Positions 1 to 64,000 of a DNA stretch of 64,000 nt are shown here, piece after piece. The stretch is from an uncultured Lysobacteraceae bacterium. GTDB taxonomy: Bacteria; Pseudomonadota; Gammaproteobacteria; Xanthomonadales; Xanthomonadaceae. Every line of letters begins with the position of its first letter. The first letter of the stretch is position 1. Below the pieces are notes generated by a model, which saw nothing but the letters and a program-made list of their open reading frames with translations, was not told where the DNA came from and ran no database searches. Made by a program: the position numbers and the translations under genes. The stretch covers positions 7,669 through 71,668 of the forward strand of contig CAMLLG010000012.1 in the NCBI GenBank assembly GCA_946480825.1, read 5' to 3'.

Positions 1-732
1 CGCCTGAATGCCAATTTCAGCATGCTCGACCAGACGGTGTGGGTGGGCGATGCCGGCGCGTTCCGCGTGGTCGGTCAGTACGAGGAAAAAGGGCTGAGCG
101 ACTCCGGCACGAATTACGACGATCTCGTGGTCGTGCCGTACGAAACCGCGCGCACTCGCTTGTTCGGCCGCGACAATTACGATCGGATCCTTCTGCTGCC
201 CCACGAAGGCGCGGACGTCGATCGCGTGGCGGCGAACGTCCGCGATGTACTGCGCGACAACCATGGCATCGACCCCGGCGACAAGGACGATTTCGACATT
301 CTTCGGCCCTCCACCACGGATCGTGCCAAACGCACCACCGGAGAGTTGCTCGGCGGACTGGCGTGGTTTCTGACCGCGGTCACTTTATCCATCGGCGGAG
401 CCGGCGTTTTCGCCGTGTCGTATCTCAACGTGCTGGACCGGCGCGGCGAAATCGGTCTGCGGATCGCGCTCGGCGCCACGCGCCGAGACATCATCGTGCT
501 GTTCCTGATGGAGGCTCTTCTGCTCAGCGCGCTGGGCTGCATCGCCGGCTTCGCGCTCGGGTACTGCGCGATCCGCATGTTCGCGCTCTGGACCGAATGG
601 AAGATGGCGATCGACTTCTCGGTCATCGCGGTTCCCGCATCGGTTTCGGCCCTGTTGGGCATCGTATTTGGGGTGGCCCCGGCCTACAAGGCTTCGCGCA
701 TGGCCCCGGTCGAGGCGCTGCGCGCCGCATAG
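1..732 (+). CDS. ABC transporter permease, MacB/FtsX type (5'-truncated)
   Basis: The reading frame is open from base 1, so the start lies outside the window; 243 residues are visible. The first half is the soluble periplasmic (MacB-PCD-like) part. From about residue 115 to the end comes a FtsX-type permease domain with three hydrophobic membrane segments, the cytoplasmic loop with the family-typical RGEIGLRIALGATRRDI, and the classic C-terminal ending APVEALRAA. MacB-like permeases pair with an ATPase and a membrane-fusion protein to export peptides, macrolides or lipopeptides, or act in mechanotransmission. It points rightwards towards, and converges with, the minus-strand operon at 908. 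A role in export of or immunity to the cluster product is plausible from position only; it could equally be the last gene of an unrelated neighbouring transporter operon. Family assignment is firm, substrate unknown. Confidence 0.88.
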   Translation, partial: RLNANFSMLDQTVWVGDAGAFRVVGQYEEKGLSDSGTNYDDLVVVPYETARTRLFGRDNYDRILLLPHEGADVDRVAANVRDVLRDNHGIDPGDKDDFDILRPSTTDRAKRTTGELLGGLAWFLTAVTLSIGGAGVFAVSYLNVLDRRGEIGLRIALGATRRDIIVLFLMEALLLSALGCIAGFALGYCAIRMFALWTEWKMAIDFSVIAVPASVSALLGIVFGVAPAYKASRMAPVEALRAA

Positions 733-767
733 CGTGCAGCGTCGCGGATGGCGGTGGTTCGGTCGAT

Positions 768-902
768 CATCGAAAAGCGACCTTTTCAGGTCGCGACTCC
801 GGCACGTGGCGTGGCGGATCGATTGACGACGAATCCATCGCCTGCACGTTCGTTCCGTCGGCGCGGTCATGCCCGGTCGTGCCGGCAGATCGCTTTTCGA
901 TG
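768..902. repeat. 13-nt perfect inverted repeat pair in a convergent gap
   Basis: CATCGAAAAGCGA at 768-780 and its exact reverse complement TCGCTTTTCGATG at 890-902 flank a 109-base spacer between the ends of the transporter gene and the dehydrogenase gene. The left arm overlaps the terminator-like hairpin at 773-794. Its function is unknown; it could be a long-range stem in read-through transcripts, or chance. Confidence 0.5.
773..794 (-). terminator. Rho-independent terminator-like hairpin for the minus-strand operon
   Basis: On the minus strand a perfect 7-bp stem GCGACCT/AGGTCGC (777-794) closes a GAAA tetraloop and is followed directly by TTTT (complement of 773-776). It lies about 115 bases beyond the stop of the dehydrogenase gene and is oriented to end transcripts from the operon that starts at 6399. 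In the plus direction there is no T run, so it would not efficiently terminate the transporter gene. Confidence 0.55.
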
Positions 903-907
903 GCGTG

Positions 908-2014
908 CTAGCCGGGCAAATAGCGGTTGGCGAGAATCGAGTGCCGCATCGCCTCCGAAGGCGGGTGCCGTTTCATGAAGCCGCAAACGCTCGCGAGGTA
1001 GCGACACTCTTCGTCCTCGTGAAGCGGAGGACGCGCCTCGAATTCAGTCACCAGCGCATCGATGCGACGGATCGCGTTGTAGGAAAACGCCATCGACATC
1101 GCAAGCTGCCCGGCGGACAGGACGCCCGTGCCCATCTGCTGGGCGAGCCTGTACTGTGCGTACCGCGCGGCTTCCAGTTCGCAGGTCAGGAACATCAAGG
1201 TGTCGTCGCCATTCTTCGCGAGTGCGATTCCGCACAGCCGGGCCGCAGCCCCGAGGTAACTGCTCGCCATCAAGGTCTGGAAAATCATCGAGATCGTGAT
1301 CTCGCTCTGGGCAACCGCGAGACGACGGCGGGCGTAGCCTTCTTCGCCCGCCGTCGGCAACAGCACATTGCCGGCCGGGATGCGGGTATCGTCGAATACG
1401 AGAGCGTCGCTGCCGGTCGCGCGAAGCACCTCCCGGGTCCAGAAGGGCTCGGTCGCGATTCGGCTTTCGCTGCGCTCCGCGAAGGCGAGCCCACGACTGC
1501 GTTCCTGCCCCACGTGGTCGATCACGCCTACGAGGAAGAGGTCCGCCTCACGGCTCATCGTGCAGGGCTTCTTGCGTCCGTCGAGGCGGAAGCCGTCGTT
1601 CTCCCGCCGGCAAGTCACGGAAGAATCGAGCAGGTCGACGTTGCGCGATTCCGCGAACGCTGAGCCGACGAGACGCCGCTCCTGCGCCACGCTCGAGAGC
1701 AGGTCGCGGGCGCGGGGAAGCGGTATTTCGTCCATACAGAACGCGCCTACGGTGTGGTGATGCATCAGCATCATCACGGCGAGCGATGGGCATGCGGCCG
1801 CGATCGCGCTGCAGATCGGTGCGAGTTCGGAAAGCGATCTGCCGCGCCCGCCCAACGCCTCCGGTATCAGGAAGCCCGGCTCGCCGAATTCGCGGAACCA
1901 TGCGCAGAGAGTTCCGGCGTCGAGACGCTCCAACTCCAGAAGGGAGCTTTCGGCGAGCAGCGATGCCAATCGCGGCATTGCGCGGCGCAAGGCCTTTTTT
2001 TCGTCGATCAACAT
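908..2014 (-). CDS. Acyl-CoA dehydrogenase-like flavoprotein (aminoacyl/acyl-carrier oxidase candidate)
   Basis: 368 aa, slightly shorter than usual for acyl-CoA dehydrogenases (about 380-400). The N-terminal helical part contains the family signature region FLIPEALGGRGRS, followed by the middle beta-domain (VGSAFAES...LDGRKKPCTMSREAD) and a C-terminal helical bundle. The ATG at 2014 overlaps the stop of the upstream gene (ATGTTGA), implying translational coupling; the longer in-frame extension upstream lies inside that gene and is not used. Enzymes of this fold oxidise alpha-beta bonds of acyl thioesters using FAD. In pyrrole and related starter pathways (PltE, RedW, CloN3) they act on an aminoacyl group held on a carrier protein. 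The neighbours here (carrier protein, A domain, KAS III-like acyltransferase) fit that carrier-bound role, but the substrate is inferred. I could not place the catalytic base with certainty. Confidence 0.8.
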   Translation of the reverse strand: MLIDEKKALRRAMPRLASLLAESSLLELERLDAGTLCAWFREFGEPGFLIPEALGGRGRSLSELAPICSAIAAACPSLAVMMLMHHHTVGAFCMDEIPLPRARDLLSSVAQERRLVGSAFAESRNVDLLDSSVTCRRENDGFRLDGRKKPCTMSREADLFLVGVIDHVGQERSRGLAFAERSESRIATEPFWTREVLRATGSDALVFDDTRIPAGNVLLPTAGEEGYARRRLAVAQSEITISMIFQTLMASSYLGAAARLCGIALAKNGDDTLMFLTCELEAARYAQYRLAQQMGTGVLSAGQLAMSMAFSYNAIRRIDALVTEFEARPPLHEDEECRYLASVCGFMKRHPPSEAMRHSILANRYLPG

Positions 2015-2943
2015 GTCTCCGGCGTCCCCAATGCGTCCGTTCGGCGAACCAGAGCCAGGCCGGCATACTGACGGCTGGACGCGCAAAGCAGCGCCGATCG
2101 GTCTTCCGGCGTGATCGAGTCCGCGCCGAGATGCGTCGATAAAGCGATGAAGGGATCGGCGCCGTAGCAGTGACCGAGCTCGGCGATCCGTCCCAACGCC
2201 ATCTTCCGCGGCCGGAAGCCGAGTTCCTTGCCTTTCATCTGGTACATCGGCTCGTAGAGGTGGATGTAGCAGAAGCGGTCGATTTCGGAGATCGACAAGC
2301 CCTGTCTTCCGATCAGATCGGCGACGCAGGCCGCCTCGAGTTTTCGTCCGAGAACGGAGCTGGTGTCTTCGCCGGGCGACGGGTCCTCGCGAACCAGGGT
2401 GTCGACCACTTCGTATGCGCATCCCGCAGGATCGGCATCGATCTCGATCGCCAGGGAGTAATCGCTGAATAGAGAGAACCGCTTGAAACGATGCGACTCT
2501 TTCGCGACTTTCTCGGATGAAAGGATCAGTACACGGCCGGCGCCTTCCGCGATCCTTCGTCCGGCGATGTCCAGCGCGGCGATCAGATTCACGCAATCGT
2601 AGTCGTGCAGGATCTCCGGCGGGGATGCCGGCAGGCCGGGAAGATCGAGCGAAGCCACCGCTTCGACGAACGCATCGCAATCGTTGACGCAGGGTGCGCA
2701 CAGGATCGTGTGGTCGATGCGGCCGGGCTCGGCGCCGAGACGGGCGTGGAGGGCGGAAAATCCGCGGGAGACGTGATCGCGGTAGTCGCCGCTGGACCGG
2801 CGGAAGAACCCCCAGCCCCAGAACGCCGGTTCGTCCGGCATGCCCAGCGATGCGATTCGTTCATCGATGCCCGGCAGCGTACGATAGTCGCATACCGTGT
2901 CGCCGGGCGCGAAGTCGAGGTGGCGAATGCCGATGCGGGTCAT
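2008..2943 (-). CDS. KAS III-like (FabH/thiolase-fold) acyltransferase with altered triad
   Basis: 311 aa, the usual length for ketoacyl-ACP synthase III proteins. A thiolase-type active-site Cys lies at residue 117 in HDYDCVNLIAALDIA. His228 (CYIHLYEP) aligns with the FabH catalytic His. The residue that is Asn in FabH (GNTSAA context) is His258 here (LGHCYGADP). So the Cys-His pair is kept while the decarboxylation-type Asn is replaced. Relatives that transfer an acyl group to O or N instead of condensing it (CerJ, CloN2-type) often diverge at this triad. In this operon it could move the carrier-bound, dehydrogenated aminoacyl group to the PKS/NRPS line or to a hydroxyl or amine. It lies 15 bases after the A-domain gene and overlaps the dehydrogenase gene by 7 bases. 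Fold confident, transfer partner inferred. Confidence 0.75.
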   Translation of the reverse strand: MTRIGIRHLDFAPGDTVCDYRTLPGIDERIASLGMPDEPAFWGWGFFRRSSGDYRDHVSRGFSALHARLGAEPGRIDHTILCAPCVNDCDAFVEAVASLDLPGLPASPPEILHDYDCVNLIAALDIAGRRIAEGAGRVLILSSEKVAKESHRFKRFSLFSDYSLAIEIDADPAGCAYEVVDTLVREDPSPGEDTSSVLGRKLEAACVADLIGRQGLSISEIDRFCYIHLYEPMYQMKGKELGFRPRKMALGRIAELGHCYGADPFIALSTHLGADSITPEDRSALLCASSRQYAGLALVRRTDALGTPETC

Positions 2944-2958
2944 GCGTCAGGTCCAGGA

Positions 2959-5463
2959 TCAGAGAATGACGTCGAAGTTGCGAATCAGGGTATCCAACAG
3001 TCCGGAGAACGTGTCGTCGCGGGAGAGGTGAGTGCGCACGTCGGCCGCATAGTTTCGAATCGAATCGAAGTGCGCGCGCTGCGCTTCGGGCGCATCCAGC
3101 CGGCCGGCCAGGAGGATGGCTTGACCGCGACGCAGCAATTCCGCGAGATCGGTCGGCCCATCCTCGATCGTCCTCGTGGCCCGTTTCATCCATTTCGCGG
3201 ATTTGCTGAAGTAGCCGCGTTCCGCGAGCAGCGCGAGCATCAGATGAGTCGCGATGTAGATGCCCATCGCGCCGAAATGGGCTGCATCGCTGTCGATCGC
3301 CATGGCCATGTCTTCCAGATTCTTGGTCGCCGCCATGAATTCTTCGGTGGTACGGCGCACGCGCAGACCGTCGATGTCGTAACAGGCGCGCCACGCGGGC
3401 AGCAGGCCGTCGTCGTGGACGACCCAGCCTCCGGACAATCTGCCCAGGAATTTCTGGTGATCGGCGAGACGCGCTCGCCGCGCGGTCGCCAGCGATTCGC
3501 CGGATGCGTCGGCGCGGAGCGCGTCGTTGACCAGAAATTGGCATTCGACCTCGAGGCCTTCGATGAACATCGAGACGATGCGTTCTTCGGGGTCGTGGCT
3601 CGGGACGAAGTTGATCGGCTGTCCATACAGTTCGGAGCGGCTCTTCTTGAAGGCCATGCGATCGTCGAGCAGCACCAGGATGTCGAGATCCGAGAGCGGA
3701 GATGCGGTCCGCTCGGCGAGTGAGCCTGCGATCATGATCGTGCGACGTGCCGAAGGTTTGATGAATTCGCCGACGAGAGCCTCGATGTCGATGCCGAAGT
3801 TCGCGAGTGCGGACGAAAGCTCCTCCGGGTTGCGGCAACGATGAAGTTCGTTGGGCTGCTTTCTGCGCTGACGCGGCGATATGCGTGATGTCGACATGAA
3901 GAGGGCCTTGCGGTCGATCTTGTGGTTCTGATTGAGCGGAAACCGGTCCACGGGCACGATCGAGGCCGGTCGCATGTAGGGAGGCAGATGGTCGCCTGCG
4001 TAGGCAGCGAGCGCGGCGCGGTCGAACCCCGCGTCTTCCGACGACAGCACGAAGGCGTGAAGAACGGAATGCTCCGCATCGAAATGGACCACGGCCTGAC
4101 GTACGTCGGGGTGGCGCTCCAGGACGCGTTCGATTTCATGGATCTCGACGCGATTGCCGCGGATCTTGATCTGGGTGTCGTTGCGGCCCGCGAATTCGAT
4201 CAGGCCGTCTTCGGCGATGCGGGCGAGGTCGCCGGTCAGGTAGACCCGACCGGCCTGCGGGCAATCCGGGAGGTGGACGAAAGCGCGGGCGTTGCGCTCC
4301 GGCGATCCGATGTAACCCCACGCCACGCAGGGTCCGCCGAGCCCCAGCTGGCCGATCACGCCTTGCGGTACCGGGCGGAGCGTTTCGTCGACGATCACGA
4401 CCCGATCGCTGGGAAGCGGCCGACCGATCGGCAGGGTGTCGCGACCGGACAGGCGGGTACCGTCGTCTTCGAACAGGGTGCTCTCCACGGCGCACTCGGT
4501 GACGCCGTAACTATTGAACAGTCGCCCGACCTTGAGCACGTCACGGAAGCGGAGATACTCTGCCTTGGTCCACAGGTCGGCGCCGCAATTGAGCATGGCC
4601 ACTCCGGACAGGTCGCGGCCGATCGATTCGAGATGTTCGACGAGGTTGCGCACCAGCGCGGGTACGATGTCGACATAGTCGATGCGATATTCGAGCAGCC
4701 AGCGAGACAGTTCCGCGGGGTGCAGGATCGCCATGTCCGGACACATGACCAGCGTGCCGCCGGAACCCAGCGCCTTGACCACATCTCCGATGAACACGTC
4801 GAAACCGGTCTTCGCAACCTGCAGGATGCGCAACGGCGCATGGTCGAGTCCGTAGACCGTCCGCCAGTCGTCGTAGCGATGAAGAATCGCGGCATGCGCG
4901 ATGACGACGCCTTTCGGATGACCGGTGGTTCCCGACGTATAGATGATGTACGCCGGCGCGTCGCGCCCGCAAGGATGCGCATCGCGATCCGATACCGATG
5001 CCCGTGCCTGGGCCCTCCAGAGCGCGTCGATGTCGACGAGGTCGACATCGCCCGCATGAGCGGACAACCCGGGCATGGCGTCGGCAACCGCGAGAATCGC
5101 CCTCGCGCCGGCATCGCCCGCGATATAGGCCAGTCTCGCGGCGGGAATATCGAACGACACCGGCACGATGGCGCACCCCAGACGCGCCAATGCGACCGTC
5201 GCGACGATCAGGCGCAGATCGCGGGGCAGGAAAAGCACGACGGCATCGCCGGGTTTCAAACCGCGGTCGTGCGCCAGCGCATCCGCCATGGCCGCGCTCC
5301 GAGCGTCCAGCGTTGCGTAGTCGATCTCGCCCGTCTCATCGACGACGGCGATCCGTCCTGGCCAGGTGCGCGCGGTCCGGACGAACAGTGCGCCGAGGGT
5401 TTCTGGGCGAACCGGCGCGCGTTCTTCGGTGGAAACGCGCGGCGTGCGATCCGTCGTCTCCAT
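2959..5463 (-). CDS. Stand-alone adenylation domain fused to a DNA-pol-beta-type nucleotidyltransferase
   Basis: 834 aa. Residues 1-525 are an NRPS-type A domain with A3 YTSGTTGHPKG (about 175-185), A5 NSYGVTE (318-323), A7 YLTGD (408-412) and A10 NHKIDRK with the catalytic Lys at 515. The pocket residues, aligned by eye to GrsA positions 235-517, read D V G D L C S V E K. This is close to the published ornithine code DVGEIGSIDK, so a basic amino acid is likely. From about 555 a second domain has GS (580-581) and SDLDILV (Asp592 and Asp594), the GS...DxD metal-binding motif of pol-beta nucleotidyltransferases, followed by a helical tail to 834. There is no carrier domain; the partner carrier is encoded 3 bases upstream. 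Free-standing A domains usually end after A10, so the fusion is odd. The second domain might nucleotidylate the amino acid, the carrier or the product. Both domains confident, linkage of functions unknown. Confidence 0.85.
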   Translation of the reverse strand: METTDRTPRVSTEERAPVRPETLGALFVRTARTWPGRIAVVDETGEIDYATLDARSAAMADALAHDRGLKPGDAVVLFLPRDLRLIVATVALARLGCAIVPVSFDIPAARLAYIAGDAGARAILAVADAMPGLSAHAGDVDLVDIDALWRAQARASVSDRDAHPCGRDAPAYIIYTSGTTGHPKGVVIAHAAILHRYDDWRTVYGLDHAPLRILQVAKTGFDVFIGDVVKALGSGGTLVMCPDMAILHPAELSRWLLEYRIDYVDIVPALVRNLVEHLESIGRDLSGVAMLNCGADLWTKAEYLRFRDVLKVGRLFNSYGVTECAVESTLFEDDGTRLSGRDTLPIGRPLPSDRVVIVDETLRPVPQGVIGQLGLGGPCVAWGYIGSPERNARAFVHLPDCPQAGRVYLTGDLARIAEDGLIEFAGRNDTQIKIRGNRVEIHEIERVLERHPDVRQAVVHFDAEHSVLHAFVLSSEDAGFDRAALAAYAGDHLPPYMRPASIVPVDRFPLNQNHKIDRKALFMSTSRISPRQRRKQPNELHRCRNPEELSSALANFGIDIEALVGEFIKPSARRTIMIAGSLAERTASPLSDLDILVLLDDRMAFKKSRSELYGQPINFVPSHDPEERIVSMFIEGLEVECQFLVNDALRADASGESLATARRARLADHQKFLGRLSGGWVVHDDGLLPAWRACYDIDGLRVRRTTEEFMAATKNLEDMAMAIDSDAAHFGAMGIYIATHLMLALLAERGYFSKSAKWMKRATRTIEDGPTDLAELLRRGQAILLAGRLDAPEAQRAHFDSIRNYAADVRTHLSRDDTFSGLLDTLIRNFDVIL

Positions 5464-5466
5464 CGA

Positions 5467-6399
5467 TCAATCGCTTTGCCGCTTCTCGGCGACCAGCGCG
5501 GAGAACGCCTGCAGGCTGTCGTGCTCGATGATGTCGCGGATGTTGATCTCGACCTCGAAGCGGGACTGCACCATGGCCACCAGTTTGAAGGCGTTGAGAG
5601 ATGTGCCGCCGAGTTCGAAGTAGCTGGTCTGTGGGGCGATCCGCCCGACATCGATCTTCAGCAGGTCGGCCCATGTCGCGGCGATCTCGCGCATGCAGCC
5701 GTTGTCCGAAGCCGAGATCGCGTCGGGCCAGGCAAGCAGCGCCCGCAGTCGTTCGCCGAGTTCCTCGAGCGTCGTGTCCTCGCCGGTGGCGAGCGTGCGC
5801 AGCGATTCTTCGATCGCTGCGAGTACGGATTCTGCCGCGGGGAAGCGCTTCACTTCCGGCGCGATGCCGAGGCGGAGCGTCGTGCGCTCGCCGTCGCGCA
5901 GGGCGTGAAGCACGACGGGCGTCGGCTGGGACACGGCCATTCCGGTCCGGATGACGAAGAAGGCGGGCGCGATCGGGGAGGAGACGAATTCGGCGATCTG
6001 GTCGAGGCCGATGGTGCTGGTGCGTTCGAGACAGGGCGACGTCTGGGCCGCGACCGCCGACGCTTGCTCATCGCACTCGGCATAGACATAGCTGGCCGCC
6101 AGCGAAAGCCGCAATGGCGAATCCAATTCGGCCCGTACGAGGCCGACCACGCTCTCTTCGTCCGCGCAGAGGCACTGGATCACCATGTGCAGCGCGGGCA
6201 CCAGTCGTCGAGCGATGGACTCGCCGACGATGTCGGACGCGACAGTGCGTTCGTGCCAACGGTCGGGAGGCGATACGATCGTATCCGGAGCGAGCCCGAG
6301 CAGTTTGCGTTGCCGGTGGACGCTGCCCTTCGGATGACGGCTCCAAACGCTCGCGGCACTCGCCCTGCCATGCGCGTCGTAGGTATCCAGACCCTCCAT
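5467..6399 (-). CDS. Carrier protein (PCP) with a condensation-lobe-like N-terminal region
   Basis: 310 aa, first gene of the minus-strand operon. The last 80 residues are a thiolation domain with the phosphopantetheine site FELGGTSLNAF (Ser267). Residues 1-230 are not clearly recognisable. By spacing and by a stretch resembling the end of C domains (RTTLRLGIAPEVKRF... followed by an amphipathic helix), they look like the C-terminal lobe of a condensation domain without the HHxxxDG half. This is a weak, by-eye match. The start is well supported: an AAGGAG Shine-Dalgarno (complement of 6408-6413) sits 8 bases before the ATG, downstream of a sigma70-like promoter. It is the natural acceptor for the A domain encoded just downstream and the platform for the dehydrogenase. 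If the N-terminal part is not a C lobe, it could be a docking or protein-interaction domain. Confidence 0.8.
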   Translation of the reverse strand: MEGLDTYDAHGRASAASVWSRHPKGSVHRQRKLLGLAPDTIVSPPDRWHERTVASDIVGESIARRLVPALHMVIQCLCADEESVVGLVRAELDSPLRLSLAASYVYAECDEQASAVAAQTSPCLERTSTIGLDQIAEFVSSPIAPAFFVIRTGMAVSQPTPVVLHALRDGERTTLRLGIAPEVKRFPAAESVLAAIEESLRTLATGEDTTLEELGERLRALLAWPDAISASDNGCMREIAATWADLLKIDVGRIAPQTSYFELGGTSLNAFKLVAMVQSRFEVEINIRDIIEHDSLQAFSALVAEKRQSD

Positions 6400-6480
6400 T
6401 CCGCCGTCTCCTTCTGACCGGTCGCGCGACGCGTCTCGGCGAATCGACTCGTCTACCGAAGGCGTGGCATCGCGCGAGCC

Positions 6481-6509
6481 ACTATAACCGCCGTGTCACG
6501 CATTGGAAA
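6481..6509 (-). promoter_or_regulatory. Sigma70-like promoter for the minus-strand four-gene operon
   Basis: Read on the minus strand: TTTCCA (complement of 6504-6509), exactly 17 bases, then TATAGT (complement of 6481-6486). This gives 4/6 and 5/6 matches to the sigma70 consensus with optimal spacing. Transcription would begin near 6474, leaving a leader of about 75 bases with a strong AAGGAG ribosome site before the carrier-protein ATG at 6399. Confidence 0.6.
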
Positions 6510-6637
6510 CCGAAGCGACGGGCGAGGGCGGACCCCGGTCGCCGCTCGAATGCCGGTGTTCCGGACCTACCGGCACGGGTTGTGTCCGGGAGGCATGTTT
6601 CTGTTACATTCGGAACGGGGATGGGGATCCTGGCGGG

Positions 6638-6660
6638 GGCATGCGGGTGGACGGCATGCC
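6638..6660. promoter_or_regulatory. Inverted repeat GGCATGC-N9-GCATGCC, possible operator
   Basis: Perfect 7-base arms at 6638-6644 and 6654-6660, with centres 16 bases apart. It lies downstream of the weak plus-strand promoter candidate and upstream of the PKS start. The arm spacing suits a dimeric regulator, but it could also be an mRNA hairpin in the PKS leader or chance in GC-rich DNA. Confidence 0.3.
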
Positions 6661-6799
6661 GTGGAGTGGCTCCTGTGAATGGATAGGACGGCACGGCGAA
6701 TGTTTTTTTCAGGGAATCAACGCTTTCACGGTCGTGCGCATGGAGCGATGACGCAGGGAGCGCCGGTCATCCGCTTCAGGGGAAGGAGCATGCGCGCGC

Positions 6800-9700
6800 A
6801 TGGATGAGCGGTCCCCAGAGACGATCGCCATCGCGACCGCTTCCGGCGAGGAAGCTGCCGGAACAGCTTGTGCGATCGTGGGGATGTCGCTCCGAATGCC
6901 CGGCGGTTGCGATTCTCCTGCTGCCTTCTGGCGCTTTCTGCAGGGCGAGGCTCACCCCGTCGCGTCCCTCTCGGAAAAGCGTTTCTCCTGGCCCGAATTC
7001 ATCGACCCGCAGGGCACGCACGTCGGTATCGACCGGGCATGCCTGATCGACGATGTCGAACACCAGGACATGACCTTCTTCGGCGTTTCCGCGAAGGAAG
7101 CCGAACTGATGGATCCGCAACAGCGGATCCTGCTCGAATTGAGCTGGGAGGCGCTCGAGAGCGCCGGCATCCCTCCATCCACGATCGGCGGTTCGACGAC
7201 CGGCGTGTTCGTCGGCGTCTGCCATTCCGACTACCGGGAGCTCGTCGCCAGTCGGGCGCTGACGCCGGAGGCCTATGTCGGCACCGGCAATATCCCGTGC
7301 ATGCTCGCCAACCGGCTTTCCTATTTCTACAACTTCAAGGGGCCGAGCTATACGGTCGACACCGCCTGTTCGAGTTCGTTGTTCGCGGTCGCCGAAGCCG
7401 TCAATGCGATCGCTCGCGGCGACTGCGAACAGGCCCTGGTCGGTGCGATCAATCTGCTGCTCACGCCGACGAGTTCCATCGCTTATTACCAGTCCGGCAT
7501 GCTGTCGAGCGACGGGACCTGCAATCCGTTCGACGATGCCAGCGACGGTTACATCCGCGGCGAAGGCGCCGGCATGCTGGTGGTCAAGTCGCTGGAAAAG
7601 GCGCGACGCGACCGCGACCATGTCCTTGGAATCGTCCGTGCGGTGGCGATCAATCATGGCGGCAAGGGGCGATCGCTCACCGCACCGAGTGCGCTCGCCC
7701 AGTCGCAGGTATTGGCGAAGGCCATCGAACGCGCCGGCGTACGTACCGACAGCATCAACTATATCGAGACCCACGGTACCGGAACTCCGGTAGGCGACCC
7801 GATCGAGATCGTCGGCATCGCCCGCGGTCTGGCCCGGGTCGCCAAACAGCAGGGCGTCGCACTGCCCGAGGCGCACTGCGCGCTCGGCGCACTCAAGTCG
7901 CGCATCGGCCACGCGGAGGCCGCCGCCGGCATGGGAGCGATGGCCAAGGTGTTGCTCGCCATGCACCACCGTTTCTTGCCGTCCAATCCGCGACTGACGA
8001 TGGTCAACCGGCGGATCGATCTCGACGGCGGCCCGCTTTTCCTGCTGCGCGAAGGACGGCCATGGCGATCGCCCGAGGACGATCCCGAGACCGGCACGTT
8101 GCGTGCCGGCATCAGTTCGTTCGGGTTCGGTGGCACCAATGCGCATCTCCTGCTCGAATCGGGCGACGGCCGGCCGGTTCGCTCGCACGACGTGGGTGGC
8201 GGGCCCTGGGCCTTCGGCTGGTCGGCGCGAACCGACGAACGATTGTCGGCGACCGCGCGCAGATATCTGGATTGGTTGTCGGATCCGTCCACTGCCGACG
8301 TGAGGCCGCGCGATCTGTCGAAAACGCTGCTCGCGGGTCGCGAGCATATGGCGTGCCGTATCGCTTTCGTCGCTTCCACGCTGGATGAAGTGCGGGCGAT
8401 GCTGCAGGGTTTCGTCGAGGGGCGGGACTCCCCGGGTCTTTATCGCACCGGGGTGCCGGGCGCCCCCGGTATCGAGGTTGATCCGAACACCGATGCCGGG
8501 CTCGAAGCGAGGCTGCGGCGCTGGGCCGGCGGCGAAGAGGTGGAGGTCCGCTGCGACGACGCGGAGGCCCGCATCCTGCCGTTGGCGCCGACGTATCCGT
8601 TCGATCGCAAATCCTACTGGCTCCCCTGGCGGCAGGCCGAGGCCGGCGGCACCGTCGTCGCGGAAACGATCCACCCGTTGTTGGGCAGGAACGTCTCCGA
8701 TTTCCGGCGTCAGGCGTATCGGACCGTGTTTCTCCCGCAGCACCCGCTGCTCGCCCAGCACCGCGTCGCGGGTCGTGCGGTCCTGCCTGCAGCCGCCTGT
8801 GCGGTCATGGGATTGCACGCCGTCGCCGATGCCTGCGGGATCCCGCTGGCGCAGGCTCTGGATGGGTGCATTTCCCTGAATGCCTTCGAATGGCGTTCGC
8901 CATTGTCCGTCGACCGCGAACCGGAGACGGTCGAACTGCGTCTGTTCCCGCGTGCGTCGCGGGATATCGGCCTGGAGTTCGTCGACCGGACAGGACACGT
9001 CTTCTGCTCGGGCGTCGCCCGGGTCGCCGCGGTCGAAGCGAACCCCGCCGCGCCCGGCGAAGACGTGGCGTCGCTTCCCGCGACCGGCGCTTTGCCGCAT
9101 GGGGCCGAGGCCTGCTACGCGCGCTACCTCGAGAAGGGTCACGAGTACGGCCCTGCCTACCGCACGGTGGTGGCTCTGGGGCGGGATCGCTCCGGCTGGG
9201 TCGGGCGACTCGAGTTGCCCGCGGACGCGACTGACGATCCGTTGCCGAGCGAACTGATCGACGGTGCCCTGCAGTGCGTTCTGGCGTCGGAATTGGACGG
9301 GGTCGCGGATCTCCGTCCGGTGATGCCTGTTGCGATCGACGCCATGCGCGTTTTCGCCCCGTGCCCGCGGTCCGTGCATGTGCGCGTGAGCCCTTCCCCG
9401 CGCGCGCGCGCGGAAGACACCTTCGATATCGACATGCGTGCGCCGGACGGCAGGCTTTGCGTCCGCATCGAGGGCGCGCGTTTCGTGCGGCCGACGCGCG
9501 AACAGCTCGATGCGCTGTTCGCGGAACGCCGTACCGGAGACGCGCCGATGCAGGATGCGCCTCCCGCGGCGGTCACCGCCGCGTCGCCCGATGCCGTGCG
9601 CAGGGTGCTGGTCGGGATGGTCGCCGAGTTGTGCCGCAGCCCGGAGAACGCGATCGAGCCGACACGCAATTTCAGCGACTACGGCCTTGACTCCCTCCTG

Positions 9701-12700
9701 TCGGTGACCTTGACGCGACAGATCAATGCCCGCTGGAAGACGCGATTGTCGCCAGCCGCGGTGTTCGACAGCCGCAATCTGGAGACGCTGGTCGCGCTGA
9801 TCGCGACGGCATGCACCGTGCCCGCCGCCGTGGACACGGCCGTGTCCACAGCCGAGAGCGCGGGCGTTTCCGCGGCAGCCCTGCTGCCGGCGCTCACGGT
9901 CATCACCGCCGACATGATCAAGGCCGATCCGGCCGCGATCCGGCCGGACGCGCGTTTCGCGGACTACGGTGTCGATTCGATCATCATCGGCAGTCTCTGC
10001 CGCAAGCTCAACGTCGCGTGGGCGCTGCAGCTCAAGCCGACCACGCTGTTCGAACTCGGATGCCTGCGTCGCCTTGCGGAACATCTTGACGGTCGGGTAT
10101 CGCAGGAACGTCTCGCTGTCGCGGCGGCGGCGCCTGCGACGCCGGTCGCCGCTGTCGCGGAAACCGCGCCGCGTGCGGCCATGCGTGCGGATGCGGCCGT
10201 GCGCGAGCGCCTCGAAGGGGCGTTCGCGGCGCCCCGATTCCCCGCTGCCGGGTCCGACCCGAGTCGGGGCGATCGCAGTCATCATGCTGCGCTCCTCCAC
10301 GAGCCCCAGCACATCGCGGATACGGTCGTTTCCGAAGTTCTCGACGCCACACCCGGCGATGAAGACGTCATCGTCGCGGTGCGCGCGTTCGCGCTGAATT
10401 TCGGCGATCTGCTGTGCGTCGGGGGGTTCTATCCCGACATGCCCGACTATCCGTTCACGCCCGGATTCGAAGCCAGCGGCGTGGTCGTCTCCACGGGGCC
10501 GGCCGTGCGCGGAATCGCGCCCGGCGATGCGGTCGTCGTGATCACCGGCGAAACCCTCGGCGCGCACGCGACCCGGGTGCAGGTCCATTCCACTCGCGTG
10601 TTCCCGATGCCCAGGGGATCGGATTTCGTCGACGCCTGCGCCTTGCCGGTGGTCGCGATGACCGTACTCGATGCCTTCGCGAAGGCGCGACCGCAACCCG
10701 GCGAACGCATTCTCGTCCATTCCGCGGCCGGGGGGCTCGGGCTCGCCGCGATCCAGATCGCGCGGCATCATGGGCTGGAGGTGTACGCGACGGCCGGCAG
10801 CGCCCGCAAGCTGGACTTCCTGCGCGATTTCGGCGTGCATCATCTCGTCAATCACCGCGAACAGGACTTCGAGCGCGAAATCCGGGCGATGACCGGAGGG
10901 CGCGGGATCGACATCGTCCTCAACACGCTGCCGGGCGACGCGTTGCAGAAGGGCCTGAATCTGTTGGCGCCGGACGGTCGTTACGTCGAGATGGCGATGA
11001 CGGCGTTGAAATCGGCGACTCGCGTCGACCTGTCCTCGCTCGGAGACAATCAGGCATTCTTCAGCGTCAATCTGCGCAAGCTGGGTCTCAAGCATCCCGA
11101 ACGTCTGCGCGAACACTACGAACGCACGATGGCGCTCGCCGAACAGGGTGCGCTGCGCGCGGTGGTCGGGCGTACATTCCCGTTCGACCGTTACAGGGAG
11201 GCGCTGGAGCACCTCGCCGGCCGCGAAAGCATCGGCAAGGTCGTGGTCACGATTCCCGATGCCATGCGCTACGACGCCACTCTCCCCGTTGCGCCCGCAC
11301 GCGACGCCGGCGTGGCGATGGTGCGCGAGACCGATATCGCGATCGTGGGCATGAGCGGGCGGTTTCCGGGGTCGGAAGATCTCGATGCCCTGTGGTCCCA
11401 TCTGGCGCAGGGCGACGAACTCGTCGGCCCGGTGACCCGCTGGAATCTGGCGGCGTACCATCCGGAAGGACGGTCATTCTGCGGCCGTGGCGCTTTCCTG
11501 GATCGAATCGATGCGTTCGATCCTCTTTTCTTCGGCATCGCGGGAATCGAAGCGCGGTATATGGATCCGCAGCAGCGCCTGCTGTTGGAGGAGGCCTGGC
11601 ACGCGCTGGAAGACGCGGGCTACGCGTCCGCTCTGGTGAATCGCGGTGCCTGCGGCGTCTACATCGGCGCGACCGAGGGCGATTACCCGCTGCTGTTCGG
11701 CGCGGAGGACGTTCCGCCGCAGGCTTTCTGGGGCAATGCGCTGTCCCTGATTCCCGGTCGGATCGCCTATCACCTCGATCTTCGCGGTCCGGCGGTGGCC
11801 ATCGACACCGCATGTTCGAGTTCCCTGGTCGCGATCCACCAGGCTTGTCAGGCGCTGTGGCTGGGCGAAATCGACATGGCGCTCGCGGGCGGCGTGTTCG
11901 TGCACTGCACCCCGAAGCTGTATCTGTCGAGCGAACGCGCCGACATGCTGTCCCATCGTGGCCGCTGCCATACTTTCGGTGCCGATGCCGATGGTTTCGT
12001 GCCGGGCGAAGGTGTAGGCGTCGTCGTGCTCAAACGGCTGCAGCGGGCGTTGGCCGATGGCGATCACGTGCATGCCGTGATTCGCGGTTCCGGTATCGGT
12101 CAGGACGGTACGACCAACGGCATCACCGCGCCCAGCGGCCAGGCACAGGAACGGCTGGAGTGCGCGGTGTATCGCCGTTTCGGCATCGACCCGGCCGACA
12201 TCCGCATGGTGGAGGCGCATGGCACGGGCACCTCGCTCGGCGATCCGATCGAATTCGACGCCTTGTCGCGCAGCTTCTCCGCGTTCACGGATCGTCGACG
12301 CTTCTGCTCGCTCGGATCGATCAAATCCAACCTCGGTCATCTGGCGCCGGCCGCCGGGATCGCCGGTCTTCTGAAGATCGTGCTCTCGATGCGTCATGAC
12401 CGGATTCCTCCGACGCTGCATTGCCGGCCGCCGAATCCGTACATCGACATCGACGACAGTCCGTTCTATCTCAGCGAACGCCTGCACGCGTGGCCGGACG
12501 CGCCCGGCGGCGAGCGTCTCGCCGCGCTCAGTTCGTTCGGTTTCAGCGGCACGAACGCGCATCTCGTGATCGCGTCACACGCCGCATCGGCGGCGCCGTC
12601 GCCGTCGCCGTCGCGTCCTGCGCATCTGATCGCCTTCTCCGCGCAGTCCGATACGCAGTTGACCGAGCTTGCGGAGCGTCTGCTCGGTCGCCTGCGCGCC

Positions 12701-15700
12701 GCATCGGTGGATTGCGGACATCTCGGTCACACGCTGCTGACAGGCCGCCGGCAATTCACCCACCGTCTCGCCTGCGTGGTCGCGGATTCGGACGACCTCG
12801 CCGTGCGGCTGGAGGCCTGGCTTTCGGGACGAGATCGCGACGCGGTCGCGGTCGCCCAGGTCGCCGTGCGCGGCGACGGCGGTTCCAGGGTTCTGCGCGC
12901 GGCCGGAGAAGCGTGTCTCGCACGCGCTTCGAGCCCGGTGGAAGCGGAACGGCGCGTCGACGATCTGCGCACTTTGGCCGAGTTGTTCCTGCAGGGCTAC
13001 GACTTCGACTATGGGCCGTTGTACGCCGGCGGTGGATTCCGGCGTATCCCGCTGCCGACGTATCCCTTCGCGCGTCACCGGTATTGGGTGCCCGAGCGAA
13101 CGCCGGGCACGGGTCATGCACTGCATCCGCTGGTGCACGAAAACCGATCGAGCCTGGCGCGTCAGCGTTACGGCAGCGTCTTCACGGGCGTGGAGCCATG
13201 CTTCGCGGATCATCGAGTCCATGGTCGCCCCGTCCTTTCGGCCGCTGCGCAGCTGGAAATGGCGCGTTTCGCCGCGGCCTCCGCGCTCGATGTCGCGCAG
13301 ACCGCGGTTCGGCTCGAGGACGTGGTCTGGTCGTCACCGCTGATCGCCGAGGGTGGAATCGATGTCGGGATCGAACTCGCCGTCGACGGCGATGAATCGG
13401 TCCGCTTCGAGATCGTCGCCGATGCCGGAAGCGGGGCGACCGCGCATTGCCGCGGTCGGGCGCGCCGGACCGCGACAGTGACGCGCGCACCGCAGTCGAT
13501 CGAGCCGTTGCCTGTCGGCTCGGAGTCGCGGAGATTCGTCGCGGGCGATTGCTACGAGGCCTATCGTCGGCGCGGTATCGAATACGGCCCGTCGCACGCA
13601 GGTCTGGTCGATGTCGCCGTCGGTCCCGACGGAGATCTCGCGGAAGCGACTGTGATCCTGCCCGACCCGGCACCGTTCTCGGGAATGCTGTGCGCGCCCG
13701 GTATTCTCGATGCCGCATTGCAGGCGACGATCGGTTTCTCGCTCGCCGACGACGCGATCGAAGATCGGCCACCGCTCGTACCGTATGCGCTCACGAGTTT
13801 CGTCGTCCATCGCGCGCCCGGCGCGATGGTGCGCGTCGCCCTCAGGCGTCGCCGCAACGCCGGCGGCATCGAGTTCGATGTCGAACTGCGTGACCCCGAC
13901 GGCACGCCGTGCGTGTCGCTGTCCGGTCTGCAGGTGCGGCCTCTGGTCGCTTTGCCGGCGACCAGGACCGCTGACGACGGCGGACGGGCCGGCGGAACCC
14001 TGGCCCTGTGCCCGACATGGCGCCCGCAATCCGCGCCGACGCAGATCGAATCGAAGATCGGCGCCGTGCTGGCGGTCGGCCTGGACGCGACGACCCTGGA
14101 CGATTGGAGAGCGGACCTGCCGGGTCTCATCGACGCCGGCATCGACATCGATGCTCCGCTGGACTCGCTGCATGCGGCGCTCGCGGCCCACGATCGTTTC
14201 GACCGTCTGCTTGTCGTCATCCCCGGAGCAACGCCCGATGTCGCGCTCGACGACGCATTGCTCGAACGACACGATCGGCAGGTGCGCTTTCTCCATCGCC
14301 TGTTCCAGGCGCTGGTCGCGCATGAACACCATGCCCTGGACCTGGATTGGACCATCGTCACCATCCGCGGCCAGGCAGTGGACGCCACCGACCCCGTGGA
14401 TCCCGCATCCGCGTCGATTCACGGCATCGTCGGTTCGATGGCGAAGGAATATCCGCACTGGTCGTTGCGTCTTCTCGACCTCGACACGTTGACGGGTTTG
14501 AGGCCTCAGGTACTGTTCTCGCCGACGGCGGATCCGATGGGCAATGCCTGGCTGGTCCGCGCCGGCGGCTGGTACCGACAAAGCCTGGTGCCCTGCCGTG
14601 TTCCGAAAGCCCAGCATCGCCCATATCGCGAGGGAGGCGTCTACGTCGTTCTCGGTGGAGCCGGCGGGATCGGCGAGGTCTACACCGAGCACCTGATTCG
14701 TCGTTATCGCGCCCGTGTGGTCTGGCTCGGTCGCAGACCGCCCGACGCTGCGCTGGAGGCGAAACTCGACCGTCTCGGCGCGCTGGGGACTCGCCCCCTG
14801 TATCTGCAGGTGGACGCGACCGATCGCGAGGCCCTGACCGAGGCGCGGCGACGGGTGTTCGAAGCCTTCGGCGCGATCCATGGCGTCATCCATTCGTCGA
14901 TCGTGCTCGCGGACGCGAGCCTGGCGCAGATGGGGGAAGACGCCCTGTTCCGGGCGCTGGACGCCAAGACCCGGACCGGCGTTCGCCTGGCGCAGGTGTT
15001 CGGTGCCGATCCACTCGATTTCATGCTGTTCTTCTCGTCCGCGAACAGCTATCTGCGCGCGCCGGGACAAGCCAACTATGTCGCCGGCTGCCTTTTCGAG
15101 GACGCGTTCGCACAGGCTCTGGCCCTGCGTGTCTCGTATCCCGTGAAGGTCATGAACTGGGGCTACTGGGGAACGGTCGGTGTGGTCGCCAATGCGGCCG
15201 TCCGACAGCGGATCGCCGCGTTCGGGCTCGATTCGATCGATCCGGCGGCGGCGATGGCCGTCATCGACGATCTGCTTGCCGGGCCGTTCGAACAATTCGC
15301 CTACCTCGCGGTCCACCGGGCGATCGAGTCGCTCGGAGTGCCGATCGCCGCCGGGATCCACCGGGAGGTCGCCCCGGAAAGCGCCTGCGTCGATCCGGTC
15401 GGTGCGGTTCCCATGCTCGAACGGGCGCTGGCCGGCGCCGCAGACCTCGTTCCCGACGAGAGTCGAGAGCGGATCGAAGCGGCTGCGCTCACCTTGCTCT
15501 GGCGGCAAATCGTCGCCTCCGGACTGGTCGTCCGGATTCCGGATGGGGACGTCGATCGCGCGCGTTTCCGCAGTCGCGGCGATCCCGGTCGTCACGCACG
15601 CTGGTTCGCTGAATCGTTGCGGCGTCTGGCGGATGCCGGCACGATCACGATCATGGGCGACGAGTTCGTCGAGGCGGCCCGCCTCGAAGACGAGGCGTCG

Positions 15701-16963
15701 ATAGGCGCACGCTGGTCGGCGATGGTCGCGGACGTCTCGATGTCGGACAGCCGCTACTGGCTCTCGGCGGTCGATGCGATGCTGCGGGCGTTGCCCGATA
15801 TTCTGGCCGGGCGCCGGCTCGCCACGGAAGTGTTGTTCCCGGAGGCCTCGATGACGCTCGTCGAAGGCATCTACAAGTCCGATCCGGTGGCTCGCGTGTT
15901 CAACGAAGCGCTGGCCAAGATCGTGGCCACGCACGCCCGGCAATTCTGCGCGGACGGCATGCGCATGATCGAGATCGGCGCCGGTACCGGTTCCGCGAGC
16001 GAGTGCATCCTCGGTCGTCTGGCGGCCGACGGCGTTCGGCCCGCGGAGTACGTCTATACCGACGTTTCCCGCGCATTCCTGTTCCATGCCGAGAATCATT
16101 ACGGCCCAGATGCCGATTTCATGCGCTACGACCTGCTCGACATCGAGCGGCCGCTGCCTGCCGAGAGTGCGCACGCCGGTCGTTACGATGTGGTGGTCGC
16201 AGCCAACGTTCTGCACGCGACCGCCGATATCGTCGACACCCTGCGTCATGCGAAGGCGCTGCTGCGCCGGGGCGGGCTGCTGCTGATCAACGAGATCGCC
16301 GAGAACAGCCTGATGATGCACCTGACCTTCGGTCTGCTCGACGGTTGGTGGCTGCATCGGGACGAGGGCTTGCGCCTGCCGGGCGGCCCCGCCCTCTCGC
16401 CGGAAGGCTGGCGACGCGCATTGTGCAGCGTCGGTTTCGCATCGTCGGCATGGCCGATGGCGCAGCGACATGGACTGGGTTACCAGATCGTCATCGCGCA
16501 GAGCGACGGTATCGTGGAGAAGCTCGACGCGCAGGACGGCGTTTCGATTTCGCCGTCGCCGATCGACGCGCCGGAGCCCCCGGTCGAACACGTGACCACG
16601 GGTGCCGCGGCATCCTTCGATGGCGTGGTCGGCGACCGCGCGACGATGATTCCGTCGCTCGTCGCGCTGCTGCGTGGCATGGCGGCTGCGGTCCTGGGGC
16701 TGCGCGAGGACGAACTGGATTCGTCGTCGAAGCCGTTCGCGCAGTCGGTGCTGGGGGCGTTCGGCCTTGACTCGTTGTTGTCGGCGACCCTGCGCAATCG
16801 AGTGTTGAAGGAAATCGGTGTCGACATCCCGGTGCAGGTGCTCATCGGCGAACCGGTCGCCGATATCGTCGATCAGATGTATCAGCAATTGCTTTTGCGG
16901 CAGGTCTCCGTGGCGCCGCAGGAACGTGGAACGGATGGCGATTACGAAACGCTGGTGTTTTGA
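6800..16963 (+). CDS. AT-less (trans-AT type) polyketide synthase, KS-DH-ACP-ACP-ER-KS-DH-KR-MT-ACP
   Basis: 3387 aa. Domains with rough positions: KS1 22-455 (Cys190, His325, His371); a trans-AT-style linker with no GHSxG motif; DH1 620-910 (HxxxGxxxxP with His654, Asp821); ACP1 (DYGLDSLL, Ser965); ACP2 (DYGVDSII, Ser1060); medium-chain ER 1165-1490; KS2 1511-1950 (Cys1672); DH2 about 2105-2390 (His2138, Asp2304, but Ser2147 where the motif has Pro); KR 2420-2850 (GGAGGIG at 2618, Tyr2760); C-methyltransferase 2895-3210 (EIGAGTGS near 3056); ACP3 (Ser3325). No AT is encoded, so malonyl units must be supplied in trans. The first module lacks its own KR although it has DH and ER. KS1 keeps its Cys, so it accepts a starter, possibly from the divergent carrier-protein operon. 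ATG 6800 follows GGAAGGA; the nearby ATG at 6790 is out of frame. The C-terminus ends in a short acidic/hydrophobic tail, DYETLVF. Confidence 0.93.
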   Translation: MDERSPETIAIATASGEEAAGTACAIVGMSLRMPGGCDSPAAFWRFLQGEAHPVASLSEKRFSWPEFIDPQGTHVGIDRACLIDDVEHQDMTFFGVSAKEAELMDPQQRILLELSWEALESAGIPPSTIGGSTTGVFVGVCHSDYRELVASRALTPEAYVGTGNIPCMLANRLSYFYNFKGPSYTVDTACSSSLFAVAEAVNAIARGDCEQALVGAINLLLTPTSSIAYYQSGMLSSDGTCNPFDDASDGYIRGEGAGMLVVKSLEKARRDRDHVLGIVRAVAINHGGKGRSLTAPSALAQSQVLAKAIERAGVRTDSINYIETHGTGTPVGDPIEIVGIARGLARVAKQQGVALPEAHCALGALKSRIGHAEAAAGMGAMAKVLLAMHHRFLPSNPRLTMVNRRIDLDGGPLFLLREGRPWRSPEDDPETGTLRAGISSFGFGGTNAHLLLESGDGRPVRSHDVGGGPWAFGWSARTDERLSATARRYLDWLSDPSTADVRPRDLSKTLLAGREHMACRIAFVASTLDEVRAMLQGFVEGRDSPGLYRTGVPGAPGIEVDPNTDAGLEARLRRWAGGEEVEVRCDDAEARILPLAPTYPFDRKSYWLPWRQAEAGGTVVAETIHPLLGRNVSDFRRQAYRTVFLPQHPLLAQHRVAGRAVLPAAACAVMGLHAVADACGIPLAQALDGCISLNAFEWRSPLSVDREPETVELRLFPRASRDIGLEFVDRTGHVFCSGVARVAAVEANPAAPGEDVASLPATGALPHGAEACYARYLEKGHEYGPAYRTVVALGRDRSGWVGRLELPADATDDPLPSELIDGALQCVLASELDGVADLRPVMPVAIDAMRVFAPCPRSVHVRVSPSPRARAEDTFDIDMRAPDGRLCVRIEGARFVRPTREQLDALFAERRTGDAPMQDAPPAAVTAASPDAVRRVLVGMVAELCRSPENAIEPTRNFSDYGLDSLLSVTLTRQINARWKTRLSPAAVFDSRNLETLVALIATACTVPAAVDTAVSTAESAGVSAAALLPALTVITADMIKADPAAIRPDARFADYGVDSIIIGSLCRKLNVAWALQLKPTTLFELGCLRRLAEHLDGRVSQERLAVAAAAPATPVAAVAETAPRAAMRADAAVRERLEGAFAAPRFPAAGSDPSRGDRSHHAALLHEPQHIADTVVSEVLDATPGDEDVIVAVRAFALNFGDLLCVGGFYPDMPDYPFTPGFEASGVVVSTGPAVRGIAPGDAVVVITGETLGAHATRVQVHSTRVFPMPRGSDFVDACALPVVAMTVLDAFAKARPQPGERILVHSAAGGLGLAAIQIARHHGLEVYATAGSARKLDFLRDFGVHHLVNHREQDFEREIRAMTGGRGIDIVLNTLPGDALQKGLNLLAPDGRYVEMAMTALKSATRVDLSSLGDNQAFFSVNLRKLGLKHPERLREHYERTMALAEQGALRAVVGRTFPFDRYREALEHLAGRESIGKVVVTIPDAMRYDATLPVAPARDAGVAMVRETDIAIVGMSGRFPGSEDLDALWSHLAQGDELVGPVTRWNLAAYHPEGRSFCGRGAFLDRIDAFDPLFFGIAGIEARYMDPQQRLLLEEAWHALEDAGYASALVNRGACGVYIGATEGDYPLLFGAEDVPPQAFWGNALSLIPGRIAYHLDLRGPAVAIDTACSSSLVAIHQACQALWLGEIDMALAGGVFVHCTPKLYLSSERADMLSHRGRCHTFGADADGFVPGEGVGVVVLKRLQRALADGDHVHAVIRGSGIGQDGTTNGITAPSGQAQERLECAVYRRFGIDPADIRMVEAHGTGTSLGDPIEFDALSRSFSAFTDRRRFCSLGSIKSNLGHLAPAAGIAGLLKIVLSMRHDRIPPTLHCRPPNPYIDIDDSPFYLSERLHAWPDAPGGERLAALSSFGFSGTNAHLVIASHAASAAPSPSPSRPAHLIAFSAQSDTQLTELAERLLGRLRAASVDCGHLGHTLLTGRRQFTHRLACVVADSDDLAVRLEAWLSGRDRDAVAVAQVAVRGDGGSRVLRAAGEACLARASSPVEAERRVDDLRTLAELFLQGYDFDYGPLYAGGGFRRIPLPTYPFARHRYWVPERTPGTGHALHPLVHENRSSLARQRYGSVFTGVEPCFADHRVHGRPVLSAAAQLEMARFAAASALDVAQTAVRLEDVVWSSPLIAEGGIDVGIELAVDGDESVRFEIVADAGSGATAHCRGRARRTATVTRAPQSIEPLPVGSESRRFVAGDCYEAYRRRGIEYGPSHAGLVDVAVGPDGDLAEATVILPDPAPFSGMLCAPGILDAALQATIGFSLADDAIEDRPPLVPYALTSFVVHRAPGAMVRVALRRRRNAGGIEFDVELRDPDGTPCVSLSGLQVRPLVALPATRTADDGGRAGGTLALCPTWRPQSAPTQIESKIGAVLAVGLDATTLDDWRADLPGLIDAGIDIDAPLDSLHAALAAHDRFDRLLVVIPGATPDVALDDALLERHDRQVRFLHRLFQALVAHEHHALDLDWTIVTIRGQAVDATDPVDPASASIHGIVGSMAKEYPHWSLRLLDLDTLTGLRPQVLFSPTADPMGNAWLVRAGGWYRQSLVPCRVPKAQHRPYREGGVYVVLGGAGGIGEVYTEHLIRRYRARVVWLGRRPPDAALEAKLDRLGALGTRPLYLQVDATDREALTEARRRVFEAFGAIHGVIHSSIVLADASLAQMGEDALFRALDAKTRTGVRLAQVFGADPLDFMLFFSSANSYLRAPGQANYVAGCLFEDAFAQALALRVSYPVKVMNWGYWGTVGVVANAAVRQRIAAFGLDSIDPAAAMAVIDDLLAGPFEQFAYLAVHRAIESLGVPIAAGIHREVAPESACVDPVGAVPMLERALAGAADLVPDESRERIEAAALTLLWRQIVASGLVVRIPDGDVDRARFRSRGDPGRHARWFAESLRRLADAGTITIMGDEFVEAARLEDEASIGARWSAMVADVSMSDSRYWLSAVDAMLRALPDILAGRRLATEVLFPEASMTLVEGIYKSDPVARVFNEALAKIVATHARQFCADGMRMIEIGAGTGSASECILGRLAADGVRPAEYVYTDVSRAFLFHAENHYGPDADFMRYDLLDIERPLPAESAHAGRYDVVVAANVLHATADIVDTLRHAKALLRRGGLLLINEIAENSLMMHLTFGLLDGWWLHRDEGLRLPGGPALSPEGWRRALCSVGFASSAWPMAQRHGLGYQIVIAQSDGIVEKLDAQDGVSISPSPIDAPEPPVEHVTTGAAASFDGVVGDRATMIPSLVALLRGMAAAVLGLREDELDSSSKPFAQSVLGAFGLDSLLSATLRNRVLKEIGVDIPVQVLIGEPVADIVDQMYQQLLLRQVSVAPQERGTDGDYETLVF

Positions 16964-17027
16964 GCGTCGGGATTCGCGCCTCCGATCCATGCGGTTAGGT
17001 CATTCAGGAATCAGAGCTCTTCGCAAG

Positions 17028-20000
17028 ATGGAACCGATGGTCAATGCATTGATCCAGGAGATCGCCCGACGCGGCATACGCCTCTCGGTCGTCGATGGTC
17101 GTCTGGTGGTCGATGCCCGGCAGAACGCGGTCGACGAATCGCTCAAGGAGGGAATCCGCGAGCACCGCGATGCGTTGATCGCCCAGATCGCGCGCGTCAG
17201 CGCGATCGATGTGCGCGATGCCATGGAACCGATCGTGCCCGAACCGGAACGCGCGCATCTGCCGTTCCCCTTGTCGGACCTGCAGTTGGGGTTCTACATG
17301 GCCAACGATCCCTACATGGAATACCACGTTCGGCCCCATTGCTACATGGAGATGGACCGCGAAGCGGGATTCGACGTCGGCCGCTACGAAGCGGCGTGGA
17401 ATCGCGCCCTGCGTCGCCATGCCCTGGGATTCCACCTCATCAACGCGGATCTGATGCTGGAGAAGGTGCCCGATCCGGCGCCGATCCGGATCGCGGTCCA
17501 GGACTTCCGCGCGCTCGAACCGGCGCAACGCGACGCGGCGCTGTCCGCGATACGCGGCCAACTGGAACGCCGCGAACTCCCGCTGGACGTCTGGCCATGG
17601 TTCGATCTGTGCGCTTCGGTCTGGCTCGAAGATGGTCGGGAGCGTTGCCGCATCCATTACAACCACAACAGTTTCTTCGTCGACGGATACGCCACCACCC
17701 AGTTCCTGGCCGAAATCGAGCGTTACTATCGTGATCCGTCGGCGACGCTGCCGCCGCGCACGTTGTCGTATCGCGACGCGATCCTCGCCATTCGGGCGCT
17801 GGAAGCGTCGCCGCCGGGCCAGCGTGCCCGCGATTATTGGCTGTCGCGTCTGGACGCGCTGCCGCCGCCGCCGGACCTGCCCCAGGTGCAGGGATTGGAG
17901 CGGCGGCGGCGCTCGATGCTGGATCGCCGCGCCGCGCAATTGCCCAAACCCGTCTGGGATGCGTTCAAGAGCAGGGCCAACAACGCCAAGATCACGCCAT
18001 CGAATGCGATCATCGCGGCTTACGCGCATGTGATCGCGATCTGGAGCCAGAACGATCATTTCATCTTCAGCCAGATGGTGACCCGGCGATTCGCCGAATT
18101 GCATCCGGAAATCAAGACGCTCATCGGCAATTTCGCCTCGCTCTATCCGCTGGAGATCCGCATCGATCGCGGCGCGACGTTCCGGGAGACGGCGGCGGCG
18201 ATCCAGGATCAGGTGATGGCGGATATCCGCCATCTGCAGTACGGCGGCATGCAGGTACTGCAGGAGCTGAACCGGCGCAAGGGCGGTTTCGGCACCGCGC
18301 CCAGTCCGTTCGTCGTGGGCAGCGGTTTGTTCATGAAGGAGTACCTCAAGTACGACTACGTGCTGCTGGAAACTTCGCAGACGCTTCTCGATCATCAGTT
18401 CTTCGAACTGCCGGACGGCACCTACTACTACGTCTGGGACCTGATCGAGGCGTTCTTTCCCGAGGGATTGATCGATGCGATGTGGGCGGCGTTCGGCCGC
18501 CTGCTCGATGCGCTCTGCAACGACCCGTCGGCCTGGGATGTCCCTGTCCGCGGACTGGTCGGAATGGACGACACCGCGAAGCGGCGACAGCGCAACGCCA
18601 CGATGCAGCGTTTTCCGGAAACGCTGCTGCATGCGCCGCTGGCCGAGCGGCTGCGGATCGGCGCCGATGCCGTCGCCGTACGGCAGGGCGCGGCAGTCGC
18701 GACCTGGGCGCGGATCGATGCCTGCAGCGACGCGATCGCCGCCCGCGTCGCGACCTGCGTCTGGCCGGAAGGCGGCACGCGCACGGTCGCGGTGGTGATG
18801 CCGCGCTGCAGGGAGACGCTCGCGGCGGTGATCGGTGTGTTGAAGGCCGGTGCCGCCTACGTGCCGATCGACCCGAATCTTCCCGCACGCCGGCGGGAAA
18901 TCCTCATCGGCGACGCCGGCGCGCCGCTGGTGCTGACGACCCGCGCGCTCCGCGACGCGTTGGACTGGCCTGATGACGTGGACGCGGTCGTCGTCGATGT
19001 GGATGCCGCTCCGCAGCCGTTGCCTGTGCGCCTCGACGCGGTGGTCGACCCGGAAGAGCTGGCCTATGTCATCTACACCTCGGGTACCACGGGGCGGCCG
19101 AAGGGCGTGATGATCGCGCATCGCGCCGCGATGAATACCGTCCAGGATATCAACCGTCGCTTCGGCGTCGGTCCGACGGATCGTCTGTTCGGTATTTCGG
19201 CGTTCAATTTCGACCTGTCGGTGTACGACCTCTTCGGTGCGTTGGAAGCGGGCGCGACCCTGATCTATCCCGAGGTCGACGCCGCGCTCGATCCCAACCA
19301 CTGGCTCGACACCGTGCTTGCGGAGGCGGTGACCGTCTGGAATACCGTGCCCGCGTTGATGGATCTGCTGGTCGAAACCGCGGAGCGCAGACAGGTGCGG
19401 TTCGAATCGTTGCGCCTGGTGCTGCTCAGCGGCGATCGCATTCCGACCGATCTGCCGGCGCGCATCCATGCAGCGGCGCCGAATGCGACCGTGGTGGCGC
19501 TCGGCGGCGCGACCGAGGCGGCGATTTGGTCGATTCTCTATCCGCTGGAGCGCGGCACGGCCTACGACACGGCCGTGCCTTACGGTTATCCGATGGCGAA
19601 TCAACGCTGGCACATCCGCGACGGATATGGCGAGGACGTGCCTACCTGGGTGCCGGGCGAACTCTTGATCGCCGGGGACGGTCTGGCTGTCGGTTATCTC
19701 AACGATCCGGAAAAAACCGCGCGCAGCTTCGTCGCCGATCCCGACAGCGGCGAGCGTTTGTATCGCACCGGAGATCTTGGCCGCTATCTCCCCGATGGGG
19801 TGCTCGAGATCCACGGTCGCATCGACCATCAGGTCAAGATCCAGGGGCATCGCATCGAGTTGGGCGAGATCGAGGCGACCCTGTTGCGGCACCCCGAGGT
19901 ACGCCAGGCCGTGGTCACCATCCGGGAGGCCGGAACTCGGCGCGCACGCCAGCTCACGGCCCATGTCTGCCCGGCGGCGGCGCGCGAAGGGCTCGTGGCC

Positions 20001-21203
20001 GATCTCGAACGACATCTGCAACAGGAGCTGCCAGTCTACATGCTGCCGCAGCACTGGCATCTGCTCGACCGCATGCCGACCTCCGCCAACGGCAAGATCG
20101 ACCGCGCCGCGCTGGTCGCGGCGGTCGCGGAGGTCTCCGATGTCGCCGGACAGGCGCGCGTTTACGTCCCGCCGCGCACGCCGGACGAAAGGGCACTCGT
20201 CGAGATGTGGCAGGAAACGCTGCGACTTGAACGGATCGGGGTGGAAGACGATTTCTTCGATCTCGGCGGGCAATCGTTCGACGCGATCCGGATCTTCGCG
20301 TTGATCCGCAACCGCTACGGTCGCCAGTTCACGCTCGGCGACATCTGGCAGGCGCGTACCATCGCCGCCTTCGTCGCGAAACTGTCGGGGACCGTCGCGG
20401 AAGGAGGGCGGGGAGACCCGCTGGTGGCGCTCGCCGCATCGAAGACGGGGCGCCCGATCTGCTTCGTGCATCCGGCCGGCGGCACCGTCAGCGGCTATCT
20501 GGCGCTGGCACGCGCGTTGCCTCGACCGACCTATGCCTTGCAGGCGCGCTGGCGGGCCGATGGCGGCCCCGCGCCGGAAAGCGTCGCCGCGCTGGCGGCG
20601 GACTACGTCGAGCGCCTGCTGAGAATGCAGCCGGAAGGTCCTTACACGCTCGGCGGTTGGTCTTCGGGCGGTGCGGTCGCATTCGAGATGGCGCGTCGCC
20701 TGGAATCCGGCGGGCGCACGGTCGATCGCGTCTATCTGCTGGATGCGCCGACGCCCTGGCGCCGTCCCATGCCGGACATGACGACGATACTGGCCTGGTT
20801 TCTGGAGGATCTCGGCGTCGAACTGCCGCTGGATCGCGTTCGGCCCTGCGCTCCCGACGCGTCACCGGGAGAGGCGCTGGCCGCAGCGCTCGATGTCCTC
20901 CGCCCGGAGGCGGGCGACACTCTGGATCACGCATCATTGCTGCCGATTTTCGAGGTTTTCATCGACATGTTGCGGATCGGCGCCGAATACGAACCCGCAC
21001 CCATCCGCGCGCAGATAATCGTGGTGCGGGTCGAGCGCGACATGGTGAGCGAGTTCACCGCCCATCCCGGTGCGGACGAGCCCGACTGGGGCTGGGGACG
21101 CGCGGTGGGTGCCGATGCGGTCGCCACGCGCGCCCCCGGCAACCACCACACCTTTCTGCGCGAAACCGCGCTGCCCGCGTGGATCGGAGTTTTCGCGGAA
21201 TGA
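17028..21203 (+). CDS. NRPS: TubC docking - degenerate Cy - A(Cys) - T - thioesterase
   Basis: About 1391 aa. Residues 1-55 are a TubC_N-type docking domain (EIARRGIRLSVVDGRLVV). The next domain is of Cy/condensation type, but the signature DxxxxDxxS reads N214...D219...A222, so heterocyclisation is doubtful. The A domain (about 530-1010) has code D L Y N L S L I W K, the standard cysteine code, with Asp729 as position 235. The T domain has Ser1083 (DLGGQS). The thioesterase (about 1120-1391) has the nucleophile Ser1212 in GWSSG, an Asp in YLLDAPTPW and a His in GNHHTF. This is the only thioesterase in the window although the gene is near the start of the assembly-line genes, so gene order and synthesis order probably differ. 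The start is uncertain: ATG 17028 or 17037 leaves a complete docking domain; an earlier ATG at 16989 has no better ribosome site. The stop overlaps the next start (ATGA). Confidence 0.92.
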   Translation: MEPMVNALIQEIARRGIRLSVVDGRLVVDARQNAVDESLKEGIREHRDALIAQIARVSAIDVRDAMEPIVPEPERAHLPFPLSDLQLGFYMANDPYMEYHVRPHCYMEMDREAGFDVGRYEAAWNRALRRHALGFHLINADLMLEKVPDPAPIRIAVQDFRALEPAQRDAALSAIRGQLERRELPLDVWPWFDLCASVWLEDGRERCRIHYNHNSFFVDGYATTQFLAEIERYYRDPSATLPPRTLSYRDAILAIRALEASPPGQRARDYWLSRLDALPPPPDLPQVQGLERRRRSMLDRRAAQLPKPVWDAFKSRANNAKITPSNAIIAAYAHVIAIWSQNDHFIFSQMVTRRFAELHPEIKTLIGNFASLYPLEIRIDRGATFRETAAAIQDQVMADIRHLQYGGMQVLQELNRRKGGFGTAPSPFVVGSGLFMKEYLKYDYVLLETSQTLLDHQFFELPDGTYYYVWDLIEAFFPEGLIDAMWAAFGRLLDALCNDPSAWDVPVRGLVGMDDTAKRRQRNATMQRFPETLLHAPLAERLRIGADAVAVRQGAAVATWARIDACSDAIAARVATCVWPEGGTRTVAVVMPRCRETLAAVIGVLKAGAAYVPIDPNLPARRREILIGDAGAPLVLTTRALRDALDWPDDVDAVVVDVDAAPQPLPVRLDAVVDPEELAYVIYTSGTTGRPKGVMIAHRAAMNTVQDINRRFGVGPTDRLFGISAFNFDLSVYDLFGALEAGATLIYPEVDAALDPNHWLDTVLAEAVTVWNTVPALMDLLVETAERRQVRFESLRLVLLSGDRIPTDLPARIHAAAPNATVVALGGATEAAIWSILYPLERGTAYDTAVPYGYPMANQRWHIRDGYGEDVPTWVPGELLIAGDGLAVGYLNDPEKTARSFVADPDSGERLYRTGDLGRYLPDGVLEIHGRIDHQVKIQGHRIELGEIEATLLRHPEVRQAVVTIREAGTRRARQLTAHVCPAAAREGLVADLERHLQQELPVYMLPQHWHLLDRMPTSANGKIDRAALVAAVAEVSDVAGQARVYVPPRTPDERALVEMWQETLRLERIGVEDDFFDLGGQSFDAIRIFALIRNRYGRQFTLGDIWQARTIAAFVAKLSGTVAEGGRGDPLVALAASKTGRPICFVHPAGGTVSGYLALARALPRPTYALQARWRADGGPAPESVAALAADYVERLLRMQPEGPYTLGGWSSGGAVAFEMARRLESGGRTVDRVYLLDAPTPWRRPMPDMTTILAWFLEDLGVELPLDRVRPCAPDASPGEALAAALDVLRPEAGDTLDHASLLPIFEVFIDMLRIGAEYEPAPIRAQIIVVRVERDMVSEFTAHPGADEPDWGWGRAVGADAVATRAPGNHHTFLRETALPAWIGVFAE

Positions 21204-24200
21204 TCGACCAAAGCCCCCGGTCCCCTCGGAACGTGCAGGCGATGCAACGCTTGCTGCGCGAATTGTCGGAACTCGATATCACCCTCGATGTGGACGAGAC
21301 CGGTCGCCTGCTGGTCAATGCACCGGCAGGAGCGGTCAGCCAGACGCTGGGGGAGCGCATCCGCGAACACAAAAGCGCGCTGATCGATCTTCTGCGCGCT
21401 TCCGCCGCCGGGCGCGAGCGCGACGATCTGCCGCGCATCGTGCCGGACCCGGCTTCGCGACTGATGCCGTTCCCGCTGAATGCGGTCCAGCACGCCTACT
21501 GGATCGGCCGCAACGCACAGATGGAATTGGGCGGCGTTTCCACCCATTTCTACTTCGAGGCGGAGGCCGCCGGGCTCGACCTCGGCCGCTTCGAGGCGGC
21601 GCTCGGAAAAGTCATCCTTTCGCACGACATGCTGCGCGCGACCATCGACAGGGAAGGCATGCAGCGCGTCTCCGAGAAGGTGCCCGATTACCGCATCCGC
21701 ACGCTCGATCTGCGCGGCCGTTCGCAGATTGCGGTCGAGGAGGCCGTTGCCGACGTGCGCGCCGAGATGTCGCAGCAGGTGTTCGACTGCACGCGCTGGC
21801 CCTTGTTCGAGGTTCGCGTGGCGCGACTGGACGATGATCGCGCCCTGTTGTTCTTCAGCTGGGATTTCCTGGTCGTCGATGCCTGGTCGGTACTGATGAT
21901 CTTCAATCAGTGGCGGGCGTTCTACGACGCGCCGACGTTGGCGCCGAGCACGACCGAGCTGTCGTTCCGCGATTACATTCGCGCCGAGCGCGCGCTGGGC
22001 GACACGCCCCTGTACGAGCGGGCCAGACGCTACTGGTGGGAACGCATCGACACGCTGCCGGCGGCGCCGATGCTGCCGGTGCGCAACAGGATCGAGCCGG
22101 GGCGCAAGCACGAATTCACGCGCAGACGCATGCGCTTGGGCGCTGAGGCATGGGCACGGTTGAGCGCGACCGCCCAGTCGTATGCGATCACGCCGTCCAA
22201 CCTGATGCTGGCCGCGTTCGCCGAGGTGCTCGATCGCTGGAGCAAGACTTCGCACTATGCGCTGAACCTGACCCTGTTCAATCGCCTTCCGCTGCACGAG
22301 GACGTGATGGCGCTGGTCGGCGATTTCACCACGCTGACGGTCACCGAGATCCATCGCGACGGCGAGAAGGATTTCGCTTCTCGCGCGAAACGCATCCAGA
22401 ATCGTTTCCTGCAGGATTTCGAGCACCGGCATTTCAGCGGCGTCGAAATCATGCGCGAGATCGCGAAGCGCCGACAGCTCGGCGGTCGCGCGCTGATGCC
22501 GGTGGTGTTCACCAGCACGCTGATGCTGTCCCGCAAGGGCGGAGACGGCGATTCCGGCCTCGGCCTGGAAGCGTTCGGGCCGATGCGTTACGGCATCACC
22601 CAGACGCCACAGGTGTTGCTCGATTGCCAGATCTTCGAGATCGACGGCGCTCTGGTGGTGAATTGGGATGCGGTCGAAGAACTCTTTTTGCCCGGAGTGC
22701 TCGATGCGATGTTCGGCAGCCTCGAGCGTCTGGTCCGACGCCTGGCCGACGAGCCGGAGGCCTGGCGTCGCGGCGATCTCGTGCAGCTGCCGGAGGCTCA
22801 GCTTGCGGTGCGCGAAGCCGATCGCCGCTCGCTCGATGCGTCGTGGCTGAAGGACGAAGCGCTGCTGTTGCACGGCGGATTCGTGCGACATGCGGTCGCG
22901 CGGCCCGATGCCATCGCGATCGAGGGCGACGCCAGCATGACCTATGGCGAACTGCACGCGATCGCCTGCGATCTGGCCGATCGCTTGATCGCCGGCGGCG
23001 TGCAACCGAACACCCTGGTCGCCGTGGTCATGGAGAAAGGATGGCAGCAGATCGCTGCCGTTCTCGGCATCCTCATCGCTGGTGGCGCCTATCTGCCGAT
23101 CGATCCCGCGCTGCCGCCCATGCGTCAGCAGCATCTCATCCGCCACGGCGACGTGGCCTGGGTACTCGCGTCGACGGACATACCGGGCGAAGTGCTTGAC
23201 GGGACCGATGCGCAGGTCGTCCGCGTGGTGCGTCCCGCGGAATACCGTGCCCCGACCGAGGCTTCGGCGCCGAGACAGCGCCAATCCGACATCGCCTACG
23301 TGATCTTCACCTCGGGATCCAGCGGCCTGCCCAAGGGCGTGGTCATCGACCATCGCGGTGCGCTCACCACGATCGAGGCGATGAACGGCGTGTATGGCGT
23401 CGGCCCGTCGGATCGCGTGCTCGCGGTGTCGTCGTTGAGTTTCGATCTTTCCGTCTACGATATTTTCGGCCTGCTCGCGGTCGGTGGCGCCATCGTGATG
23501 CCGTCGAGCGATGCGACCAAGGACGCGGCGCAGTGGACGCGGCTCATCCATCGCCATCGGGTCACGCTGTGGAATTCGGCGCCTCAGCTGATGAGCATGC
23601 TCGTCGACTACAACGAGTTGCAGCCGGGCGATTCGCTCGCTTCGATCCGTTCGGTCTGGCTGAGCGGCGACTGGATTCCGACCAAACTGCCGGCCCGGAT
23701 CCGCACGTTGATCGGCCCATGCGAGATCATCAGTCTCGGCGGCGCGACGGAGGGCTCGATCTGGTCGATCCACCATCGCATCGAAGGCGACACCGGACAC
23801 CTGGAAAGCATTCCGTACGGCAAGGCGCTGCCGGGGCAATCGATGCAGGTGCTCGATTCCGATCTGCGTTCATGTCCGGACTACGTGATCGGCCATATCC
23901 ACATCGGCGGTCCGGGCGTCGCCCTGGGCTACTGGAAAGATCCGGAAAAGACCGCGCAACGTTTCCGCATGCATCCGCGCACCGGTGAGCGTCTGTACTG
24001 GACCGGCGACCTGGGTCGCTACGCAAGCGACGGCGTCATCGAATTTCTCGGGCGCGAGGACGAGCAGATCAAGCTGCATGGGCATCGCGTCGAACTGGGC
24101 GAAATCGCGGCGCAGCTGAAGGCGCATCCGCATGTGGAAGATGCGGTCGCATACATCGCCGACATCGGAGGGACGGCGACGCTGGTCGCCTGCGTCGTAC

Positions 24201-27200
24201 CGGAAGGCGGGGAGGGCGGCCCGCTGTTCGTCGCACCGGAGATCGATGCCGTCGATCTCGCGACTCGCCGTGCGCGTCTCGGCGCCATGGCCAATCTCGC
24301 TCCGGATCATCGACAGCGATCGGACCTGATCCGCTTCGGCGCCTTCTGGCGCGATCTGTCGGCGCTGTCGCTGGATGCGATGGCCGGAGGCTTGCGCATC
24401 CTCGGCATCGACGGAAGCGTCGACCTCGATGCCGTTGCGGAAGCGGCGGGCGTGCTGCCGCGCTTCCGTTTCCTGGTCGCCAAGTGGGTCGAGACGCTGG
24501 AAACGGCGGGACGCATCACGCGCGATGCCGACGGCCGGCCAAGGGTCGCGGGAGGCGATGCGTCGGAGGCGGCAATCGCCGCATTCGAAGCCGAATACGG
24601 GACCGATGAACGCACCTCCGGTTTCTGTCGCTACATCGTCGCCTGTCTGCGCCGTCAATCCGATCTGCTGTGCGGCAAGGCCTCGCCGCTTGAGCTGTTG
24701 TTTCCCGACGGCGATTTCGCGCTGGGCGACCATCTCTATCGCACCAACCCGGTCTCGGCCCATCACAATCGGCAATTGGCGGCGGCGTTCGCCGAAATCG
24801 TCGCGGGCGCGCCGGCCGGCGCACCGCTGCGCGTACTGGAGGTCGGCGCCGGTACCGGCGGAACGACCGCCTCGCTGTTGCCTCTGCTGGCATCGCGCGA
24901 AACCGTGGAATACTGGTTCACGGATCTCTCGCCGCTGTTCCTCGACCGCGCGAGACGCGCCTTCGACCCATACCCGTTCGTTCGACATGCGCTGTACGAC
25001 ATCGACCGCGATCCCGAACTGCAGGGTTTCGTCGCGCACGAGTTCGATGCGATCGTCGCCGCGAACGTGCTGCACGACGCCAAACACCTTCCCACGACGC
25101 TCGCCCGTCTGCGTCGTCTCCTCAAACCCGGCGGCCCGTTGTTGCTGCTCGAAGGCACGCGCGACAGTCCGTGGCAGTGGTTGTCGGTGGCCTATCTGGA
25201 GGGTGTCGGCGAATACACCGACGATCGCGCGGAGACGCATTCTCCGATCCTCGGGACGGATCGCTGGCGGCATGCGCTGACCGCCGCCGGATTCGAGGGG
25301 ATCGTGAACTTTCCGCATGGCGCTGTCGGCGACGAGGCCGATCTCGTCCTGCGCGAGGCGATGCCCCAGCACGTGATCGTGGCCCACGGGCCGACGCGCT
25401 TCGGGGTGTTCGACGCCGCACCGCTCGACAGGCATCTGGAAGCGATCCTGCCCGCCTACATGATTCCGCAGCGCTACGTGCCGCTGGATCGCCTGCCGTT
25501 GACCGCGAACGGCAAGATCGACCGCGCCGCATTGCCCCGTTTCCAGAGAGCCGCATCGGCCCGGACCCGCACGGCGACGCCCGCCCGCGCAGGCAACGAG
25601 CAGACGATCCATGCGATCTGGAAAGAGGTGCTCGGACTGGACGCGATCGGCGTCGACGACAATTTCTTCGATCTCGGAGGTGATTCGCTGCTGCTCACCC
25701 AGACGCTGGGCCGGCTCAACCGGACGCTCGGTCTGGAACTGGCGATGGCCGACCTCTTCTCGTATCCGACGATCCGTTCTCTGGCCGAGCACATCGGTCG
25801 CGGTCGCACGGACGCGCTGCCGGCCCCCGCACCGGCGACGGCGCCGTCGCCGGTCGACAACGCGATCGCGATCATCGGCATGTCGGGCCGCTTTCCCGAT
25901 GCGCCGGATGTCGATAGTTTCTGGCGAAATCTCTGCGATGGCGTGTGCTCGGTACGGGACTGGAGCGACGCCGAACTCCGCCAAGCCGGCGTCGCCGAGG
26001 ATCTCATCGCCGACCCTCGATACGTGAAAGCCGGCGTGCCGATCGCAGGGTTGGACCTGTTCGATGCCGATTACTTCGGTTTCACCCCGCGCGAAGCGCA
26101 GGTGATGGATCCCCAGCTCCGCTTCCTTCTTGAGGAAGCGGTGACGGCGATGGAATCCGCAGGCTACCCGCATCAGATCCATGGCGGAGAGATCGGCGTG
26201 TTCGTCGGCAAGGACGTCAGCCAGTATTTGCATGCGCATCTGCTCGGAAGACCCGAACTGATGCGCAGCATGGGCGTGATGGGAATGGCGAACCTCAACG
26301 AAAAGGATTACGCCGCGACCCAGGTCTCCTATCGTCTTGATTTCACGGGCCCCAGCCTGAACATCAACACCGCGTGTTCGACCTCTCTGGTCGCGGTGCA
26401 TCAGGCCTGCCGCAGCCTGATCGATGGCGAATGCGCGATCGCGCTCGCCGGCGGCGTCAGCCTGGAAACCTTGCAGCCCACCGGTTACCTGTATCGCGAA
26501 GGTTCGATCGCATCACCGGACGGACGCTGCCGCGCGTTCTCGGATGATGCCAACGGCTGCGTCCGCGGCAGCGGCATCGGCCTGGTCGTGCTCAAGCCGC
26601 TGGCCAATGCCCTGCGCGATCGCGACACCGTGCATGCGGTGATTCTCGGTACCGCGATCAACAACGACGGTGCGCGGAAGATCGGATTCAGCGCACCGAG
26701 CATGCAGGGGCAGCGTCGCGTCATCGCCATGGCACTGGCCCGGGCCGGTCTCTCGCCGTCGCAGATCCAGTACATCGAAACGCACGGCACCGGCACTTCG
26801 CTGGGCGACCCGATCGAAATCAAGGGGCTCAATCAGGTATTCAATCGCGATGCGGGCGCGAACTGCCTGATCGGTTCGCTGAAGACGAATATCGGTCATC
26901 TGGATGCCGCGGCGGGCGTCGCCGGGCTGATCAAGACGGTACTTGCCCTGCGCGATGGCCGGATTCCGCCGAGCCTGCATTTCCGCGCGCCGAATCCGCG
27001 CATCGACTTCGGCGACGGCGCGTTGCGGGTCAACGCGGATCTCCGCGAGTGGCCATCGACCGGGCAGCCCCGACGTGCGGGCGTGAGTTCCTTCGGCGTC
27101 GGCGGCACCAACGCGCACGCCGTGCTGGAACAACCCCCGATCCTGCCCCGCGACAGGGCCGGGAACGAGGGGGCGGTGCGCGTCTATCCGATATCGGCGA

Positions 27201-28660
27201 AAACGACCGCTTCGCTCGCCGCGCTCGCCGCGAATCTCGCCGACTGGATCGATGCCCATCCGGACGCCGATGCCGACGCCGTGGCCTATACCTTGCAGGT
27301 GGGCCGCATCGCGCATCCCCATCGTCTCGCTTTTGCCTGCGACGATCTCGCCGCGCTGCAGCGTGCGCTGCGCGCGCATCCGGTCGCGTATCGCTGCGAG
27401 ACCGGTTTCACGCCGACATCCGTATTCGTTTTCGCCGACGATGCCTTGCCGAAGCGCTCGGTAGTGCGCGCGCTGTATCGCGAATGTTCCGCGTTCCGGG
27501 AAGCTTACGATCGCTGCGCCGCACCGATCCGCACTTTCCTGGAGGAGGATCCGGTCGCCGCCCTGGATCGCGATGTGCCGCTGTCGTCGGCGCTCGCGGC
27601 TGCGCTTGCGTTCGCAAGCCAGTACGCGTTGGCGGCCTGGTGGCGATCGCTCGGGATCGCGCCGGAGGCGATGATCGGCACGGATATCGGAGAGTACGTC
27701 GCCGCATGCCTGGCAGGCGTTTTCAGTCTCGAAGAGGCGCTGTCGCTGGTCGTGGTCCGTGCGCAGCTGTTGGACAGCACGAGCGCCGACTTGCCGCGTT
27801 CCGCCCGAATCGATGCCATCCGCGACACCTACGCCGACTGTTTGCGCGAGACTCGGCGCGCCGCGGTGACCATTCCGTTCGTCTCTTCCGTGGATGGCGC
27901 CTGGATGAGCGATGGCAATGCCGCCGATGCCGCCCACTGGCTCCGTCACCTCGATGGTCCCGCCGCCTATATCGAAGGCCTGCGGCGACTCGCGGTCGAG
28001 CCGCAGCGCCGGTTCCTCATCGTCGGCGCTCTCGCCGACGTTGCTCCGCTGGCGACGACCGCCGGCATCGATGCGTCGCGTCTTGTCTCGCTTTCCGCAG
28101 ACGATGGCGAAGCGGCTGCCGCTGCCGTGATCGCGCGGCTTTGGTTGGCCGGCATCGAGATCGCATGGCCGGCGCTGTGGCGTACACCCGTGCCGGGAAG
28201 GATCCCGTTGCCGACCTGCGTCTTCGATCGTCGCTCGTACTGGCTGTCGCCCGTCGGCGTCGACGGCAACACGCTCTACGATGCGGGCGAAGCCGGGCGT
28301 TCGGAGGCAGAGGAAGAACGGCGTTTCTTCCCGCGCCCCGAGCTCAAGGCGCCGTACGTGGCGCCATCCGGAGAAGTCCAGTGCGCATTGGCCGAACTCT
28401 GGCAGACCTTCCTGGCGATCGCTCCGATCGGTGCCGACGACAATTTCTTCGAGCTCGGCGGCGACTCCCTGCTCGGCGTCCAGATCAAGGAAAAGATGAA
28501 GAGCGATCTCGGAGTCGATATTCCGGTCGGCAGGCTTTTCCTGCTCGGCAGCATCCGCAACATCGCCAATTATCACGCCGTTCTCGTCGGCGACATGCAG
28601 ATCGGGGATCTTTCGGACGAAGAAATCGAAGGGATTTACCGGGCATACGAGAGCGCATGA
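21200..28660 (+). CDS. Hybrid NRPS-PKS: TubC docking - Cy - A(Cys, with internal MT) - T - KS - inactive AT - carrier
   Basis: 2486 aa. TubC_N docking 1-65. The Cy domain has the intact motif Asp222, Asp227, Ser230. The A domain has code D L Y N W S L I W K (Asp749 = position 235), one change from the Cys code. A PKS-type C-methyltransferase (about 1020-1390, EVGAGTGG near 1213) is inserted between A8 and A10 (NGKIDRA near 1437). T has Ser1496. The KS has Cys1726 (NTACSTSLV) and THGTGT. Next comes an AT-like segment (about 2000-2330) in which the GHSxGE nucleophile motif reads GTDIGE (Asp2162 replaces Ser), the N-terminal GQG motif is missing and the fold is shortened, so it cannot load malonyl. 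A final carrier has Ser2423 (ELGGDSLLG). Predicted chemistry: a 4-methylthiazoline from alpha-methylated Cys, followed by one polyketide extension loaded by a trans AT. The start ATG overlaps the preceding stop. Confidence 0.92.
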   Translation: MIDQSPRSPRNVQAMQRLLRELSELDITLDVDETGRLLVNAPAGAVSQTLGERIREHKSALIDLLRASAAGRERDDLPRIVPDPASRLMPFPLNAVQHAYWIGRNAQMELGGVSTHFYFEAEAAGLDLGRFEAALGKVILSHDMLRATIDREGMQRVSEKVPDYRIRTLDLRGRSQIAVEEAVADVRAEMSQQVFDCTRWPLFEVRVARLDDDRALLFFSWDFLVVDAWSVLMIFNQWRAFYDAPTLAPSTTELSFRDYIRAERALGDTPLYERARRYWWERIDTLPAAPMLPVRNRIEPGRKHEFTRRRMRLGAEAWARLSATAQSYAITPSNLMLAAFAEVLDRWSKTSHYALNLTLFNRLPLHEDVMALVGDFTTLTVTEIHRDGEKDFASRAKRIQNRFLQDFEHRHFSGVEIMREIAKRRQLGGRALMPVVFTSTLMLSRKGGDGDSGLGLEAFGPMRYGITQTPQVLLDCQIFEIDGALVVNWDAVEELFLPGVLDAMFGSLERLVRRLADEPEAWRRGDLVQLPEAQLAVREADRRSLDASWLKDEALLLHGGFVRHAVARPDAIAIEGDASMTYGELHAIACDLADRLIAGGVQPNTLVAVVMEKGWQQIAAVLGILIAGGAYLPIDPALPPMRQQHLIRHGDVAWVLASTDIPGEVLDGTDAQVVRVVRPAEYRAPTEASAPRQRQSDIAYVIFTSGSSGLPKGVVIDHRGALTTIEAMNGVYGVGPSDRVLAVSSLSFDLSVYDIFGLLAVGGAIVMPSSDATKDAAQWTRLIHRHRVTLWNSAPQLMSMLVDYNELQPGDSLASIRSVWLSGDWIPTKLPARIRTLIGPCEIISLGGATEGSIWSIHHRIEGDTGHLESIPYGKALPGQSMQVLDSDLRSCPDYVIGHIHIGGPGVALGYWKDPEKTAQRFRMHPRTGERLYWTGDLGRYASDGVIEFLGREDEQIKLHGHRVELGEIAAQLKAHPHVEDAVAYIADIGGTATLVACVVPEGGEGGPLFVAPEIDAVDLATRRARLGAMANLAPDHRQRSDLIRFGAFWRDLSALSLDAMAGGLRILGIDGSVDLDAVAEAAGVLPRFRFLVAKWVETLETAGRITRDADGRPRVAGGDASEAAIAAFEAEYGTDERTSGFCRYIVACLRRQSDLLCGKASPLELLFPDGDFALGDHLYRTNPVSAHHNRQLAAAFAEIVAGAPAGAPLRVLEVGAGTGGTTASLLPLLASRETVEYWFTDLSPLFLDRARRAFDPYPFVRHALYDIDRDPELQGFVAHEFDAIVAANVLHDAKHLPTTLARLRRLLKPGGPLLLLEGTRDSPWQWLSVAYLEGVGEYTDDRAETHSPILGTDRWRHALTAAGFEGIVNFPHGAVGDEADLVLREAMPQHVIVAHGPTRFGVFDAAPLDRHLEAILPAYMIPQRYVPLDRLPLTANGKIDRAALPRFQRAASARTRTATPARAGNEQTIHAIWKEVLGLDAIGVDDNFFDLGGDSLLLTQTLGRLNRTLGLELAMADLFSYPTIRSLAEHIGRGRTDALPAPAPATAPSPVDNAIAIIGMSGRFPDAPDVDSFWRNLCDGVCSVRDWSDAELRQAGVAEDLIADPRYVKAGVPIAGLDLFDADYFGFTPREAQVMDPQLRFLLEEAVTAMESAGYPHQIHGGEIGVFVGKDVSQYLHAHLLGRPELMRSMGVMGMANLNEKDYAATQVSYRLDFTGPSLNINTACSTSLVAVHQACRSLIDGECAIALAGGVSLETLQPTGYLYREGSIASPDGRCRAFSDDANGCVRGSGIGLVVLKPLANALRDRDTVHAVILGTAINNDGARKIGFSAPSMQGQRRVIAMALARAGLSPSQIQYIETHGTGTSLGDPIEIKGLNQVFNRDAGANCLIGSLKTNIGHLDAAAGVAGLIKTVLALRDGRIPPSLHFRAPNPRIDFGDGALRVNADLREWPSTGQPRRAGVSSFGVGGTNAHAVLEQPPILPRDRAGNEGAVRVYPISAKTTASLAALAANLADWIDAHPDADADAVAYTLQVGRIAHPHRLAFACDDLAALQRALRAHPVAYRCETGFTPTSVFVFADDALPKRSVVRALYRECSAFREAYDRCAAPIRTFLEEDPVAALDRDVPLSSALAAALAFASQYALAAWWRSLGIAPEAMIGTDIGEYVAACLAGVFSLEEALSLVVVRAQLLDSTSADLPRSARIDAIRDTYADCLRETRRAAVTIPFVSSVDGAWMSDGNAADAAHWLRHLDGPAAYIEGLRRLAVEPQRRFLIVGALADVAPLATTAGIDASRLVSLSADDGEAAAAAVIARLWLAGIEIAWPALWRTPVPGRIPLPTCVFDRRSYWLSPVGVDGNTLYDAGEAGRSEAEEERRFFPRPELKAPYVAPSGEVQCALAELWQTFLAIAPIGADDNFFELGGDSLLGVQIKEKMKSDLGVDIPVGRLFLLGSIRNIANYHAVLVGDMQIGDLSDEEIEGIYRAYESA

Positions 28661-28693
28661 TCGGCACAACACAACGACAGCATAGGAAACCAA

Positions 28694-29131
28694 ATGAACC
28701 ACAAAGAAATTTACCCGACACGGATCGCGATCGGCTGGCTCAGTCTGTTGCTGCTGCTGGTTGTGATGTTGGTCTTCATGATCGTCTTCAGCGCGCTGGA
28801 CAACGATGAGTTCGCTTCGCTGCGCAGGGATCCGGGACGCGGCGGATTGCGGATGATGACCTACGTCGTGGGTATCTACGCATTGATGCCGATACTGGTG
28901 CAGATCGTGGACAGATGGCGGATGGCGGCCGCACGCTGGATCATGGTGGCCGCGGCCGCGGGGAACATCATGTTCATGCTCATGCACCACCTATCGCATT
29001 GGCACGGCGGCGATCGGCCGAACTTCAATTCGCACGTTCTCGACCTGGCCATTCATGCCGTCGGCCTGTGGGTGCTTTACAACAGCATCCGGTGGGCGAG
29101 AGCCGGCGGCAACAGGGGGGATTCCGCATGA
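28694..29131 (+). CDS. Small four-helix membrane protein, unknown function
   Basis: 145 aa with four predicted membrane segments at about 12-36, 54-72, 82-100 and 113-133, and short charged loops. A cluster of His residues (MHHLSHWHGG, about 97-106) lies at the end of the third segment and could bind metal. I do not recognise a family. It begins 33 bases after the hybrid synthase and overlaps the HupE/UreJ-like gene by 4 bases, so the two are probably co-translated and may work together. The ribosome site is weak (ATAGGAA). Metal handling, transport or self-protection are possibilities; nothing in the sequence decides between them. Confidence 0.75.
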   Translation: MNHKEIYPTRIAIGWLSLLLLLVVMLVFMIVFSALDNDEFASLRRDPGRGGLRMMTYVVGIYALMPILVQIVDRWRMAAARWIMVAAAAGNIMFMLMHHLSHWHGGDRPNFNSHVLDLAIHAVGLWVLYNSIRWARAGGNRGDSA

Positions 29132-29760
29132 TGCGGACCGCGTGTCGATTCCGGACGTCGTTCGGTCGTCGCATCGCCGCAGGGCTGTGCCTCGCAGTCG
29201 CGCTGATGCCCGGATGGTGTCTGGCTCACGTCGAGGAGGCCCAGTCGGGGTTCACCTCCGGCCTGCTGCATCCGGTGTTCGGGTTCGATCACTTCCTGGC
29301 CATGCTGTCGGTGGGCATCGTCAGCGCGCAGTTGGGGGCAAGGCATGTCTGGGGCATTCCATCGGCATTCGTGCTCTGGATGGTGGCCGGCGCGTCGACC
29401 GGCCTTCTCGGCCACGCACTTCCGTTCCTGGAGTGGGGGATCGGGCTTTCCGTCGTATTCCTGGGGGCGTCCATCGCGCTCGTACGCAGAGGCATGCATG
29501 CGGCGGCGATCTATGCGTTCGCCAGCTTCTTCGGTTTCCTCCATGGCTATGCGCATGGATTGGAAATGCCGAAGGCGGCTGATCCCGTATATTACGCCGG
29601 TGGTTTTCTGACGAGCACGGTGGCGATCCATCTGCTGGGCGTCGGTATCGGCCATACGATGACAAGCAGGGACACATTCCGACCCGCATTGAGGTATCTC
29701 GGGTTGGCGATCGCAGCCATGGGACTGGTGATTCTCATCCAGCTCATGCGCGGCGATTGA
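29128..29760 (+). CDS. HupE/UreJ family membrane protein
   Basis: 210 aa. An N-terminal signal peptide-like stretch (RRIAAGLCLAVALMPGWCLAH) is followed by the family signature HPVFGFDHFLAM and several membrane helices; the second signature HGYAHGLEMP is also present. HupE/UreJ proteins are secondary transporters for nickel or cobalt, usually beside hydrogenase or urease genes, which are absent here. The ATG overlaps the previous stop (ATGA) and is preceded by a GGGGGG-rich ribosome site. In this setting it may bring in or remove a metal needed by a tailoring enzyme, such as the amidohydrolases or the PEP mutase, or bound by the thiazoline-containing product; that is inference. Family assignment is strong. 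Confidence 0.85.
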   Translation: MMRTACRFRTSFGRRIAAGLCLAVALMPGWCLAHVEEAQSGFTSGLLHPVFGFDHFLAMLSVGIVSAQLGARHVWGIPSAFVLWMVAGASTGLLGHALPFLEWGIGLSVVFLGASIALVRRGMHAAAIYAFASFFGFLHGYAHGLEMPKAADPVYYAGGFLTSTVAIHLLGVGIGHTMTSRDTFRPALRYLGLAIAAMGLVILIQLMRGD

Positions 29761-29848
29761 GCGCACGGCACCGCAAGGCTGCGGGCCGCCGACTCCGGGC
29801 CGGCTCGCCGACAACAGAATGGGCGACAAGCGTAAGGGACACCTGCAC

Positions 29849-30736
29849 ATGGAAAAGAGAACGACAGCGCTGCGCAACATGATCCAAGCGTCCGAGATCG
29901 GCTCGATCATCGAAGCGCACAACGGCCTTTCGGCGCGATTGGCCGAGGACGCCGGTGCGAAAGGCCTCTGGGCGAGCGGCCTTGCGATCTCGTCCGCGCT
30001 CGGCGTGCGCGACAGCAACGAAGCGTCGTGGACGCAGGTGCTCGACGTGATCGAGTACATCGTCGACAGCACCAGCGTTCCGACGCTGGTGGACGGCGAC
30101 TCCGGATACGGCAATTTCAACAATTTCCGGAGATTCGTGGCGAAGCTGGAGCAGCGCGGCGCCGCCGGCGTCTGCATCGAGGACAAACTGTTCCCGAAGA
30201 TGAATTCCTTCGTCGACAACCACCAGGATCTCATCGGAATCGGCGAGTTCTGCGGCAAGATCAAGGCCGCCAAGGATATTCTCCGCGATCCGGACTTCGT
30301 GATCGTGGCGAGAATCGAGTCGTTCATCGCCGGGACCGGGCTCGACGACGCTCTCGACCGTGCCGCCGCTTATCGCGAGGCGGGCGCAGACGCCATCTTC
30401 ATCCACAGCAAGCGCAAAGACGCGAGCGAAATCGAAGCGTTCTGCCGCGCCTGGGCGGGCCGTCTGCCTGTCGTGGTCGCGCCGACCACCTATGCCGACA
30501 CGCCGATCCAGACGCTGTCGGACATGGGGATATCACTGGTCATCTGGGCCAATCATCTCGTCCGCGCCAGCGCCTACGCGATGCGCGCCTGCGTCGAACA
30601 CCTGGTGCGCAATGGCGGTCCGGGCGGCCTATCGAATCTCATCAGCGTGTCCGAGCTCTTGAAGCTGAGCGACGTCGAAGAATTGGTCGAGGCGGAGAGA
30701 CGCTACGGGGAGGTCGCATGCTCGTCCACATCCTGA
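29849..30736 (+). CDS. pepM: Phosphoenolpyruvate phosphomutase (phosphonate biosynthesis)
   Basis: 295 aa from ATG 29849, a typical length. This start has AAGGGA upstream; an earlier ATG at 29819 would add ten residues. The protein belongs to the PEP mutase/isocitrate lyase superfamily: Asp82 and Asp84 in DGDSGYGN bind Mg, and the diagnostic mutase loop EDKxxxxxNS is present exactly (EDKLFPKMNS, 111-120). Phosphonopyruvate hydrolases and other relatives deviate in this loop. The enzyme rearranges PEP to phosphonopyruvate and makes the C-P bond that commits to phosphonates. The equilibrium favours PEP, so a second enzyme must pull the reaction. The usual decarboxylase (Ppd) is not in the window, whereas a 2-hydroxyacid dehydrogenase and an aldolase follow. 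The next gene overlaps it by 19 bases. Confidence 0.92.
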   Translation: MEKRTTALRNMIQASEIGSIIEAHNGLSARLAEDAGAKGLWASGLAISSALGVRDSNEASWTQVLDVIEYIVDSTSVPTLVDGDSGYGNFNNFRRFVAKLEQRGAAGVCIEDKLFPKMNSFVDNHQDLIGIGEFCGKIKAAKDILRDPDFVIVARIESFIAGTGLDDALDRAAAYREAGADAIFIHSKRKDASEIEAFCRAWAGRLPVVVAPTTYADTPIQTLSDMGISLVIWANHLVRASAYAMRACVEHLVRNGGPGGLSNLISVSELLKLSDVEELVEAERRYGEVACSSTS

Positions 30737-32034
30737 TGTGGACCGCGATCGTACTGCTGGCGATCGAGCTTTCGCTGATCGCCCGCTATGCGTTCGTGCG
30801 CGCAGTCGATGCCCGGACGACGCCCGCGTCGGTGCCCTCGGCCGAAGGTGCCGGGCTGTACTTCCTGTTGCCCGCGTTGCGCGAGCAGAATGCGGTGCCG
30901 TCGACCCTGGCCACTTTCCAGTCCCTGTGCCGCGGACGCGCGCGGGTGCGCGCGATCGTGATCACCACCGAGCGTGAAGAGGTGGAAAAGTCGCGTTACG
31001 CCTTCGCGCGTTCCACCGCGGAGACGGTCCTGGAATGGAAACGGGAGAACGACCCGGAAGAGTTGATCGTGCATCTGCACTACCCGCGGACCGACGGCAA
31101 CAAATCCGATCAGTTGAACCACGCCATGGACTGGCTGTTGCGCAACGGCGCAACGTCCGACGACTTCGTGGCCGTCTACGATTTCGACGCGTGCCCGCCC
31201 GCGAAGACCGTCGACCAATTCCTGAGGCTGTCCGCAAGCCGGCGCTACGACGCAATGCAGCAGGTGCCGCTGCCGATCCGCAAGTTCGACGAGCAGATCG
31301 CATCGCGCCGCCATGCGGTGATGGCGGAATCGCTGCTGCACATGCAGCAGCGCTCTCTGCCGATCGAGAAGTGGCGGCCCATGTTCAACGACAGGCTGGG
31401 CTGGGGCTTGCTGCCGCATTATCTCTGCGGCGCGGGTCTGTTCGTGCGGCTCGGCTATTTCGCCGAACACGGACCGTTTCCGCCCGTGGACGACGTGCCG
31501 TTCGGTTACAGGTTGTACGTGCTCGGCGCCAGGATCGGCGTTTTTCCCAGCTACAACCTGGTCGAAGCGCACCGCTCGATCCGCGCTGTGATCAACAGCA
31601 ACGTACTCATCGCTCGGGGCGTGCTTCAGTATTTTTCCGAAGGCGTCGGTGCGCTGCGCGTCGCCGCGACGCCGGCGGCGTTCTTCCGCAGCGTGCTGCT
31701 GATGCTTTTCGGTATTTCCGAAACGTTCGAGTTCATGCTGTATCCATTGTTCCTGGTCGTCGCCATGGTCGTCGGAATCGTCAGCGGAACGACCGTGTTG
31801 TGGTTGCTCGCGATCGTCCTGCTGCTGCTGCCTTCCGCCGGCGTTCTGGCTACCGGCGGGCTGCTGCGCGAGAGCACGGGTCATTCGCTCGCTGCCGGCG
31901 ACTGGATTCGGGTCTGCTCGATGGCGCCGGCGCGCCGTTTCTGGCGTGCGCTCGGTCCCGCGATCTATTTCTGGCGAAAGGCGAAGAGTCTCTTCGTCGG
32001 CAGCGCAATCGTTTACACCAAAACAGAACGCTAG
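30718..32034 (+). CDS. Membrane glycosyltransferase family 2-like protein
   Basis: 438 aa. One N-terminal membrane anchor (about 4-24) precedes a cytosolic GT-A-like domain with a DxD-type metal motif (VYDFDACPP) and the region PPVDDVPFGYRLYVLG. At least two C-terminal membrane segments follow (about 320-385). The layout matches membrane-bound family 2 glycosyltransferases, which move a sugar from a nucleotide- or lipid-linked donor. The start ATG lies inside the end of pepM with GGGGAGG just upstream, so the two genes are tightly coupled. In this block it could use a nucleotide-activated intermediate made by the nucleotidyltransferases downstream. Donor and acceptor cannot be read from the sequence. 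Confidence 0.7.
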   Translation: MLVHILMWTAIVLLAIELSLIARYAFVRAVDARTTPASVPSAEGAGLYFLLPALREQNAVPSTLATFQSLCRGRARVRAIVITTEREEVEKSRYAFARSTAETVLEWKRENDPEELIVHLHYPRTDGNKSDQLNHAMDWLLRNGATSDDFVAVYDFDACPPAKTVDQFLRLSASRRYDAMQQVPLPIRKFDEQIASRRHAVMAESLLHMQQRSLPIEKWRPMFNDRLGWGLLPHYLCGAGLFVRLGYFAEHGPFPPVDDVPFGYRLYVLGARIGVFPSYNLVEAHRSIRAVINSNVLIARGVLQYFSEGVGALRVAATPAAFFRSVLLMLFGISETFEFMLYPLFLVVAMVVGIVSGTTVLWLLAIVLLLLPSAGVLATGGLLRESTGHSLAAGDWIRVCSMAPARRFWRALGPAIYFWRKAKSLFVGSAIVYTKTER

Positions 32035-32074
32035 CGCGTGTTACGCATTCTGGATCAGCACAGGCGAATCCCCC

Positions 32075-32968
32075 TTGAAGGCACTCATCTTAGATCCCTG
32101 TTGGAAGCATGCCCCCGAGTTGTTCGCGACCCGGGGCATCGAGGTTCTCGCATCGGAAAGCGAAGCGTCCGCCGCGCGCATCGACTGCGTCATCCTCCGA
32201 AGCGGTTCCACGCTGGATGCGGCCAGGCTCGAATCCCTGCGCCAACGCGGGCTTCGGCTCGTCCTGCGAGCCGGGTCGGGAATGGACAACATCGATGCCG
32301 GTTACTGCGCGCTCAACGGCATCGATGTCGCGAATTTCCCCGGGCGCAACGCCGACTCCGCGGCCGAAGTCGCGTTGTCCTACATGTTGTCCGGCGCGCA
32401 TCGACTGTACCCCGCGAACCTCGAAATGCGCGAGGGCGTTTTCGCGAAGGAAAAATATCTGGGGCGCAATCTGTCCAGCGCCAGCGTCGCTTTCGTCGGC
32501 TATGGCGCGACCGCCAGAGCGACGGCGGCCTTGCTGCGGGCGATCGGCGTGAAGGATCTGATGGCATACCGGCGCCGCGCAGGTGCGGATGACCCCAACG
32601 CGGTTCGATTCGTCGATCTCGCGACTTGCTTTCAGGCCGACATCGTCTCGATCAACGTGCCGCTCAACGAAGAAACGCGCTGCATGATCGGTGAAGATCT
32701 GCTGGCATCGGCACGCCCGGGTCTGTTCCTGGTCAATATCGCAAGACGCGAAATCGTCGATCATGCGGCGCTGGCGCGCAGTCTCGATAGCGGTCGGGTC
32801 TGCGGCTATGCCTGCGATGTCCTCGATGTCGGAAAGGACGCCGAACTCATCGCTCGCAGCGACGTTTTCTCCACTCCGCACCTCGGTGGGCAATCGGAGG
32901 ACTGCCAGCGGATCATCGCTCATGCGATTCTCGATTACATCGTCTCGCGCGACTTCTTGTCCACCTGA
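32075..32968 (+). CDS. D-2-hydroxyacid dehydrogenase (NAD-dependent), phosphonopyruvate reductase candidate
   Basis: About 297 aa, starting at a TTG at 32075 (product begins (M)KALILDP). An ATG-led frame from 31946 would overlap the preceding gene by 89 bases and add residues without family character. The Rossmann motif is FVGYGATARATAALL (GxGxxA rather than GxGxxG). The catalytic Arg224 sits in NIARREIVD, the catalytic His269 in TPHLGGQS, and the acidic partner lies around Asp256. The family reduces 2-keto acids or oxidises 2-hydroxy acids. Directly after pepM, a plausible role is reduction of phosphonopyruvate to phosphonolactate, which would pull the unfavourable mutase reaction as the decarboxylase does elsewhere. 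A related dehydrogenase (PhpE) oxidises hydroxymethylphosphonate in the phosphinothricin pathway, so the direction of the reaction is open. Confidence 0.8.
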   Translation: MKALILDPCWKHAPELFATRGIEVLASESEASAARIDCVILRSGSTLDAARLESLRQRGLRLVLRAGSGMDNIDAGYCALNGIDVANFPGRNADSAAEVALSYMLSGAHRLYPANLEMREGVFAKEKYLGRNLSSASVAFVGYGATARATAALLRAIGVKDLMAYRRRAGADDPNAVRFVDLATCFQADIVSINVPLNEETRCMIGEDLLASARPGLFLVNIARREIVDHAALARSLDSGRVCGYACDVLDVGKDAELIARSDVFSTPHLGGQSEDCQRIIAHAILDYIVSRDFLST

Positions 32969-32989
32969 TTCACGACGGACTCCTTCAAG

Positions 32990-33982
32990 ATGAAACTATT
33001 CGATTGCGACCAGCACATCAACGACCGGGAAGAGGACCTCATCCGGCGCGCGGGTCTGGCCAGGAAAAGGGTGATGCCCACCGATGGCTGGCATCGCGAG
33101 AAATCCGAGATTTCGAGCTTCGCGGAGCGGTTGCTGAAGGATCGAAGAGCGTATTTCGATTATTTCGGCGTCGAATACGCAGCGCTTTACCCGACGCGCA
33201 GCCTCTCCCACGCGATGATCCGTGAGCCCGAGGTGTCGCTGAGGATACTCGAGGCCTACAACGACTATCTGCTGGAATGCGCGAACGAAATGCCGGGTCT
33301 GCTCCCCGTCGCGCTCGCGAGCGTTCACGATATCGACTACACCGTTTCGTGTCTGCCCGCCTATCGGGAGCGCGGTTTCGCGGGCGTGCTGCTCTTGCCG
33401 CATGGCCATCATCATCTGTTCGGAGAGCGGCGTTTCTTCAAGCTCTATGCCGCCTGCGCGGAGTCCTGCATGCCGGTGGTGCTGCACCCGAACTCCTTCG
33501 GTGCCATCGGTGGCGAAAATTGCACGACGTTCGAAGAGTTCCATACGCTCACCTTCCCGTTGGCGGTGATCAAGCAATTCGCCAGCATGATGTTCTCGGG
33601 CGTATTCGAACGGTTTCCGGATCTGAGTTTTCTGATGCTCGAGGCCGGAGCGGGCTGGCTGCCGTTCTGGCTCGATCGAATGGACAACGAGTACGACATG
33701 CGTTCGCGCGATGTGCTGATCGAATCGCGCCCTTCCGAGATTCTCGGCAAGGCCAGCGTTTTTCTCAGCTGTACCGGATTCGATCGCGACATTTCCGTTG
33801 TCGATGCCATGCTGGGCAACGGTGGCGTCGTCTGGGGTTCCGACTACCCGCATTGGGATTCCCACATTCCGGAGGAGCGTGCAGGCATCTTCGAGGGCTG
33901 CCCCGAGTCGTTGCGCGAACGGGTGTTCTCCGCCAACGGCCGCCGCTGCTTCCATCGCGGCATGGATGGAGCTGCGGCATGA
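32990..33982 (+). CDS. Amidohydrolase-2 family metal-dependent hydrolase or decarboxylase (first copy)
   Basis: 330 aa TIM-barrel protein of the amidohydrolase-2 (ACMSD-like) family. Residues that fit the metal ligands are the N-terminal DCDQHI (usually DxHxH, here weakened), a central His in VVLHPNS and the C-terminal Asp in GSDYPHWDS. Members hydrolyse C-N bonds or catalyse non-oxidative decarboxylation. It shares the DYPHW-type C-terminal motif with the second copy at 34994 (DFPHWDT), indicating related proteins that have diverged. It sits between the dehydrogenase and a CofE-like ligase, overlapping the latter by 4 bases (ATGA). It could decarboxylate or deaminate a phosphonate intermediate; the substrate is unknown. 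Confidence 0.75.
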   Translation: MKLFDCDQHINDREEDLIRRAGLARKRVMPTDGWHREKSEISSFAERLLKDRRAYFDYFGVEYAALYPTRSLSHAMIREPEVSLRILEAYNDYLLECANEMPGLLPVALASVHDIDYTVSCLPAYRERGFAGVLLLPHGHHHLFGERRFFKLYAACAESCMPVVLHPNSFGAIGGENCTTFEEFHTLTFPLAVIKQFASMMFSGVFERFPDLSFLMLEAGAGWLPFWLDRMDNEYDMRSRDVLIESRPSEILGKASVFLSCTGFDRDISVVDAMLGNGGVVWGSDYPHWDSHIPEERAGIFEGCPESLRERVFSANGRRCFHRGMDGAAA

Positions 33983-34992
33983 TCCTCAGATTGCCCTACT
34001 TCGACGGCGACTTCGCTGAAATCCTGTCGAATGGGATGGGCGGCGACATCTTCGAACCCGGAAGCGATGTCGTCAGTCTGCGTACGGACCATGGCGATGC
34101 CTACGCGCTGATCTGCCAGGAACGGGTGCGTGTCGTCTTCCACGACGGCGCGATCGGACGCAGCGACCTCCGCCCCGGGCAGGGCATCGCCGTGGCGCAC
34201 TCGCTGTCGGCGGCGGTGGATGCCGATCTGCTGGCGCTCTGGATGTCGTCCCATGCCGCGTTCCGGGCCTGGCAGTCCCAGGGCGGCGAGGGCGGGCATG
34301 TCGCCAATCGCGTGATCGGCGTGTCCGGCCACATCGACGAGCATTGCGGTATCGAGGGTCTGGTCGATGCGCTCGTCGACGCAGATCTGGGCGACGGAGA
34401 TATCGTTGTCATCGCCGACAAATGCGTTTCATACGCTCACGGCCGGTTGTTTCCGCGCAGCCATCTGGCAGGGCAGGATCCGAAATTCCTCGATTCCGAA
34501 GCGCGCCGCGAGTATGCGTTGCGGTTGTCCGGACTCCTCGGATATCCGGTCAGCGAACGCCAGTTGCTTTGCATCGACTTTGTCGGAGACGACCGCGCTT
34601 CGATCAGCATCGGCGACCACAATCGCGTCTGCGCGGCCATCGCCCGGGGCATCGCCGAGCGCAACGGCGCGATCGTCGATATCGCGATTTCGGACTCGGA
34701 TACGGGCGTCGATTACGGCGTGCCGTTGATCGGCGCCGCAACCGTCGGCGCATCCGCGCTCGGTGCGACCGCCGGCCTCACGCCATACGAGGCGATGAGG
34801 GTCGTCGCCGCAGCCGAGATACTGCGGGGTCACAACAAGCGCATACCGTTCGTGCTGTGCAAGACCAATCCGCGCAACGCGATCCGCGTCGGCGCCGGCC
34901 AGGCCCGTTCCTACCCGGGCACATTCGACCTGTCCCGTGAGCCATCCCTCCATCACGGCCTCAAGAACACCTGTTACTGGAAAGGCGGTTAA
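33979..34992 (+). CDS. CofE-like (F420-0:gamma-glutamyl ligase family) protein
   Basis: 337 aa. The segment GDGDIVVIADKCVSYAHGRL (about 138-157) matches the CofE core motif DGDIVVIAxKIVSKAEGR, and a later ISDSDTG-type motif fits the metal-binding region of that family. CofE enzymes use GTP and metal to form amide bonds between a carboxyl-bearing cofactor and the amine of glutamate. No other F420 biosynthesis gene is present and the cluster encodes no obvious F420 enzyme. The protein is therefore more likely recruited as an amide ligase for an amino acid or phosphonate building block, or another acid-amine pair. Translation is coupled to the preceding amidohydrolase. The N-terminal 110 residues are less similar to CofE by eye. 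The function is inferred from family chemistry only. Confidence 0.65.
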   Translation: MILRLPYFDGDFAEILSNGMGGDIFEPGSDVVSLRTDHGDAYALICQERVRVVFHDGAIGRSDLRPGQGIAVAHSLSAAVDADLLALWMSSHAAFRAWQSQGGEGGHVANRVIGVSGHIDEHCGIEGLVDALVDADLGDGDIVVIADKCVSYAHGRLFPRSHLAGQDPKFLDSEARREYALRLSGLLGYPVSERQLLCIDFVGDDRASISIGDHNRVCAAIARGIAERNGAIVDIAISDSDTGVDYGVPLIGAATVGASALGATAGLTPYEAMRVVAAAEILRGHNKRIPFVLCKTNPRNAIRVGAGQARSYPGTFDLSREPSLHHGLKNTCYWKGG

Positions 34993-34993
34993 C

Positions 34994-36043
34994 ATGGAAT
35001 TGCACGTGTACGACATCGATCAGCACGTCTGCGATCTGCGGCTGGAAGAATTCGAATTCAGGCTCTCTCGGGAACAGAGAGACGCGGGCCCCATGAATGT
35101 CGTCGTGGACGGCGTCGAGCGCCTGGTGATCGAGGGCAAGACATTCCCCAAGCACGCGGGGCAGGGCGTCGGGAGTCCGCTGGGTTCAAAGGCCGGCGGT
35201 CCATGGATGTCCGCCGAGCAGCGCATGCATTGGATGCGCGAACGCAGCATCACGCGCGGCATTCTTCTGCCCGGCAACTTCGGTCTGGCGATCAATGCGG
35301 TCGAGAACGTCGAACTCAAGCGCGCGCTCTGCGCCTCTTATCACGAATGGCAATTGCGCGACTGCGATGCCTACGGCGGCGTCTGCAAAACTGCGCTTCT
35401 GGCCGATCCGTTCCACTTGCCGAGCGAAGCGATGATGGCGGACGATCGCGTCGCCGCATTGCTGATCAAGCCCACGAATGCGCAGAACATGCATTTGTGG
35501 GAATCGCCCATGCAGGAAATCTTCAGGCTTTCCCATGAGTCGCGAAAGCCGATCGTGGTCCACGGCGGCACCGGCTACTATCAGAAGTCGCCGGTCGGCG
35601 ACCTCTACGACAGCTATTTCTTCACGCATCTGTTCTCGCATCACATCGAGACCCAGATGTTCCTGTCCGAGCTGTTCGTTTCGAATACGCTCGTCAAATA
35701 TCCGAACGCGACCATCGCTTTCGTCGAATCCGGCGTTTCCTGGCTGCCGAGCTTCGTGCAGAGACTGCTGTTCCATCTGCGAAAGCTGGGTCATCTGGCG
35801 GGCTACGAGCAGACCGATCCGCTCGAGATCTTCAGGCGGAACATCGTTTTCGCCGCCTTCATGGACGATGTGACCCATCTGGAAAAAATCGCAGCCGAAC
35901 ACGATTGGCTCAATCTGGCCATCGGCACCGATTTTCCGCACTGGGATACTTTCGACATCAGGAATTTGGCAAAACTGCCCATTTCGCGCGAATTCCTCGG
36001 TCGGATCACGACCGAAACCGCCATCCGTTTCTTCGGCGAGTGA
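34994..36043 (+). CDS. Amidohydrolase-2 family protein (second copy)
   Basis: 349 aa, related to the product of 32990-33982. It has the N-terminal DIDQHVC (metal-ligand region), a central His in PIVVHGGTGYY and the C-terminal GTDFPHWDT with the conserved Asp. The start ATG follows TGGAAAGGCGG and lies one base after the CofE-like stop; the longer frame from 34937 is inside the previous gene. Members act as hydrolases or decarboxylases on small carboxylated or amide substrates. Two diverged copies flanking an amide-ligase-like gene suggest sequential steps on related intermediates, or one active enzyme plus a partner subunit. The substrate cannot be predicted. Confidence 0.75.
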   Translation: MELHVYDIDQHVCDLRLEEFEFRLSREQRDAGPMNVVVDGVERLVIEGKTFPKHAGQGVGSPLGSKAGGPWMSAEQRMHWMRERSITRGILLPGNFGLAINAVENVELKRALCASYHEWQLRDCDAYGGVCKTALLADPFHLPSEAMMADDRVAALLIKPTNAQNMHLWESPMQEIFRLSHESRKPIVVHGGTGYYQKSPVGDLYDSYFFTHLFSHHIETQMFLSELFVSNTLVKYPNATIAFVESGVSWLPSFVQRLLFHLRKLGHLAGYEQTDPLEIFRRNIVFAAFMDDVTHLEKIAAEHDWLNLAIGTDFPHWDTFDIRNLAKLPISREFLGRITTETAIRFFGE

Positions 36044-36051
36044 ACGACTCC

Positions 36052-37116
36052 ATGCACGCACTCAATGCGCATCAGGAAGCCGCATATCGCCTCGCGCTGT
36101 CCGCCGCGTACGCGGCGGTCGGGCTTGGCGATCCCCCCGACATCGACCCGCTCGACGTCGATTGGCCGTATTTTCTCTACTTCGTCGATCTCAACGGCCT
36201 GTGTGGCGCCGTCCACGCGTCGTTTTCCGCTCTGCCTGAATCTGCCCGCGCCGGTATTCCGTTCCGCGTCGGCATTACCTTGCGCAACCAGGCGGAGCGC
36301 TACCGTGAGCGCTGGCATCAGCATCAAGCCATCCTGGCGCGTCTGGACGAACGCGCCGGCGAGGGGCAGACGATCGTGCTGCTGAAGGGCGCCTCGTTCA
36401 AATCGACGATCTACGCGCCGTTTCCCGATGCGCGAACCATGGGCGACATCGACCTCCTGGTCAGTTCGAACCAGTCGGAGGAAGTGGTGTCGTGGGTGCG
36501 CGAATGGGGATATCGGACGCGGGAGAGCAAGAACGGGATCACCGCGATCGGCACCGTGGACGGCAGGCGCACCGTCATCGACGTGCATATCGACGATCCA
36601 GCGAAAACCGGGCGCAACCCGAGCCGTGCGATCCGCACGTTGCTCGCCAACCTCGTGCCCAGTCCGGCCTATCGCAATCTGAAGATGCCGTGCTTCGAAT
36701 ACTCGCAGGCGCATGCCTGCAAGCATTTTTGCGAGCACAAGGACGATTTCCGGAAGATCCTGTTCCAGGACGACATCAAGCTGGGACGCTTGTTGGACAT
36801 CCTGCTGCTGGAGCCGGTCTGCGATGCGGAAGGCGTGCGTGCCATCGCCGCAGAGCTCGGCTGGGAGCGGGAGTTGGAGCGGTCGTTGAGCTATCTGGAA
36901 GCGGTGAGACCCGGGGCCAGACTCCCGGCTCAGGCGCCCGAGACGGTCGCCACCGCGGTCGGCGACTTCGTATGGCCATTCGGTTTCGAGACGCTGATCA
37001 AGCGCATCGATCGCGCCGAATGGCTGTCGGCCCGGCTCGGCGACAAGGGGGCGCGCGACCTGTGGTACTCGACGGAGAAAGGCATCCTGCATCCGGTTCC
37101 GGCGCGGACAGAATGA
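36052..37116 (+). CDS. Nucleotidyltransferase family protein (NTP_transf_5-like)
   Basis: About 354 aa. The motif LLKGASFKSTIY followed by RTMGDIDLLV places Asp132 and Asp134 (DxD) in the pol-beta-like active site typical of the uncharacterised nucleotidyltransferase family (LKG...MxDxDLLV). The rest is mostly helical. Such proteins appear in lasso-peptide, capsule and NRPS clusters, where the nucleotidylated target is generally unknown. ATG 36052 is chosen; a GTG at 36040 overlapping the previous stop (GTGA) would add four residues. With the A-domain fusion at 2959-5463 and the sugar-type nucleotidyltransferase at 37888, it makes three nucleotidyltransferases in one cluster. It could activate a phosphonate or hydroxyl, or serve in self-resistance by nucleotidylation. 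Confidence 0.72.
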   Translation: MHALNAHQEAAYRLALSAAYAAVGLGDPPDIDPLDVDWPYFLYFVDLNGLCGAVHASFSALPESARAGIPFRVGITLRNQAERYRERWHQHQAILARLDERAGEGQTIVLLKGASFKSTIYAPFPDARTMGDIDLLVSSNQSEEVVSWVREWGYRTRESKNGITAIGTVDGRRTVIDVHIDDPAKTGRNPSRAIRTLLANLVPSPAYRNLKMPCFEYSQAHACKHFCEHKDDFRKILFQDDIKLGRLLDILLLEPVCDAEGVRAIAAELGWERELERSLSYLEAVRPGARLPAQAPETVATAVGDFVWPFGFETLIKRIDRAEWLSARLGDKGARDLWYSTEKGILHPVPARTE

Positions 37117-37132
37117 GCACAGGGCATACGGC

Positions 37133-37891
37133 ATGAGCGAAGAAGCGATCTACGGCGTGTGGGCGGGCGCGGCAGCATCGGATCTGGAACAGACCGCACG
37201 ACGACTCGACCTGGACTATTTCGTCGCCGATCTGCAGCACGGCACCTGGACGTTCGGTGAGATGGAGCGATTGTTCGCCAACCTCGGCGAACGCGAGAGC
37301 GGACGTTGCCGTCCGTGGGTGAGAACCAATCTGATGCCTTCCGATGCCGAAGTCGGCCATTGTCTCGACGCCGGCGCATGGGGATTGATCGTGCCGTACG
37401 CGGCCTCGGCAGAGCAACTGCGCGCCGTACGCGGCGCGATGCGCTATCCGCCCGACGGCAGGCGCAGCTTCGGACGCAATGTCGGCATGATCAATACTCG
37501 CGTCGACAGCGCCGCGGCTTACCGGAACTGGTCCCGGCAATCGCTCCGTCTGCTGGCGCTCGTGGAGTCCGCTGCCGGTCTGGATCGGCTGGAGGAAATC
37601 GCGGTCGCCGCGGATGGCGTGCTCTTCGGACTGGAGGATCTCGCACTCGATCTGGGCGAGTCCAAAGAGAACTGTCTGCAGCGCATCGAGCGCCGGTTGT
37701 CGACCTTCGGCATCGCGTCCGTGGGTTATCTGGGCATCGATACGAAACGTCAGCAATCGCTTGGGGCAACCATCGTGAATTTCGGCAACGTCAAGGACTT
37801 CCTCGGCGAAACGATAGCGAATCGCTATCGCGAGCTCGGCTTGCGGCGCACAACACAATCCAATAGGGTCGAAGGAACGGTATCGCCATGA
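37133..37891 (+). CDS. HpcH/HpaI-type aldolase (citrate lyase superfamily)
   Basis: 252 aa, the normal length for HpcH/HpaI aldolases. The pattern fits that family: ADLQHGTWTFGEM (usually DxEHG), an Arg in WVRTNLMP, GLIVPYAASAEQ, a Glu in ALVESAAGLDRLEE and an Asp in GLEDLALDLG, the last two being metal ligands. These class II enzymes cleave or form C-C bonds between pyruvate-like enolates and aldehydes. Because phosphonopyruvate is a pyruvate analogue made next door by pepM, it is a tempting nucleophile for aldol extension; this is a hypothesis. Its stop overlaps the next start (ATGA). The first His position (LQHG) differs slightly from the standard motif, so substrate handling may differ. 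Confidence 0.78.
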   Translation: MSEEAIYGVWAGAAASDLEQTARRLDLDYFVADLQHGTWTFGEMERLFANLGERESGRCRPWVRTNLMPSDAEVGHCLDAGAWGLIVPYAASAEQLRAVRGAMRYPPDGRRSFGRNVGMINTRVDSAAAYRNWSRQSLRLLALVESAAGLDRLEEIAVAADGVLFGLEDLALDLGESKENCLQRIERRLSTFGIASVGYLGIDTKRQQSLGATIVNFGNVKDFLGETIANRYRELGLRRTTQSNRVEGTVSP

Positions 37892-39531
37892 CCGCAGTTG
37901 CGTTCGATCTCGTGATTCTGGCTTCGGGCAATGCGAGCCGACTTTGGCCGCTGACGCTGGAGACCCCGAAAGTCATGCTCAGCATCTCCGGAAAACCGGG
38001 GATCTTCCATATCCTCGAGCAGGTCACGAATCGTGGTGTGGGCAAGGTCGTGGTCGTTTGCTCTCCCGAGAATGTCAACCGCATCCGGCACGGCCTGCGT
38101 CACGCATTCAACGACCAGCGTTTCGATTTCGTGTTCGCGATCCAGGAGAGCAATCTCGGTCCGGCCGATGCCTTGCAGACCGCGGAGCCGTATCTGGGCG
38201 ATGCGCCGGTGCTGTTGTGGCTTGGCGACACCTTGGCCGAGTTTCCGACGCTCGAACCCGAGAGAAACACCATCGTGGCCTCGCGAGTGGAGGATTGCGC
38301 GCGATGGTGCATGATCGAAGCGGATGGGCAGGGAAATGTTCTCGCGCTCCACGACAAGCCGGCGACCAGCGATCTGGATCTGGCTGTGATCGGACAATAC
38401 TATTTCGCGAATGGCGCCCGGCTGCGCCGTGCGATCGCGTTTGGCCGCGAGTCGTGGCGGGCGGCCGGACGCGAATTCGAGCTCTCGATGGTTCTCGAAG
38501 ACTATATCCGCGATGGCGATCTGTCGGTCTCGATCACCGACAGTTGGACCGACTACGGCACCATGGAAACATACGGGCGGTGCAAACACTGGATACCCGA
38601 GCGTTTCTTCAATCAAATACAGGTCAATGCCAAGGGGTTGCTGAACAAGAAGAGCGACAACGCCAATATCGTCGAAGAAATGCTCTGGTACAGCTCGATC
38701 CCGGAAGACTGCCGGATTCTCGCGCCGCGCAAGCTGGCCGAGAACCTTTTGGACAATTCCTACGACATCGAGTACATCGATTACAAGACGCTATCGGAAT
38801 ATTTCGTCTTTCATCCGATCCATTCGCAGACATGGACCTATGTCGCGGACAGCCTGATCGCCCTGATGAACGAACACTTCTGGGGGCGACCCGTACATAT
38901 TCCGGATATCATCAAGCGTACGCGGTTGGTCTACTACGACAAGACGGTCGAGCGTATCGACGAATACCTGCCGACATTGGGGATCGCTCTGGACGAACCG
39001 CTGTACGTCAACGGTCACGAACTCGGGTCGGTCGACGAGTTGGTGTCGGAATTGAAGGAAATGATTCCGACACTCTACGACAACGCCCAGCAATACGGCT
39101 CGGTCATCCACGGCGACCTGGTGTTCTCGAACATCCTGTGCAGCTTCCCGAAGCCGATATTCCGGGTCATCGACCCCAGGGGCACGTTCGGAAAGATCGG
39201 CCCGTTCGGCGATTACCGCTACGAACTCGCAAAGCTGCGTCAGTGTTATCACGGCATGTACGATGCGATCATGCATGGGCTCTTCGATCTGAAGAAGCTG
39301 GAGAGGAACCGGTTCGAATTGAACATCTTTCCGGACAGGAACGAAATCGCCGGCATCTTCGATCGATCGATCGCGCGCAACCTGCCCGTGGACATGCGTG
39401 AAATCGAACTGGTGCAGATCCTGCTGTTGTTCAGCCTGATTCCGTTGCACCACGATCGCGAGAAGGCGATGGCGTATTTCCTCCGCGCTTGCGCGATCCT
39501 TCGATCGCATCTCGATCGGGTGACCGCATGA
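37888..39531 (+). CDS. Sugar/phosphonate-type nucleotidylyltransferase fused to a kinase-like (APH/choline-kinase fold) domain
   Basis: 547 aa. Residues 1-240 form a nucleotidylyltransferase of the LicC/RmlA type: ILASGNASRLWPLTLETPKVML is a variant of the G-x-G-T-R...PK signature, and LWLGDT supplies the metal Asp. The C-terminal part (about 300-547) has the phosphotransferase motifs HGDLVFSN (His408) and VIDPRG (about 427-432), as in choline and aminoglycoside kinases. Enzymes of the first type include PntC, which attaches CMP to 2-aminoethylphosphonate, and LicC, which does so to phosphocholine; the second type phosphorylates hydroxyls. A fusion could phosphorylate and then nucleotidylate one substrate. 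Beside pepM, a phosphonate or phospho-intermediate is an attractive substrate. Translation is coupled to the aldolase gene. The first domain's glycine loop is unusual (ASGNASR), so activity should not be assumed. Confidence 0.78.
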   Translation: MTAVAFDLVILASGNASRLWPLTLETPKVMLSISGKPGIFHILEQVTNRGVGKVVVVCSPENVNRIRHGLRHAFNDQRFDFVFAIQESNLGPADALQTAEPYLGDAPVLLWLGDTLAEFPTLEPERNTIVASRVEDCARWCMIEADGQGNVLALHDKPATSDLDLAVIGQYYFANGARLRRAIAFGRESWRAAGREFELSMVLEDYIRDGDLSVSITDSWTDYGTMETYGRCKHWIPERFFNQIQVNAKGLLNKKSDNANIVEEMLWYSSIPEDCRILAPRKLAENLLDNSYDIEYIDYKTLSEYFVFHPIHSQTWTYVADSLIALMNEHFWGRPVHIPDIIKRTRLVYYDKTVERIDEYLPTLGIALDEPLYVNGHELGSVDELVSELKEMIPTLYDNAQQYGSVIHGDLVFSNILCSFPKPIFRVIDPRGTFGKIGPFGDYRYELAKLRQCYHGMYDAIMHGLFDLKKLERNRFELNIFPDRNEIAGIFDRSIARNLPVDMREIELVQILLLFSLIPLHHDREKAMAYFLRACAILRSHLDRVTA

Positions 39532-39578
39532 GCCGTTTCCAATCCGCGCCTGCGACCGTCGCGCGCCCTTCGGCCCCA

Positions 39579-40139
39579 TCAGCCGAAATTGGTGTCGACG
39601 CGCTGAATCTCGGTTCCCGGGTAAAGCGATGGCGCCAGCGCGGAAAAGCGCGCGTAATTGGCGTGCAGGGCGGCGTAGAAATCAGGCGCGAGGTCGGTCG
39701 TCGGCTCGTGCCCAAGCAGTCGGCGACGACGTGCGACGCACGTCGCCGGATCGGCATTCAGCAGCATCAGCCTGCCGACGGGAAGGCTGTTGTCGCCGAA
39801 GATGCGCTGTTCGATCTTCCGATAATCGTCGACCGCGAGCGTCATGCCCTGCTGCGTCATCCGCATCAGCACGGTCGAGATGCGGCATCGGTCCATGATC
39901 ACGACGAAGCCGTCCGCAACCAGCGCTGCGGCCAATCGTTCCTTGTGGGAGGACTGGATGTCGTGCAGCCGATCCGAGTCGCCGCAGTTGTATTCGGCCA
40001 GCAGCAATTCGGGCAGCACGACGGCCGGAGCGGATGCCGGGACTTCGCCGAAAACCCGCGCGCAGAGAGTCGTTTTGCCGCTGCCCGGCGGACCTTCGAC
40101 GGAAACGGAGAGGATGTGATGCCGGGCCTCGGTGTGCAT
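39579..40139 (-). CDS. P-loop kinase-like protein (thymidylate/nucleoside kinase fold)
   Basis: 186 aa from ATG 40139. It has a Walker A motif GPPGSGKTT at 16-24, a MDRC element resembling the DR motif of thymidylate kinases, and RRRRLLGHEP in the lid position. It is the only gene between 6800 and the right edge on the minus strand and is convergent with the fused nucleotidyltransferase gene (47-base gap, no terminator seen). A longer frame to 40352 would overlap the divergent kinase gene at 40189, so the shorter start is preferred, although its ribosome site is weak. It may phosphorylate a small molecule in the phosphonate block or belong to a resistance function. Walker B and the substrate are unclear. 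Confidence 0.72.
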   Translation of the reverse strand: MHTEARHHILSVSVEGPPGSGKTTLCARVFGEVPASAPAVVLPELLLAEYNCGDSDRLHDIQSSHKERLAAALVADGFVVIMDRCRISTVLMRMTQQGMTLAVDDYRKIEQRIFGDNSLPVGRLMLLNADPATCVARRRRLLGHEPTTDLAPDFYAALHANYARFSALAPSLYPGTEIQRVDTNFG

Positions 40140-40188
40140 GTCGAAAGGTCGATCGCTGTCGTCTGCGGCGGATGCCGGGAGGCGAACG

Positions 40189-41274
40189 ATGTCCGGCGTT
40201 GATTTCGATGTCGCTCGCGCGGTACGCCAACGTCTGGAATCGTCGTATTTCGAGCGTATCGACGATCTGACTCCCATGCAAGTCGAGAATTGGCACGGCG
40301 ACCGCCTGTTCCGCTTCGTCGGGGCGGGGCGGCCATGTCTGGCCCGGCTCATCGCCCAGCCTCGCGTCTACCGGACATCCCCGTGCGTCGTCTACGACGA
40401 TGCGCTGATGGATGCGCAGTTGGCGGTTTCCGGGGAATTCGTGCGGCGCGGCCTGCCGCACATGCGGCCGGTTCCGTCGCGGGACGGCGATCGTCTGCGC
40501 ACGGATGTCGCGCTTGCGAATGGCGTCGCGCGTCTCGCCGTCTTCGCATGGGCGGAAGGCGAATCGCTCGCCCGTGTCGATGCCGGACAGGCTGCCCAGA
40601 TCGGGCATTGGCTCGGGCGCGCGCATGCTGCGTTCGAGTCGGAGCCCTGGCCCGAAGCGGGATTGCCTCGCAGCCATGATGTCGAGGTGCATGCCCACTG
40701 GTGCGCCGAGGTCCGCGACATCGCAGGACGCGAGCGCGGTGCGGCCGAAGCGCTGGGCGATCATCTCGCCGCCTGCGAACGGCATGTGGATAAGATGCGC
40801 GCGGACATCGAAGCCCGGCGAATCGTCGTGCATGGCGATTTCAACCTGCCCAACGTGCTCTGGATCGATGGCGGCCGCACGCTGGGAACCGTGGTCGACT
40901 TCGATCAGATCGGCTTGTCCCGGGCGATCGAGGATCTCGCCTGGGTGGTGAAGTGGTACGGGTTGCGCGGTTCCGCCGCGGATCCGATCGAGCATCTGAC
41001 GCCGCTGATCGAGCATTATGCGGCGCAGCGTCCGATCCCGGCGGAAGAGTGGCGCTGCCTGCCTTCGTTGCTCTGGCTGAGCGGAGGAATGAACTACAAC
41101 TTCGTGCTCAAGGTATTGCGCGCAATGGAACAGCCGCGCGCGCATCGGGATGCGTCGCTGCATGCGCTGGCCCAGGATTACCGATCGCGCAGCGAGCGGC
41201 TCGAGTCGTTGGGGCGATATCTGGTCGGAAATTGCAGCCCGGGCATGCCTGCCGCGGCGCCTGCGTCCATTTGA
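40189..41274 (+). CDS. APH-type phosphotransferase
   Basis: 361 aa. It carries the kinase-fold signatures of the aminoglycoside phosphotransferase/choline kinase family: HGDFNLPN (His215) and VVDFDQIG (Asp237 and Asp239). An N-terminal lobe with FRFVGAGRPCLARL contacts ATP. ATG 40189 is supported by a GGGAGG ribosome site; the longer ATG-led frame from 40132 reaches into the divergent P-loop gene. Family members phosphorylate hydroxyls of antibiotics, homoserine, choline and similar small molecules. In a biosynthetic cluster the role may be self-resistance (reversible phosphorylation of the product) or a biosynthetic step that prepares a hydroxyl for elimination or nucleotidyl transfer. Nothing in the sequence chooses between these. 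Confidence 0.8.
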   Translation: MSGVDFDVARAVRQRLESSYFERIDDLTPMQVENWHGDRLFRFVGAGRPCLARLIAQPRVYRTSPCVVYDDALMDAQLAVSGEFVRRGLPHMRPVPSRDGDRLRTDVALANGVARLAVFAWAEGESLARVDAGQAAQIGHWLGRAHAAFESEPWPEAGLPRSHDVEVHAHWCAEVRDIAGRERGAAEALGDHLAACERHVDKMRADIEARRIVVHGDFNLPNVLWIDGGRTLGTVVDFDQIGLSRAIEDLAWVVKWYGLRGSAADPIEHLTPLIEHYAAQRPIPAEEWRCLPSLLWLSGGMNYNFVLKVLRAMEQPRAHRDASLHALAQDYRSRSERLESLGRYLVGNCSPGMPAAAPASI

Positions 41275-41294
41275 CAGGGAGAGAAAAGGATCCA

Positions 41295-42527
41295 ATGAAC
41301 GCGCCAGCAGTCGCATCATCGTACGCCGCGGAAGATCGCGACGATTGCATTTCGTACGCGCTCGCGCCGCGCGATTTCGAATTCAGCGTCAAGGCGACGA
41401 TCGAAACCATCGAAGCGACCGTGAAGGCCGATGGCGCGATCGTGATCGAAAGTTTTCTGGATTACATTCCGACATTATCGTCCGGGACGGATGCGGTTTC
41501 CGAAGAATTCTCGATCGAGTACATCTGCGACCCTGCATTGGAAAGCGCGCTCCGGAGGCGTGTCTCGGACTCGTCGCACGACCTGTTCTGGATCAAGGTC
41601 GACGTCTGTTTTCTGCGTCTCTCCGACGGCGAGCGCACCGTTTACGTTTCGCACATAGACGACATCACGGGGGAAGACTACGCGATCGTGGTCGTCGGGC
41701 GTCGTTATCGAGTGGTGTGCGCCGCGCTCACCGAAAAGATTTCCCGAGTCTCGGTGCGGCTCTTTCGTGAAATCCTGTTGCGCTGCCTGGAGAACGTGGG
41801 TGGTTGCTTCGCCCATGCGGCGGCGCTGTGCACGCGCGATGGCCTTCGAGGGTTGCTCGTGATCGGCGATTCGGGAGCCGGAAAATCGACGACGGTCTGG
41901 CAGTTGTGCCGCACCGGACGCTTCGACTACGTCAGCAACGACAAGAGCGTCGTCGTGGGCGGCGAACGCACGATCCGCATCGTTTGCTGGCCTCTGGCGG
42001 TACGCCTGGGTATGGGCGCGCTGAGCGCTTCGGGCCGGCTCGACGTCTATCGAAGCAAGGGACAGGTCCGCGAACAGGAAGCGTCCTTGTGGAATCAGCG
42101 GGTCGACGCGCTCGACGAGAAGAGATCCAATTGGGGCAACAAGGTGAAACTGTCGCTGACCCCGCGGGAACTGCATGCCCACGACGGGATCCGCAGTCGC
42201 GACGCCTGTCCCTATTCCGCTTTGCTGGTCCCCAAACTGGCGCTCGGCGACGGCCCGTTGCGGCTTGTCGAGAGCGGGTTCGCATGTCATCGCGACATGG
42301 TCCTGCGCAATCTGCTCGAGCCCTACGACGAGGACATCGGTCGCGGTTGGCTGGGGCTGCGCACCGTGGACGATGCGTTCCTGGAAGCGCGAAAAGCGGA
42401 TCTCGTCCTCCGGATCGAGGCACGCCCGGTCTATGAACTTCGTGGCGATCCGGAGCTTTTCCCCGCCGAAGTGGAACGCATCGCGGACGAGATCGAGGTC
42501 CGTTGCCGAGCGCTCACGGAGAGTTGA
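41295..42527 (+). CDS. HPr kinase/phosphorylase-like ATPase
   Basis: 410 aa starting at ATG 41295 after AGGGAGAGAAAAGG; the upstream in-frame extension is inside the previous gene. The C-terminal part has a P-loop GDSGAGKST (about 191-199) preceded by HAAALCTRDGLRGLLVIG, the layout of the HprK-like fold, while the N-terminal 180 residues are unassigned. HprK-like proteins in natural-product clusters, notably lasso-peptide clusters, phosphorylate serine or hydroxyl groups of the peptide. It lies 20 bases after the APH-type kinase and 3 bases before the oxidoreductase, so the three are co-transcribed. A phosphate donor role for the final peptide or a carrier-bound intermediate is plausible. Which residue it modifies is unknown. 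Confidence 0.75.
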   Translation: MNAPAVASSYAAEDRDDCISYALAPRDFEFSVKATIETIEATVKADGAIVIESFLDYIPTLSSGTDAVSEEFSIEYICDPALESALRRRVSDSSHDLFWIKVDVCFLRLSDGERTVYVSHIDDITGEDYAIVVVGRRYRVVCAALTEKISRVSVRLFREILLRCLENVGGCFAHAAALCTRDGLRGLLVIGDSGAGKSTTVWQLCRTGRFDYVSNDKSVVVGGERTIRIVCWPLAVRLGMGALSASGRLDVYRSKGQVREQEASLWNQRVDALDEKRSNWGNKVKLSLTPRELHAHDGIRSRDACPYSALLVPKLALGDGPLRLVESGFACHRDMVLRNLLEPYDEDIGRGWLGLRTVDDAFLEARKADLVLRIEARPVYELRGDPELFPAEVERIADEIEVRCRALTES

Positions 42528-42530
42528 AGC

Positions 42531-44171
42531 GTGCAAGTCGACGTCGAAGAACATTGCGATACGCTGGTGATCGGAGCAGGGTCGTCCGGTTGCGTCGTGG
42601 CCGCGCGACTGAGCGAGAAGCCCGACCATCGGGTGGTGCTTCTGGAAGCCGGTCCTGCATACGCCGAGAACGACAAGCCGGCGCCGCTGCGTTCTGCGCG
42701 TGCCGCGGTGGTTCGGGGTTGCCACTGGCCCTTCGATGCGAGCGTCCATTCCGACAACCCGGCTACGCTCGGTCGGGAAATGAAGCGCGCAGCCGGCGTC
42801 TTCGCCGCAGCCAGCGGCAGACTCGGCATGATGCGGGCCAGCGTCCAGTCGGTGCTCGCGGGTGGAAATCCCGTTTCCCGCTTTTCCTATCCGATGCCGC
42901 GCGTCACGGGCGGCGGTTCGGCGGTGAATGGTGCGCTCGCGATGGTTCCGCCGGCCGCCGACTTCGAGCGCTGGGCCGCGCCCGGCGATGCGCGGTGGCG
43001 CTGGGATGAGATGCGTCGATGGTTCGAGATGCTTCTCGACGGCAACGGCCGTCCGGTCGTTCCGATCGAGACCACGTCCGCGGACGCATTCACGCCGATC
43101 CAGCGCGCCTTTCGCGATGCATGCCGCGCAGAAGGGTTCCCGGATGCGGACGCCGATGCGCCGGAAGCGATCGGCATCAGCGGTATTCCGCGCAACGTCG
43201 AAGGCGAACGTCGCCTGTCGTGCGACGAGTTGTATCTGCGACCCGCGCTGGGGCGGTCGAACTTCGTCTTCCGCTCGAACGCCACGGTCGAACGGATCCT
43301 TTTCGAGAACGACGCGGCGAATGCGGGACAACTGCGCGCATGCGGCGTCCTGGTGCGGATCGGGGCGAGCGTCCAGCGCGTGAGCGCGCGCCGTATCGTG
43401 CTCTGCGCGGGTGCGATCAATTCGCCGGCCCTGCTGCAGCGCTCCGGTATCGGGCCCCGCGAGTGGCTCGAAGCCGCCGGTATTCCCGTGCGACTGCATG
43501 CGCCCGCCGTCGGCGCGAACCTCGTCGACCATCCTGCGGTCTGTCTGTGGGCGGTACCGCACGCAGGTGCCTGTTCGACCGATGAGCCGGTTCATCAGGC
43601 GCTTTTGCGCACGGGTGACGATGGCCTGCAGCTCTACATGCTGGGCGCGACGTCGACCGAACGCTTCCCACCGCTGCGCGAAGTGTCCGCCAGCGACGTC
43701 GCGGTCGGCGTGTCGATCATGCTCGGTCGCCCGCGCTCGCGCGGCCGGGTCGCGGTCAAGAGCGCGGACCCCGACGCCGCTCCGTCGATCGAACTCAATC
43801 TGCTCGCCGACGCGGGCGACATGGCGCTGGCCATGCGCGGCGCGAGGCTTGCCTGGAGGCTGCTGAAACAGCCGCAGATGCGTGAAAGGATCGACAGAAT
43901 CGTGATGTGGAACCAGGACGTGGTCGACACGGACCGCCAGCTCGAAACTCTCGTGTATACGACGGTACGCAGTTCGATGCACCCGACAGGCACCCTGCGC
44001 ATGGGGGGCGAGAACGACGCAACGGCCGCGACCGATTTCACCGGTGCGCTGCGCGGCGTTTCCGACCTGATCGTCGCCGACGCTTCGATCATGCCGGAAA
44101 TCACGACCGTACCAACCAACTTGACGTGCATCGCGATCGCGGAAAGGATCGCGGACGGGTTGCGAACATGA
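42531..44171 (+). CDS. GMC family FAD-dependent oxidoreductase
   Basis: 546 aa from GTG 42531, full length for the GMC family. The N-terminal FAD-binding motif is VIGAGSSGCVVAARL (about 13-27) and the second GMC signature region includes GAINSPALLQRSGIG. The catalytic His484 in SSMHPTGTLRMG pairs with Asn530 in VPTNLTCIAIAERIA, matching the His/Asn pair of glucose-methanol-choline oxidases. These enzymes oxidise alcohols to aldehydes or acids using oxygen or another acceptor. It could oxidise a hydroxyl on the phosphonate unit or on the released product. The stop overlaps the ATG of a 36-codon ORF that leads into the next NRPS gene. Confidence 0.88.
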   Translation: MQVDVEEHCDTLVIGAGSSGCVVAARLSEKPDHRVVLLEAGPAYAENDKPAPLRSARAAVVRGCHWPFDASVHSDNPATLGREMKRAAGVFAAASGRLGMMRASVQSVLAGGNPVSRFSYPMPRVTGGGSAVNGALAMVPPAADFERWAAPGDARWRWDEMRRWFEMLLDGNGRPVVPIETTSADAFTPIQRAFRDACRAEGFPDADADAPEAIGISGIPRNVEGERRLSCDELYLRPALGRSNFVFRSNATVERILFENDAANAGQLRACGVLVRIGASVQRVSARRIVLCAGAINSPALLQRSGIGPREWLEAAGIPVRLHAPAVGANLVDHPAVCLWAVPHAGACSTDEPVHQALLRTGDDGLQLYMLGATSTERFPPLREVSASDVAVGVSIMLGRPRSRGRVAVKSADPDAAPSIELNLLADAGDMALAMRGARLAWRLLKQPQMRERIDRIVMWNQDVVDTDRQLETLVYTTVRSSMHPTGTLRMGGENDATAATDFTGALRGVSDLIVADASIMPEITTVPTNLTCIAIAERIADGLRT

Positions 44172-44278
44172 AAGAATACGGATCGCAAGGCCTTGTCGGC
44201 CGGTGTGCCGGTCATGAATTCGATGCCGGCCGTGCCGATCGGCTCGAGGCCAAGCATGAGAGAAGGAGATCGAGATGA
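44168..44278 (+). CDS. 36-codon ORF bridging the oxidoreductase and the NRPS gene by 4-base overlaps
   Basis: The ATG at 44168 overlaps the oxidoreductase stop (ATGA) and the TGA at 44276-44278 overlaps the ATG of the NRPS at 44275 (ATGA), so the ORF exactly fills the gap. The 36-residue product is charged and Arg-rich at its end (KHERRRSR). The last codons contain the AAGGAG ribosome site (44263-44268) of the NRPS. It may be translated mainly to carry ribosomes across to the NRPS start, or it may be chance. No homology is recognisable. Confidence 0.35.
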   Translation: MKEYGSQGLVGRCAGHEFDAGRADRLEAKHERRRSR

Positions 44279-47200
44279 GCGGCGACATGGCCGACAAGCG
44301 CGAACGCCTCGCGGCATTGATCTCGAAGGATCGGCGAACGCTCGAGAACGCGGCGCGGGCGACGCAGCGCATCGGATCCGGCACGGAGCGGTCCATCGAA
44401 GGCGATACGGACGAGCGCCACGCGCCTTTTCCCCTGACCCGCATCCAGCAGTCGTATCTCATCGGCAGGTCCGGGGATTTCGTGCTGGGCAACGTTTCCA
44501 CGCACAATTATTTCGAGATCGAACTCGATCGTCTCGATGTGGCGCGCTTTTCCGACGCCTGGAACGCGTTGATCGGACGCCACGAAATGCTGCGTGCGGT
44601 CTTTGCCGAAGACGGTACGCAACGCATCCTGGAGGACGTGCCGGACTATGCGGTCGCCTTCCACGACTTTTCCGGCGATGGCGCGGCGGGCGAGGACAGG
44701 TTGGCGGCCATCCGCGAGCGGATGTCTCACCAGACCCTGCCGTTCGATCGCTGGCCCTTGTTCGAAGTCGTGGTCGCGCGTCGTGGCGATGGTCGTTTTC
44801 GCCTGCATTTCAGCATCGACATGCTTGTCGCCGATGCGATGAGTACGATGATTCTCATCCGCGATCTGGATGCGCTGTACGCATCGCCGGGCGCGTCTTT
44901 GCCGCCGTTGACATACACGTTCCGCACGTACGTGCAGGCGTTGTATGCGAGCGAGGGAACCGAAGCGCAGGCCCGGGCGCGCGCGTACTGGGAAGATCGC
45001 GTGGACGCTCTGCCTCCGGCGCCGGAGCTGCCGCTGGCGACGACGCCGGAGAATATCCAGCAACCGAGATTCATCCGGCGCGAGCACATGATCGGCGCCG
45101 AGCGCTGGGAGCGCAGCCAGAAGCGCGTGCAGGCAGCGGGCATGACGGCCTCGGCTCTGTTGCTGACGCTCTTCGCCGCGGTTCTGGCGCGTTGGGCCAA
45201 AACGTCTCATTTCTGTCTCAATCTGACGCTGCTCAATCGACCTCCTGTACATCCGCAGATCGGCGATGTGGTCGGCGATTTCACGTCGTTGATCCTGCTC
45301 GAGACGAAATTCGATCCGGGCGCGACCTTGCGGGAAAACATCCGACGCGTGCAGGATCAGCTCTGGCGCGACATGGAGCATCGCGGCTTCGACGGTGTCG
45401 ACGTACTGCGTCTGCTCAATCGGCGTTACGCCAGCCAGCAGGCGGTCGCGATGCCGATCGTGTTCACCAGTGCGCTCGGAATGTCGGGCAGTCGGCGAGG
45501 CGAGGCCTCGGGCGAGTTCCTCTCGACATTGACCCGACTCGGCGACGATGCGAGTTACGGCATCGCGCAGTCGTCGCAGGTCTGGCTCGATCATGTCGTC
45601 CGCGAGAGCGCCGGGGCCTTGGGCGTGTCTTGGGACACGCTCGACGGATTGTTTCCGGACGGCATGCTGGACGACATGTTCGCGGCATACTGCGATCTGC
45701 TGGAGGCATTCGCGGACGAACGACTTCCGCTCGACCGGATTCTGCCATCGGCCCTGCCGCCGCTTCAGGCGGCGCGACGCCTGCACGTCAATGCGACGGC
45801 CGCGCCGGTCCCGGAGGGCCTGATCCACGAACCCTTCCTCGCGCGCGCGGACGAACATGGCGATCGCATCGCGGTTCGATACCCGGGCGGCTCGCTGAGC
45901 TACCGCGCACTGCGCGCGCTCGCCGTCGGTATCGCCGATCGACTGGCGAACGCGCGAGCAGGATGCGAGACGCCGATCGCGGTCGTCATGCACAAGGGCT
46001 GGGAGCAGGTCGCGGCGGTGCTGGGCATTCTGTGTCATGGCGGCGCCTATCTTCCGATCGACGCGCAACTGCCGGAAGAACGCATACATCTTCTGCTCGC
46101 CCAGGCAGGCGTCGACACGATACTGACGCAGCCGGACGTCGGGTCGCATCTGCGTTTCCCCGCGGCCGCGACCGTTCTGACGGTCGTTCCGGAGGTGGCG
46201 GCTCCCTGCGACGCGCTTCCGCCACCGCCACGCGCGACGCCGGACGATATCGCCTACGTCATCTTCACCTCGGGCTCCACGGGCATTCCGAAGGGGGTGG
46301 TCATCGAACATCGCGGCGCCCTGAACACGATCGTCGATATCAATCGGCGTTTCGGCGTCGGCCCCGACGATCGCGTGCTCTGCGTGTCGTCGTTGAGCTT
46401 CGATCTGTCGGTCTACGACATTTTCGGCGTGCTCGCGGCGGGCGGGACCCTGGTCGTTCCGGAGGCCGCGCGCGACAAGGACCCGGCGCACTGGCTTGCG
46501 CTGGTCGAAGACGAGGGCGTCACGCTGTGGAACACGGTGCCGCCCCTGCTGCAACTGCTGGTAGAGCAGGCGGAGCATCGTGACCGGGCCGCCGTCCGGT
46601 CGCTCCGCTTGGCGCTGTCGAGCGGCGACTGGATGCCGCCGGCCTTGCCCGATCGTTTGTTCGCGCTGCGGCCGGAGATCGAACTGGTCAGCCTCGGCGG
46701 CGCGACCGAAGCTTCGATCTGGTCGATCGTCTATCCCGTGAAGGAATCGATGGCCGGTCGCCGCAGCGTGCCCTACGGACGACCCCTGGACAATCAGATG
46801 TTCCGCGTCCTCGACGATGCGCTGCAGGACCGGCCCGACTGGGCGACGGGACATCTTCATATCGGCGGCATCGGTCTGGCGCGCGGTTACTGGGGAGACG
46901 AGGTCAAGACCGCAGCGAGCTTCTTCGTCCATCCCTTGTCGGGCGAACGGCTTTACCGCACCGGAGATCTCGGCCGTTACCTGCCCGACGGCGACATCGA
47001 ATTTCTCGGGCGCAGCGACAGTCAGGTCAAGATCCGCGGCAACCGCGTCGAGTTGGGCGAGATCGAAGCGGTACTGCGCCGCGCCGAGGGTATTCGCGAT
47101 GCCGTGGTGCTCGCCGACGGCGACAAGTTCGGACAGCGTCGGCTGGTGGCGTACGTGGTCCCGGATATCGGTGCCGACGCGGCTCGCGGCAAGACCGTGG

Positions 47201-48879
47201 ACGATGGCCTGCTCACCGATCCGATCGAGCGCGCCGCCTTCAAATTCCAATGCGCCGGACTGCGCCGCTTCCAGACTCCGGTCGACGCGGTGTCGCTGAG
47301 CGGTGCGTTGCGCCGCGGCGACTTCGTCTTCCTGCGGTTTCCGGAAACTCTGCGACTGGACGCGCGGATCGATGTCGCGCCGCTTCCGCTCGCCCGTCTC
47401 GGCGCCTGGCTCGCGGCCCTCGCCGACATCGCGGTCGAAGGCCATGCGTTGCCGAAACGGCTCTATCCGTCCGCGGGTTCGACCCATGCCGTCCAGTGCT
47501 ATCTGCGTGTCGGCGAGCATGCGGTCGCAGGGCTCGCGCCGGGCAATTACTATCACGACCCCGCGCAGCACAGGTTGCTGAAGGTCGGCGTGCACACGCC
47601 CGGCGCCCAGGGTCTGGACGTCGTCCTGATCGCCGACATGCGTGCGATCGCGCCGCTGTACGGACGTTATGCCGAAAAATTCGCGGCGATCGAGGCCGGG
47701 CATGCGCAACGTCTGCTTGCGGGCGCCGCTGCCGAGCATGGCATCGCGCTGGCGGATCTCGTCCTCGATACGGATTGCGCCGCCGCCTTCGACATCGGCG
47801 AGAGCCACAGGGTACTGGCCGCGCTGCGCGTCGGGCCCGACGAGGTCGCGAGCGGTGGCTCAGAGATCGATCCTGCGTTCGGCGTATTGGCGAGGCAAAG
47901 TTACCGTCGCTTCGAAGGCGGCCCCCTGGCGCTGGACGCCTTGTCGGCACTGTTCGCTGCGTTGCCGACGACCGGCTTCACGCTGCTGCTGGCCATTCAC
48001 GACGACCATGGAGGCGCACCTGCCGGAACGCTGTATCGTTTCGAACGGGATGCGGCTGCGTTGACGCCGGTTTTCGCGCTCGATCCTTCCGCGCTCAGGC
48101 TGAGCCAGGGGATCGAGAATCAGGATCTGCATGCCGCAGCGCAATTCACGGCTTACCTGATGTACGAGAAAGATGAGGCGCAGGCTTGGCGCGCCGCAGG
48201 CCAATGGGCACAGCAAGCCATGCATCTGGGCCCCCTGCATGGCTTCGGCTTCTGCCCGGTCGGAAATATCGCGATGACGGCATGGGGGAATCTGCCCGAG
48301 GCTTTGCCGATGGGGCTGGTGTACGGCCTGCTCGGCGGCCGCATCGGTCGCGAACAGATGCGGCAATGGCCGGTGGACGTGCCCATCGCCGGTTCCGATG
48401 GCTATCAGGCCCTGCGTCGCTATCTTGCGCAGTCGCTTCCCGATTACATGATTCCCTCCGTGTTCGCGACCATCGACAGTATCCCCCTGAGCACGAATGG
48501 CAAACTCGATCGCAACGCGTTGCCGGCGATCAGCGGAATGGATGCGGGCGCGCCGAAGTCGTTCGTCGCACCGGAGACTTCGACCGAGCGCGCGATCGCG
48601 TCGCTGTGGACGCATGTCCTGAATCGGGACGAGATAGGCGTTCACGACAATTTCTTCGAAGCTGGAGGCGATTCCCTGTCGGCCATCCGTCTGCTCAGCG
48701 GGATGCGCCGCAGTTTCGAAGCGGACGGCACCGAAATGACCCTGAAATTCGTCTTCGAGAATCCGACCATCCGACAGATGGCCGATCATCTCGGAACACG
48801 CGATCAGACCATGCGCTTGATGAAGGCGGCAGAAGCGCTCGATCGCCCCGGCGTCGATGTGGTGGAGGGAGAGTTGTGA
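44275..48879 (+). CDS. NRPS: Cy - A(Cys, with internal oxidase) - T, thiazole-forming module
   Basis: 1534 aa. The heterocyclisation domain has the intact motif Asp182, Asp187, Ser190 (DMLVADAMS). The A domain has code D L Y N L S L I W K, the standard cysteine code (Asp710 = position 235). Between A8 and A10 (NGKLDRN near 1408) lies an FMN-dependent oxidase of the McbC/nitroreductase type (about 990-1290), recognisable by PSAGSTHAVQCYL. T has Ser1467 (EAGGDSL). Such Cy-A-Ox-T modules condense and cyclise Cys to thiazoline and then oxidise it to thiazole, as in bleomycin, myxothiazol and epothilone assembly. There is no N-terminal docking domain, so this may follow an in-trans donor. The start has an ideal AAGGAG six bases upstream. 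The stop overlaps the next start (GTGA). The C-terminal tail is VVEGEL. Confidence 0.94.
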   Translation: MSGDMADKRERLAALISKDRRTLENAARATQRIGSGTERSIEGDTDERHAPFPLTRIQQSYLIGRSGDFVLGNVSTHNYFEIELDRLDVARFSDAWNALIGRHEMLRAVFAEDGTQRILEDVPDYAVAFHDFSGDGAAGEDRLAAIRERMSHQTLPFDRWPLFEVVVARRGDGRFRLHFSIDMLVADAMSTMILIRDLDALYASPGASLPPLTYTFRTYVQALYASEGTEAQARARAYWEDRVDALPPAPELPLATTPENIQQPRFIRREHMIGAERWERSQKRVQAAGMTASALLLTLFAAVLARWAKTSHFCLNLTLLNRPPVHPQIGDVVGDFTSLILLETKFDPGATLRENIRRVQDQLWRDMEHRGFDGVDVLRLLNRRYASQQAVAMPIVFTSALGMSGSRRGEASGEFLSTLTRLGDDASYGIAQSSQVWLDHVVRESAGALGVSWDTLDGLFPDGMLDDMFAAYCDLLEAFADERLPLDRILPSALPPLQAARRLHVNATAAPVPEGLIHEPFLARADEHGDRIAVRYPGGSLSYRALRALAVGIADRLANARAGCETPIAVVMHKGWEQVAAVLGILCHGGAYLPIDAQLPEERIHLLLAQAGVDTILTQPDVGSHLRFPAAATVLTVVPEVAAPCDALPPPPRATPDDIAYVIFTSGSTGIPKGVVIEHRGALNTIVDINRRFGVGPDDRVLCVSSLSFDLSVYDIFGVLAAGGTLVVPEAARDKDPAHWLALVEDEGVTLWNTVPPLLQLLVEQAEHRDRAAVRSLRLALSSGDWMPPALPDRLFALRPEIELVSLGGATEASIWSIVYPVKESMAGRRSVPYGRPLDNQMFRVLDDALQDRPDWATGHLHIGGIGLARGYWGDEVKTAASFFVHPLSGERLYRTGDLGRYLPDGDIEFLGRSDSQVKIRGNRVELGEIEAVLRRAEGIRDAVVLADGDKFGQRRLVAYVVPDIGADAARGKTVDDGLLTDPIERAAFKFQCAGLRRFQTPVDAVSLSGALRRGDFVFLRFPETLRLDARIDVAPLPLARLGAWLAALADIAVEGHALPKRLYPSAGSTHAVQCYLRVGEHAVAGLAPGNYYHDPAQHRLLKVGVHTPGAQGLDVVLIADMRAIAPLYGRYAEKFAAIEAGHAQRLLAGAAAEHGIALADLVLDTDCAAAFDIGESHRVLAALRVGPDEVASGGSEIDPAFGVLARQSYRRFEGGPLALDALSALFAALPTTGFTLLLAIHDDHGGAPAGTLYRFERDAAALTPVFALDPSALRLSQGIENQDLHAAAQFTAYLMYEKDEAQAWRAAGQWAQQAMHLGPLHGFGFCPVGNIAMTAWGNLPEALPMGLVYGLLGGRIGREQMRQWPVDVPIAGSDGYQALRRYLAQSLPDYMIPSVFATIDSIPLSTNGKLDRNALPAISGMDAGAPKSFVAPETSTERAIASLWTHVLNRDEIGVHDNFFEAGGDSLSAIRLLSGMRRSFEADGTEMTLKFVFENPTIRQMADHLGTRDQTMRLMKAAEALDRPGVDVVEGEL

Positions 48880-51800
48880 CGCGCGCGGCGGAGATCGTCG
48901 CCGCAGCGGTGGAGCGCGGTTGCTACCTGTTCGTGGAGGACGGAAAACTCCGCTATCGCGCGGCCGAAGGGGCGCTCGACGACGCGCTTCGCGAGTCGAT
49001 CGTCGCTCATCGCGAGGAAGTCATCGCGCATCTGGAGCGGCTCGCCGGCGACGAACGCGCTCGCAAGAGCCGGCTCCCCGATCTGGTGGCGTATCCCGCG
49101 ACCGGGCGATCGCCGCTGTCCCATGCGCAACAGCGGCTCTGGTTCATCGATCGGCTCAACGAAGGATCGGTGCAGTACAACCTGCCGAGCGCCTTCAGTG
49201 TGCGTGGGGTTTTCGACGCCGATCGTTTCATCGAAGCCATCCGCATCGTGGTCCGTCGGCATGCGGTATTGCGCGCCAGGTTTCGCGAAGCCGATGGTCA
49301 ACCGTACGCGGAAATATTGGCCGATCCGCCGCTGACGGTGCGTCGTCACGACCTCTCGGCCATGCAGGCGCCGCTGCGCGACGAACGTCTGCGTCAATTG
49401 ATCAGCGATGATGCAGGAGCGCCATTTCGCATCGATCGCGACATGATGTTGCGCGTCGGTATCGTGCGGATGTCGGACGACGAGCACGCCATCCTGTTCA
49501 ATATGCACCACATCGTGTCCGATGCCTGGTCGCTTCGGATACTGATCGGCGAGTTGTCGGCGATCTATCCGGCGCTGGAGGCGGGCGGCCAGGATCCGCT
49601 GCCGCCGCTCAAGTATCAGTACGCGGACTATGCCCTCTGGCAGCAGCGTTGGCTGCAGGGCGCAGTACTGCAGGCGGAACTCGCGTACTGGAAACGACAG
49701 CTGGCCGGGGCGCCCATTCTGCACGGTCTGCCGCTGTGCCGGCCGCGCCCGGAGCGCCAATCCTTCGCCGCGAAACTCGTCCAGGCCAGCGCTTCGGCGG
49801 CGTTGAGCATGCGACTGCAAATGCTCTGCCAGCGCTACGACGTCACCTTGTTCATGCTGATGCAGACGGCGTTCTCGGTGCTGCTCGGGCGTTATTCGGG
49901 CGAGGAGGATATCGTCGTCGGCACACCGGTCGCCGGGCGCCTGCACCGGGATCTGGAGCCGCTGATCGGATTCTTCGTCAATGTTCTGGTCCTGCGCACG
50001 GATCTGTCCGGAGCGCCCAGCTTCGAGGCGCTGTTGCGCAGGAACAAGTCGACGGTCGTCGAGGCCTACGACCATCAATCCATCTCTTTCGACATGCTGG
50101 TCGAAGAGCTGAAGCCCCCTCGCAGTCTCGCGCACAGTCCGATCTTCCAGATCATGCTCACCATGCAGCAGAAGGGCAACCGCAGGCTGTCCCTCGGCCC
50201 GCTCGATCTCGAGCTGATCGAGAAGAGCGCTCTGCGTGCGCCCTACGATCTGGAATTGTCTGTGCTGGAGGAACAGCAACTCCAATTCAGTCTGAAGTAC
50301 GCCGAAAGCCTGTTCGACGACGGTTTCGCCCATGCGCTGATCGAGAATTTCATCGTGCTGCTGGAGAGTATCGCCGCCGATCCCGGTCGTTGCATTCACG
50401 ATCTGGAGATTCTTTCGGACCCCGAACGGGCACGGATCCAAAGCTGGAGCGCGGGCGAGCGCCTTGCGATGCCGCCATCGCCCCTGCATGAGCTGATCCG
50501 CGAACGCGCCAGCCTGGAGCCGGCGCGCGTGGCGCTTCGCCATGACGATCATGCGTTGACGTACGCACAGCTCGATGCGGCCGCGAATCGTCTCGCCAGG
50601 CGACTCTGCGAAGAAGGCGTGGGCCGCGGCGACCTCGTCGGCCTGTGCATCGAACGCTCGCTCGATCTGCCGGTATGCCTACTCGCGGTGCTCAAGGCCG
50701 GCGCCGCCTACCTTCCCATGGATCCGCATCATCCCCCGCAGCGCATCGCCTACATGGCGGGGGACGCAGGCGCGAAAGTGATGCTGGCCGGCGCCGGGCA
50801 GCGCCCGCTGATGGCCGATCTCGACATGCCGGTGCTCTATATCGATGGCGATCACTTCCGCGTGACGCTTGCGGCCTTCGATGGCGGATCCCCGCCGGAA
50901 ACCGCGATCCCGACGAGGGGCGACGATCTCGCCTACGTCATCTACACCTCGGGTTCCACGGGGCTGCCGAAAGGCGTGATGGTCGAACACCGGCAGCTGG
51001 CGAACTTCCACCACGCCATGCGTCGCGTCGTCGACGCGAGCGTCGGCGATCCGGTATGGCTGGCGGTCACCAATTACTGTTTCGACATTTCGATCCTCGA
51101 ACTGCTCTGCACGCTGGCGGCGGGATTCACGGTCGTGATCGCCGACGACCGCCATGTGCAGGCGAGTTCCGGCAGCGTTGGGGGAACCACGCTCGCAACG
51201 CTCATCGAGCGCCACGCCGTCACGCATCTGCAATCCACGCCGTCGCTGTTGTCGATGTTCGTGCGCGATCCTGATTTCGCCCGTGCGTTGGGGCGCCTGC
51301 GACAGTTGCTGGTCGGCGGCGAGGCCCTCGCGCCTGATCTCCTCCATGCGATCGCCGCCGCCACTCCGGCGTTCATCGACAACATGTACGGCCCTACCGA
51401 GACCACGATCTGGTCGACGACCGACCGCCTGCGCGCCGGCCAGCAGGCGATCGGCATCGGGCGTCCGCTGGCCAACACGCGGGTCCATGTGCTGGATCCG
51501 CGCATGCGCCCGCTGCCGGTGGGCGTTCCGGGCGAACTGTTCATCGGCGGCGATGGTGTCGCACGCGGCTATCGTCATCGCGAGGAGCTCACCCTCGAGC
51601 GATTCGTGACGCCCGAATGGGCTGGCGAACGTCTGTATCGGACCGGCGACAAGGTTTTCTGGCGCGACGATGGCAGTCTCGGTTTCCTCGGCCGGTTCGA
51701 TCATCAGATCAAACTTCGCGGCTTCCGCATCGAGCTCGGCGAGATCGAAGCCGCCTTGTCCGCGCATCCTGCCGTGGTGTCCGCCGCGGTGCTCCCGGTC

Positions 51801-54800
51801 GCGATCGCCGGCGATACCCAGCTCGTCGCCTATGCGGCGATCGCGGAGGGCCAGAGCTTCGAGGAAGACGCTCGTCAGGAGCTGGTGCGCGCGTTCAAAT
51901 CGTCGCTGACGCGCTCCTTGCCCGATTACATGATACCGGCCATCTTCGTTTGCCTCGAGAAGATGCCGTTGACGAGCAGCGGCAAGATCGATCGCAAGGC
52001 GCTGCCAGCTCCTGGGGAAAACGATCGGCGGACGCGGGACTATGCGCCGCCGCGCAACGAACTGGAGCGTTCGCTCTGTCTGCTCTGGCAGGATCTGCTC
52101 GGTGTGGAGCGAGTCGGAATCGAGGACAGTTTCTTCGAGTTGGGCGGACATTCGCTGTTGACCACGCGGATGATCAGCCGGATCCGGGACGAGCTCGGCA
52201 TCGAGGCCGGCGTCGCCGCGCTCTTCGAGCATCCGACCATCGCCGAATTCGCCGGCGTTCTGCTGTCCCAGCAAACGGAGGCGCCGCTGCCTGCGATCGA
52301 GCCGGTCGCCGATCGCGATCTGCTGCCGCTGTCGTATGCGCAACAGCGTCTCTGGACCATCGATCGCCTCGAAGGGCAGAGCGCGCAGTACAACATGCCG
52401 TACGGCTTCACCCTGAAGGGCGGAATCGATCGAGATACGATCGAGCGTACCCTGAAGACCATCATCGAGCGTCACGAAACGCTGCGTACGCGATTCGTCG
52501 AGGTCGATGGCCAGGTCATGCAGCGCGTCGATCGCGATTTCGGATTCCGTCTGATCGAGCGCGATCTGACCGACCTTCCCTGCGATGCGCAGCGCGCCGA
52601 GATCCGTCGCATCTCGATCGAGGACGAAAAGACCCCCTTCGACCTCGGTCGCGATCTCATGATCCGTGCGCAGATGCTGGTCCTGTCGGAGCGCGAGCAT
52701 GTGCTGCTGTTCAACATGCACCACATCGCTTCGGACGGTTGGTCGATGAAGCTGCTGGTGCTCGAGTTCTATCGCATCTATACGGCCTATCTGCACGGCA
52801 GGGAGAATCCGCTGCCGCCGCTCGCCCTGCAATACGGAGATTACGCGAGTTGGCAGCGCAGCTGGCTGTGCGGAGAAGTCCTGGAGGCGCAGATCCGCTA
52901 CTGGCAGACGCGCCTTCGCGGGATTCCGCGCGTGCATCGGTTGCCGCTCGACAAGCCCCGGCCGAAACGGCAGACCTTCAACGGCGATTCGATCGCGGCG
53001 ACCATGGGGGAGGTCGACATCGATGCCGCCCGCCGTTTCTGTCAACGCTGCGGCGTCACCCTGTTCATGTTCATGCAGACCGCGTTCGCGATCGCGCTGT
53101 CCCGCTGGAGCGGCGAAAGCGATATCGTCATGGGCACGGTCGCCGCCGGACGCGGACACAAGGACGTGGAGCCGATCATCGGGTTTTTCCTGAATACCGT
53201 CGTGCTGCGCACGCAGGTCGACGACGATGTTCCGTTCGAGCAGCTTCTGCTCGAGAACAAACGTCATATCGTCGACGCCTACGCGCACCAGCATGTGCCT
53301 TTCGACATGCTGGTCGAGCGGTCGAATATTCCCCGCAGTCCCCGCTACAATCCGATCTTCCAGATCATGATTTCGCTGCTGGACGATCGCAACGAAGGCA
53401 TGACTCTTTCGCAGACGGACCTCCAGCTGGAGATCGTCAAGCGCAGGAAGAGCACCGCGAAATTCGAGCTGGTGCTGAACATGACCGAGTCGGCTCGGGG
53501 CATGAAGCTGTCGCTGGTCTACAACAGCGATCTATTTTTCGGCGAATCGGCCGAAGCGCTGCTTGCGTTGGTGCTCGCGATCGCGTCGGATGCGGTCGCG
53601 GCCGGAACGACGCCGGTCGGCATGCTTCCGCATCCAATTCCGCATCCAGTTCCTCGCCAGTCTCCACCGCAGGCGACGGCGGTCGATCTCCGGACCGCGA
53701 TCGCGCGCTTCATCGCCGGCGACATCGCTCCGCGGTTGCATGTCTGGCGGGACGGGCAGGCGCATGTCCTTGCCGCGGATGAGCTGCGTGCCGAGGTCGC
53801 ACACGCGCGCGAACGGATCGACGCTGTGCAGGCCGGGCGCGCCATCGCGGTGCAATTGTCGCCCCACGCGGAGGCGGCGGTCTGCGCGCTTGCTGTGTTG
53901 TGCTCAGGTCGTCCGCTCGTCGTCGTGACCGCTTCCCAGGACGAGGCGCTCGTACGTCACGCTCTGCTCGACAGCGATGTGGCGCTTGCGATCGGCGCCG
54001 ATGGATCGTCGTTGCAGCGCGTCGCGTCGGCGGTCGGCACGGCGTGGCAGCGCTCGCGAATGGCGGTGGACAGCGGGTCGGATGGCCGTTTGGCCGAGCA
54101 GTCGCGCTCGCTTTCGCCGCATGCGATCGCGATCTACGACCGCGACGTGCAAGGGCGCGCGATACGGCGGACCATCGCTGCTGAAGCGTTATTGCCGCCT
54201 CCTTTCGCCGACCGCAGCGATGCCGCCCTGCTGGCGTTCACGGGAGACGAACCCGGTGCATTGATCGTCGGTCTGATCGTCCCGTTGCTCCACGGACATG
54301 CGCTGCACGCGATGGCGTCGCATTCTCGTGCGAGTTTCGATGCCGCATGCTCCTCGGGTGAGTGCGAAGCGGCGGTGATCGCGCTGGAGCAACTGGCGGT
54401 CCTGCCCGCTTCGGCCGATGCGCCTGCGTGCCCATTGCGTCGCATCACCGTCGTGGACGGCGTATACGCACCGCAAGCCATCGTCGATCGAACGACTACG
54501 CTCCCCGGGATCGAATGGCATGCGATCGCGAGTGCCGATGCGTCGAAGCTACCGTATCTCGCGTTCCGTGCGGCAACAGGCGATCCGGCGACCGGGGACG
54601 GCTTGCGCTGGCATGCATACGGTTTCGATTGCCGGATTCTCGATGAGCGCGATCGCCCGAGTGCTTCAGGGTGCCCCGGACGACTCCGTGTCGGGCCGCC
54701 ACGAACCCCGATCGAAGACATGCAATGCTCCGGCCTCGTCGCGCGGCAGCGCAGGGACGGTGCGATGGATGTCGCCGGTCCGCAGGGGACGCAATGGAGC

Positions 54801-55424
54801 GTGGTGGAAGGGCGGTTCGACGCCTGGCGCCTGCGCCGCCTTCTGCAGGCCGTCGGCGGCGTGCGCTGGGTAGGGCTGCGCGCCGAAGATCCCGGTGGCG
54901 ATGCGCAGAGGATCTCTGCATGCCTCCTGGTCGACGCGAACGACGCGCAGGCCGTGGGCCGGCGCGATGCCGGAATCGACGGTGTCATTTCGGCGTGGAC
55001 ACAGGAAACGGGAACCCTGGTGCATGCGGTCGCGATCGAAACGTTGCCGCTTTCTACCAGCGGCGACGTCGATTGGGCGGCCTTGCCGGTGGCGGCGACC
55101 CGTGCGGACCGGGTGCGCAGCGGCGATGATGCCGTCGGCGCCACGGAGCGCGCGTTGATCGAGATATGGGGCAGGGCGCTCGGCGGGCGGCGCTTCTCGG
55201 TCTCCGATAATTTCTTCGCCGCCGGCGGCAATTCCCTGTTGATGATCCTGGTGATCAGGAAGATCGCGGACGCTTTCGACATCGATATTCCGATGGCGAC
55301 GTTCATGTCGGCGGCCACGATCGAGGAGCTGGCGCAGCTCATCGACTTCGCACTCGCACAGCGGGATTCCGGCAAGAATATTTCCACCGATGCCGAGGAC
55401 GGCATGGAGGAAATCCTGCTGTGA
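48876..55424 (+). CDS. NRPS: TubC docking - C - A(Gly) - T - C - degenerate A - T
   Basis: 2182 aa from GTG 48876 (GGAGGGAGAG upstream). TubC_N docking 1-60. C1 has an intact HHIVSDAW (His211-212, Asp216). A1 has code D I L Q L G M I W K, one change from the glycine code DILQLGLIWK (Asp737 = position 235). T1 has Ser1093. C2 has HHIASDGW (His1282-1283, Asp1287). From about 1585 to 2075 there is a region with A-domain length and topology but without its motifs: the A3 loop reads LAFTGDEPG, YGPTE and the YRTGD aspartate are absent, and A10 reads TSGDVDWAAL with no catalytic Lys. It is almost surely a dead adenylation domain. T2 (Ser2120, AAGGNSLLM) must therefore be loaded by another A domain, such as the stand-alone one at 2959-5463. 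The C-terminus is acidic (EDGMEEILL). Confidence 0.92.
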   Translation: MTRAAEIVAAAVERGCYLFVEDGKLRYRAAEGALDDALRESIVAHREEVIAHLERLAGDERARKSRLPDLVAYPATGRSPLSHAQQRLWFIDRLNEGSVQYNLPSAFSVRGVFDADRFIEAIRIVVRRHAVLRARFREADGQPYAEILADPPLTVRRHDLSAMQAPLRDERLRQLISDDAGAPFRIDRDMMLRVGIVRMSDDEHAILFNMHHIVSDAWSLRILIGELSAIYPALEAGGQDPLPPLKYQYADYALWQQRWLQGAVLQAELAYWKRQLAGAPILHGLPLCRPRPERQSFAAKLVQASASAALSMRLQMLCQRYDVTLFMLMQTAFSVLLGRYSGEEDIVVGTPVAGRLHRDLEPLIGFFVNVLVLRTDLSGAPSFEALLRRNKSTVVEAYDHQSISFDMLVEELKPPRSLAHSPIFQIMLTMQQKGNRRLSLGPLDLELIEKSALRAPYDLELSVLEEQQLQFSLKYAESLFDDGFAHALIENFIVLLESIAADPGRCIHDLEILSDPERARIQSWSAGERLAMPPSPLHELIRERASLEPARVALRHDDHALTYAQLDAAANRLARRLCEEGVGRGDLVGLCIERSLDLPVCLLAVLKAGAAYLPMDPHHPPQRIAYMAGDAGAKVMLAGAGQRPLMADLDMPVLYIDGDHFRVTLAAFDGGSPPETAIPTRGDDLAYVIYTSGSTGLPKGVMVEHRQLANFHHAMRRVVDASVGDPVWLAVTNYCFDISILELLCTLAAGFTVVIADDRHVQASSGSVGGTTLATLIERHAVTHLQSTPSLLSMFVRDPDFARALGRLRQLLVGGEALAPDLLHAIAAATPAFIDNMYGPTETTIWSTTDRLRAGQQAIGIGRPLANTRVHVLDPRMRPLPVGVPGELFIGGDGVARGYRHREELTLERFVTPEWAGERLYRTGDKVFWRDDGSLGFLGRFDHQIKLRGFRIELGEIEAALSAHPAVVSAAVLPVAIAGDTQLVAYAAIAEGQSFEEDARQELVRAFKSSLTRSLPDYMIPAIFVCLEKMPLTSSGKIDRKALPAPGENDRRTRDYAPPRNELERSLCLLWQDLLGVERVGIEDSFFELGGHSLLTTRMISRIRDELGIEAGVAALFEHPTIAEFAGVLLSQQTEAPLPAIEPVADRDLLPLSYAQQRLWTIDRLEGQSAQYNMPYGFTLKGGIDRDTIERTLKTIIERHETLRTRFVEVDGQVMQRVDRDFGFRLIERDLTDLPCDAQRAEIRRISIEDEKTPFDLGRDLMIRAQMLVLSEREHVLLFNMHHIASDGWSMKLLVLEFYRIYTAYLHGRENPLPPLALQYGDYASWQRSWLCGEVLEAQIRYWQTRLRGIPRVHRLPLDKPRPKRQTFNGDSIAATMGEVDIDAARRFCQRCGVTLFMFMQTAFAIALSRWSGESDIVMGTVAAGRGHKDVEPIIGFFLNTVVLRTQVDDDVPFEQLLLENKRHIVDAYAHQHVPFDMLVERSNIPRSPRYNPIFQIMISLLDDRNEGMTLSQTDLQLEIVKRRKSTAKFELVLNMTESARGMKLSLVYNSDLFFGESAEALLALVLAIASDAVAAGTTPVGMLPHPIPHPVPRQSPPQATAVDLRTAIARFIAGDIAPRLHVWRDGQAHVLAADELRAEVAHARERIDAVQAGRAIAVQLSPHAEAAVCALAVLCSGRPLVVVTASQDEALVRHALLDSDVALAIGADGSSLQRVASAVGTAWQRSRMAVDSGSDGRLAEQSRSLSPHAIAIYDRDVQGRAIRRTIAAEALLPPPFADRSDAALLAFTGDEPGALIVGLIVPLLHGHALHAMASHSRASFDAACSSGECEAAVIALEQLAVLPASADAPACPLRRITVVDGVYAPQAIVDRTTTLPGIEWHAIASADASKLPYLAFRAATGDPATGDGLRWHAYGFDCRILDERDRPSASGCPGRLRVGPPRTPIEDMQCSGLVARQRRDGAMDVAGPQGTQWSVVEGRFDAWRLRRLLQAVGGVRWVGLRAEDPGGDAQRISACLLVDANDAQAVGRRDAGIDGVISAWTQETGTLVHAVAIETLPLSTSGDVDWAALPVAATRADRVRSGDDAVGATERALIEIWGRALGGRRFSVSDNFFAAGGNSLLMILVIRKIADAFDIDIPMATFMSAATIEELAQLIDFALAQRDSGKNISTDAEDGMEEILL

Positions 55425-55515
55425 TCGCAGTACGGACGAACGCGCGCAACGCCGCCGCCCCCATCATATCGCGTGGTCGTGTCGCGGTTCGCGGCCGTCG
55501 CAAGGGAGATCAATC

Positions 55516-58500
55516 ATGACGGCGGAAAATGCGGTGCGCTCGATCCTCGAGCGCGGGCGGGGCGTGTTGTTCGACGATGCTGCGATCCGGGTTCTGTGCG
55601 CGCTCGACGATGCTGATATCGCGGACGGCTCCCTTTGCTGTTTCGAAGACGTCGTCGCGATGCCGCATGAGAGCGCCGTCGCTTCCGTGTCGGAATTTCC
55701 GTTGATCAACCCGTTGGCGCCGGATCGTCAGCCGTCGGCGGACGCCTCGCCGCGTACCGCGCTGGTCACCCATCGTCTCCCGGCATGCGACGTCGATCTT
55801 CTGCGCGATGCGCTGGTGCTGTTGCTTTGGCGCTGGAGCGGCGAGGAGATCGTCGCCCTCGAAACCGCAACGATGAAGGCAGTTCCGGCGTCTCCGGGTT
55901 GTTTGCGCGCCGAGCGGGGCGCGCTGCGGGTTTCGATGTCCGACGATGTCGATAGGGCCGCATTGCGCCGTGCGGTGGAAGCAGGGGTCGTGGCGGCACC
56001 GAGCGACGACACGGATGCGCAGGACCGGTTCCGCTTCGTGGTGCAACCGGATCCCGCCATGCGGCTTCTCCCTCTGGAGATCGTGCGTCTGCTGCGAGGC
56101 GTCGATGCGCCGTCGCGACTCAGGCACGCCTTGATCCTGCATGCGGCGCGCGACGAAGAAGGTTGGACCTGCCATTGGCTGCATGACGGAAACCGGTACG
56201 CGCGTAGGACCGTCGAAGGCCTGACGCAAGGCTTGGCGATACTGCTCGAAGGGCTGAGCGCAGCCACGGGCGCGTCGCTCGCGGAGCTGCCGCTCGCGCC
56301 GCCCCGAATCGAGGATCGCGCACCGGTGTCTTTTCGCGAAGCGCTGCCGCGGCCTTTCGAAAGCGTGTCTGCGCAGGTGCGGAAACAGGCGCGTTCGACG
56401 CCGGATGCGATCGCGGTGCGGCAAGGCGATGGCGTGTTGCGTTACTGCGAGCTGGAGGTGCGCGCGGATCGGTTGGCGCGGTTGCTGCGCAGACGCGCCG
56501 GCATCGGTCCCGGCGACGTCGTCGTGCTGTGTCTGGATCGTACGATCGATCTGCCGGCGACGGTCATCGGCGTGCTCGCGACGGGCGCCGCTTATGTGCC
56601 CGTCGATCCCTCGCACCCTCCCGCGCGCATCGCACGGGTCGTTGCGGATGCGGGTGCCCGCTTCGTCGTGACCACGTCCCGCTACCGTGCGGCGCTCTTG
56701 CCGAGCGATCTGGTCGCCGTCTGCGTCGACGACGCGGATGTGCTTGCGGCGATCGAGAATGGCGGTGAGGATGACGAATCTCCGCTTCCCACGCCATCGC
56801 CGACGGATGTCGCGTACGTGCTTTACACGTCCGGTTCGACCGGAGAGCCGAAAGGCGTTTGCATCGAGCACGGCGCATTCGCGCATTTCATGCAGGAGAT
56901 GCGTCGGGCGATGGCCGACATCGGCCCGCGGCGCTGGTTGGCCGTGATCACGCTGACCTTCGACATGTCGCTGGTCGACCTTTTCCTTCCGTTGTGTCGG
57001 GGCGATTGCGTGCGTATCGCCGCGGCGGAGGACGTCGCCGACGGCGATGCCCTGAGGGAGCTGCTCGACACGACGCAGGTCGACGCCATGCAGGCCACCC
57101 CGACCACTTGGCGCATGCTGATCGCCGCCGGCTGGAACGGTCATCCCCGGATGCTCGCCATCACCGGCGGCGAACCGCTGACCCGGACGCTCGCCGATGC
57201 AATGTTCGCACGCTGCAGCGCGCTGTGGAACGGATACGGTCCGACCGAAGCGACCGTCTACTCGTTGTTTCGCGAAGTGGACCGCAACGAGGAACCGCTG
57301 CGCCGTCTCGCGATCGGAGGAAGCGTCCCCGGGGTTGCGCACTACGTGCTCGATGGGCGCTTGCGTCCGATGCCGGACGGCGCGACGGGCGAGCTGTACA
57401 TCGGCGGGCCCGGGCTGGCCCGCGGTTATCACGGCAAACCCGAGCTTACCGCGCGCCAATTCATCGCCCACCCCTTCGATCCGACGCCGGGTGCCCGCCT
57501 GTACCGCACCGGCGACAGGGTACGGCGTCTTCCGGAGGGCGATCTGCAATATCTCGGCCGGATCGATGCGCAACTCAAACTCCGGGGCTACCGCATCGAA
57601 CCCGGCGAGATCGAGTACGCACTGCTGGGCGAGTCGACGGTCGAAGATGCCGTTGTCGATGTGCGCACGATCGACGAGATGCAGACTCTGGTCGCGTTCG
57701 TGAAGCCTCGGGCGGGAGTCCTCGACGATATCGGCGCTTCGCTCCGACGCCGGCTCAGGTCGCTGTTGCCGCCGTACATGGTTCCGGAACGATTCGTCGT
57801 GGTCGATGTCTTCCCGCGGACCTCCAGCGGCAAACTCGATCGCAAGGCGCTCGCCTTCGACGCATCGTCGCGCGCGACCGCCGCCGCCACCGAATTCGTA
57901 TCCGATCCGCTGGAAGCCGCGCTGATCGGGATCTGGCGCGATCTGTTCGAACGCGAGGAGATCTCGGTTTCCGACAATTTCTACGAACTCGGCGGAAATT
58001 CCCTGTTGATCGCGAAAATGCGGAAAGCGATCCACGATCTGCTCGGCTTTGCGCTGGACTATCGCGTGCTGTTCGAGCACGACTCGGTACGCGATCTGGC
58101 CGCTCATCTGCGCGCGCTGCCGACGTCGGCGTCGGCGCCGTCGAACGCGTCGTTGCCCGTCGAGACCGCAGCCGCGGACGGCAGTCTGTGCGCGACGGCC
58201 CTGCAGAAGCACATGTGGACGACCACCCAGCGACGCGATGCCGCCGCAGCCTACAATATTCCGATTTTCTTCCGGGTCTCCGGTGCGCTCGATCCCGATC
58301 GGCTGCGCGCGGCCCTGGGTCGGCTGGTGCTGGCGGTGCCCGCGCTTCGTGCCTCCTTTTTCGTCTCCGATGAGGGCGCGATCCGGCAACGGATCCTGGA
58401 CCGCCGCGAGGCGCCACTGAAAGTGATCGTGCCGACGCGACAGGAAGGCGCCGATCGTGAAGCCGAGGTGGCGGACATCGTCCGTCGCGAAGCCTGTCGT

Positions 58501-61356
58501 TCTTTCGATCTCGAGCATGACGCACCGATCCGGGCGGTGCTGGTGCAGACGGCGCCCGATGCGCAATTGCTGCTGATTTCGTTGCATCACATCGTGGGCG
58601 ACGAGGAGTCGATCGAATTGATCGCATCCCGGCTGGCCGCGCTGTATGCCGGCGTTCCGGGTGCCGACGCGCGCATCGTGGGAGAAGAGGAGGATGGATA
58701 TCGGGAATATCTGCGCCGGCATGAGACCGCGCGCGAACCCGAAATCGAGCAGGCCGATCTCGAGTATTGGGAGCGGGCCCTCGCCGGCATGCCGGAACTC
58801 CATCGTCTGCCCATCGACAGACCGCGGGGACCCCGCCAGACCTTTCATGGCGCGATTCACGAGCATGACCTCGATGCGGTCGTCAGCGCCCGGATTCGCA
58901 CCTTCTGCGCGCAACGCCGCACGACCCTCTACGTCTGCTTCCACACCGCGCTCGCGCTTCTGATTTCGCGCATGAGCGGTCAGAGCGATGTCGTGATCGG
59001 CATGCCGGTCAGCGAACGCCACCGTGGGCGGTACGGGCGCAATGTAGGCTGCTTCCTGAATGTCGCCATGCTGCGCTCGGAATCGACCGCCGGCCAGCGC
59101 TTCGCCGAACTGCTGCACGCCTCGCGCGGACGGATCGCGGAGGCGCTGCAGCACGATCGCGCATCGCTCTCCGATCTCGCCGTTCGCATGGGACTCGCCG
59201 GCACTGTCGATCATTCCGCATTCTTCCAGATCATGCTCGTCCAGCAGGTATCGGACTACCTGCGATTGCGGATGGACGACGCGTCGCTCGAGCAGTTCTA
59301 TCCGCCGCAGTCGCCGTCCAAGACGGATCTGATCCTGAATATCGCCGATCTCGACGAAGGCATCCGCCTGCGCTGGGAATACAATTCGGACCTCTGGCTG
59401 CCGGGGACCATCGCATCGATGGCGAAGCGTTTCTCGGAATTGCTCGAACGTGCGATCGCCGAGCCGGATTCGCCGATCTCGACGCTGTTTCCGATGCTCC
59501 CCGGCGATATCGAGATCCAGCGCGCCATCGATGGTCCCCGCATCGAATTCGGCCCGTTCGTGCCTGCGCACGCTCTGTTCGAGCGCCGCGCGCGGGCGCA
59601 GCCGGATACGATCGCATTGCGCCACGGCGACGAAATCGTTCGCTATCGCGAGCTGGACGCGCTCGCGGACGAATTGGCGGGCCGACTCGCCGATCGCGGC
59701 GTCGGACCGGGAACGATCGTCGCGATCGGAGTGCGACGCGGCATACGCATGGCGATGGCGATGCTTGCGGCGATGAAAGCCGGTGCGACTTATCTGCCTT
59801 TGGATCCGACGCATCCGCCTGAACGCCTGGAGTTGATGTTGCGCGACGCGGGAGCATCGCTCTTGCTGGGCGAGGCGGCGACAAGTTCGATCTTCGCCGC
59901 AGCGCAGGTGCCGATCCTCGAAATCGACGTACCCGTTGCCGGCCCTGTCGCCTCGCCCCCGCATTGCGTCGCCGATCCTGCGCGCGACGCCTATCTCATC
60001 TACACGTCGGGTTCGACAGGCGTGCCGAAGGCCGTCTGCATCGGCAACGCGGCGCTCTCTCATTTCCTCGCGGCGATGTCCGAACGATTCCCGTCCGGAC
60101 GCCGTCGGTGCTGGCTGGCGGTCGTCACGCTGGCGTTCGACATGTCACTGGTGGATCTGTTCTGGCCGCTCACCCGCGGCGATACGGTTGTGATCGCGGC
60201 GGAAGACGATGTCAACGATGGCAGGCGGCTCAGGGCCCTGCTCGATACGCAGGGTGTCGATGCGATGCAGGCCACGCCTTCGACCTGGCAGTCGCTGTTG
60301 TCTGCCGGTTGGCAGGGGACGACGGGTCTGCTCGCGATCACCGGGGGCGAAGCGCTGACGGAATCCCTGGCGAAAGCGCTGTTGAGTCGCAGCGAAGAGG
60401 TATGGAACGGATACGGACCGACCGAGATTACGGTGTACTCGTTGCTGAGACAGGTGCGCGCCACCGATGGGCCGGTGGATCTGCTGAGCATCGGCGCTCC
60501 GCTGGCGAACGTCGATCATCGCGTGCTCGATCCGGACATGCGTCCGGTGCCTCCCGGCGTGGCGGGTGAGCTTTACATCGGCGGGCCGGGCCTTGCGCGC
60601 TGTTACCTGGGGCGGTCCGATCTCACCGATGAGCGGTTCGTCTCGCGACCCGATGTCGGCGAGGGAGAACGCCTGTATCGCACGGGGGACCTGGTCAGCC
60701 TGTTGCCCAGTGGCAACCTGCGCTACCTCGGCCGCATCGACCAGCAGGTCAAGCTGCGCGGTTATCGCATCGAACTGGGCGAGATCGAGCAGGCGATGCT
60801 TGCGATCCCCGGCGTCGTGCGAGCGGCCGCGGGCGTCAAGACCTGGGGCGAGACCTCGATCCTGGTCGGGTTCGTCTCGTTCGAATGTCCTGCGGATCCC
60901 TCGGCGCAGCGGCTTGCGGAGATCCGCCAACGTCTGGTCGATGCGCTGCCTTCGTACATGGTGCCGCAGATTCTGATCGAGCGCGCCGAATTTCCGCTGT
61001 CTTCCAACGGCAAGGTCGATCGCAATGCGCTTCTGCGCACGGTCGAGCGTCAGCAAGGCGTCGTCCAGCTCGAGACCGAGACCGAGCGCCGATTGGCGGC
61101 GCTGTGGGAAACGATACTCGGGGTCGACAGCGTGGGGGCGGACGGCAATTTCTTCGCCTTGGGCGGACAGTCGATATTGATCACCTCGTTGCTGTATCGG
61201 ATCCGCAGCGAATTCGGCATCGCGCTGCAGGTCGGTTGGGTCTACGAGGACCCGACCTTGCGCGGTCTCGCCGAGAAGATCGATCTGATGCAGGCGCTCG
61301 AACGCAGCGGCCACGCCTACGACGACCAGACGGATTTCGAAGAATTCGAACTATGA
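55516..61356 (+). CDS. NRPS: partial C - A - T - C - A - T, two modules of identical predicted specificity
   Basis: 1946 aa, ATG 55516 preceded by AAGGGAGA. The first 280 residues hold a docking-like segment and what looks like only the C-terminal lobe of a condensation domain; the HHxxxDG half is missing. A1 (Asp483 = position 235) and A2 (Asp1542) both give D M V Q I G G V Y K, a code I cannot assign. T1 Ser829, T2 Ser1886. The internal C domain keeps HHIVGDE (His1024-1025, Asp1029). Both A domains retain TSGSTG, YGPTE, YRTGD and NGK/SGK motifs and look active. The first module can probably not condense by itself, which suits loading of a first amino acid or acting with the preceding synthase in trans. 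Near-identical pockets suggest recent duplication and two equal residues in the product. The last residues DFEEFEL overlap the next start (ATGA). Confidence 0.9.
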   Translation: MTAENAVRSILERGRGVLFDDAAIRVLCALDDADIADGSLCCFEDVVAMPHESAVASVSEFPLINPLAPDRQPSADASPRTALVTHRLPACDVDLLRDALVLLLWRWSGEEIVALETATMKAVPASPGCLRAERGALRVSMSDDVDRAALRRAVEAGVVAAPSDDTDAQDRFRFVVQPDPAMRLLPLEIVRLLRGVDAPSRLRHALILHAARDEEGWTCHWLHDGNRYARRTVEGLTQGLAILLEGLSAATGASLAELPLAPPRIEDRAPVSFREALPRPFESVSAQVRKQARSTPDAIAVRQGDGVLRYCELEVRADRLARLLRRRAGIGPGDVVVLCLDRTIDLPATVIGVLATGAAYVPVDPSHPPARIARVVADAGARFVVTTSRYRAALLPSDLVAVCVDDADVLAAIENGGEDDESPLPTPSPTDVAYVLYTSGSTGEPKGVCIEHGAFAHFMQEMRRAMADIGPRRWLAVITLTFDMSLVDLFLPLCRGDCVRIAAAEDVADGDALRELLDTTQVDAMQATPTTWRMLIAAGWNGHPRMLAITGGEPLTRTLADAMFARCSALWNGYGPTEATVYSLFREVDRNEEPLRRLAIGGSVPGVAHYVLDGRLRPMPDGATGELYIGGPGLARGYHGKPELTARQFIAHPFDPTPGARLYRTGDRVRRLPEGDLQYLGRIDAQLKLRGYRIEPGEIEYALLGESTVEDAVVDVRTIDEMQTLVAFVKPRAGVLDDIGASLRRRLRSLLPPYMVPERFVVVDVFPRTSSGKLDRKALAFDASSRATAAATEFVSDPLEAALIGIWRDLFEREEISVSDNFYELGGNSLLIAKMRKAIHDLLGFALDYRVLFEHDSVRDLAAHLRALPTSASAPSNASLPVETAAADGSLCATALQKHMWTTTQRRDAAAAYNIPIFFRVSGALDPDRLRAALGRLVLAVPALRASFFVSDEGAIRQRILDRREAPLKVIVPTRQEGADREAEVADIVRREACRSFDLEHDAPIRAVLVQTAPDAQLLLISLHHIVGDEESIELIASRLAALYAGVPGADARIVGEEEDGYREYLRRHETAREPEIEQADLEYWERALAGMPELHRLPIDRPRGPRQTFHGAIHEHDLDAVVSARIRTFCAQRRTTLYVCFHTALALLISRMSGQSDVVIGMPVSERHRGRYGRNVGCFLNVAMLRSESTAGQRFAELLHASRGRIAEALQHDRASLSDLAVRMGLAGTVDHSAFFQIMLVQQVSDYLRLRMDDASLEQFYPPQSPSKTDLILNIADLDEGIRLRWEYNSDLWLPGTIASMAKRFSELLERAIAEPDSPISTLFPMLPGDIEIQRAIDGPRIEFGPFVPAHALFERRARAQPDTIALRHGDEIVRYRELDALADELAGRLADRGVGPGTIVAIGVRRGIRMAMAMLAAMKAGATYLPLDPTHPPERLELMLRDAGASLLLGEAATSSIFAAAQVPILEIDVPVAGPVASPPHCVADPARDAYLIYTSGSTGVPKAVCIGNAALSHFLAAMSERFPSGRRRCWLAVVTLAFDMSLVDLFWPLTRGDTVVIAAEDDVNDGRRLRALLDTQGVDAMQATPSTWQSLLSAGWQGTTGLLAITGGEALTESLAKALLSRSEEVWNGYGPTEITVYSLLRQVRATDGPVDLLSIGAPLANVDHRVLDPDMRPVPPGVAGELYIGGPGLARCYLGRSDLTDERFVSRPDVGEGERLYRTGDLVSLLPSGNLRYLGRIDQQVKLRGYRIELGEIEQAMLAIPGVVRAAAGVKTWGETSILVGFVSFECPADPSAQRLAEIRQRLVDALPSYMVPQILIERAEFPLSSNGKVDRNALLRTVERQQGVVQLETETERRLAALWETILGVDSVGADGNFFALGGQSILITSLLYRIRSEFGIALQVGWVYEDPTLRGLAEKIDLMQALERSGHAYDDQTDFEEFEL

Positions 61357-64000
61357 ACATCGCCAGGCTCGTCAACGAATTGACCCAAAAGCGGGTGTTC
61401 CTGTCCGTCGTCGACGGCAAGCTCAAGGTCAAGGCGCCGGATGGCGTACTGACCGGCGAGCTGCTGGATGCGCTGAGGCGCGACAAGGACGAGATCCTGC
61501 GATTCGTCCAATCCAATCAGTCCTTGCTCGCCGACGTTTCGGACACCATTCCGGTCTATCCGCGCGGCGGCGACTTTCCGCTTTCGATCAGCCAGAAGCG
61601 GTTGTGGTATCTCGACCGGCTCGAAGAGTCGCTCTCCAGTACGTATCACATCTCCGGCGCGCTTCGCATGAAAGGCGATCTCAGGGTCGACACCATGTTC
61701 CGCGTGTTCCGAACGATCGTCGGCCGACACGAGGCGCTGCGTACGATCTTCGTCGAGGTCGACGGCGAGCCGCGCCAGGTCATTCGCGGCCACGAAGGGT
61801 TCGAGCCGCAACTGCTGGACCTGCGCGATGTCGTCTCGGCGGTCGAACGGGAAGAGCGCCTGCGCGCGCTGATCGCGGAACATGCCGCGGCGCCGATGCG
61901 GATCGATCGCGATTACATGTTGCGGATCACCCTCGTCGCGATGGGGGATTTCGACCATGTGCTGCTGTGGAAAATGCACCACATCGCTTCCGACGGCTCC
62001 TCGATCGGAGTGCTCATCAACGAGATGACGACGCTGTATCGTGCTTTTCTTCGCGGATTGGACGATCCCCTGCCGCGACTGGCGATCCAGTACCCGGATT
62101 TCGCGCGTTGGCAGCAGGACTGGCTGAAGGGAGACGTGCTGGTCCGGCAGTTGGACTACTGGAAGCGAAAGCTGGATCAGGCGCCGCGCTTGCACGGCTT
62201 GCCGCTCGATCGTCGCCGCCCCCCGGTGCAGCGTTTCCACGGGGATCACGTGCGTTTCGAGCTCGACTCGGCTCTGGTGCGCGACCTCAATCTGCTCAGC
62301 AGGCAATACAGCGCCACGCTGTTCATGACCATGCTCGCGGCCTTCGCCGTCGTCCTCAAACGGCACGGCGGCCAGGACGATGTCGTCGTCGGCACGCCGA
62401 TCGCCGGCCGCACCCATTCCGAACTCGCCCCTCTGATCGGTTTCTTCCTCAATACGCTGGTGCTGCGCATCGACCTTTCCGGCGACCCCACGTTCGTCGA
62501 TCTTCTCGAACAGACGAAGCGCAATACGCTCGAGGCCTACGATCACCAGTACATTCCCTTCGAGATGCTGGCGGAGAATCTGTCCCACGGCGACCTGAGT
62601 CACAGCCCGGTCTTCCAGGTCATGCTGGTGATGCAGAATTACGAGCGTGGCGAGCTTTCTCTCCCCGGGCTCACCTTGATCAAGGAAAAAAACCGGCAGT
62701 CGACGGCGAAATTCGATCTGACCCTGACCCTCGTCGAGTTCGACGAGATCATCATCACCGATCTCGAGTACAACATCGATCTGTTCGATCGTGTCTCCAT
62801 CGAACGGCTTGGCGCGAGCCTGCGCGAAACGCTGGTCCGTGCGGCCGCCGATCCGAAGACGCATCTTCGCGCCCTGCTTGCGCCGAGCGAGAGCGAAACC
62901 GCCGAAGCGATCGCGCTGGGCGTGCCGATCGCTCCGCCGCTGCCGCCGCCCGTGCCGCTGCATCAGGCGTTCGCACGCTGCGCTGCGGCGCAGCCGACGC
63001 ACACCGCCGTGATCGCACCCGGTGAAGGCGAACTCGACTATGCCGCCCTGGATGCGCGTGCCAATCGTCTGGCCCATCGCCTGGTCGCCATGGGAGTTGC
63101 GCCCGGCGATCTCGTGGGCCTCTGTGTCGATCGCGGTCTGGATTTGGCGATCGGCGTGCTCGGCATCCTCAAGGCGGGCGCCGCCTACGTACCCCTGGAT
63201 CCGCTCTATCCGGAGATGCGTCTTCAACAGATCGCCGACGATGCGGCGCTGCGCTGGATCGTCGCCCAGTCGCGACACGCCGGGCTGCTGCCGGCGGCTG
63301 CGCAGTTGGCGCTCGTCGATGCGCCAACTGCGAGCGACGCGTCGACCGACGGTTTCGCGGAACCGCCAGAAATCGAGAACGCAGACGATCCGTCGCGCTT
63401 GGCCTACGTGATCTATACGTCGGGTTCCACCGGTACGCCGAAGGGCGTGGTCATCCGGCACGACAATGTGCATGCCTATTGCGCTGCAGCGCAGCGGCAC
63501 TACGGGATCGACGAGCGAGATCGTGTGCTGCAGTTCGCTTCCTGCAACTTCGATGCATTCGTCGAGGAATTCGCGATCGCGCTGACCTCGGGCGCGACGC
63601 TGGTGTTCCGCGACGAGAACATGCTGATCGATGGCGCGCGTTTCTGCGCGTATGTGCGGAAACACGGAATCACCGTCGTCAGTCTCCCGACCGCGTTCTG
63701 GCATCTTTGGGTCGAAGATCTGGACGATGCGCAGTTGACGGCGCTGTCGTCGTTGCGCCTGTGCATCCTGGGAGGAGAGCGTCTCGACGGGCGGGCGCTG
63801 GCCGGTTGGAAGCAGAAGGTCGACGAGCGGATCCGTTTGTTGAACACCTACGGGCCGACAGAAACGACCGTGGTCGCCACGGTCGCCGATCTGGGCGCGG
63901 ATGCCGACCTCGACGACCCGCCGATCGGCCGTCCGCTGGACAACACGCAGGCCTATGTGGTCGACGCGTCGCTGCGGCCGGTGCCGCCGGGTGTGGCGGG
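61353..64000 (+). CDS. NRPS: TubC docking - C - A(basic amino acid)... (3'-truncated)
   Basis: 882 codons are visible; the gene runs off the right edge in the middle of the A domain. Residues 1-55 are a TubC_N docking domain (LTQKRVFLSVVDGKLKVKA). The C domain has HHIASDGS (His209-210, Asp214), an intact HHxxxDG. The A domain starts near 520 with IYTSGSTGTPKGV and reaches YGPTETTVV. The pocket residues visible (positions 235-331) read D A E S I G T V V, very close to the published lysine code DAESIGSVC, so Lys or a similar basic amino acid is likely; position 517 lies beyond the edge. The start ATG overlaps the preceding stop, and the acidic tail of the upstream protein is a likely docking partner. 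Confidence 0.9.
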   Translation, partial: MNIARLVNELTQKRVFLSVVDGKLKVKAPDGVLTGELLDALRRDKDEILRFVQSNQSLLADVSDTIPVYPRGGDFPLSISQKRLWYLDRLEESLSSTYHISGALRMKGDLRVDTMFRVFRTIVGRHEALRTIFVEVDGEPRQVIRGHEGFEPQLLDLRDVVSAVEREERLRALIAEHAAAPMRIDRDYMLRITLVAMGDFDHVLLWKMHHIASDGSSIGVLINEMTTLYRAFLRGLDDPLPRLAIQYPDFARWQQDWLKGDVLVRQLDYWKRKLDQAPRLHGLPLDRRRPPVQRFHGDHVRFELDSALVRDLNLLSRQYSATLFMTMLAAFAVVLKRHGGQDDVVVGTPIAGRTHSELAPLIGFFLNTLVLRIDLSGDPTFVDLLEQTKRNTLEAYDHQYIPFEMLAENLSHGDLSHSPVFQVMLVMQNYERGELSLPGLTLIKEKNRQSTAKFDLTLTLVEFDEIIITDLEYNIDLFDRVSIERLGASLRETLVRAAADPKTHLRALLAPSESETAEAIALGVPIAPPLPPPVPLHQAFARCAAAQPTHTAVIAPGEGELDYAALDARANRLAHRLVAMGVAPGDLVGLCVDRGLDLAIGVLGILKAGAAYVPLDPLYPEMRLQQIADDAALRWIVAQSRHAGLLPAAAQLALVDAPTASDASTDGFAEPPEIENADDPSRLAYVIYTSGSTGTPKGVVIRHDNVHAYCAAAQRHYGIDERDRVLQFASCNFDAFVEEFAIALTSGATLVFRDENMLIDGARFCAYVRKHGITVVSLPTAFWHLWVEDLDDAQLTALSSLRLCILGGERLDGRALAGWKQKVDERIRLLNTYGPTETTVVATVADLGADADLDDPPIGRPLDNTQAYVVDASLRPVPPGVA

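Follow-up and report, generated by a model that had tools for sequence, protein, structure and literature searches.

Phosphonates are strong enzyme inhibitors, and those known are mostly small and polar. Gene clusters of the phosphonolactate route combine pepM with a 2-hydroxyacid dehydrogenase branch. The locus described here, which fills most of the window (the whole 64,000-nucleotide stretch analyzed), shares with such clusters the pepM gene, the dehydrogenase, a nucleotidyltransferase and the lack of a recognizable decarboxylase, but differs in its 57-kb PKS-NRPS embedding, in a dehydrogenase without the usual Glu and in a CofE-like protein. With trans-AT PKS-NRPS hybrids that contain Cys heterocycles it has in common AT-less modules, a double ACP, Cy-A-T modules with Ox or MT inserts and TubC docking domains, whereas here one degenerate AT remains and the Pfam-scanned window proteins include no discrete AT; if the window comes from the 88,108-bp contig, about 24 kb of that contig lie beyond the stretch scanned. 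We know of no trans-AT PKS-NRPS Cys-heterocycle hybrid that carries pepM. Thiazoline synthetases of the yersiniabactin and pyochelin type share the Cys codes, the Cy domains, the MT inside an A domain and the TE; the present line differs from them by extra Gly-like, DMVQATGVY and Lys-like modules, and neither a salicylate synthase nor a TonB receptor family was found among the Pfam-scanned window proteins.

A search of the open literature, with subscription papers and MIBiG outside its scope, turned up no trans-AT PKS-NRPS product with a phosphonate attached to it, consistent with the statement in a first-pass annotation of this DNA that no such product is described. The literature compared without such a product includes the accessible portions of PMC12858407, PMC12723261 and PMC9666466, and a term search of the accessible portion of a 2026 quantitative phosphonate review (PMC13302981) gave zero occurrences each of polyketide and thiazole.

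Using Pfam and NCBIfam profile scans of the window proteins, motif reading, tblastn and PDB alignments, we find a 57-kb PKS/NRPS gene run of trans-AT type that encloses a canonical pepM. We judge this to be a real hybrid phosphonate/trans-AT PKS-NRPS locus, to which no product is assigned. Both halves are of known kinds; we know of no earlier account of their combination or of the CofE-like protein.

Organization of the PKS-NRPS assembly line

PKS1 (6800..16963, + strand; KS-DH-ACP-ACP-ER-KS-DH-KR-MT-ACP by Pfam and motif reading) has no AT in the Pfam scan. It precedes NRPS1 (17028..21203, +, with another in-frame ATG at 16989; TubC dock-Cy-like-A(Cys)-T-TE) and an NRPS-PKS protein (21200..28660, +; TubC dock-Cy-A(Cys)-MT-T-KS-AT-T). 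The first-pass annotation had called the PKS AT-less; this applies to PKS1 and not to the third PKS module, which retains a degenerate AT that reads GTDIGE for GHSxGE and is presumably dead. PKS1 and the NRPS-PKS thus appear to consist of modules without an integrated active AT, the mark of trans-AT systems. On the far side of the pepM block lie NRPS2 (44275..48879, +; Cy-A(Cys)-Ox-T, a thiazole module), NRPS3 (48876..55424, +, GTG start; TubC dock-C-A(Gly-like)-T-C-A(degenerate)-T), NRPS4 (55516..61356, +; an N-terminal stretch of ~290 residues followed by A-T-C-A-T, both A domains DMVQATGVY) and NRPS5 (61353..63998, +; TubC dock-C-A(Lys-like)). The right window edge cuts the final A domain of NRPS5 and truncates the cluster.

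Specificity codes of the Stachelhaus type were located from motif spacing and then re-read, with the amino-acid meanings that we take them to have. Three modules of the run carry Cys codes (DLYNLSLIW, DLYNWSLIW and DLYNLSLIW), one of them with an oxidase insert and one with a methyltransferase inserted within the A domain, and Gly-like (DILQLVMIW) and Lys-like (DAEVCLTVV) modules are also present, in agreement with the first-pass annotation. We could assign a phosphonate substrate to none of the A domains. The cyclization motif DxxxxDxxS beside Cys A domains reads DFLVVDAWS and DMLVADAMS, and the NRPS1 variant, NSFFVDGYA, has lost the first Asp. The insert of the NRPS2 A domain carries a YPSAGS motif and is read as an Ox domain of nitroreductase type. 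Pfam does not call PF00881 in the NRPS2 protein itself; the family is annotated in its relatives P0011, P0012, P0025 and P0028, and these four and P0050 share with NRPS2 its A-domain motif residues and an oxidase motif of the form YPSxG. By sequence, PKS1, NRPS1, NRPS-PKS and NRPS2-5 make up one PKS-NRPS line of trans-AT type that contains Cys-heterocycle modules.

The NRPS2 matches also bear on whether the product is a known compound, or a near relative of one, that we failed to recognize. The literature comparison, which did not extend to MIBiG or subscription papers, leaves room for this, yet no such product occurs in the literature searched, and the best 120 of 3,885 NRPS2 matches show 40-52% identity across 58-100% of the query length (a range that leaves out the relatives P0010-P0012, P0025, P0028 and P0050). 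These matches bear automatic names only, such as yersiniabactin NRPS, MbtB and tyrocidine synthase. We see very little chance that the product is a known one.

The cluster probably extends upstream of 6800 into minus-strand genes (908-6399) that could supply a starter unit. This putative starter cassette comprises an acyl-CoA dehydrogenase-like protein (908..2014, −; PF02771 2.7e-5, 25.0 bits against a cutoff of 22.9), a KAS III-like protein (2008..2943, −; PF08541 1.9e-5, 25.2 bits, slightly below the cutoff of 26.6), a standalone A domain extended at its C terminus by ~290 aa (2959..5463, −; PF00501 7.8e-68, TIGR01733 above cutoff) and a protein with a C-terminal carrier (T) domain (5467..6399, −; PF00550 1.5e-16). 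The ~290-aa extension has no Pfam match; by eye, it carries a nucleotidyltransferase-like GS...SDLD motif. The cassette, the degenerate AT, the degenerate A domain, the two DMVQATGVY A domains and a minus-strand gene within the run are absent from the first-pass annotation.

A canonical pepM without a recognizable decarboxylase

A HupE/UreJ-type membrane protein, a permease (29128..29760, +; PF04955 1.4e-46), directly precedes pepM, which encodes phosphoenolpyruvate mutase (29849..30736, alternative start 29819, +; PF13714, TIGR02320 and PDB alignment). PepM scores 339.3 bits with TIGR02320 (cutoff 319.55) and contains the exact EDKx5NS loop, EDKLFPKMNS, that the first-pass annotation had pointed out. 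Its best solved relatives are the PEP phosphomutase structures 1m1b and 1pym; the 1m1b alignment covers almost the full length, and the W, S, D, D, D, E, K, N, R and H positions are alike, these being the residues that we take to form the PEP mutase active site. By sequence, PepM has what is needed to convert PEP to phosphonopyruvate and would open the pathway with this step.

Three phosphonopyruvate decarboxylase (Ppd) queries found no match in the window at E ≤ 1e-5 (best E 0.07), though with three queries distant Ppd proteins in actinobacterial loci may have been missed. One class V aminotransferase query gave a best E of 1.7 in the window, and no aminotransferase family was found among the Pfam-scanned window proteins. 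The D-2-hydroxyacid dehydrogenase-family protein (32075..32968, +; PF02826 1.3e-32) is a candidate phosphonopyruvate reductase, and because no decarboxylase is recognizable we propose it as the pulling step, which would draw phosphonopyruvate to 3-phosphonolactate. In the alignment to 1wwk the usual catalytic Glu of 2-hydroxyacid dehydrogenases is not conserved (DVLDVGKD where 1wwk has DVFEEEPLPKD).

The remaining plus-strand genes of the block include two amidohydrolase-2 family enzymes, the first (32990..33982, +; PF04909 4.2e-23) with PtmU3 as top solved relative and the second (34994..36043, +; PF04909 2.7e-5, 24.5 bits, below the cutoff of 26.4) also with solved relatives, an HpcH/HpaI-type class II aldolase (37133..37891, +; PF03328 7e-17, with solved relatives) and a GMC oxidoreductase (42531..44171, +; PF00732, PF05199).

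The protein encoded at 37888..39531 (+) joins a nucleotidyltransferase domain (~1-240; PF00483 5.9e-23) to an APH/choline-kinase-like domain, the latter recognized by eye from its HGDLVFSN and IDPRG motifs and with no Pfam call. Phosphonate pathways commonly use nucleotidyl activation (PMC6697681), and the motif SGNASRLWPLTLETPK of the window nucleotidyltransferase lies near the consensus GXG(T/S)RX4-8PK given there for PntC/LicC cytidylyltransferases. Its solved relatives are of RmlA and LicC type; LicC (1jyk) is among them at 6e-6, and the RmlA type is nearer. In contrast to PntC-type proteins the domain is fused to a kinase-like domain and not to PepM or a transaminase, and tblastn of the window with one PntC-type query (from L042) gave no match at E ≤ 1e-5 (best 0.21, elsewhere in the window).

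Several neighbors recall surface-decoration genes: this RmlA/LicC-like nucleotidyltransferase-kinase, an NTP_transf_5 nucleotidyltransferase (36052..37116, +; PF14907 8.2e-20) and a GT2-type glycosyltransferase-like membrane protein (30718..32034, +). The last was assigned by eye from DFD and GAGLF motifs; it has no Pfam match, and its single-sequence structure model is unusable (pLDDT 41). The pepM block may belong to a second, adjacent pathway that lies among the PKS-NRPS genes by chance and whose product is either a small phosphonate of its own or a surface glycan or lipid bearing a phosphonyl group; according to PMC6697681, most bacterial phosphonate capacity serves cell surfaces. Such proximity also arises elsewhere without a proven joint product: in an Opitutaceae MAG (L034, 1-9064) a pepM-nucleotidyltransferase fusion, Ppd and a class V aminotransferase lie near a divergent AMP-ligase-ACP-KS-AT PKS gene. 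Against two pathways, PKS-NRPS genes flank the pepM block on both sides, the window lacks the Ppd, class V aminotransferase, other aminotransferase-family and PntC-type matches searched for above, and linkage of pepM to the Cy-A-Ox-T NRPS seems to be kept in a relative at 69% and 55% identity. We consider two adjacent pathways possible but somewhat unlikely.

Another Opitutaceae MAG (L031) holds pepM and the start of a PKS protein similar to that of L034. In Pseudoalteromonas byunsanensis (L045, 1701-12254) pepM lies beside an NTP_transf_5-like protein (slightly below cutoff), an MFS exporter, a haem-oxygenase-like protein, an M3 peptidase and exporter genes of MacB/HlyD type; we are not familiar with a phosphonate-type locus of this kind. 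Actinopolyspora mzabensis (L046, 4004-16975) combines pepM with a class V aminotransferase, two ATP-grasp L-amino acid ligases, a 2-hydroxyacid dehydrogenase, and PGK-like and semialdehyde dehydrogenase genes.

The block also encodes an APH/homoserine-kinase-like kinase (40189..41274, +; PF01636 6e-15), an HPr-kinase-related protein (41295..42527, +; TIGR04355 2.1e-6, 27.1 bits, far below the cutoff of 200) and a P-loop kinase-like protein (39579..40145, −; weak dTMP-kinase and AAA matches, all below cutoff, with the P-loop seen by eye). Phosphorylated lasso peptides offer a precedent for HprK-like and nucleotidyltransferase proteins that act on a peptide. With at least three kinase-like genes (APH-like, HprK-like, P-loop) and two to three nucleotidyltransferase-like genes at hand, the mature product might bear phosphate and not phosphonate, these enzymes phosphorylating the peptide while pepM serves some other purpose or is vestigial. 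The kept PepM motif, the passed equivalog cutoff and the conserved orthologous clade speak against this, and we find it distinctly improbable.

Linkage and gene order

Five 4-base overlaps join plus-strand neighbors (21200/21203, 33979/33982, 37888/37891, 48876/48879 and 61353/61356), in keeping with the joint expression from one strand that the first-pass annotation proposed. A single operon is broken by the small minus-strand P-loop gene at 39579-40145, which sits between the two plus-strand stretches and interrupts the run, leaving at least two plus-strand units.

Contig sizes come from the protein database, which reports the longest contig per match, and shared contigs were inferred from equal contig size, not from DNA. 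The pepM and CofE-like proteins of the window share the size of 88,108 bp, and each is recorded on three contigs. The next pepM relative (81%) and the next CofE relative (73%) have the same contig size, 70,824 bp, and so do another pepM relative (69%) and a relative of the Cy-A-Ox-T NRPS (55%), at 65,527 bp. Besides the window's own, these two are the only equalities among the matches listed (120 for pepM, 119/120 for NRPS2 and 7 for CofE), and none of the listed pepM/NRPS2 pairs above 10 kb (n = 5,936) falls within 20 bases unless equal. No CofE match was seen at 65,527 bp and no NRPS2 match at 70,824 bp, so that all three genes appeared at neither size. Five pepM sequences form one clade in a quick tree of 68 rows (SH-aLRT 100). 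Linkage of pepM with the CofE-like and Cy-A-Ox-T genes looks conserved in relatives. The CofE-like gene and most other block genes were not found in 74 pepM loci of GTDB genomes, and no close match was found in GTDB contigs (pepM), plasmids or the searched literature.

Tight spacing and the linkage inferred in two relatives support the first-pass interpretation of pepM and the PKS/NRPS line as one locus. That this locus forms a single pathway to a phosphonate-bearing polyketide-thiazole peptide we give an even chance. Set against it are the dehydrogenase without its usual Glu, the mediocre model and below-cutoff Pfam score of the CofE-like protein, the minus-strand gene within the plus-strand run, and the GT-like, NTP_transf_5 and HprK-like genes, which would equally fit a surface-glycan or phosphate-decoration role.

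A CofE-like protein and a proposed route to the phosphonate

The gene at 33979..34992 (+) encodes a protein with a predicted F420 gamma-glutamyl ligase (CofE) fold after a lipoyl/biotinyl-like N-terminal barrel (~1-80). The family is rare, with six relatives found in the protein database, and PF01996 is annotated in 5/6 of them; the window protein itself scores 21.7, below the cutoff of 25. Its structure model is mediocre (pLDDT 68, pTM 0.61) and suggests that it adopts the CofE fold, with low TM-scores to CofE (0.34-0.37 by query length). CofE (2phn, 7uld) lacks the extra N-terminal barrel and differs from this protein in the latter's below-cutoff PF01996 score and the rarity of its family. 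One relative (P0009, 44% over 80%) is a hypothetical protein of Bacillus thuringiensis on a 92-kb contig, and the family may therefore reach beyond this cluster type. No F420 genes were noticed in the window.

Known CofE relatives add glutamate to the carboxylate of the phospholactyl phosphodiester in F420, and 3-phosphonolactate is a C-P isostere of 3-phosphoglycerate. In the single pathway that we propose, the nucleotidyltransferase-kinase would mask the phosphonate by turning it into a nucleotide ester, the CofE-like ligase would link the phosphonolactate carboxylate through an amide to an amine such as one on the peptide, and the APH-like and HprK-like kinases may protect or finish the product. 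The C-P unit would thereby be joined to the peptide via phosphonolactate and a CofE-type amide.

A more specific version borrows the chemistry of the F420 tail. Nucleotide-capped phosphonolactate would mimic the FO-phosphoglycerate of 3PG-F420, the barrel of the CofE-type ligase would be carrier-like, and 3-phosphonolactate would, through its nucleotide-ester cap and CofE-type coupling, reach an amine of the trans-AT polyketide-thiazole peptide. We offer this version tentatively and think it quite unlikely as it stands. If true, phosphonates would be installed here in a new way and, to our knowledge, the result would be the first phosphonylated trans-AT PKS-NRPS product. More generally, a large polyketide-thiazole scaffold bearing a phosphonate would represent a new class of product and reveal how assembly-line products can acquire C-P units, with the CofE-like protein as a concrete candidate enzyme for the joining step.
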